Source: Candidatus Paraburkholderia calva
GTDB taxonomy: Bacteria > Pseudomonadota > Gammaproteobacteria > Burkholderiales > Burkholderiaceae
Direction: 5' to 3'
DNA: 34,962 nucleotides
Assembly (NCBI GenBank): GCA_001184395.1
Contig: LFLF01000027.1
Coordinates: forward strand, 1 to 34,962
The position numbers were made by a program, and so were the translations under genes. The notes below the pieces were generated by a model. That model did no database searches, was not told the origin of the DNA, and worked only from the letters and a program-made list of their open reading frames with translations. Of this stretch, positions 1-34,962 are shown piece after piece; positions within the stretch are counted from its first letter, which is position 1; the number at the start of each line of letters is the position of its first letter.

Positions 1-108
1 CCGACGTTTTCCCGCGAGCCAAGCCGACCAGCGGATGCTTCAAGTTGATCTGTTCTCGAGCGGTTGACGGAAGAAATCTTCCTCGGTCACGGGCGTCTTC
101 GGACCCAT
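1..108 (-). pseudogene. IS5-family transposase, N-terminal relic (runs off window)
   Basis: Read on the minus strand from the ATG at 106-108, the peptide begins MGPKTPVTEEDFFRQPL and then continues in another frame as EQINLKHPLVGLARG. Together these match the typical N-terminus of an IS5-group transposase with a DUF772-type domain. The shift falls where one base of the expected Leu-Arg-Glu stretch is missing, so the copy is dead at least here. A GAGG ribosome-binding motif precedes the ATG. The remainder lies beyond the left edge, so inverted repeats and target duplication cannot be judged. The family call rests on recall of the N-terminal pattern. Confidence 0.6.
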
Positions 109-807
109 CCGCACCTCGTCGAAAAATGCAAGATTTAAGCGTTAATATGCCTGCTTCCTGCAATTCGCTCAACATGGTTTGGGCTGGAGTGCTTGGTGGG
201 ATAAAGCTTTAGGAATTGTTCAGGATCGGCTAGTTAGGCGCGATAGATTTCCCAGCTGCGTTTGAAAAAGCGTCGACGAGCGGCTGAATCGCTACGGCGA
301 GTCGCAAGCGCTGTGTAAGCCGCCGCCGACGCATAACCACCGAGAAACACGAAAACCTCTGCTGAATCACGCATATTGATGCAGCTTAAAGCGCGATAGC
401 ACGCTTCCCGTGATGTGGTCCACCGCGATAATCAGCGGCACGACGCTTCGAAAGGAGTTGACTTCGAGAGAACGTGTGTTCGGGGAATTCGTTTGATTGA
501 ACGCTCCACGAGCTGCGGTTTCGGCGCGCTCCCGTAAAGAAAATGTACGCGCATACTGAATTTGTACCTAGCTTAGAAAGAAAATTCCCTTTATCAACCG
601 GTATTTAAATTAACACTCGAAAACAGTCGGCAAGCTGGCGGCAGAATGACTTTTTTTGTCGGCTTTCAAGTAAATATGTCGACAGCCAGACTCGACAAAA
701 CCGGGTCGCGGAAAGGAATGCCTGCTTGCTCTCCCTGATTCGCTGGAACAAACCCTGATGCTATCCAATGTTATCCCTAGCAATAAGCAGGGCAGGAGGT
801 CAACGTC
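109..807. other. Long region without a recognisable gene
   Basis: About 700 bp with no long ORF of plausible composition and no RNA gene I recognise. The left end should hold the terminal inverted repeat of the transposase relic. The stretch 540-700 is more AT-rich than its surroundings. A short open stretch on the minus strand around 240-370 does not match a family I can name. The region is probably decayed coding sequence plus the promoter of the small gene starting at 808. Confidence 0.5.
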
Positions 808-1050
808 ATGTCATTCCATCTCGAAAGTGCGCATCTGGTTGCCATGGTAGCGATTGCACTGGCCATCGCATTGTTGCTCGCGGTGAAGTTTCGGCCGGCG
901 ACATGGCGCGGTGTCATCTGCAAGGCGGTGATCGCCAATGTAAGCGCAATTGCGGTTGCATTAGCTTTCGAATTGCTGATAACGCGATCTGCGCGCACGC
1001 TTTCTCAGAGAAATTTCAAATTGGTTGAACCAAATTGGTTGAACTTCTAA
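808..1050 (+). CDS. Small two-helix membrane protein, function unknown
   Basis: An 80-residue protein. The start is supported by a strong AGGAGG ribosome-binding site about eight bases upstream of ATG 808. Residues about 8-26 (rich in Ala, Ile, Leu) form one membrane helix and about 37-58 a second, joined by a short basic loop with KFRPATWRG. The C-terminus is short and polar. I do not recognise a named family. It is probably an inner-membrane protein. The ATG at 768 in another frame gives an unlikely composition and no good ribosome-binding site. The neighbours are a gene-free stretch and a dead ClC gene, so context gives no function. Confidence 0.55.
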   Translation: MSFHLESAHLVAMVAIALAIALLLAVKFRPATWRGVICKAVIANVSAIAVALAFELLITRSARTLSQRNFKLVEPNWLNF

Positions 1051-1280
1051 TACAGGAGGCAGTCGCAATAAATATTGCGGCAAGTATTGAGCTGTTTCGA
1101 GTGCGCTGCAACCTTCGCCTCTCCGTTCCTGCTTATAGCGGGAGCGTTTCTTGGGCGCCCGGCGAAACCCGCGCCTATTTCTTTTTTCAGCCCTGCGAAT
1201 ATCGCGCGTCGTTTCGCATCCGGCACACCATCCGTCCTCCAAGCAGTCTTTATAATCAGCGCTTTGCCTCCAGGCCGACG

Positions 1281-2656
1281 CATGCTCCGCACCCTTCGCT
1301 CCCTCTCCGTCTTCACCGCGCGGCGTACGCGCAGCCTCTGGCGCCGTTACGGCATCTTCTGGCTCGGGGCGATCGCCGTCGGTCTCATCGCGGTGTATTA
1401 TGCGCGGCTCATCGACTGGGGCTTCGGCGTGTTCACCGACCTCCGGCAACAACACCCCTGGTCGCCGCGTCACGCCGGCCGCCGCCGCGCTCTGCGTGTT
1501 CGTCACGCGGACATTCTTCCGCGGCTCGGAAGGCAGCGGCATCCCGCAAGTGATCGCGGTGCTGCACAGTCCGACCACCGAAGCCGGCAGCCACCTGCTG
1601 ACCATGCGGATTCTACTGAGCAAGATCGCGGTATCGCTGGTCGCGATTCTCGGCGGCTTCACCATCGGACGCGAATGACCCACCGTGCAGGTCGGCGCCG
1701 CGCTGATGTTCAACATGCGGCGCTTCTTTCCGCGCTCGAATGCGCGCATCGAACGGCAACTCGTGCTGTCAGGCGCGGCGGCGGGACTGTCGGCCGCGTT
1801 CAACACACCGCTCGCCGGGATCGTGTTCGCGATCGAGGAACTCACGCGCAGCTTCGAGGTGCGGACCAGCGGTGTGCTGATCACCGGGATCATCATCGCG
1901 AGCATCGTCGCACTCGGCTTGCAGGGCAATTACACGTACTTCGGCGCCATCGACGTCGACACCCATTTTCCGCGGATGCTCGCGGTCGCCGTGGGCATGG
2001 CGACGGTCATCACCGGCATCGCGGACGGGATCTTCTGCTGGCTGCTGCTCAACACGTCCAAGTGGATTCCCGCGCCGCTGCGCGCACTGTACGGGTCGCG
2101 CCCGGTGGTCTTCGCGGTGATTTGCGGTTTCGTTATCGCGGCGGTGGGGCTGATTTCCGGCAATACGACTTTCGGCAGTGGCTACGTGGAAGCGCGCGGC
2201 CTGCTCGAAGGGCGCGAACGTCTGTAGATGTTTTATCCGCTGTTGAAAATGATGTCGATGATCGGCTCGTATCTGCCGGTATTCCGGGCAGAATTTTCGC
2301 GCCGTCGCTGTCGATCGGCGCGGGCTTCGGCAACGTGTTGCACACGATATTCACGCAGACGCCGCTGTCGATGCTGATCGCGCTCGCGATGGTCGGCTAT
2401 CTTGCCGCAGTGACGCAATCGCCGATCACGGCCTTCGTCATCGTGATGGAGATGATCAACGGTCACGCGCTCGTGATCTCTCTGATGGCGACCGGGCTGA
2501 TCTCGAGCCGCGTGTCGCGCCTGTTCGCGCGCCGCTGTACGAGGCGCTATCGGAGCGCTATATCGCGCGCGACCGCTGCCGGCGCCCTCGCCGGAGGTGC
2601 CGGACGCGGGCCCAGAGCAAGCGCGGGGCGATGGGGAAACCGCGCCGCGCGGCTGA
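1281..2656 (+). pseudogene. ClC-family chloride channel/antiporter, broken
   Basis: Pieces of a voltage-gated ClC protein appear in all three plus frames in the right order. The N-terminal region MLRTLRSLSVFTARR and first helix (about 1281-1450) are followed by a frameshift. TPAAAALCVFVTRTFFRGSE then leads to GGFTIGRE and a TGA at 1676-1678, in the same frame as the following TVQVGAALMF. GREGP is the anion selectivity motif, so the stop replaces its second Gly. LSAAFNTPLAGIVFAIEE follows, then another frameshift near 2270 before IFAPSLSIGAGFGNVLH. The C-terminal tail (LYEALSERYIARD, then PLPAPSPEVPDAGPEQ) changes frame again and ends at TGA 2654-2656. At least three frameshifts plus one nonsense codon make this a non-functional gene. 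Family membership is certain; substrate or subtype is unknown. Confidence 0.9.
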
Positions 2657-2775
2657 ATCATGCAGCGCGCCGCAAGCGTGCGCGAGACACCCGCAAACGT
2701 TTTCGTCGTCAGAAAAAACCGAAATTGAAGATTTGGATTCCGGCTTTTTTTAATGCAGTGAGAGAAGCGAACGGC

Positions 2776-2794
2776 CGCGCGGCCAAACCGCGCG
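2776..2794 (-). terminator. GC hairpin after minE, weak terminator candidate
   Basis: A perfect 7-bp inverted repeat (CGCGCGG, 5-base loop, CCGCGCG) lies about 20 bp past the minE stop on the minus strand. No T-run follows directly, so it may only pause RNA polymerase or act with Rho. An A/T-rich imperfect hairpin at about 2715-2752 could serve the plus strand. Confidence 0.35.
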
Positions 2795-2812
2795 AGCCGA
2801 GAGAAGGTCGAA

Positions 2813-3067
2813 CTATGCCTGCGGAATTTCGATCTTTACTTCCAGCACTTCGAGATCATCCTGACGTTCGAGGCTCACCCGAATGTCATCGTCGGAAATC
2901 TTTACGTACTTCGAAATCACGGCAACCAGTTCCCGTTGCAACGCCGGCAGATAATCGGCGGCGGCTTTGCCACCTGCGCGCTCGTGCGCAATGATCAGCT
3001 GCAAGCGTTCCTTCGCGACCGTAGCGGACTTTCTTTTCTCGCCCAGCAAAAACGAAAGAATCGACAT
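2813..3067 (-). CDS. minE: Cell division topological specificity factor MinE
   Basis: 84 residues, the usual MinE length. The N-terminus [20 protein letters not shown] is the membrane-targeting and MinD-binding part. [10 protein letters not shown] is the contact helix that stimulates the MinD ATPase. The C-terminal half (about 35-84, ending in [11 protein letters not shown]) is the dimerisation/topology domain. It works at the inner membrane, driving pole-to-pole MinD oscillation so that the MinC inhibitor is kept away from mid-cell. It is last in the minC-minD-minE operon, nine bases after the minD stop. The gene is intact and shows no odd features. Confidence 0.97.
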
Positions 3068-3076
3068 TGCATCCCC

Positions 3077-3892
3077 TTACTTGGTGCCGAAGATGCGTTG
3101 CAGCAGGCCCGGTTTCTGATAATCGGTAAAGCGCAGCGTTTTCTGCTCCCCGAGAAAGCGCGACACCACGTCCTTGTACGATTCGGCAACCGTGGTGCCG
3201 TCCAGATGCACCGCGGGCATGCCCTGATTCGACGCATGCAGCACGTCTTCCGACTCCGGAATCACGCCGATCAGTTCGGTGCGCAGAATCTCCTGGATGT
3301 CCGACAGCGACAGCATTTCGCCTTCGGACACGCGCTTCGGGTTGTAGCGCGTGATCAGAAGATGCTCCTTGATCGGGTCCTTGCCTTCCATTGCGCGCTT
3401 GGTCTTCGACGACAGGATGCCGAGAATGCGGTCTGAATCGCGTACCGACGACACTTCCGGATTCGTCACGATGAGCGCTTCGTCGGCGAAGTGCATGGCC
3501 ATCAGCGCGCCCGACTCGATACCCGCCGGCGAATCGCAAACGATGTATTTGAAGTCCATCTTGATCAGCTCGTTGATGACGTTCTCCACGCCTTCGAGCG
3601 TGAGCGCGTCTTTATCGCGCGTCTGCGAGGCCGGCAGGATGTAGAGGTTCTCGCACTTCTTGTCCTTGATGAGCGCCTGATTCAGGTTCGCCTCACCTTG
3701 GATAACGTTGATGAGGTCGTACACCACGCGACGCTCGCAACCCATGATGAGGTCGAGATTGCGCAGACCGACGTCGAAGTCGATCACGGCCGTCTTGTGG
3801 CCGCGCAATGCGAGCGCCGATGCAAAGCTCGCGCTGGTCGTCGTCTTGCCGACGCCGCCCTTTCCCGAAGTCACCACAATGATTTTTGCCAT
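3077..3892 (-). CDS. minD: Septum site-determining ATPase MinD
   Basis: 271 residues starting MAKIIVVTSGKGGVGKTTT. The deviant Walker A motif GKGGVGKT sits at about 10-17, and VCDSPAGIESGA is the Walker B region. The C-terminal GLLQRIFGTK is the amphipathic membrane-targeting helix. ATP-bound MinD binds the inner membrane, recruits MinC to block FtsZ rings near the poles and is released by MinE. ATG 3892 is chosen because the family begins exactly there. An in-frame ATG 60 bases further upstream would add an unrelated polar extension. It lies between minC and minE in the usual order and is intact. Confidence 0.97.
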   Translation of the reverse strand: MAKIIVVTSGKGGVGKTTTSASFASALALRGHKTAVIDFDVGLRNLDLIMGCERRVVYDLINVIQGEANLNQALIKDKKCENLYILPASQTRDKDALTLEGVENVINELIKMDFKYIVCDSPAGIESGALMAMHFADEALIVTNPEVSSVRDSDRILGILSSKTKRAMEGKDPIKEHLLITRYNPKRVSEGEMLSLSDIQEILRTELIGVIPESEDVLHASNQGMPAVHLDGTTVAESYKDVVSRFLGEQKTLRFTDYQKPGLLQRIFGTK

Positions 3893-3962
3893 ACAAGTAA
3901 CCTTGTGTTCGTCAATTAATCCGCTCGCGTCCGGCTGAGCGCGCCAGGGCATCGGCGCGGCT

Positions 3963-4748
3963 TCAGGTCAGACGCAGCGGTTCGACCATCAGTTTTTCTT
4001 CGTCCAGCCAGATCTGCACGGGCTTACTCGCGACTTCCGCAGGCAGCGGATTTTCGGTGGTCCGGTAAATGCCCGCGATGGAGACCAGTTCCGGCTCCAG
4101 GCACGTGCAGAAAATCCGCGCGTCGAGATTGCCGTGCACGCCCGCGAGCGCGCGGCCACGCAACGGCGCATAGATATGGATATTGCCTTCCGCGATCACT
4201 TCCGCGCCGTAGGACACGAGCCCGAGCACGATGAGATCGCCCTTCGCATACACCTGCTGGCCCGAGCGCAGCGGACGGTCGATGATGGTCGCCGGTTGCG
4301 GCATGGTGAGTGGCGGCGGCGTGCTGGCGACGGCGGCTTCTATCACCTTAGCGGCGTCGGAGTTCGGCTTTGCTTCGTCCAACGAAGGCTTCGGCGCGCC
4401 ACGACGGTTGCGCGCCTCGAGAATCGGCAGGCCACCTTCGTTCGCCCACTGGATCGCCCATGTCTGCGCGGGCAGCGCGCATACGCCGATGGGGTGCATA
4501 CGCACGCTCGTCAACAGCTTTTCCAGCTTCGCCAGCGACACATGCTTACCTTCGCCGCCAGCGGTGTTTTCAGCGAGCCGCCGCACGTCGATGGCAACGA
4601 CATCGCCCGCGAAGAATTCGGGTGTCGCTTCGAAGCGCCGCGTGAGTTCCGTGCGGAGTGCATCGAAGTCGGGAGTCTTGACGACGAAGAGAAGCGTGTC
4701 GACGGAGCCGCTGTGCAATTCGAAGAAGGGCGTTTTGTTGAGCGACAT
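3963..4748 (-). CDS. minC: Septum site-determining protein MinC
   Basis: 261 residues starting [20 protein letters not shown]. The N-terminal domain (about 1-105) inhibits FtsZ polymerisation. A Pro/Ala-rich linker (about 125-165) leads to the C-terminal beta-helix domain ([16 protein letters not shown] onward), which binds MinD and dimerises. The ORF is open 54 bases further upstream, but that extension is not family-like. Seventy bases separate its stop from the minD start. The first gene of the operon; no lesions seen. Confidence 0.96.
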
Positions 4749-4874
4749 AAGAAAACTGCCAAAAATTTTGCGTATTTTACAGGCGTACGCGCGCACGGCC
4801 ATAATTTTTCCGGCCGATTCCAGCTATCGAAAACGAGGAGTGCGCGTGATGCGCGATGAATGCGGCAGACGAAT

Positions 4875-5399
4875 TCAGGCGTCGCGATTGACCTGCATGT
4901 GACGCACGTAAAGGGCTTCGGCTTCCACCTCGTTGGCGGGCATCGCGCGTCGGTCGCCGGTGGGACCGAAGCCGAGACGTTCGTAGAAACGCATCGCGGT
5001 GCGGTTTTCTTCCGCGATCCACGCATGCACTTCGGATGCGCTCTGTTCCGCGAGCCATTGCGACGCGACGTTCACGAGCAATTCCCCGCCACGCAGATGA
5101 CGCACCGCCGGTGCGACCCACAGCGCGTTGACGAAGGCGCGCGCGTAATCGCCGTCTTCGATGTACGCGTGCACGAGGCCGCACGGATGGCCTTCGGTGT
5201 ACAGCAGGAAGGTCGCGAGCTGCGGCGATTGCGCGTGCAGCGCGGCGGTTTCGTCGAACGATGCGGGATCGACGAGCAGTGCATCGGCCAGGGTCTCGCC
5301 GAATGCATAGGGCGCTTCGCGTAGCGATGCCGTGCGCAGTTCGCGAAGCACCGAACCCTGTTGCGCGACGATACGGCTGACGGTCAATGAAGGACTCAT
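4875..5399 (-). CDS. GNAT-family N-acetyltransferase
   Basis: 174 residues. The GNAT fold is visible: VNALWVAPAVRHLRGGELL carries the beta4 strand and the acetyl-CoA pyrophosphate loop, here RHLRGG where R/Q-x-x-G-x-A/G is usual. HAWIAEENRTAMRFYERLGF is the typical C-terminal beta5-alpha4 segment. The enzyme should transfer acetyl from acetyl-CoA to an amine; the substrate is unknown. It is transcribed in the same direction as minC, with about 125 bp between them, so cotranscription is possible but not shown. The family call is firm, the role open. Confidence 0.85.
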   Translation of the reverse strand: MSPSLTVSRIVAQQGSVLRELRTASLREAPYAFGETLADALLVDPASFDETAALHAQSPQLATFLLYTEGHPCGLVHAYIEDGDYARAFVNALWVAPAVRHLRGGELLVNVASQWLAEQSASEVHAWIAEENRTAMRFYERLGFGPTGDRRAMPANEVEAEALYVRHMQVNRDA

Positions 5400-5618
5400 G
5401 CGTTGCTCATGCAGACAATTTCTCTCTGGCTCTTTGAGTCATGGGCGGTGCGGCCGACGATTCATCGAGCTTTCATCGAACCCGCAGCCAGCCCCAAAGG
5501 CCACTTCGTAGCTTCAACCGAACGGGCGTACCCGTCAATTCCTAAATCTCGGAAAGTGCTTTACAGTGCACACCCGTGCCCTGCCGCAAGCGCTTTTCGC
5601 ACCGCGATGGCACAGCGC

Positions 5619-6395
5619 TCACGGGACTGCATACGGGCCGGTGCCGTCCGGCCAGAGCGTCAGCAACTCGAAGCCGTCGTCGGTGACCGCGACCATGTGC
5701 TCCCACTGCGTGGACAGCGAGCGGTCCTTCGTCGTGACGGTCTAGCCGTCGCGGGATTGCTGCGTGGCCGTGCGGCCCCGCGTTGATCATCGGTTCGATG
5801 ATGAAGACAAGGCCGTGCTTGAGGCGCAGGCCCGCGCCGCGTTGGCCGTAATGCAGCACCTGCGGATCTTCGTGATAAACACGCCCGATGCCGTGTCCGC
5901 AGTACTCGCGCACGACGGAAAAGCCTTCGCGATGCGCGACCGCCTGGATCGCCGCGCCGATGTCGCCAAGCGGGCGCCGAGCTTCACCTCGCGGATGCCC
6001 GCCACCATCGCCTTGTAAGTCGTCGCGACGAGGCGTTGCGCTTCCTTATTCGGCGTGCCGCCGTGATACATGCGGCTGGTGTCGCCGAAGTAGCTGTCCT
6101 TGATGATCGCGATGTTGATGATGTCGCCGTCCTTCAGTTCCTTCGGCCCCGGAATGCCGTGACACACGACATGATTCACGGAGGCGCAGATCGTCTTCGG
6201 AAAACCCATGTAGCCGACGTTCGCCGGCACGGCCTTCAATTCGTTGACGATGAAGCGATTGCAGATGGCGTCGAGTTCGTTGGTAGTGACGCCGGGGCGC
6301 ACGTGGTCGGCGATCATCGCGAGGACTTCGGCGACCATGCGGCCGGAGATGCGTAACTTCTCGATGTCGGCGGGTGACTTGAGCGTGATGGCCAT
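5619..6395 (-). pseudogene. map: Type I methionine aminopeptidase, broken
   Basis: The N-terminal part (MAITLKSPADIEKLRISGRM to VKLGARL) is in one frame. From about 5950 the family sequence continues in another frame (REYCGHGIGRVYHEDPQVLH, then IIEPMINAG). A second shift near 5755 restores TQWEHMVAVTDDGFELLTLW in a third frame, ending at TGA 5619-5621. Independently, the metal site is damaged. The family has GDIINID followed by about ten residues to GDTSRM, but here the text is GDIINIAIIKDSYFGDTSRM. The first metal-binding Asp (D97 in E. coli) and two residues are missing. The His of NHVVCHGIPG and the second Asp remain. Map is essential, so I infer that another intact copy exists elsewhere, as is usual in Burkholderia. 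Confidence 0.9.
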
Positions 6396-6656
6396 TTAGC
6401 GATGCAGAGGTGTTCGACTCGCCTGCGCGGTGTTCCGACGGCTTCATGGGCCGACTGCGAACAACATGACGCGCGCAAGGCAATGGGGCCGATGATAGCA
6501 CTTGCACGCGAGCCGGCTTTCCGCGGAGGAGTTTGCGTAACCTTTCCGGCGCTTGCCCGCGTGTCCGCCGCTGACGTCTTGTGATGTGTGACTCTTTGTG
6601 TTGAAGTGGCGCGGATTCGCCATCGCGCGCATTGTGCGCGCACATGCACGGAGGCC

Positions 6657-7013
6657 ATGACTTTGCATCGAATGCTTGTTGTATCGACCATCGTATGCGC
6701 AGCGGCCGCGCTCGCCGCGTGCGGTACGATCACGAGCGGTCCTGAACTGCGCGCCTCGAAGCCGGTGATCAACGTGTCGTCGGCGCGCGCGGCGTCCGAC
6801 ATATCGGCTTGCCTGCAACGAATGATTCCCTCCTCGCATATCGTGTGCGATCAGGGCAATACGGAAGAAGTGGTGTTTGGCTCGAACGCGTGGCTCGTGA
6901 CGCTGACGCCATCGGCGTATGGATCGATCGTGAAGGTGCAGCAGTCGTCGCACGACGATGGCGGCGTGCCGGAGCCGGAACTGCGCTTCGATATCGCACG
7001 CTGCACGGTTTGA
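6657..7013 (+). CDS. Small predicted lipoprotein, function unknown
   Basis: 118 residues from ATG 6657, with GGAGG just upstream at tight spacing; ATG 6672 is an alternative start. The N-terminus (MTLHRMLVVSTIVCAAAALA) is a signal sequence ending in the lipobox LAAC, so the mature protein should be lipidated on that Cys. The mature part is small, with three further Cys, including SACLQRM and SHIVCDQG, and a C-terminal DIARCTV, which may form disulfides in the periplasm. I do not recognise a functional family. A strong terminator 52 bases downstream closes a one-gene unit. Confidence 0.75.
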   Translation: MTLHRMLVVSTIVCAAAALAACGTITSGPELRASKPVINVSSARAASDISACLQRMIPSSHIVCDQGNTEEVVFGSNAWLVTLTPSAYGSIVKVQQSSHDDGGVPEPELRFDIARCTV

Positions 7014-7064
7014 TCCCCGCGCACGCAAAGCTGCCGTGCGCGCAGAGTGAAGTACCGAGGCAAA

Positions 7065-7109
7065 CACAAAAACCCCGCAGTCTTGCGACATGCGGGGTTT
7101 TTGTGTTTT
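7065..7109 (+). terminator. Rho-independent terminator of the lipoprotein gene
   Basis: A perfect 15-bp inverted repeat CACAAAAACCCCGCA / TGCGGGGTTTTTGTG (7065-7079 and 7091-7105) with an 11-base loop, followed by TTTT. The A-rich left arm means it could also work on the minus strand. Confidence 0.93.
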
Positions 7110-7401
7110 GGCGGGCCGCGTCCGATAGTAAAGATCACTACGTTACGCTATAGTCCTCTCATGATGGTCACATCTGGATAAGCGCACGTTGTCGTCAGGC
7201 TCTGGCAATAACACACCCACAGCGTCGGCAGCTAGCAAGGCTGGCTGCATTGTCGGGCTCTATGCGCCCCTCCAAAACCGGATATCCTCGTCCCGGCCCG
7301 ACTAGGAACGAGAACAGAACCGCCGCAGCGAGTCGGAGTCCTCTGAGATCAGCGCGTATAGCGATATCAAGGTAGCCGAGGGTCTCACTCTCTCGATCGG
7401 C

Positions 7402-8089
7402 TTGTACCTAGGCAACTACCTCGTCAGCCTCAACGGCGACCCAGCACTCGGTACCATTTTCCACAGTGACATAGGCGAACTATTTTTTGCTGCTCACCGG
7501 TCCGCGTGCCGAGGGCGAACAGGACGGGCCGAAGCATATGTACTTCGTGCTCGTCGATGGCGGGCGCACCGGGCTCATCGGCGGCGAGTTTCAGGAGATG
7601 CTGCGCTGCATCCGGTGCTGCGGTGCATGAATCATTGTCCGGTGTATTAGAAGATCGGTGGGCATGCGTATGGCTAGGTCTATCCCGGGCCGATAGGCTC
7701 GGTGCTGACGCCGGCGTAGTCGGTATCGACAAGGCGCTCGATCTGCCGCAGGCCGCGACCTTGTGCGGCGAATGCAATAGCGTGTGCCCGGTCGGCATTC
7801 CCTTGTCCGATCTGTTGCGCAAGCTGCGCGAGAAACAAACGAAGCGACGTCTGCGCCCATGGACGGAACGCGCGGCGCTCGCGGCATGGGCTATCTGGCG
7901 ATGCGGCCTACGGCCTATGCGCTCTTCACCAAGCTTGTGGTCCGCGCGATGGAGCGCATGGGCGGCAACCGGAAGACGATCTCGCGCTTGCCGATGGGCG
8001 CGGGCTGGACCGGCACACGAGACATGCCCGCGCCGGTGGGGCGGACGTTTCGCGAGCTGTACAAGGCGCAAGGCTCGCATCTGGGTTGA
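7402..8089 (+). pseudogene. lutB: LutB (YkgF) iron-sulfur lactate-oxidation subunit, C-terminal relic
   Basis: Scattered over three frames are the segments RAEGEQDGPKHMYFVLVDGG, GEFQEMLRCIRC, CMNHCPVY, GSVLTP, LPQAATLCGECNSVCPVGIP and SRLPMGAGWTGTRDMPAPVG, in the order of the LutB C-terminal half with its two 4Fe-4S Cys clusters. Lesions: a frameshift inside the first Cys motif, TAG at 7648-7650 (Gln expected), TAG at 7675-7677 (Trp expected), a lost base at about 7717 and further shifts near 7890. The N-terminal half and the lutA and lutC partners are absent, so the L-lactate oxidation operon is gone here. The left boundary is uncertain. The open stretch 7309-7480 in the same frame as the CMNHCPVY segment is not clearly LutB. 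Confidence 0.85.
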
Positions 8090-8111
8090 ACCCGGATCGA
8101 TCGATCGCTAT

Positions 8112-8150
8112 AAAAAAACGGCGACGGAAATTTCCGGCGCCGTTTTCTTC
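8112..8150. terminator. Bidirectional hairpin terminator
   Basis: AAAACGGCG (8115-8123) pairs with CGCCGTTTT (8138-8146), and the loop itself contains the palindrome CGGAAATTTCCG. A-run on the left and T-run on the right make it usable in both directions: for the minus-strand lipoprotein gene that ends at 8167 and for the former lutB on the plus strand. Confidence 0.85.
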
Positions 8151-8166
8151 GATGCCGTGATTCGCG

Positions 8167-8634
8167 TCAGTTTCCGATCGGGCCTTCGTGCCAGCGCTGC
8201 GGATTGCCACCGACACCTCCACCGCGATTGCCGCCACCATTCGATGGTGGCGGTGCGGCAGGACGTCCCGGCGGCACGCCACTGACCGCCCGTGGCAACT
8301 GTCCACCGCCGCCTGCCTGCGGCGGCGTGCCGCCACGGCCTGGGGGCGGCACGCCCGGTCCGCGAGCCGGCGGCGGTCTGTGCCAGCCGCCCGGATACGG
8401 CTGACGCCAGCCCGGACCGTCATCCCAATAGCGCGGTCCCGGACCGTAGTAATACCCGCCATTCACGACGACGCCCGGCTGCACGACCGGACCACCGCCG
8501 TAGTAGCCGTAGCTCGGTTTGTCGTAGACGCCGGGATAGCCGCCACCGTAGCCGGAGCTGTCGGGATAGGCGGCGCATCCGCACAGTAGCGCAACGGACG
8601 ACGCAACCAGAAGACCACTTACCGCGAATTTCAT
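8167..8634 (-). CDS. Gly/Pro/Tyr-rich lipoprotein, function unknown
   Basis: 155 residues. MKFAVSGLLVASSVALLCGC is a lipoprotein signal peptide with the lipobox LCGC, lipidation expected at Cys20. The mature protein is low-complexity: a Gly/Tyr-rich first part (YGGGYPGVYDKPSYGYYGGG) and a Pro/Gly-rich second part (PPPARGPGVPPPGRGG). It ends with NPQRWHEGPIGN. Such proteins are common in Burkholderiaceae envelopes and probably disordered. No enzymatic motif is present. It is a single-gene unit with its own terminator. The frame is supported by the signal peptide and consistent composition. Confidence 0.75.
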   Translation of the reverse strand: MKFAVSGLLVASSVALLCGCAAYPDSSGYGGGYPGVYDKPSYGYYGGGPVVQPGVVVNGGYYYGPGPRYWDDGPGWRQPYPGGWHRPPPARGPGVPPPGRGGTPPQAGGGGQLPRAVSGVPPGRPAAPPPSNGGGNRGGGVGGNPQRWHEGPIGN

Positions 8635-8908
8635 ATCGTTTGAAAAAATGCTCGATTGTTACTGGATCAGATTGTTTGTACGGCTCTTTGTCCCGACAAC
8701 TTTGTAAGCCTTTATGACGGCGGGAAGTCATCACATGCTGCTAAACGCATGCAGCACGATTCGGGCCGACAAGTTGCTTGTTGTCCGTAGTACCTTTGCT
8801 TTTCAGTGGCTTTTTAAGATTCGGCCGAATGCGTAGCATGTGAAGAAGCGTCCGTCAATGGCATTTCATTTCCATCCGAGGCGGCACACCAAAACCCAGG
8901 GCAGTCCC

Positions 8909-9127
8909 ATGAAACACGCCATCTCTACTTATTGGCCCGTCGCGATCCTGCTGCCGGTCCTGCTCGCGTTCTATCTGCATACCGGCGATGTCCGCTCGGC
9001 GGCCGCGCGTCAGCAACAATCGGATATCGCCAGTGTGAGCGCCGAATTGGCCCGCGCGATTTCGCTTGGTCTGGTCGAGGATAGCGACGCGATGCCCGCC
9101 GCCACATCGGCGCACAAGGCGTTCTGA
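8909..9127 (+). CDS. Small one-helix membrane or secreted protein, unknown
   Basis: 72 residues from ATG 8909 (MKHAISTYWPVAILLPVLLA). A single hydrophobic segment spans about residues 8-24, followed by a polar, Ala/Ser-rich tail ending TSAHKAF. The ribosome-binding site is weak (AGGG about eight bases upstream). An in-frame ATG at 8840 would add a His/Arg-rich leader and is less likely. No family is recognised. A strong terminator follows within 52 bases, which supports a real transcript. Confidence 0.5.
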   Translation: MKHAISTYWPVAILLPVLLAFYLHTGDVRSAAARQQQSDIASVSAELARAISLGLVEDSDAMPAATSAHKAF

Positions 9128-9177
9128 GCCACGCAAGTCCGCGTCGTCGCGTACGTCGCGCTTTGCGCATTGCCACA

Positions 9178-9210
9178 AAAATGGCGCCCACAAGTGGGCG
9201 CCATTTTCAT
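9178..9210. terminator. Bidirectional hairpin terminator before tyrB end
   Basis: AAAATGGCGCCCAC (9178-9191) and GTGGGCGCCATTTT (9194-9207) form a perfect 14-bp inverted repeat separated by AA. It lies between the convergent ends of the small plus-strand gene and tyrB, and the A and T flanks let it serve both. Confidence 0.9.
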
Positions 9211-9235
9211 TTGCGGCGAACCGGGGCGACGCGCC

Positions 9236-10435
9236 TTACTTCAGCACGGCTGCGACCGCATTCGCGACGGCGTCGATGTTGCGCGTATTGAGTGCGGCCA
9301 CGCAGATGCGGCCGGTGCTCATGGCGTAGATGCCGAATTCGTCGCGCAGACGGTCGATCTGCGCCGACGTCAGGCCCGAGTACGAGAACATGCCGCGCTG
9401 CTTGCTGACGAACGAGAAGTCGCGATCGACGCCGTTCGCCGCCAGCTGCTCGACGATACCCAAACGCATGGCGCGGATACGGTTGCGCATTTCGCCGAGT
9501 TCCTGTTCCCACATCGTGCGCAGTTCCGGCGACGCTAGCACGGCCGCTACGATGGAACCGCCGTGCGTCGGCGGGTTCGAGTAATTGGTGCGAATCACGC
9601 GCTTGAGTTGCGACAGCACGCGCGTCGATTCTTCCTTATTGGTCGTGGTGATCGACAGCGCGCCGACGCGCTCGCCGTACAGCGAGAACGACTTCGAGAA
9701 CGACGACGAAACGAACACGTTCATGTCGGTCGCCGCGAACAGGCGTACGGCGGCCGAGTCAGCCTCGATGTTTTCCGCAAAGCCCTGATACGCCATGTCG
9801 AGGAACGGCACGAGATTGCGTGCCTTCACGACTTCGGCGATCTGCTTCCATTGCGCATCCGACAGATCGACGCCGGTCGGGTTGTGGCAACAGGCGTGCA
9901 GCACGATGATCGTGCTGGCCGCGTAGCCGTTCAGCGCGGTGATCAGCGCGTCGAAGTTCACGCCACGGGTCGCGGCGTCGTAGTACGGATAGTTCACTAC
10001 CTCAAAGCCCGCGCCTTCGAACAGCGCGCGATGGTTTTCCCAGCTCGGATCGCTGATGGCGACCTTCGCGTTCGGATTGATGCGCTTCAGGAAGTCCGCG
10101 CCGATCTTCAGCGCGCCTGTGCCGCCCAGCGCCTGCGCCGTGACGACGCGGCCCGCCGCGATCAGCGGCGATTCGCGGCCGAGCAACAGCGTCTGCACGG
10201 TGGAGTTGTAGGTGGCGATGCCGTCGATCGGCAGATAGCCGCGCGGCAGGGCCGCATCGACGCGTGCTTTCTCAGCCTCGCGCACGGCGCGCAGGAGCGG
10301 AATCTTGCCTTCTTCGTTCGTGTAGACACCCACGCCAAGATTGACCTTAGTGGCGCGCGTATCGGCGTTGAAGGCTTCGTTCAGGCCCAGAATCGGGTCG
10401 CGGGGAGCGAGTTCGACGGCAGAGAAAAGAGACAT
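9236..10435 (-). CDS. tyrB: Aromatic-amino-acid/aspartate aminotransferase
   Basis: 399 residues, the usual length of class I PLP aminotransferases of the AspC/TyrB group. SFSKSFSLYGERVGAL holds the PLP Schiff-base lysine, Lys248. HACCHNPTGVD carries the conserved Asn-Pro-Thr-Gly, PFLDMAYQGFA the Asp/Tyr that contact the cofactor, and TGRICVAALN the substrate-carboxylate Arg. It moves the amino group between glutamate and phenylpyruvate, hydroxyphenylpyruvate or oxaloacetate in the cytosol; TyrB versus AspC preference cannot be fixed from sequence alone. It is divergent from uvrB and apparently monocistronic. No lesion is present. Confidence 0.93.
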   Translation of the reverse strand: MSLFSAVELAPRDPILGLNEAFNADTRATKVNLGVGVYTNEEGKIPLLRAVREAEKARVDAALPRGYLPIDGIATYNSTVQTLLLGRESPLIAAGRVVTAQALGGTGALKIGADFLKRINPNAKVAISDPSWENHRALFEGAGFEVVNYPYYDAATRGVNFDALITALNGYAASTIIVLHACCHNPTGVDLSDAQWKQIAEVVKARNLVPFLDMAYQGFAENIEADSAAVRLFAATDMNVFVSSSFSKSFSLYGERVGALSITTTNKEESTRVLSQLKRVIRTNYSNPPTHGGSIVAAVLASPELRTMWEQELGEMRNRIRAMRLGIVEQLAANGVDRDFSFVSKQRGMFSYSGLTSAQIDRLRDEFGIYAMSTGRICVAALNTRNIDAVANAVAAVLK

Positions 10436-10840
10436 GATCTATCGGCGGTGAAGGAAAGACGAGCGGCGGGAATGCGCAACTATACTGCGATACTGCGCAA
10501 AGGCACGGCGACGGGTTCGGGAAGGGTCCGGAAGAGAACGACTTTCCGCCATCATGGCGCAGTCCCTCATTGTAGCGAATCCGGCGGCCCTTATAGGACG
10601 GGTGAGGACGATATGGTGCGAATGCGCGTGCTTTTCGGCCCTAATTAGCTCTTGGACGTTGGATTTCGAGCCAAAACGGGGTGTTACCATGTTTGCTTGA
10701 GTTCGCCCGCGCAGCCCCAATTTGACACCTCGAAAAGCTCAATCGTGCACCCCGAAATATGCCGCCGCGACGGCGAGCGCGCATCCTGCATCAGCCGCTA
10801 GAATGGGTGTTTGCCTGCGGCGGCGACAACTCGATCTCCC
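10436..10840. other. Divergent tyrB/uvrB intergenic region
   Basis: About 405 bp separating divergent starts. TATAGT on the minus strand (10479-10484) is a plausible -10 for tyrB, and TAGAAT (10799-10804) a plausible -10 for uvrB; neither has a good -35 at normal spacing. TTGACA at 10722-10727 is isolated. I see no convincing LexA operator, although uvrB is SOS-controlled in E. coli. No gene is supported in this stretch. Confidence 0.45.
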
Positions 10841-12949
<2,109 letters not shown>

Positions 12950-12978
12950 GCGTTTTGTAAGTATATTTATGCCATCAG

Positions 12979-13011
12979 CGCGGCGAATCGTGCGATTCGC
13001 CGCGTTTTTTT
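12979..13011 (+). terminator. Rho-independent terminator of uvrB
   Basis: A perfect 12-bp stem CGCGGCGAATCG / CGATTCGCCGCG (12979-12990 and 12993-13004) followed by seven T, 30 bases past the uvrB stop. Confidence 0.95.
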
Positions 13012-13114
13012 GCCGCTTCGGGGGAGCTTCCATCCGGCTTAAAGCCTTACTGTGCTTGGGCTTGTAATTTGACTCAAATTGTTCCGGGTATCGAACTTTG
13101 CTAAACTGCCAAAA

Positions 13115-13133
13115 ATTGAGAATGGTTCGTATT
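13115..13133 (+). promoter_or_regulatory. Candidate Fur box upstream of ftrABCD
   Basis: TGAGAAT-G-GTTCGTA resembles the 7-1-7 Fur consensus TGATAAT-N-ATTATCA. The left half matches 6 of 7 bases, the right half only 3 of 7. It lies about 180 bp before the ftrA start, in the 360-bp uvrB-ftrA gap. That gap otherwise holds the uvrB terminator and a TTGACT at 13069-13074. Iron repression of ftrABCD is expected from Bordetella; the site itself is inference. Confidence 0.4.
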
Positions 13134-13309
13134 AACGTTCTTAGTAACCGCTCGGTCACGCGCGTGTCATGAACGAACGGGGGCGGCCGTCTCATAGGGG
13201 GAGAAGTTTGTCCAGCCGACGTGATAGCACTCGCATGACTGCGCCACCAAGCCGGTGTTTCTTGAACGATCGCGTGGCACGTGTGGCCGCTAACAACAAG
13301 GAGTAACAG

Positions 13310-13855
13310 ATGGGTTCAACGTTGATGCGCGGCCTCGTCGCCGCCGCTGGTTTGACGGCAATGATAGCGGCATCCGCTGCCGAGTATCCGATCGGCAAGC
13401 AGCACATCGAAGGCGGCATGGAGACCGGCGCTGTCTATCTGCAGCCGATCACGATGGAACCGGAAGGCATGATGCGCAAGGCATCGGATTCCGACATCCA
13501 CCTGGAAACCGACATCCACGCCGTCAAGAACAACCCGACGGGTTTCGCCGAAGGCGACTGGATGCCGTATCTGAACGTGACGTACGAACTCAGCAAGGTC
13601 GGTTCGACGCAAAGCATCAAGGGTGATCTGATGCCCATGGTCGCCAACGACGGTCCGCACTACGGCGACAACGTCAAGCTATTCGGCCCAGGCAAGTACC
13701 ACCTGAAGCTGATGATCGCGCTGCCGTCGCAGTCGGGCCATATGGCCTTCGGCCGCCATGTCGACAAGGAAACCGGCGTGGGTCCGTGGTTCAAGCCGTT
13801 CACCATCGAGTACGACTTCCCGTTCGCGGGCATCGGCAAGAAGGGCGGTTATTAA
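13310..13855 (+). CDS. ftrA: Periplasmic iron-binding protein FtrA (P19/Tpd family)
   Basis: 181 residues with a signal peptide (about 1-24, ending SAA before EYPIGKQ). AAGGAG stands 7 bases before ATG 13310. The mature part is the P19/Tp34 immunoglobulin-like metal-binding fold. The candidate metal ligands SDIHLETDIH, LMPMVANDGPHYGDN and GHMAFGRHVDKETG contain the conserved His/Met/Glu residues. In the Bordetella and Burkholderia FtrABCD system this dimer captures Fe(II), probably with copper, and passes it to the FtrC permease. It is first gene of the four-gene ftr operon. No defect is seen. Confidence 0.9.
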   Translation: MGSTLMRGLVAAAGLTAMIAASAAEYPIGKQHIEGGMETGAVYLQPITMEPEGMMRKASDSDIHLETDIHAVKNNPTGFAEGDWMPYLNVTYELSKVGSTQSIKGDLMPMVANDGPHYGDNVKLFGPGKYHLKLMIALPSQSGHMAFGRHVDKETGVGPWFKPFTIEYDFPFAGIGKKGGY

Positions 13856-13913
13856 AGATTCGCGCGCCCGGTCACGAGTGCGGACACGGGCGCGATTCTC
13901 TTCGGGGAAGTGC

Positions 13914-14243
13914 ATGAAAGTGAGAAAGCAGTTGATCGCGCTGGCCGCCGCACTCGCGGCCGTCACGGCGCACGCCGACGATTTGCCGACGTTTCAGCTC
14001 GAGCTCAACGACGGCAAGCTGAATCCGGCGCGCATCGAAGTGCCGGTGGGCAAGCGCATCAAGATCGAGGTGAAGAACACCGGCAAGGGCGTCGCCGAGT
14101 TCGAGAGCGTGCAGTTGCGCAAGGAAAAGGTGCTGGCGCCGGGCGCGGATTCGTTCGTCGTGATCGCGCCGCTGGATCCGGGCGAGTACAAGTTCTTCGA
14201 CGATTTTCACCAGTCCGCGCAAGGCGTGATCGTCGCGAAGTAA
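13914..14243 (+). CDS. ftrB: Periplasmic cupredoxin-like protein FtrB
   Basis: 109 residues; signal peptide about 1-21 (cleavage after AHA). The mature protein is one cupredoxin-like domain, with LELNDGKLNPARIEVPVGKR at its start and EYKFFDDFHQSAQGVIVAK at its end. There is no Cys, so a classical type 1 copper site is absent. In FtrABCD the cupredoxin is thought to oxidise Fe(II) before import by FtrC. The start at 13914 follows GGGGAAG, and the gene lies 58 bases after ftrA. The whole segment is intact. Confidence 0.88.
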   Translation: MKVRKQLIALAAALAAVTAHADDLPTFQLELNDGKLNPARIEVPVGKRIKIEVKNTGKGVAEFESVQLRKEKVLAPGADSFVVIAPLDPGEYKFFDDFHQSAQGVIVAK

Positions 14244-14311
14244 TCTCCGTGCCCGCAAGCGTTCTACACTGCGCGGCCGAACGAAGTGGAATGAGCAGGG
14301 GAGGTTTTGAT

Positions 14312-15163
14312 ATGGGGCAGGTTCTATTCATCGTGTGGCGTGAGAGTGTCGAGGCACTGCTCGTCGTCGGCGTTCTGTACGCGTGGCTGAAGAACGGCGA
14401 CCATCAGGCGCGCCGCGGTCTGCCTTATCTTTGGGCTGGCGTGGCGATCGGCCTAATCGCGGCCATCGCGCTGGGCGCGGCGCTGGTCGGTTTCACGGAA
14501 ATGCTGTCGGGCGCCGCGCAGGATTACTTCCAGACCGCGATAGTGCTCGTCGCATGCGTGCTGATCGTGCAGATGGTGCTGTGGATGAAGCGTCACGGCC
14601 GCACGCTAAAGCGCGACATGGAAAGCTCGCTGCAAAAGAGCACGCAGGACGAACACTGGTGGGGCATCGCGGTGTTGGTGGCGCTGGCCATCGCGCGCGA
14701 GGGCAGCGAAACGACCGTGTTTCTGTACGGCGTCGGCTTCGACCAGTCGGGTCACGTTGATGCGTCGCAGTATCTGGCGATCGTCGTCGGCTTCTGGCTC
14801 GCGCTGCTGACGTTCTATCTGCTGCAACTCGGTGGCAAGATCTTCTCGTGGCGCTCGTTCTTCCGCGTCACCGAAATCATGCTGTTGTTTCTTGCGGCGG
14901 GCCTGTTCGAAGCGGGCGTAGACAAGCTCATTGACATGGAAGTGCTGCCGGTGATTGTCAATCAGGTGTGGAACTCGTCCGCTTTGCTGGACGACTCGAG
15001 CACCTTCGGTTCGCTGGTCGCGACGCTGACGGGGTATCGCGCGCATCCGGCGGGGATGAATCTGGTCGCGTATGCGGTGTACTGGATCGTCATCTATCTT
15101 CTGCTGCGTCGTTCGAATAGCCAGATGGCGCAAAAACAAAAGGCGACAAGCCGTCCAGCATGA
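14312..15163 (+). CDS. ftrC: Iron permease FtrC (FTR1/EfeU family)
   Basis: 283 residues from ATG 14312 with GGGGAGG upstream. Seven hydrophobic helices are visible. Both FTR1 iron-binding REXXE motifs are present: RESVE at 10-14 and REGSE at 129-133, the latter in the helix ALAIAREGSETTVFLYG. It imports iron across the inner membrane together with FtrA, FtrB and FtrD. Its stop overlaps the ftrD start as ATGA, implying translational coupling. The reading frame is open upstream, but that sequence is a shadow of ftrB. Confidence 0.93.
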   Translation: MGQVLFIVWRESVEALLVVGVLYAWLKNGDHQARRGLPYLWAGVAIGLIAAIALGAALVGFTEMLSGAAQDYFQTAIVLVACVLIVQMVLWMKRHGRTLKRDMESSLQKSTQDEHWWGIAVLVALAIAREGSETTVFLYGVGFDQSGHVDASQYLAIVVGFWLALLTFYLLQLGGKIFSWRSFFRVTEIMLLFLAAGLFEAGVDKLIDMEVLPVIVNQVWNSSALLDDSSTFGSLVATLTGYRAHPAGMNLVAYAVYWIVIYLLLRRSNSQMAQKQKATSRPA

Positions 15164-16581
15164 GTTCCGTAATGCCCACAGGGAGTGCTAACCCGAGCCG
15201 GCTTCAGCAAGCCGGCCAATGGATGCAACGTCACGGTAGCACGATCCGCATGATTCAGTGGGTCATGGTTGCCGTGTACGCATTTCTGATCCTCGTCCCC
15301 GCGGTGATGCCGCTGCCCGACAGCTCCGCGCATCTGTGGAACAACCTGACGCTCGCCGCGCAGTTCGTGTTCTGGGGCATCTGGTGGCCGTTCGTACTGC
15401 TGTCGATGGTGATGCTCGGACGCGTCTGGTGCGGCGTGCTGTGCCCCGAAGGCGCGATTACCGAGTTCGCGAGCAAGTTCGGTCGCGGCTGGGCTATCCC
15501 GCGCTGGATACGATGGGGCGGTTGGCCGTTTGTCGCCTTCGGACTCGCGACCATCTATAGCCAGATGGTTAGCGTCTATCAGTATCCGAAAGCGGTGCTG
15601 CTGGTGCTCGGCGGCTCGACCGTCGGCGCGATGATCGTTGGCGTGCTGTACGGGCGCGAGAAGCGCGTGTGGTGCAAGTATCTGTGTCCGGTCAACGGCG
15701 TGTTCTCGCTGCTGGCGCGTTTCGCGCCGTTCCATTTCAAGGTCAGCGAAGACGCATGGCGCCGCTCGTACAAACAGGGTGAGCACGATCATCGCGTGAT
15801 CCCGATCAACTGCGCGCCGCTCGTGCCGCTGCGCAACATGAAGGGCGCCTCCGACTGCCATATGTGCGGCCGCTGCAGCGGGCATCGCGACGCCATTGCG
15901 CTGACGTGGCGCTCGCCGTCGGAAGAGGTCGTGAAGCTCGGCGACAAGGCCACAAATCCGTGGGACACGGCGCTGATTCTCTACGGCTTGCTGGGAATCG
16001 CGATCGGCGCGTTTCACTGGACCGTGAGCACCTGGTTCGTGGATCTGAAGCAGTACCTCGCCGGCTGGCTGATCGATCGCAATATCCTGTGGCCGCTCGA
16101 TACCAACGCGCCGTGGTTCCTGTTTACACATTATCCCGAACAGAACGACGTCTTCTCATGGCTCGATGGATCGATGGTGGTGGGCTATATTCTCGTGACC
16201 GGGCTCGTCTACGGCACCGCGTTGCTCGGGTTGCTCGCGCTCGCCGCGTGTGCGCTCGGCGCGTGGGATGCGAAGCGCCTGCATCATCTGACGTTGTCGC
16301 TGATTCCGATTGCGGGCGTCGGCGTGTTCCTCGGGCTCTCGGCCACGACGGTGTCGCTGCTGCGCGCTGAGCACATGGCGCTGTGGTGGGTGCCAGGTCT
16401 GCGGCTCGGGCTGCTGGCGCTCGCGAATTTGGCGAGCGCATGGCTCGCGTGGGGCGTGACGAAGCGCTATGCCGCAACGATTGGTCATCGACTTCTTTCG
16501 ATGGTATGGTTTGTCGCAGCGCTGGCCGTTGCGGACAACGCCTGGTACCTGATGTTCTGGGGCTTTACCCGAAGAAACTAG
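15160..16581 (+). CDS. ftrD: Membrane ferredoxin FtrD (4Fe-4S electron-transfer protein)
   Basis: 473 residues, polytopic: hydrophobic segments near 32-50, 68-88, 120-140, 150-165 and several after 265. Cys motifs: WCGVLCPEGA (C91, C95), WCKYLCPVNG (C172, C176) and CHMCGRCSGH (C233, C236, C239). These are of the NapH/RdxA polyferredoxin type. In FtrABCD it is proposed to accept the electron released when FtrB oxidises iron. It starts inside the ftrC stop codon. The frame is uninterrupted to TAG 16579-16581. Confidence 0.92.
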   Translation: MSSVMPTGSANPSRLQQAGQWMQRHGSTIRMIQWVMVAVYAFLILVPAVMPLPDSSAHLWNNLTLAAQFVFWGIWWPFVLLSMVMLGRVWCGVLCPEGAITEFASKFGRGWAIPRWIRWGGWPFVAFGLATIYSQMVSVYQYPKAVLLVLGGSTVGAMIVGVLYGREKRVWCKYLCPVNGVFSLLARFAPFHFKVSEDAWRRSYKQGEHDHRVIPINCAPLVPLRNMKGASDCHMCGRCSGHRDAIALTWRSPSEEVVKLGDKATNPWDTALILYGLLGIAIGAFHWTVSTWFVDLKQYLAGWLIDRNILWPLDTNAPWFLFTHYPEQNDVFSWLDGSMVVGYILVTGLVYGTALLGLLALAACALGAWDAKRLHHLTLSLIPIAGVGVFLGLSATTVSLLRAEHMALWWVPGLRLGLLALANLASAWLAWGVTKRYAATIGHRLLSMVWFVAALAVADNAWYLMFWGFTRRN

Positions 16582-16614
16582 CCGCCGTTTCGCGCGGCAC
16601 CGAGAGAGCACCAC

Positions 16615-16929
16615 GTGAGAACCAAACCCGTACTGACTGACGACGACATCAAGGCCATGGCCGTCGCCGAGGCGCACGCGAAGGAACACGGCTGGAACGT
16701 GACGATCGCCATCGTGAACGATGGCGGTCATTTGCTGCATGTTCATCGCCTGGAAGGCGCGGGCACCGCCGAAATGGCGACCGGCAAGGCGCGCACCGCC
16801 GTACTTGGCCGCCGCGAAACCAAGGTCTACGAAGACACTATCAAGCAGGGTCGCACAGCGTTTCTGCCGCGCCCATGACCGCGATGCTCGAAGGCGGGCA
16901 TCGCCGTTTTGGGCATAGAGAACGCCTGA
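16615..16929 (+). pseudogene. GlcG/HbpS-family haem-binding protein, truncated
   Basis: The N-terminal 80 residues fit the family: MRTKPVLTDDDIKAMAVAEA, then NVTIAIVNDGGHLLHVHRLE and KVYEDTIKQGRTAFL. After TAFL the frame shifts (LPRP and stop at 16876-16878). The family text continues out of frame as APMTAMLEGG, then jumps to AGIAVLGIENA with stop at 16927-16929. The expected middle part (about 25 residues, usually Val-rich with a Gly-Val-Ser-Gly motif) is deleted. The junction sits in an inverted repeat GCGATGC/GCATCGC (16890-16913). An 87-residue truncated product is possible but would lack half the fold. It lies 33 bases after ftrD, so it was probably the last gene of the ftr operon. Confidence 0.75.
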
Positions 16930-17204
16930 GTTTTTTCGCCGTATTTTTTTCCGTTTCGCGTCATCTGTGCGCAAAACAAAACAGCATACTCTCCGCGTGA
17001 AAAGTGTGCTGTTCGCATGCTGCTCGATGGCGCAGGAACCCAAAAAAGCGGCTTCGCTTGCTATCGACGACTGGCTGGTGTTTGCACGAAGGGGGCTAAA
17101 TTCTCGCGTGCAAGTCGTCCTCGCTAGCTAGTGCCAAACACCTCTTTGGCGAGGTGGTCCCCACAATACCCGGTGCGTACTGCTGTTGTTTCGGTACTGC
17201 TCGC

Positions 17205-17474
17205 TTACTTCGTCAGGATCAGCTTGCCCAGACGAGTGGCGCGCAATTGGTAGGTCTCCCCGTTGTGCATGATGCTCACATGGCTGCGTCCTTGCAGCAG
17301 GACATCGCTCTTCAACGAGCGCTCGGCATTCGCATCCGCCGCGACCGATGTCGCCACCAACGCCGTCGATGTGCGCACCGTCGATACGGCGGCCGTCCTC
17401 GGGCGGGTAATCGCGGCGTCGCGGGCAACCAGGCGGCGCAGCCTGAGCGTGGAGAATCGCAGCGTGTCGGTCAT
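17205..17474 (-). CDS. hemP: Hemin uptake protein HemP
   Basis: 89 residues. The C-terminal third, LLQGRSHVSIMHNGETYQLR followed by ATRLGKLILTK, is the conserved HemP domain. The N-terminal part is basic and variable (MTDTLRFSTLRLRRLVARDA). HemP is a small protein, Fur-controlled in Burkholderia, that promotes expression or activity of haem uptake. No hemin receptor or ABC genes stand next to it in this window. The start lacks a clear ribosome-binding site. An AT-rich palindrome lies about 40 bases upstream. The gene is intact. Confidence 0.87.
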   Translation of the reverse strand: MTDTLRFSTLRLRRLVARDAAITRPRTAAVSTVRTSTALVATSVAADANAERSLKSDVLLQGRSHVSIMHNGETYQLRATRLGKLILTK

Positions 17475-17512
17475 GTCGATGTGTGCGTTCGTTGATTCGA
17501 TGGGTTTATAGT

Positions 17513-17531
17513 AAACAATAATTATTCATAT
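17513..17531 (-). promoter_or_regulatory. AT-rich palindrome upstream of hemP (possible Fur site or -10)
   Basis: The perfect palindrome AATAATTATT lies in a 25-bp AT-rich patch that stands out from the GC-rich background, 39-57 bases upstream of the hemP ATG. The match to the Fur 7-1-7 consensus is poor, so this may be a -10 region instead. Confidence 0.3.
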
Positions 17532-17623
17532 TTGAAACTAGCCTTTTCGAATCAACGCGCAACTTTTGATAGGTGCGCTCGATCTTGCGGCGAAGCATCC
17601 GCCGCAAGATCAGGCGTGCGTGC

Positions 17624-18112
17624 TCAATGAAGCAGACCTTCGTCCTTGCGTCCATGCGCGAACTGGCGAATCAACCGTACCGTGTCGATGTCCGACTCGC
17701 GATACGCCGACTTCACGATCTCCGCTGTCTGCATTTCATCCGGCGTCGGATTGGTCTTTTCCGGCAGCGTGGTGCTGTAGGTGAAGCGCAGGAAGAGTTG
17801 CGTCTCGTCGCGTTGCTCGATTGCCATGGTGAGCAAACCGCCGACATACTCCGCCGTTGGCTGGATGTCGTAGCGGACATTGTCGTTCGGCATGAGCGTG
17901 ATGCGGTCGCGCACGACGGCCTGACCGTAATGCAGATCGCGCTCCATCGTGTCGCCTTCGTGCGAGAGGATGGCGCAGCTATCGAGGCCCAGCACGAACA
18001 GTTGCGGCTGTTCGGCGCGTAGCACGAGACCTTCCCACAACTGCTCGCGCGTGAGCGAGTCAACGAGCGGATTTCCCGGGTCGTTGATCTGGATCAGATG
18101 TTCGAAATTCAA
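17624..18112 (-). CDS. DUF1857 (SRPBCC-superfamily) protein
   Basis: 162 residues starting MNFEHLIQINDPGNPLVDSL, followed by TREQLWEGLVLRAEQPQLFV, the pattern of the DUF1857 branch of the START/SRPBCC fold. These proteins have a hydrophobic ligand pocket; a fungal relative, AtaL, belongs to the same group, and no bacterial function is settled. It lies 30 bases downstream of the broken osmC gene in the same direction, so the two were probably cotranscribed. No lesions; the frame is fully open. Confidence 0.8.
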   Translation of the reverse strand: MNFEHLIQINDPGNPLVDSLTREQLWEGLVLRAEQPQLFVLGLDSCAILSHEGDTMERDLHYGQAVVRDRITLMPNDNVRYDIQPTAEYVGGLLTMAIEQRDETQLFLRFTYSTTLPEKTNPTPDEMQTAEIVKSAYRESDIDTVRLIRQFAHGRKDEGLLH

Positions 18113-18142
18113 AACGACGTTTCCTTGATGGTCGTGATGCCC

Positions 18143-18522
18143 TCAGTGCGTCAGACCGGACTCGATATGGATCGCGCTGGACAGAATATTGTGCACGGGG
18201 CATGAGCCGTTCCCGCTGATCGGCCTCGAGCGGCCCTTCGAGCGTGATGCGACGGTCGATCGCCGTGCCGGCCGCCGTGGTCTTCATCGGACAGTTCCAC
18301 GCGCACCGACTCGAGCGGCCAGCTCTTGCGTTTCGCGTACATGCGCAGCGTGATGCTGGTGCAGGCGCCGAGGCTCGAGAGCAGCAGTGTTGGCGGATCA
18401 GGCGCCTTGTCGCCGCCGCCTAGGCTTTCGGGCTCGTCGGCGAGCCAGGTGTGTGTGCCGTCCTCGAGGCGAACCTGATAGTCGGCATCGCGCACGGTGG
18501 CGATAACGGTCGATGCGGCTAT
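18143..18522 (-). pseudogene. OsmC/Ohr-family peroxide-resistance protein, broken
   Basis: The family sequence TWLADEPESLGGGDKAPDPP and LLLSSLGACTSITLRMYAKR, with the first redox Cys, is in one frame. MKTTAAGTAIDRRITLEGPL follows in a second frame. The second-Cys motif CPVHNILSSAIHIESGLTH is in a third, with several residues lost just before it. The likely original start is also lost: AGGAG is followed six bases later by ATA (18520-18522) where ATG would give MAASTVIATVRDADYQVRLE. OsmC enzymes reduce organic hydroperoxides with the two Cys, here no longer on one chain. Confidence 0.85.
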
Positions 18523-18682
18523 GCGTTGCTCCTGTGATGTGCTGATGCGTACGAGAAGGTACTGATCTGACGAATAAGGAACGGCGCGGCTCGAACGGTC
18601 ATTGTGACGCAATGTGTCCCGTCATGCCGCGCCGTTTCCTTTTATTTCGAATCGGCAATCGCGCTTCTGGCCTGCAACTTCC

Positions 18683-19548
18683 TCAGTGGGCGACCGCGTC
18701 CATGCGTCCCGCCTGATAGTCGATCACGGCCTGACGGATTTCGTCTTCCGTGTTCATCACGAACGGGCCGTAGCGCACGACCGGCTCCTCCAGCGGCACG
18801 CCGCCGATCAGGAGCACTTCGACGGCTTCGTCGCCTGCGGCGAGCGCGATGGTATTGCCGTCGTTCTTGAACAGCACCATCTGCTGCGCGCGCACCGGCT
18901 GCGCGTGCAGGCCATACAGCCCTGTGCCGGACAGCGAATACGCAAACACGCGAAAGTCCTTCGGCACGCGATGTTCGATCTTCGCACCCGGTTGCAGCGA
19001 AAAATGCTGATACAGGATCGGCGTGCGCGTTTCGATGGCCGCCTTCACGCCGAGCGCTTCGCCCGCGATGACTTTCACGCGCACCTTGCCGTCCTCGCTA
19101 GGCGCGACCGGTATGCCCGCCGACGGAATCTCCTGATAGCGCGGCTCGATCATCTTGTCGCGCCTGGGCAGATTCACCCACAGTTGCAGGCCATGCACGC
19201 GGCCGCCGCGGTGAGTGAATTCCTCGCCGAGCATCTCGCTATGCACGACGCCCGCGCCGGCCGTCATCCATTGCACGTCGCCGGGGCGCAGCGTGCCGGA
19301 ATGGCCTGCCGAGTCCTTATGGCCGAATTCGCCTTCGAGCATGTAGGTGATGGTCTCGAAGCCTCGATGCGGATGATCCGGCGCGCCCTTGGCTTCGCCT
19401 GGCGCGAGTCGATGGAGCCCATCTCGTCGAGCAGGAGGAATGGGTCGAAATCCATCATGAGACGAGTGGGAAAAGGGCGATGCACGACAAATCCGCCGCC
19501 TTCGACCGTGCGGACCGCCGGGATAATGCTGGAAATGGTGCGGCTCAT
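18683..19548 (-). pseudogene. Pirin-family (cupin) protein, one frameshift
   Basis: MSRTISSIIPAVRTVEGGGF and DFDPFLLLDEMGS are in one frame. From HPHRGFETITYMLEGEFGHK to the end (IRQAVIDYQAGRMDAVAH) the sequence is in another. The shift fits loss of one base at about 19400-19403 (plus-strand CCTGGCG where CCTGGGCG is expected). Apart from this the protein is complete, about 288 residues, with the metal-binding HPHRGFET and HSEML motifs. Pirins bind iron, and some are quercetinases. With only one homopolymer indel, a sequencing error is a fair alternative. It is divergent from a LysR gene that is also broken by one base. Confidence 0.8.
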
Positions 19549-19572
19549 GGCTGTGTTCTCTCGCGTCGCAAT

Positions 19573-19612
19573 AGGGGAATAGCGTTAAATTTAAAACATA
19601 GGGCTATTGTAT
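19573..19612. promoter_or_regulatory. AT-rich palindromic region between pirin and LysR genes
   Basis: TTAAATTTAA (19585-19594) is a perfect palindrome flanked by AATAG and CTATT and by two ATAGGG copies. It lies in the pirin-LysR divergent gap, where a LysR regulator normally binds. Promoter or operator status is inference from position and composition. Confidence 0.35.
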
Positions 19613-19730
19613 GGACCGAATTCGAGGATAAAAGACGCCACGGCGCAATGGATTGTCCCGCTGGCGATAATGAGTGATGAGTGCCGATCTCCTTACGGCG
19701 GCGCACAAAAGCCAACCGACGAGTGCCAGC

Positions 19731-20697
19731 ATGAAAGCCGAATCGCATGACCTGAATGATCTGATGTACTTCTCGCACGTGGTCGAACACGGCGGGTTTT
19801 CGGCGGCGGAGCGCGTGCTCGGCATTTCCAAGTCGCGGCTGTCGCGGCGCGTGTCGGAACTGGAGGCGTCGCTGGGCGTGCAGCTGTTGCCACGCTCCAC
19901 CCGCAAGCTCGCGCTGACCGAAGCGAGGCAGCTGTTCTACCAGCACTGTCAGGCGATGCTCGCGGAAGCGCGCGCCGCCGTCGATGTCGTGCAGAGCCTG
20001 CGCGATTCGCCACGCGGCACGGTGCGCGTGAGCGTGCCGGTGACCATCGCTCAGACCTTCCTGTCGATGATCATGCCGGACTTCATGCATCGCTATCCGG
20101 AAGTGCGCGTGGTGCTGCGTGTGACCAATCGCGTGGTGGACCTCTTCGAAGATGCGATCGACGTCGCGCTGCGTGTGCGCTCCGAGCCGCCCGCGAATTC
20201 CAACGTGGTGGCGCGTCCGTTGTGGCGCACGGAGCAGATGCTGGTGGTCGCGGCGCCGTCACTGCTCAAGCCCAACGCGCCGCCCATGAGGCCCGCCGAA
20301 CTCGCGCAGTACGACACCCATCGACGTGTCGTCCGCCGACGGCCGCCACGCCTATCGCCTGACCGCACCGGATGGCACGCGTCACGAGTTCGAGCACGAG
20401 CCACGGCTCGTCACCGCCGACCTCTCGATGATCCGCGAGGCGCTGATGCGCGGCATCGGCATCGCGGCCTTGCCGGAGATGATGTACGGCGCGCCGCTGC
20501 GCACGGGCCAGTTGTCGCCGGTGATGCCGGGCTGGACGTTCCCGTCGCCGCAACTGTATGCGGTGTTCCTGTCGCGGCAGGGCATGGTCCCCGCATTACG
20601 GGCGTTCGTCGATATCATGGTCGAGTCGATCGCTAGCGGACAGCGCTTCCCCGGAGAATGTCCCGGTCACGAAAGCGCCGGACGCGAAACGGTTTGA
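19731..20697 (+). pseudogene. LysR-family transcriptional regulator, one frameshift
   Basis: MKAESHDLNDLMYFSHVVEH then GISKSRLSRRVSELEASLG is the typical winged helix-turn-helix. The effector domain follows: SVPVTIAQTFLSMIMPDFMH and DVALRVRSEPP. At about 20317 an extra C (GACACCCATC where GACACCATC fits) shifts the frame, and SSADGRHAYRLTAPDGTRHE to the C-terminus is in the next frame, ending at 20697. The full length would be about 322 residues. The frame without correction ends in unrelated Arg-rich sequence. A single homopolymer insertion could be an error, but its divergent partner pirin is damaged as well. It probably controlled the pirin gene. Confidence 0.8.
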
Positions 20698-20827
20698 ACG
20701 CATTGCGCGCACGCATTTGTTTACGACATTGAAATGCACGCTTGCCATGGACAGATTCAATCGCCCAAGCCTTGAAGCGAAAAAATTGCAGCAGTAGACT
20801 GAACACCCTTTCGCTAAGGAGCCTCTT

Positions 20828-20930
20828 ATGCGGAAACTCACGGCTACTCTCTTATAGTTAGCCTTCTAGGGTTGATCGCGTTGTCCGTGTCGACCACGGC
20901 TGCCACATGTGGCGATAACTCGAGCTATCG
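20828..20930 (+). pseudogene. Small secreted protein, decayed (tentative)
   Basis: AAGGAG at 20816-20821 is well placed before ATG 20828. MRKLTATLL is followed by in-frame TAG, and LAF by another TAG. In the shifted frame LGLIALSVSTTAAT completes a credible signal peptide with a cleavage site near STTAA. This looks like a signal sequence whose gene has lost its frame. The mature part is too short or too decayed to name. Its end is uncertain because the exbD relic follows on the opposite strand. Confidence 0.4.
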
Positions 20931-20974
20931 CAACGGTTCGATCCGAAGTAAATCGCCTCGCCCGAATGCGCCGT

Positions 20975-21403
20975 TTACTTGTCGTTCTTCGGTTCGGTGA
21001 CGAAGCCGATGTTGGTGAGACCCGCCGGATTGCGCCGCGGACATGAGGTCGGCGACTTTCTCGTACGCGACCGTGCGATCGGCACGCATATGAATCTCGG
21101 GCTGCGGATTCTGCTGCGCCGCCTGCGCGATGCGCGCATTCAGCGTGGCTTCGTCGACGGGCTTATCGTCCCAGAAGAGGCTGCCGTTCGCCTGAATCGC
21201 GACGTTCACGTGGGCGGTTTTCCCATCCTGCGGTTGGCATGCTCGCATGCGGCAGATCGACCTTCACCGCGTTGTGCATGGCCGGAATGGTCACGAGGAA
21301 AATGATCAGGAAAACGAGCATGACGTCGACGAGCGGTGTCATGTTGATCTCGCTCGCTCATCATGCTGTCGTCTTCATCGCCGGCGAAAGGGCTCATGGC
21401 CAT
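20975..21403 (-). pseudogene. exbD: ExbD biopolymer transport protein, broken
   Basis: [17 protein letters not shown] begins in one frame. A 4-base duplication (AGCGAGCGAG where AGCGAG fits, about 21355) shifts to [20 protein letters not shown] and [13 protein letters not shown], the single membrane helix with the proton-path Asp. A second shift near 21242 leads to [20 protein letters not shown] to LMSAAQSGG. A third near 21027 leads to LTNIGFVTEPKNDK. ExbD with ExbB uses the proton gradient to energise TonB. All three shifts break the periplasmic domain or the helix, so the gene is dead. Confidence 0.9.
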
Positions 21404-21421
21404 ATTGCGGACCTCCGGCGC

Positions 21422-22115
21422 TTACGAGGATGCGGACGCGAGCAGCGCGAGACGCAGATTGTCGGAGCCGCCGTTCTTGGTGCGCTTTGCCGACGAGTTG
21501 AGCTTAGCGCCCGTGACGAAGAACGCAAGACCGTGCGCGAAGCGGTTCAGCTTCGTGACGATGCTCTTGTTCGCGCGGGTGAGGGCGTTGTAGCCGAGCA
21601 CCGCCGGAATCGCGACGAACAGGCCGAAAGCGGTCATGATCAGCGATTCGCCGACCGGGCCCGCGACCTGATCGATCGACGTCTGACCCGTCGCGCCGAT
21701 GGTCAAAAGCACGTGATAGATACCCCAGACAGTGCCGAACAGACCCACGAACAGCGAGGTGGAACCAATCGACGTGAGGATGGTGAGACCGGCCTGCATC
21801 CGGCCGACGCCTTCGTCCATCGTGTCTTTCAGGCAGCGCGTGATCCAGTCGGACACGTCCATGCGGTTATGCAGATGCGGTTGCGTGTGATGCTCGGCCG
21901 CTTCTTGACCCGCCAGCGTGACCCACCAGCGCGAGCGCGAGGAAGGGGTTGTCCGCCGGGCTCGACGACTGGCTGCCGAGCTTCTTGATGCCGTCGTTGA
22001 AGTCGTCCGAGTGCCAGAAAGCCTGTTCGGCGTTCTTGGTGAGGCGCTTCAGGCGCACGACGTTCCAAGCCTTCACGACAATGACGGTGGTCACAAAACC
22101 GATCAGCAATTCCAT
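21422..22115 (-). pseudogene. exbB: ExbB biopolymer transport protein, broken
   Basis: MELLIGFVTTVIVVKAWNVV to ADNPFLALALVG is in the first frame. Then CTGGTGGGTCACG is nearly repeated as CTGGCGGGTCAAG (about 21910-21935), an extra 13 bases that shift the frame. The second frame carries MDVSDWITRCLKDTMDEGVG and the long conserved GTVWGIYHVLLTIGATGQTS, TAFGLFVAIPAVLGYNALTR. The N-terminus is also shorter than usual: the periplasmic start and most of the first helix (about 25 residues) are missing, although GGAGG and ATG are in place. No tonB is recognisable in the 170 bp before it, where it is normally found. Confidence 0.88.
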
Positions 22116-22283
22116 GTTTCCCTCCGCAAGATAAAGGGGATTCGTGGCTGGCTAGTGACCGGGTGATGGAAGGTAACCTAGCTCGCGAAGCGCGATTCGA
22201 ACGACCGGATGGCCGGACGGCGCAGGCCGTGACCTCGACGATGCGCCGTCCATTACACACGACGTTACACGACGCGGAATGTT

Positions 22284-22526
22284 TCAGGCTGCCTTGCGCT
22301 CGCAGAACATCAGTGGCACCGGCTGCGCCAGATCGCGCTGCTCGACGCCGCAGCGCGACGCACATACGCCGCTTTGCGCCATCACGTCACGCACGCTTTC
22401 CTCGCACTTACCGCAGCACAGCGCGACGCCGAGCTCGAATTGCAGTTCGTCGAAAGACGCCGCGCCGTTCGCGATGGCGGTACGGATCTTTCGGTCTGAC
22501 ACTGATTTGCAGACACAGACAATCAT
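22284..22526 (-). CDS. bfd: Bacterioferritin-associated ferredoxin Bfd
   Basis: 80 residues. The N-terminus MIVCVCKSVSDRKIRTAI supplies Cys4 and Cys6, and CCGKCEESV supplies Cys38 and Cys41, the four ligands of the Bfd [2Fe-2S] cluster. Bfd docks on bacterioferritin and passes electrons to its haem, releasing stored iron as Fe(II) under iron starvation. The C-terminal tail after CASRCGV is unconserved. An almost perfect Fur box lies 24 bases upstream. The bfr gene for its partner is 1.1 kb away on the same strand, beyond murI. Intact. Confidence 0.94.
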   Translation of the reverse strand: MIVCVCKSVSDRKIRTAIANGAASFDELQFELGVALCCGKCEESVRDVMAQSGVCASRCGVEQRDLAQPVPLMFCERKAA

Positions 22527-22549
22527 GATTGTGTGCGATAGCTTACATT

Positions 22550-22568
22550 AATGAGAATTATTATCATT
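22550..22568 (-). promoter_or_regulatory. Fur box upstream of bfd
   Basis: AATGAGAATTATTATCATT differs from the 19-bp consensus AATGATAATCATTATCATT at two positions, one of them the central base. It lies 24 bases upstream of the bfd start, where Fur-Fe(II) would block RNA polymerase. Bfd is a classic iron-starvation gene, so site and gene agree. Confidence 0.85.
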
Positions 22569-22717
22569 CAATATAGTCGCCTTTGCAAGCGGGTACTGTG
22601 TTTTTTGTAACACGTAACACATCAGGGAGATGCGTGAGCTTTTTGCTTGGAGCCTTGCCTGGCAAGGGTTTTCAGGCGGAAGATGCGTTCGCTGAAGTGA
22701 GAAACCCTCAGGCGATG

Positions 22718-23593
22718 TCAGGTTCCGGAACGCTCGTGTGGTGAAGGGATGACGACGTGCTCGACGGGCGTGTCGAGCTGCAGCAGCGAGGCGGCGAGTT
22801 GGCGTTGCGGACCGCCATCGGCGGTGGAGCAGAAGCGCGGCATCGCAGCCGGATCGGGCGATGCATCGTTCTGGAGGCCGCCCGCTTCGAGCAGCCGTTC
22901 GAGCTGACGTGCGATGGCGACGCTCGTATCGACGATCTGCAGCCGTTCGCCGGCGATATCGCGGATCGCGCGATCGAGGAACGGGTAGTGCGTGCAGCCG
23001 AGCACGAGCGTGTCGGCGCCGGCGTCGAGCATCGGCGCGAGATAGCTTTCCAGCAGTGCCATGAGTTGCGACGACGACGTATCGCAGCGTTCGACCGCCT
23101 GAACCAGCCCGTGTCCCGGCTGGCAGAGGAAGTGGCAATCGCTCGCGTGACGATCGAGCAGCGTCTGGAAACGCGCGGAGCGCAATGTTACCTGCGTGGC
23201 CAGCACGCCGACCACGCGCGATCTGGATATCGTCGCCGCTGGTTTCACGCCCGGCTCGACGCCGACCAGTGGGATGGCATGCAGTTCGCGCACGCGCGCG
23301 ATCGACTGGGCGGTAGCCGTGTTGCACGCGACGACCAGTGCCTTCGCGCCTTGCGCGGCGAGCCAGCCGCAAATGGCCACGGTGCGATCGACGATGAAAT
23401 CGTCGTCTTTCTCGCCGTAGGGCGCGTAGAGGGAGTCGGCGACGTAGATGAGCCGTTCGCGCGGCAGCACCGCGCGCACGGCGCGCAACATCGACAAACC
23501 GCCCAGACCGGAATCGAAGATGCCGACCGGCGCGTTCGCACAGGCATCGGCGCGCAGGGTCGGATTTAGCAGGGAGACAGCGTCAGCAGACAT
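22718..23593 (-). CDS. murI: Glutamate racemase MurI
   Basis: 291 residues. The two catalytic cysteines are Cys90 in VVACNTATA and Cys200 in VLGCTHYPFL. VGIFDSGLGGLSMLRAV and YVADSLYAPYGEK are the conserved N-terminal substrate-binding motifs. It makes D-glutamate from L-glutamate for peptidoglycan, without a cofactor, in the cytosol. It lies 15 bp downstream of bfr, so a bfr-murI unit is likely, an arrangement I recall from other Burkholderiaceae. Intact, as expected for an essential enzyme. Confidence 0.95.
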   Translation of the reverse strand: MSADAVSLLNPTLRADACANAPVGIFDSGLGGLSMLRAVRAVLPRERLIYVADSLYAPYGEKDDDFIVDRTVAICGWLAAQGAKALVVACNTATAQSIARVRELHAIPLVGVEPGVKPAATISRSRVVGVLATQVTLRSARFQTLLDRHASDCHFLCQPGHGLVQAVERCDTSSSQLMALLESYLAPMLDAGADTLVLGCTHYPFLDRAIRDIAGERLQIVDTSVAIARQLERLLEAGGLQNDASPDPAAMPRFCSTADGGPQRQLAASLLQLDTPVEHVVIPSPHERSGT

Positions 23594-23607
23594 TCAAAGC
23601 AGAAGAA

Positions 23608-24084
23608 TTACTCGTCTTCGGCCATCACAATCTGTTGGTAGTTCTGGATGCCAACCTTCTTGATCAGATCCAGTTGCGTTTCGAGCCAGTCGATATGCTC
23701 TTCGGTGTCGTCGAGGATCTTCTCGAAGATTTCGCGCGACACGTAATCACGCACCGACTCGCAATACGCGATGGCTTCCTTGCAGGTCGCCTGGGAAATC
23801 TGCTCGAGCTTCAGGTCGCAGCCGAGGATTTCTTCGGTCTCTTCGCCGATCAGCAGCTTGTGCAGATCCTGCAGGTTGGGCAGGCCATCGAGCATGAACA
23901 CGCGCTCGATGATCCAGTCGGCATGCTTCATTTCGTCGATCGACTCGCCGTACTCATGCTTGCCGAGCTTTTCCAGGCCCCAATGCTTGTACATCCGGGC
24001 GTGCAGGAAGTACTGGTTGATCGCGGTCAGTTCGTTTTTCAACTGTGCGTTCAGATATTCGATGACTTTCGCGTCGCCTTGCAT
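23608..24084 (-). CDS. bfr: Bacterioferritin
   Basis: 158 residues starting [20 protein letters not shown]. By direct count Glu18, Glu51, His54, Glu94 and His130 line up with the E. coli ferroxidase ligands. Met52 in DEMKHADW is the haem ligand. Position 127, Glu in E. coli, is Thr here ([11 protein letters not shown]), with Glu at 128 and 129. This may be normal for the lineage. The 24-subunit shell stores iron as ferric mineral; Bfd, encoded nearby, drives release. ATG 24084 fits the family start; the upstream 21 codons do not. Intact. Confidence 0.95.
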
Positions 24085-24218
24085 GATTGTTCCTGTTTTG
24101 TGACGTAGTGCTATTACAAAGATAAACCTTGAGCGTGACAAAGCCAAGGTTGAGAAGAAAACTTTTCGAAGTGGACAAAACTGAGAATGAAAACCGCTCT
24201 CAACTAGTGGTGCCGCAA

Positions 24219-24248
24219 TTAAAAGAGCCGGGCGGATTGCCTGGCTCT
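24219..24248 (-). terminator. Terminator downstream of the UPF0114-fumA ORF
   Basis: Read on the minus strand, AGAGCC and GGCTCT (24243-24248 and 24224-24229) pair, extended by three further pairs after one mismatch, and are followed by TTTTAATT. It lies 17 bases past the stop of the chimeric ORF. Confidence 0.75.
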
Positions 24249-24264
24249 CGTCATGCGATTAGCG

Positions 24265-25839
24265 TTAAAAACTGCCGTTCAGCACCAGCTTTATGCAGCC
24301 TTCATGCGACCGTGACCGGATGTCCTGCACGTCGAACTCGTAGATGGCCTCCATGCTGAGGTCTTGGAACGCAAGCACCTTCGCTTCGCGGATCGCCTTA
24401 GACACGAGATACGCCGCGCCGCCCACGGCCATCAGATACGCGGCCTTGTAATAATTCTTGATCGCCTCGATGGCGACCGGGCTGCGCTCGGCCCTGCCGA
24501 TTATCGAGATCAGCCCGGTTTGCGCGAGCATCATTTCGGTGAACTTGTCCATGCGCGTGGCCGTGGTCGGGCCTGCCGGGCCGACTGCTTCGTCGCGCAC
24601 CGGATCGACCGGGCCGACGTAATAGATCACGCGGTTGGTGAAGTCCACCGGAAGCTTATCGTCGCGGGCGAGCATGTCGGCGATGCGCTTGTGCGCGGCG
24701 TCGCGGCCCGTGAGCATCTTGCCCGACAGGAGCAGCGTCTGGCCCGGCTTCCACGAGGCGACTTCTTCCGACGTCAACGTGTTCAGGTCGACACGCTTGC
24801 TGGTTTCCGTGTTCGGCTGCCACGTGACATCCGGCCATGCGTCGAGCGAAGGCGCTTCCAGTTTGGCGACGCCCGAGCCGTCGAGCGTGAAGTGCGCGTG
24901 GCGCGTCGCCGCGCAGTTCGGGATGGTGGCGATGGGCTTGGACGCGGCGTGCGGCGGCGCGGCCATGATCTTCACGTCTAGCACGGTTGCGAGGCCGCCG
25001 AGGCCCTGCGCACCGATGCCGAGCGCATTCACCTTCTCGTGCAGTTCCACGCGCAGTTCTTCGATCCAGTCCTGCGGCCCGCGAGCGATGATGTCCTGAA
25101 TGCCGATCGGGTTCATCAGCGATTCCTTCGCCATGACCATCGCCTTTTCCGCCGTGCCACCGATGCCGAGCATGCCCGGCGGGCACCAGTCCGCGCCCAT
25201 CGTCGGAACGGTTTTCAGCACCCAGTCCACGATGGAATCGGACGGATTCAGCATCGCGAACTTCGACTTGTTTTCCGAGCCGCCGCCCTTGGCCGCCTGC
25301 GCTTGCTGTTGCCACGGCGGCACGAAGGATTCGTCATGAAAATGCCGCGGATGCGTATGCGTGGTCAGCCGGTCGACATACGCCATGATCAGCGCGGATA
25401 CGAGGAACGCGACGTGGATGATCACCTGCCACAAAATCGTGGGAAGGTGTGCTGGTCCGGGTTGATGAAGGTCTTCAGCAGATGGATCGACGAAATGCTG
25501 ATGAGCGCCATCGACAGCTTCACTTTCAGTACGCCCGCATTGACGTGATCGAGCCATTCCGGTTCGTCCGGATGGTCCTCGACGCCCAGCCCGCGACACG
25601 AACGTCTCGTAGCCGCCGACGATCACCATGATCAGCAGATTCAAGATCGTGACCACGTCGATCAAGCCGAGCACGACCAGCATGATGTTGGTTTCGTCCA
25701 GCGTCATGGCATGGGTGACGAAGTGCCAGACTTCCTTCAGAAACAGCACCACGTACACGCCTTGCGCGACGATCGGGCCGAGGTAGAGCGGCACCTGGAG
25801 CCAGCGGCTCATGAAGATGATTCGCGGCAGCGCTTTCAT
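24265..25839 (-). pseudogene. Chimera: UPF0114 (YqhA-like) membrane protein fused to class I fumarase C-part
   Basis: One open frame of 524 codons joins two unrelated genes. Codons from 25839 read MKALPRIIFMSRWLQVPLYL, then FLKEVWHFVTHAMTLDETNI and VDRLTTHTHPRHFHDESFVP, a UPF0114/YqhA inner-membrane protein. Inside it an extra base (about 25591) and a lost base (about 25442) put some 50 residues, including one helix, out of frame before the frame returns. At about 25297 the text passes directly into KGGGSENKSKFAMLNPSDSI, deep inside class I fumarase, and continues almost to its end. The fumarase N-terminal part with the first 4Fe-4S Cys (CQDTG region) is deleted. Later Cys in DWCPPGMLG and PNCAATRH remain. 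GMLGIGGT lacks two residues of the usual GMLGIGIGGT, and the C-terminus shifts after EFDVQD. Neither half can be functional in its family role. Confidence 0.85.
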
Positions 25840-26110
25840 CGGGCCGGCGCGAGCGGACCAGCGGACGATGCGGAAGTGTGCTTGGGAGCGGACATGGGCG
25901 GCGTGTCGGTTCGGGCGAATCGAAAATGATGACGGTCGACTGTGACGAAACGAGCGGCGCGTGGGCACGCGTCCGTCGCCGGACACGGACAGGCGCTGAA
26001 GGCCCGCAGGCTGCGGATTCGCTCGGGTAAACACAATATTGTAGCATATCGGTCCCTGAATCCGCCCAAACCAAACCTTTCGGAATGCGCTGAGGAATGA
26101 TCCGGCCGTC

Positions 26111-26896
26111 TCAGAGTCCGCGTTCATTCGATACCGCCGCCGGCCGCGCTTTCAGGCTCGCCAGTCCGATTCCGGCCACCACGCAGGCCAGCGCGACGCC
26201 GTGCGCGAGCGTCGGCCGTTCGCCTACGAACGCGATGCCGTGAATCGCCGTCGCGATCGGCAATACGGCGCAGAACACGCCCGCGAGACTGCCGTCCACA
26301 TGCCGGATGCCTTTCATCCACAGCTAGAACGAGAAGATGCTTGCCGACAGGCCGTACCAGAGCACGAGCGCCCACGTGCCCGCGGCAACGCTGCTCCAGT
26401 CGAAGCCGATCAACGACGACGCGCCGAGCGGCAGCATAAGCACGAGTCCGATGCCGTGCGTGTAGGCGCAGATGTCGATGGCCGGCAGCGTCTGGGTGAG
26501 ACGGCGCGAGAGGATCACGTAAAACGACTCGCAACACTCGGCGCCCAGCACCATCAGGTTGCCGGAGAGCGAACCGGGGTCCGCGTCGCCGCTTTGCGCG
26601 ACGTTGATGACGAGCACGCTCGCGCCCGCGCTGGTGCGCGCCACGCCGTTGAGCATCAGCAGCGTGAAGCCGAAGGTGCCGAAGAACGCTTGCAGAAACA
26701 GATTGATCCACTCACCGTGACGACGCGCTTCATCTTCGATGGACGGAACAGTGGCCACGGCACCGCCAGCGCGATCACGAAACGCAGCAGCGCGAACAAG
26801 CGGCACGGGCACGGAAGCGACAATGGACTTGCCGATGCCGATGTTACTTCCGACGAGCAGCATGGCCGCGATGAGAAGAAGGGCGTAACGATTCAA
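26111..26896 (-). pseudogene. EamA/DMT-family exporter, broken
   Basis: MNRYALLLIAAMLLVGSNIG is the first helix. After VASVPVP an extra T shifts the frame for about 35 residues; the other frame reads LFALLRFVIALAVPWPLFRP. The correct frame returns at EWINLFLQAFFGTFGFTLLM. The segment between SAGASV and SGDADPGSLSGN is shorter than usual, indicating an internal deletion. TAG at 26324-26326 replaces a Trp in SIFSFWLWMKGIRHV. The tail HGIAFVGERPTLAHGVALAC finishes at 26111. The family normally has ten helices in two EamA repeats and exports metabolites; substrate unknown. Confidence 0.88.
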
Positions 26897-27034
26897 GCTG
26901 GTTACCGCGCAGGTGGGAGTTCAGTTATGATTGTGGGGACGCATTGTAGAAGCCGCGCCGACTCGGTGTATACCCCATGCCCTTGTCGCGTCGTGCGTAA
27001 GAAGCGGGTAAGTTGACCGGCTTATCTTGACTCC

Positions 27035-27076
27035 CATGCGTCGAAACCCACGTGTCGAAGCCTATGTGTCAACGCC
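27035..27076. repeat. Three imperfect 14-bp tandem repeats upstream of acs
   Basis: CATGCGTCGAAACC, CACGTGTCGAAGCC and TATGTGTCAACGCC stand head to tail, sharing the core GTCRAA and the final CC. They lie in the 458-bp eamA-acs divergent gap (26897-27354), about 280 bp before the acs start. The rest of that gap holds TTGTTC and TATAGG around 27118-27136, a weak promoter-like pair, and no gene I can support. Confidence 0.45.
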
Positions 27077-27354
27077 GCCGCGCGATGACCAGCGTGAACA
27101 GGTCGCTGTGACACCGCTTGTTCCATTCCACATATAGGCGCACCGGAGGCACACCAGAGGCACAGTCAAGTAATGCATCCGACCGAGGCGGGCGCCACGT
27201 GCCAGCCACGGCGGCACAACGGAGACAAGGTTCGGCCGGGAACGCCTCTCGCTTCTCGCCCTCGAATCTCAAACATGCGGTGCGCCCGACCCTCTCAGGC
27301 GGCGTGCGTGCCGCCGGATCTGGAATCACCATAGAGACCATAGAGAGGTTGTCG

Positions 27355-29337
27355 ATGTTTGCGATCGAATCGGTTCTTCACGAAAAACGCGTGTTCCCGC
27401 CGTCGGAAAAAGCCATGGCGGGCACGGCCATTTCCGGCATGGACGCTTACCAGGCGCTCGCCCAGCAAGCCGAACGAGATTACGAAGGCTTCTGGGCCGG
27501 CCTTGCGCGCGAGATGCTCATCTGGCGCAAGCCCTTCACCAAGGTGCTCGACGAATCGAAGGCGCCTTTCTATAAGTGGTTCGAGGACGGCGAGCTGAAC
27601 GCGTCATACAACTGCCTCGACCTTCACGTGGAAGCGGGCCGCGGCAACGACAACGCGATCATCTTCGAATCCGACGACGGCACCGTTACCAACGTCACGT
27701 ATCAGGACCTGCTCGAGCGCGTGTCGCGCCTCGCCAATGCGCTCAAGAAGCGCGGCGCGAAGAAGGGCAATCGCGTCGTCATCTACATGCCGATGTCGGT
27801 CGAAGGAGTGGTAGCCATGCAGGCGTGCGTGCGGATCGGCGTCACGCATTCGGTCGTGTTCGGCGGCTTCTCGTCGAAGTCGCTCAACGAGCGCCTGGTC
27901 GACGTCGGCGCGGTCGCGCTGATCACCGCAGACGAGCAGATGCGCGGCGGCAAGCTGCTGCCGCTTAAGAGCATCGCCGATGAAGCGCTCGCCGCCGGCG
28001 GCTGCGAGAACGTGAAGAACGTCATCGTCTACAAGCGCACGGGCGGCAAGGTCGCGTGGACCGAAGGCCGCGACGAGTGGATGCAGGAGATCGTCGCGGA
28101 CGAATCGCCCGCCTGCGAGCCGGAATGGGTCGGCGCGGAGCATCCGCTGTTCATCCTCTACACGTCGGGTTCGACCGGCAAGCCGAAAGGCGTGCAGCAC
28201 AGCACGGCGGGCATTTTGCTGTGGGCCGCGCAGACCATGAAGTGGACCTTCGACATGAAGGCGGGCGACATCTTCTGGTGCACGGCGGATATCGGCTGGA
28301 TCACGGGACATAGCTATATCGCGTACGGGCCGCTCGCCATCGGCGCCACGCAGGTCATGTTCGAAGGCGTGCCGACCTACCCGAACGCGGGCCGCTTCTG
28401 GGAGATGATCCAGCGGCACAAGGTCACGGTGTTCTACACCGCGCCGACGGCAATCCGCTCGCTGATCAAGGCGTCGGAAGCGGATGCGAAAGTGCATCCG
28501 AAGAGCTACGACCTGTCCACCTTGCGCATCCTCGGCACGGTCGGTGAACCGATCAATCCCGAAGCGTGGATGTGGTATCACGAGAACGTCGGCGGCGGGA
28601 AGTGCCCGATCGTCGATACGTGGTGGCAGACCGAAACCGGTGGCCACATGATCACGCCGCTGCCGGGCGCGACGCCGCTCGTGCCGGGCTCATGCACGCT
28701 ACCGCTGCCGGGCATCATAGCCGCCATCGTCGACGAAACCGGTCAGGACGTGCCGAACGGGCAGGGCGGCATTCTGGTCGTCAAGCGGCCGTGGCCGTCG
28801 ATGCTGCGTAACGTGTGGGGCGACCCGAAGCGCTATCAGACCAGCTACTTTCCCGAGGAGCTCGGCGGCAAGCTGTACCTCGCCGGCGACGGCGCGGTGC
28901 GCGACAAGGACACCGGCTACTTCAGCATCATGGGCCGGATCGACGACGTGCTGAATGTGTCCGGTCACCGTCTCGGCACGATGGAAATCGAATCGGCGCT
29001 GGTGGCGAATTCGATGGTCGCGGAAGCTGCCGTCGTCGGCCGTCCGGACGACACCATGGGCGAGGCCGTGGTCGCGTTCGTCGTGCTCAAGCGTGCGCGT
29101 CCGGAAGGTGGCGAAGCCAAGCAGATCGCAACGGAACTGCGCAATTGGATCGGCAAGGAAATCGGTCCGATCGCCAAGCTCAAGGACATTCGCTTCGGCG
29201 AGAATCTGCCGAAGACGCGTTCGGGCAAGATCATGCGCCGCCTGCTGCGCTCGCTCGCGAAGGGCGAAGAGATCACGCAAGACGTGTCCACGCTTGAGAA
29301 TCCCGCCATCCTCGACCAACTCGGCGAAGCGCGTTAA
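27355..29337 (+). CDS. acs: Acetyl-CoA synthetase (AMP-forming)
   Basis: 660 residues. [18 protein letters not shown] (about 269-286) is the ATP-binding P-loop and [16 protein letters not shown] (423-438) the core adenylation motif. [20 protein letters not shown] is the hinge and CoA region. [11 protein letters not shown] carries Lys625, the lysine acetylated by Pat-type enzymes. It makes acetyl-CoA from acetate, ATP and CoA through acetyl-AMP in the cytosol. ATG 27355 ([20 protein letters not shown]) matches the usual start and follows GAGAGG; the ORF is open 237 bases upstream, but that stretch does not look coding. The gene is intact, whereas its likely uptake partner downstream is destroyed. 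Confidence 0.95.
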
Positions 29338-29424
29338 GCCTGTCACGACCGCCGCTCGTTCTTCCGGTCGAGCGCGGCGGTCTATCCGTATTGCCTGCGT
29401 CGTGCGGTTTTGTTAAAAAGCCGC

Positions 29425-29602
29425 ATGTCCGATTCCGCCAACACGACTCTTCCCGCGCCGCCCGTCTCGGCGGCGATGGCGCGCGCATCGCCGCTACTGG
29501 CGCTTCAATGTCGCGTTGATCGTCGTGTATATCGTGCTGATGCAGATCACCTATGCGCGTCTTCTGCGTGCCGCCCGCTCGGACGCGCGCAACGCGGCAT
29601 GA
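29425..29602 (+). pseudogene. DUF4212 small subunit of a sodium-solute symporter, truncated
   Basis: MSDSANTTLPAPPVSAAMAR is the family N-terminus. After a one-base shift the text reads HRRYWRFNVALIVVYIVLMQ and ends ITYARLLRAARSDARNAA, with TGA 29600-29602. The normal protein has a long middle part with the first two helices between the FNVALI and VVYIVLMQ segments. Here they are joined directly, so about 50 residues were deleted, probably by recombination between similar Ile/Val-coding stretches. The stop overlaps the ATG of the symporter gene as ATGA, showing the original operon. Confidence 0.8.
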
Positions 29603-31566
29603 AGCTCACGAACCGGCTCATTCTCTCGTACGCGCTTTATACGCTCGGCTTTCTGCTGTTCATCTTCCTGATGGAGCGCATCGAGCGCGCGACCGGGCCG
29701 GGCATGTGGATCGGTTACGTGTTTCTTTTTGTACCGATCGTGGTCTATGCGGTGATCGGCCTCTTGTCGCGCACCTCCGATCTCGTCGAGTACTATGTTG
29801 CCGGCAGACGTGTGCCGTCGGCGTTCAACGGCATGGCGATGGCGGCAGACTGGTTGTCGGCGGCATCGTTCATCGGCCTTGCGGGGTCGATCTACGCGAG
29901 CGGCTACGACGGCCTCGCCTACGTGATGGGCTGGACCGGCGGCTATTGCCCTCGTCGCGTTCCTGCTCGCGCCTTACGTGCGCAAGCTCGCGCGCTACAC
30001 GATTCCCGATTTTCTCGGCACGCGCTTTTCCAGCAATCTCGTGCGCGGGCTCGCGGCCATCGCCGCGATTTTGTGCTCGTTCGTCTATCTGGTCGTGCAG
30101 ATTCAGGGCATCGGGCTGATCGCGTCGCGCTTCATCGGCATCGAGTTTTCAATCGGCATCTTCTGTGGGCTGGCGGGCATTCTCGTGTGTTCGTTTCTCG
30201 GCGGCATGCGCACGGTGACGTGAACGCAGGTCGCGGCGCAGTACATCATCCTGATTGCGGCGATGCTGATTCCCGTGTCGATGATCGCGCATCGAGAAGG
30301 GCTCGGCTGGCTGCCGCAACTGAACTATGGCGGTTTGATGGAGCGCGTGGAGAAGCGCGAATGCGAGGTCGCCGTTTCGCCCGACGAAGCACGCGTGCGC
30401 GCTGACTACGAGCGTCAGGCGTCGCGGATGCAGCAGCGCATCGACGCATTGCCGCAGTCGTTTCACGACGAGCACGCGCGTCTGGTCGGGGAAATCGCCG
30501 ACCTGCGCCGCCACAATGGGCCGCTGTGCGAAATCGATGCCCGCGAACGCGATGCGCTGACCGACCGTGTGGCGGCCCCCATGCCGATGACCGAGGCGTT
30601 CGCGCCCGGCTCCTCGGGCGACGAGACGCCGCGCACGCACCAACTGAATTTCCTGTCGCTCCTGCTGTGTTTGTCGATCGGCACCGCGAGCCTGCCGCAC
30701 ATCCTCACGCGCTACAACACGACGACGTCGGTGGCGTCGGCGCGGCGCTCGGTCGGCTGGACGCTGTTCTTCGTCGCCCTGTTCTATCTGACGATGCTGG
30801 CGGTGCTCATCAAGCACGAGATATTGACCGGGCTCGTCGGCCATCGATTCGCGGATTTGCCGCAATGGGTCACACAGTGGCGGCGCGTGGAGCCGTATCT
30901 GATCCGCATCAGCGATGTGAACGGCGACGGCGTCGTCCGCTGGGCGGGTATCCGATGCAGCCGGACATGGTGGTGCTCGCGGCTCCCGAGATCGCGGATC
31001 TGCCTTACGTGATATCCGGGCTGATCACGGCGGGAGCGCTGGCCGCCGCGCTCTCGACGGCCGATGGCCTGTTGCTGACCATCGCCAACGCCCTGTCGCA
31101 CGATGTCTATTACTGCATGGTGGACCGCCGCGCGACGAATCAGCGGCGCGTGACCATCTCCTCGAAGATTCTGCTGCTCGGCGTGGGCGCTGCTGGTGTC
31201 GTATGTCGCTTCGCTCAATACCGGGAACATTCTGTTTCTGGTGAGCGCGGCGTTTTCATTGGCGGCGTCGAGTCTGTTCCCTGCGCTGGTACTCGGCGTG
31301 TTCTGGAAGCGCACCACGCAGCGCGGCGTGGTTGCGGGTCTGGCCTATGTATTTATTACATCGTGTCGACGTATCCGTTTTTCATGCAACTGACGGGTTT
31401 CGCCGGGCCGCGCTAGTTCGGCATCGAGCCGATCGGTTCGGGCGTGTTCGGCATACCGGCGGGCTTTGCGGTGGCGATCGTGGTGAGCCTGCTGGACCGC
31501 AAGCCGGATGCGTACACGCGCGCACTGGTCGATTACATTGTCATCCTTAAGTCACAGAAACGGTAG
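29599..31566 (+). pseudogene. Sodium:solute symporter (ActP/VC2705-like), broken
   Basis: The start MKLTNRLILSYALYTLGFLL and EYYVAGRRVPSAFNGMAMAA are in frame. An extra T at about 29946 shifts to LVAFLLAPYVRKLARYTIPD. TGA at 30221-30223 replaces Trp in the RTVTWTQVAAQYIIL region. LCLSIGTASLPHILTRYNTT follows in the same frame. Further shifts near 30953, 31190 and 31350 carry DMVVLAAPEIADLPYVISGL, SYVASLNTGNILFLVSAAFS and YIVSTYPFFMQLTGFAGPR. A TAG at 31414-31416 stands where Trp is expected before FGIEPIGSG. With DUF4212 this family takes up acetate-like solutes with sodium. Four frameshifts and two nonsense codons leave no functional permease. Confidence 0.92.
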
Positions 31567-31582
31567 CAGGATGCGCGGAAGT

Positions 31583-31591
31583 TGGTATAAT
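31583..31591 (+). promoter_or_regulatory. Extended -10 promoter of tRNA-Ser
   Basis: TGGTATAAT: a consensus TATAAT (31586-31591) with TGn before it, 11 bases upstream of the mature tRNA 5' end. No good -35 is seen, which is usual for extended -10 promoters. It sits directly after the ruined symporter gene. Confidence 0.7.
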
Positions 31592-31602
31592 CATAACCGT
31601 CC

Positions 31603-31692
31603 GGAGAGATGGATGAGTGGTTTAAGTCGCACGCCTGGAAAGCGTGTATAGGGTAAAACTTATCGGGGGTTCGAATCCCCCTCTCTCCGCCA
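31603..31692 (+). tRNA. tRNA-Ser (anticodon GGA)
   Basis: A class II tRNA. Acceptor GGAGAGA (31603-31609) pairs with TCTCTCC (31682-31688), discriminator G, CCA encoded. The D-arm is GATGAGTGGTTTAAGTC. The anticodon stem CACGC/GCGTG surrounds loop CTGGAAA, with GGA at 31637-31639, reading UCC and UCU. A long variable arm (about 31648-31664), as expected for Ser, is followed by the T arm GGGGGTTCGAATCCCCC. All stems are intact. Confidence 0.97.
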
Positions 31693-31938
31693 GAATAACG
31701 TCAAGAATCAAGCACTTAGTTATCTTACGGTGCAATTTATTATTTGGCTGTTTTTTGTCTATTTTCTTCTCCGAATCGCACGACATTCGCGGCACGTTCG
31801 CATTGAATTTGGTCACTGCCTGTAAATGCGCTTGTCCTTGCCTCTTTATGCGAGCAAGTATCGTAAATGCCGCGAGTATGATTCCGCTCGATGCTAACAA
31901 CACGCTCGCCGCGTCGACACTGAAGGGGTAACTCTCAC

Positions 31939-34807
31939 CTAAATCAACGACTGTCGCGCTGCCAACAGAACAGCCTTCAACTCGGCATTGTCGGCGGGCT
32001 TGGGCAAGTGCCCGTCAAACGAGGCAGCGAGCGTCTGCTGCCGATCTACATCCTGCCCACGGCCAGTCGATCATCCGCATTGGCGGCTGCACCGGCAAAT
32101 CGCTGCGCAAACGTCGCGCGACCTCGAATCCGTCCATTCCAAGCATGGCCAAATCGAGAAGAACCAGATCTGGTCTGCGACGATGCGCGCTTTCCAACGC
32201 CTGCTTGCCTTGCCGCCATAGGCTGCCTCGGTGTCGTGGCCATCCAGCCACAGTAGTTCGGCCAGCGCGTCGGCGCCATCGCTTCTGTCGTCCACGTCCA
32301 CCACGAGCACCCGCAAGGGCCGGCCTGAAAAGGCCGATTTCACCTCGGCGACATCGGATAGATTGATCGCCGTATCGAACACCGTTATCGGCAGACGCAC
32401 GGCGAATGCGCTCCCTCGGCCCGTTCTTCCTTCGCTGGCCGCAGTGACGCTGCCACCATGCATCTCGACGAGCTGCTTGACTAGCGAGAGCGCGATGCCC
32501 AATCCGCCCGCCGAATACGCCTGCTAATCGCGGACCTGCGCGAAGAGATCAAACACGCGGTGCAGCGAAGCATGTGGGAATGCCGATCCCGGTGTCGCTG
32601 ACTTCGATCAACGCATGCTCACTCTCCCGAGCAATGCGCACCGTGATACAGCCGCCGGCATCCATGTACTTGGTGGTATTGGACAGCAGGTTGGACACCA
32701 CTTGGGTTAGTTGAACCGCATCGCCTCGTACGGCTAGTCCTGAGTCAGTTTCATCAATGACGGTCATCCGATGGCTCTTGCGTTCGGCTTCAGGACGACA
32801 GGCATCGAGCACCAGATTCACTACGTCGCGCGGCTTCACGAGTTCGGCGTTGAGTTTGATCTTGCCGGTAGCGATGCGGGCAACGTCAAGCAAATCGTCG
32901 ACGAGATGGACGAAATGTGAAGTTGACGGTCGCTGCGGGCGAACAGTTCCTTCGTCAACGCCGCATGTCCGATCGGCTGTTGCCGATCTTGTAGACGAGT
33001 AGCGCCAGACCGTTGCGCAGTTCGTGCGCCAATACAGCAAGGAACTGATCTTTGCGACAGTCGGCGTCATGCAGCGCAGCCTCGGCGCGAGCACGCTCCA
33101 TCGCGGCCCAGGTTCTTTCGGCCGCTTCCTCCAGGAGACGGAGTTCTTCGCGCGTCCATGCTCTCGGTCACGTTGTCGCAACCACCAAAGCCCAGACGTA
33201 ATTGCGCTCGCCGCGTCGCAATGGGGTCACGAGTAACGCGCCGATCCGCATCGCAAGTAGTGAGCATCTGTTGATGTTCGAAAGCGCGGCCTCGCACGCG
33301 ATGTCTGAATAAAACAGGGGCTGTGTTCCCATCCGGGACATCGAATCTGGAAAGTTCTGTAAGCGCGATATTCCCCTTCCACCGACAGCAGATCATGGCG
33401 CCGGTATTCGAACTCGGCCCAGCTTCTCTCAACGTCGCGCGACAATCGCACGATGTAGCAACGGTCCACGCCCAATTGCTCGCCGAACAGCCGCGTGGCC
33501 ACGCGCCCGATGGTGTCGGGCCGCAACTCGACCCGCAAGACATCACTGAGCCTCAACAAAAAGACTGCCTCTCTTCCTGCTCGCGCAGCGTCTGCTCGGC
33601 GCGCTTTCTTTCGGTGATGTCGTTGAAGACGAAAGAGTTGTAAATTCCTGCGCGCGCCTACCGGCGAGACGAACGCCGTGTACCAACGGCCAATCTGCTC
33701 GACCTGATACTCCATGCGAGTAGCCTTGCCCGAGAAAGCGACCGCCGCAAACCGGTCCAGCCATCCCTCCATGCGCGGAAAGATTTCGGACACCCGCTTG
33801 CCTACGACATTGTCGAGCCGGTCTGCCGTTGATAGGCGTTGTTGACCTCGAGCATGACAAAGTCGATGGCCTTGCCGTTGTCGTCCAGGATCATCTGGAT
33901 CGTGCAGAATCCCTCGTCTATCGAGTTGAAGAGGAGCCGGAACTTCCTGTCACTCTCGCGCTTGGCGTCCTCGGTGGAGATGCACTGTGTGATGTTGCTT
34001 GCCGATCCGAACCATTCCCTGATTTCACCGTCTGGTCCGAGCAGCGGCACGGCACGCGAGAGCACCCAGCCCACGGCATCGTCGGCCAGTTCGAACAGCG
34101 ACTTGTCGCGGATGGCCGCGTCAATGGCGTGGCGTACCGCGGGCAGGTCGTCGTGAATGTACTTCCTTACCCAGTCCTCGATAGGCGCTGCGGTGTTGGC
34201 GAGGGTTTGGCTGTCCAGTTGAAACATGAGCCGCCAGTCCCGGCTCATGCGGTAGATCGAGTTGCCACCTGGTGTTACCAGCGCGCGGAACCTCGCTTCG
34301 TTCAGCTGCAATTGCGCATTGGTTGCATCGCGCTCGCGTTCGGCTTGCCCGGCACGATGCCTGGCTGTCGCATCGACCGTCACGTTCAGCAATCCGGCGA
34401 CGGCGCCCGACTTGTCCCGCATCGGCAAGTATGAGAAGTTCCACCACGTGTCCTCTGCGAAGCTGTGCTGGTGCATCACGAGCGGCATGTCGCCGAAGGT
34501 GACCGTTTCGCCAGCGAAGACTTGCTCCACCAATGGCTCGATGTCCTGCCAGATATCGGGCCACGCCTCACTGAAGGGAATGCCGAGCGCGCACGGGTGA
34601 TGATCTCTCAGCATCGGGACGTAGGCATCGTTGTACAGGACGATTTTCCGGGGTCCCCAATTGCATGGCGTGTCCTGATGCCAGGATCAGATCGACAGCG
34701 CTTTTTAAGCTAAACGGCCATTGCTCGATGGGACCGAGTGGCGTTGCTGCCCAGTCCCGCGCGCGAATGAGGCGAGACATCTCGCCGTTACTATGCGGCC
34801 AATCCAT
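31939..34807 (-). pseudogene. Hybrid PAS-GAF sensor histidine kinase with receiver domain, broken
   Basis: In order from 34807: SRLIRARDWAATPLGPIEQW (start of a PAS-type input domain), then after a shift ALGIPFSEAWPDIWQDIEPL and the PAS segment with DDAVGWVLSRAVPLLGPDGE. A third PAS region follows (EGWLDRFAAVAFSGKATRME), then a GAF-like part (RVATRLFGEQLGVDRCYIVR). The H-box QFLAVLAHELRNGLALL still carries the phospho-accepting His (33024-33026). The ATPase part is VVSNLLSNTTKYMDAGGCIT, EVSDTGIGIP and [18 protein letters not shown]. The receiver [20 protein letters not shown] has the phosphoryl-accepting Asp. Every few hundred bases the frame changes, and TAG (32524-32526) interrupts before the last ATPase motif. 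At least six lesions; clearly dead. Confidence 0.9.
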
Positions 34808-34829
34808 GATGAACTTCGCGATCTCTTAG

Positions 34830-34962
34830 GGCAATGCTGATTAAGTCCACCATTAGTGCTTGTCAGGTGTTATAGAGCGCACGTGCAAGGAGAAAGGCAA
34901 ACGACGATGAAGCAGCAGACGCTGGCGATGGCCGCGGATCAAGGTGCGGGGTTCGAGACTTG
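34830..34962 (+). mobile_element. IS5-family insertion sequence, left end (runs off window)
   Basis: The transposase N-terminus at 34907 and the preceding GGCAATGCTGATTAAGTCC at 34830 fit the end of an IS5-group element. TTAG at 34826-34829 matches the YTAR target duplicated by this group, so I place the boundary there. Only 22 bp separate it from the start of the dead histidine kinase. The other end is outside the window, so inverted repeats and duplication cannot be verified. Confidence 0.6.
34907..34962 (+). CDS. IS5-family transposase, first 18 codons
   Basis: ATG 34907 is preceded by AAGGAGAAAGG. The visible peptide MKQQTLAMAADQGAGFET is the characteristic N-terminus of a common Burkholderiaceae IS5-family (DDE) transposase. 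It differs from the relic at the left edge of the window, so at least two IS types are present. Completeness of the rest is unknown. Confidence 0.7.
   Translation, partial: MKQQTLAMAADQGAGFET

Follow-up and report, generated by a model that had tools for sequence, protein, structure and literature searches.

The 34,962 nt stretch analysed here (the window) is very probably a single contig from a leaf-nodule symbiont of the genus Caballeronia whose genome is eroding, with Ca. Burkholderia calva (UZHbot6) as the best fit. Many recent pseudogenes lie amid intact core genes, and the present analysis adds that the TonB system (tonB, exbB, exbD, FecCD and the receptors) has broken down beside an open FtrABCD iron transporter. 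Genes were called by frame-aware protein-to-DNA alignment against relatives; a second run used trimmed references and added eight other genomes. The features are as follows, open genes being called by alignment to relatives unless stated otherwise.

nt 1–232, no strand: repeat at the left contig end, shared with the ends of other contigs in this genome
nt 1132–2648, forward: clc (Voltage_CLC) pseudogene; stops at 1676 and 2225, several frameshifts
nt 2813–4802, reverse: minE, minD and minC, open and conserved
nt 4875–5399, reverse: GNAT acetyltransferase, open (alignment with trimmed reference)
nt 5621–6395, reverse: map (type I methionyl aminopeptidase) pseudogene; stop at 5744, two frameshifts
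nt 7475–8087, forward: lutB 3' remnant, codons ~266–470; stops at 7648 and 7675, three frameshifts
nt 9236–10435, reverse: tyrB-like aminotransferase, open
nt 10811–12949, forward: uvrB, open
nt 13310–16581, forward: ftrABCD, an iron transporter that works without TonB; none of the four genes is broken (domains and alignment)
nt 17205–17474, reverse: hemP, open
nt 17624–18112, reverse: AtaL-domain gene, open (domain match and alignment)
nt 18148–18612, reverse: osmC pseudogene; two frameshifts
nt 18685–19554, reverse: pirin pseudogene; a single frameshift at about codon 50 (of 290)
nt 19731–20695, forward: lysR pseudogene; a single frameshift at about codon 196 (of 320)
nt 20977–21403, reverse: exbD pseudogene; three frameshifts
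nt 21424–22088, reverse: exbB pseudogene; first ~32 codons missing, one frameshift
nt 22086–22088, no strand: tonB-loss junction; ~1 kb with tonB missing compared with relatives
nt 22284–24147, reverse: bfd, glutamate racemase and bfr, open
nt 24304–25944, reverse: UPF0114 and fumA remnants, run together; three frameshifts in UPF0114 (trimmed reference), first ~147 codons of fumA lost and its end altered
nt 26113–26896, reverse: eamA pseudogene; stop at 26324, two frameshifts, 37-codon deletion
nt 27118–29337, forward: acs (acetyl-CoA synthetase), open
nt 29374–31548, forward: DUF4212 and SSF sodium:solute symporter pseudogenes (alignment to relatives); 75 of 135 DUF4212 codons aligned, symporter with stops at 30221 and 31414, several frameshifts and a 20-codon deletion
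nt 31941–34837, reverse: hybrid histidine kinase pseudogene (PAS/GAF/HisKA/HATPase/response regulator); stops at 33170, 32524 and elsewhere, about eight frameshifts (one reference only, G023, 78% identity)
nt 34825–34962, no strand: right-end repeat of the contig; it corresponds to the margin of a transposase gene (DDE_Tnp_1/DUF772) of G006 and recurs at the ends of other contigs

The census covers the 31 recognisable, Pfam-named genes of the window. Fourteen are broken in place (clc, map, lutB, osmC, pirin, lysR, exbD, exbB, fumA, UPF0114, eamA, DUF4212, the SSF symporter and the hybrid kinase), tonB is absent from its place, and 16 are open (minE, minD, minC, GNAT, tyrB, uvrB, ftrA–D, hemP, the AtaL-domain gene, bfd, the glutamate racemase murI, bfr and acs). 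The first-pass annotation had already read all of the open genes as such, apart from GNAT and the AtaL-domain gene, and alignment bears this out. Of the 13 broken items it proposed, 12 stand; the exception is the 'hbpS-like' interval (~8090–9230), where the ORFs tested in the window and in relatives gave no Pfam or NCBIfam match. Three ORFs that match no Pfam family, namely the lesion-free P7 (126 aa), P9 (86 aa) and P16 (180 aa), were dropped. N-terminal lesions of GNAT and ftrA, and two upstream stops in pirin, appeared in the first alignment through over-long references and vanished with trimmed ones. The racemase has a single frameshift (codon ~283 of 293) and is scored as open since this falls outside the limits of 4–95% of gene length. 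A 620-aa ORF (nt 24265–26127) spanning the UPF0114 and fumA remnants is read as a chance fusion. A second, open copy of map is found on contig C111 (58% identity to the query), and lutB is represented in the window by only its last ~206 of 470 codons, the 5' part lying on contig C266.

Intact copies are present in related, larger genomes. Among the matching genes of five Caballeronia of this kind, one of 149 gene checks was broken (a duplicate fumA_C row being left out of the count), and this sole break is a frameshift call in tonB of G012. In the presumed symbionts G015, G018 and G003, some of these genes are broken too, but by different lesions; the acs match of G018, a distant paralogue (30% identity), was set aside.

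The first-pass annotation had overlooked the loss of tonB, and the losses take in the TonB system as a set. A frameshifted tonB was located on contig C266. Elsewhere in the genome, the six matches to the receptor barrel (PF00593) are all fragments, the longest covering at most 176 of 436 positions, and the single FecCD permease match is interrupted by a stop. As read from its genes, the TonB-dependent route for ferric siderophores survives only in broken or fragmentary form, from the receptors through the TonB-ExbB-ExbD energiser to the permease. An ExbB-like second ORF on C79 and a TolQ-like gene on C133 are both open, so some energising function may survive. The four adjacent ftr genes carry, in order, Iron_transport, cupredoxin, FTR1 and Fer4_5 domains, and FtrABCD has been described as a siderophore-independent iron transporter (PMC5681537). 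Taken together, the open genes and this published function make it most likely that iron is imported here through FtrABCD, without TonB, and FtrABCD may be the main remaining high-affinity route.

Across the genus, a full TonB_C match (from about position 2–4 to 77–79) is missing from six of 11 Caballeronia genomes of ≤5.2 Mb and from none of 47 larger ones, a size limit that was chosen after viewing the table and a split for which the Fisher test ignores kinship. The match in G000 spans only positions 2–63, and the absence from G003, which is 60% complete, is weak evidence. On the tree, the losses of tonB amount to at least two separate events. FtrC occurs in 56 of the 58 genomes (the small genomes G047 and G071 being without it) and is retained in five of the six that lack a full TonB_C match. 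TonB is kept in three of six presumed leaf-symbiont genomes, so its loss is not universal. There is perhaps nearly an even chance that TonB-dependent uptake of siderophore and haem iron was given up several times, independently, among leaf-nodule Caballeronia, which then came to rely on FtrABCD. If so, the nodule would seem to supply directly usable iron, and dropping siderophore traffic would seem to be a parallel, though not universal, step toward plant-inherited symbiosis. Among the matches listed, the titles and abstract openings of papers on iron in leaf-nodule symbionts do not mention TonB loss. It is also quite possible, if somewhat short of an even prospect, that the loss of the TonB module is a by-product of general shrinkage and has no meaning for the pathway: small genomes lose more of everything, and five of the 11 small genomes (five of the 10 others, besides the one studied) keep the TonB_C match. 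Set against this, the decay here extends over receptors, energiser and permease alike, and FtrC persists in most genomes without the full match.

The assembly totals 4,198,526 b in 301 contigs. At 4.2 Mb it is smaller than 48 of the 57 other genus members (5.1–10.3 Mb); the remaining nine have 2.4–5.1 Mb, in many contigs each. Both the reduced size and the spread of repeats are as expected of an eroding, host-restricted genome. Ca. Burkholderia calva is a leaf-nodule symbiont of Psychotria, in the group now named Caballeronia, and the source bacterium, if this is its identity, would live in such nodules. Erosion appears to be genome-wide rather than local as judged by open coding cover, an indirect measure with ~4% of the genome sampled: cover is 0.68 in the window, while other contigs of ≥9 kb (128 kb in all) give 0.67 and shorter ones (41 kb) 0.52, compared with 0.73–0.91 in larger-genome relatives. 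The sample included C266 and C76, both chosen for tonB, and the coding model was trained on stretches of G001, G011 and G023. The presumed symbionts G015 (0.86), G003 (0.79) and G018 (0.75) are not set apart by cover. Ordinary strain-level decay or mutator activity, independent of host restriction, is a very unlikely source of these breaks. Every lesion is ordinary when taken singly, and the host setting is one that we infer, but the five larger-genome relatives show almost no lesions in these genes, the low cover extends to other contigs, and the presumed symbionts bear lesions of their own.

The lesions themselves are concentrated by gene. Within 4–95% of gene length, 47 lesions fall in 13 genes and none in 16 genes totalling 13,155 bases, and in 20,000 simulations of random placement (lutB entered as five lesions over the 206 codons present in the window, the raw count being nine) none left as much coding DNA free of lesions. 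Such clustering is unlike random error. The broken genes contain 38 frameshifts and 15 counted in-frame stops, of which ten are solid, two lie in the part of lutB outside the window, two in inserted kinase codons and one at the kinase start. Only three of the 38 frameshifts are near runs of at least four equal bases (8%, against a background of 5%). These data reject uniform sequencing error. Sequencing or assembly error in a fragmented assembly is thus an extremely unlikely explanation: the many contigs and the rearranged junctions within the window (7114–7476 and 22086) are in its favour, but uniform error should also have struck uvrB, acs, ftrABCD, tyrB and minCDE, and the larger-genome relatives, several of them drafts, yielded just the one break. 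That the stops are read through or reassigned in functional genes, as the predominance of TAG (11 of 15) and the five stops facing Trp might hint, can be practically discounted, since TAG, TGA and TAA each terminate open genes (three, five and six of 14) and no code explains frameshifts. The seven stops named at first pass (1676, 7648, 7675, 26324, 30221, 31414 and 32524) all exist, four of them (7675, 26324, 30221 and 31414) facing Trp. A special G-to-A process is unneeded for these if G:C-to-A:T transitions dominate, as Trp supplies 148 of the 295 such routes to a stop but 13% of all single-base routes.

Along this branch the ratio of nonsynonymous to synonymous change is 0.071 for the open genes and 0.098 for the broken ones when multi-change codons (43 and 160, part of the latter being misalignment at frameshifts) are omitted, and about 0.09 and 0.19 when they are counted as nonsynonymous. 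The broken genes are only slightly relaxed, hence the breaks look recent and the genome should be a good subject for tracing in what order functions are lost. The earlier description of an early-stage, reductive, host-associated Burkholderia-like genome fits this near-equal constraint, as well as the differing lesions of the presumed symbionts, and is the best reading.

Relaxed selection and small populations characterise host-restricted symbionts, and drift under host restriction is the probable cause of the erosion. Inside the nodule, which offers protection and where inherited populations are small, genes for free-living existence would escape selection, and stops, small indels, deletions and rearrangements would accumulate and drift to fixation; core genes remain intact. 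TonB-dependent siderophore uptake would decay, and FtrABCD would then bring in iron without TonB. A guess of erosion made from raw sequence has now been tested with controls, and a list of broken genes has become a testable claim about a pathway, namely the iron route retained as a plant-inherited symbiont becomes host-bound.

Ca. Burkholderia kirkii carries many pseudogenes and many IS copies. Like it and its relatives among the Psychotria leaf-nodule symbionts, the present genome belongs to Caballeronia, is reduced in size and has a fragmented assembly, and there is no categorical difference between them. Published work already describes genome erosion in these symbionts: the genomes, of 2.4–6.2 Mb, have been called consistent with reductive evolution (PMC4896955) and described as largely reduced (PMC7186400). 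Many pseudogenes are also shared with the recently host-restricted Sodalis and Mycetohabitans (PMC12696581), whose hosts are insects or fungi, whereas the host here would be a plant leaf. The FtrABCD transporter has the same four adjacent domain genes as the known system, and in this genome would perhaps serve as the main high-affinity route for iron.

Frame-aware alignment of Pfam-named proteins of relatives to the window identified 31 named genes, of which 16 are open and 14 broken in place; the remaining one, tonB, is absent between exbB and bfd. The dense pseudogenes described in the first-pass annotation are correctly observed. By the same alignment, 12 of its 13 broken items stand, the exception being the hbpS-like gene, which was not confirmed, and all seven in-frame stops it quoted are present. 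As it also reported, four of these seven stops face tryptophan in the relatives' proteins, a proportion that is unremarkable under transition bias because Trp codons in the relatives' copies supply 148 of the 295 ways in which a G:C-to-A:T transition can create a stop (0.13 of all single-base routes). The window is the entire contig C181 of an assembly of 4,198,526 bases in 301 contigs (99.05% complete), and its closest relatives by sequence comparison are Caballeronia. Both contig ends are repeats also present at other contig ends, the right-end repeat matching the edge of a DDE transposase gene in genome G006. Four features of the window are as follows.

7114-7476: a switch in block order, the left side corresponding to ~735 kb and the right side to ~1,091 kb on a chromosome of the relative G001; the remaining half of lutB is on contig C266 (L203) at 4611, the two parts overlapping by ~5 bases, as an insertion would leave them.
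17040-17169, minus strand: a match (99.3 bits) to the Burkholderia sRNA BTH_s39 (Rfam RF02692), adjoining hemP.
22086-22088: the site where ~1 kb with tonB is missing; its counterpart is at L203 6896-7715 (C266), between lipB-like and argininosuccinate-lyase-like genes, the sequences sharing ~3 bases where they meet at the right junction.
24265-26127, minus strand: an open reading frame of 620 aa spanning the remnants of UPF0114 and fumA.

Since ORF finders would score the last frame as intact, pseudogene counts based on ORFs only may run low.

Sequencing error was rejected as the source of the lesions. When 47 lesions were randomly placed on 29 genes (26.5 kb), the 13,155 lesion-free bases observed were reached in none of 20,000 trials (simulated mean 4,604, maximum 10,080), and frameshifts seldom fall at base runs (3/38, or 8%, vs. 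a 5% background). Stop recoding was also rejected, as the open genes end with all three stop codons.

The same genes were checked in relatives using trimmed references. In five larger-genome relatives, presumably free-living or facultative (G001, G011, G012, G014 and G023; 5.5–9.2 Mb), 1 of 149 gene checks was broken, the tonB of G012. Presumed leaf symbionts carry more breaks: 3/30 in G015 (probably verschuerenii UZHbot4), one of which (map) is near the 3' end, 3/17 in G018 (probably kirkii UZHbot2; a distant paralogue row left out) and 4/14 in G003 (2.4 Mb; possibly schumannianae UZHbot8). LutB is broken differently in the window, G018 and G003, and is open in G015. Across 18 genes compared, the window shared no stop or frameshift position in conserved parts with any of G015, G018 and G003, and the gene losses therefore look parallel. 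The reductive, host-associated reading of the window, already put forward from the sequence, is the best supported.

Nonsynonymous/synonymous ratios, using single-change codons only, were 0.071 for open and 0.098 for broken genes on the window's branch after its divergence from G015; the G015 branch gave 0.042 and 0.046, respectively. Counting the multi-change codons omitted on the window's branch (43 and 160) as nonsynonymous would give about 0.09 and 0.19. With either count the breaks appear to be recent, most of the window's branch having evolved under constraint. The window resembles the rest of its genome in open coding cover (0.68, with 0.67 over 128 kb of other contigs ≥9 kb and 0.52 over 41 kb of shorter ones). 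Larger-genome relatives range from 0.73 to 0.91, and the measure does not separate presumed symbionts (G015 0.86, G003 0.79, G018 0.75).

Losses in iron uptake extend beyond the window. ExbD and exbB are broken, and a tonB copy on C266, beside lipA/lipB-like genes, is frameshifted; the same contig carries the missing front of lutB. The whole genome has six PF00593 matches, the longest covering 176 of 436 positions, while 44 of 45 in the five larger-genome relatives cover at least 380, and its one FecCD match contains a stop. The loss may not be complete, since open copies of a TolQ-like gene and of another ExbB-like ORF exist elsewhere; an open second copy of map, a pseudogene in the window, is found on C111. 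FtrABCD is open with low nonsynonymous/synonymous ratios (0.06–0.18), as are hemP, bfd and bfr.

Among 58 Caballeronia genomes, a full TonB_C match was present in all 47 larger genomes and absent in 6 of the 11 of ≤5.2 Mb (Fisher p = 1.1e-5, kinship ignored), namely the window's genome (G000), G003, G018, G047, G051 and G066, the other five being G043, G056, G065, G068 and G071. Of six presumed leaf symbionts, G000, G018 and G051 (probably humilis) lack it, and G015, G043 (probably brachyanthoides) and G056 (probably pumila) keep it. FtrC was found in 56/58 genomes; as only G047 and G071 lack it, it is kept in five of the six genomes without full TonB_C. The iron history of the small G071 appears to differ; its 17 FecCD and 15 receptor matches are nearly all short. 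Stop-free FecCD matches of at least 290/311 positions were found in neither G015 nor 8 of 10 small many-contig genomes; G051 and G066 have one each. G003 has a broken exbB and an exbD with an early stop. In G018 a contig spans the site: at C11 ~51329-52628, a 1.3-kb segment stands in place of ~11 kb that reaches from exbD to the symporter and includes tonB-exbB-exbD. A tree built from uvrB, ftrA-D and hemP joins the window to G015 (support 100), a genome that retains tonB, and puts G018 and G003 in a separate clade (97) inside a group of larger-genome species (99); TonB has thus been lost at least twice in Caballeronia.

The lesions, their clustering, intact copies in relatives, differing lesions in others and open FtrABCD genes are read directly from the DNA. 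Host restriction would relax selection, lesions could be fixed in small transmitted populations, and nodule iron may enter the cell via FtrABCD, which a passage of PMC5681537 describes as a siderophore-independent iron system. Among the papers listed by literature searches, we found none on TonB loss in these symbionts; two primary genome papers lay outside the search, and no priority is claimed. Genome erosion of this kind is already known, and the contrast between TonB and FtrABCD is a testable addition to it.
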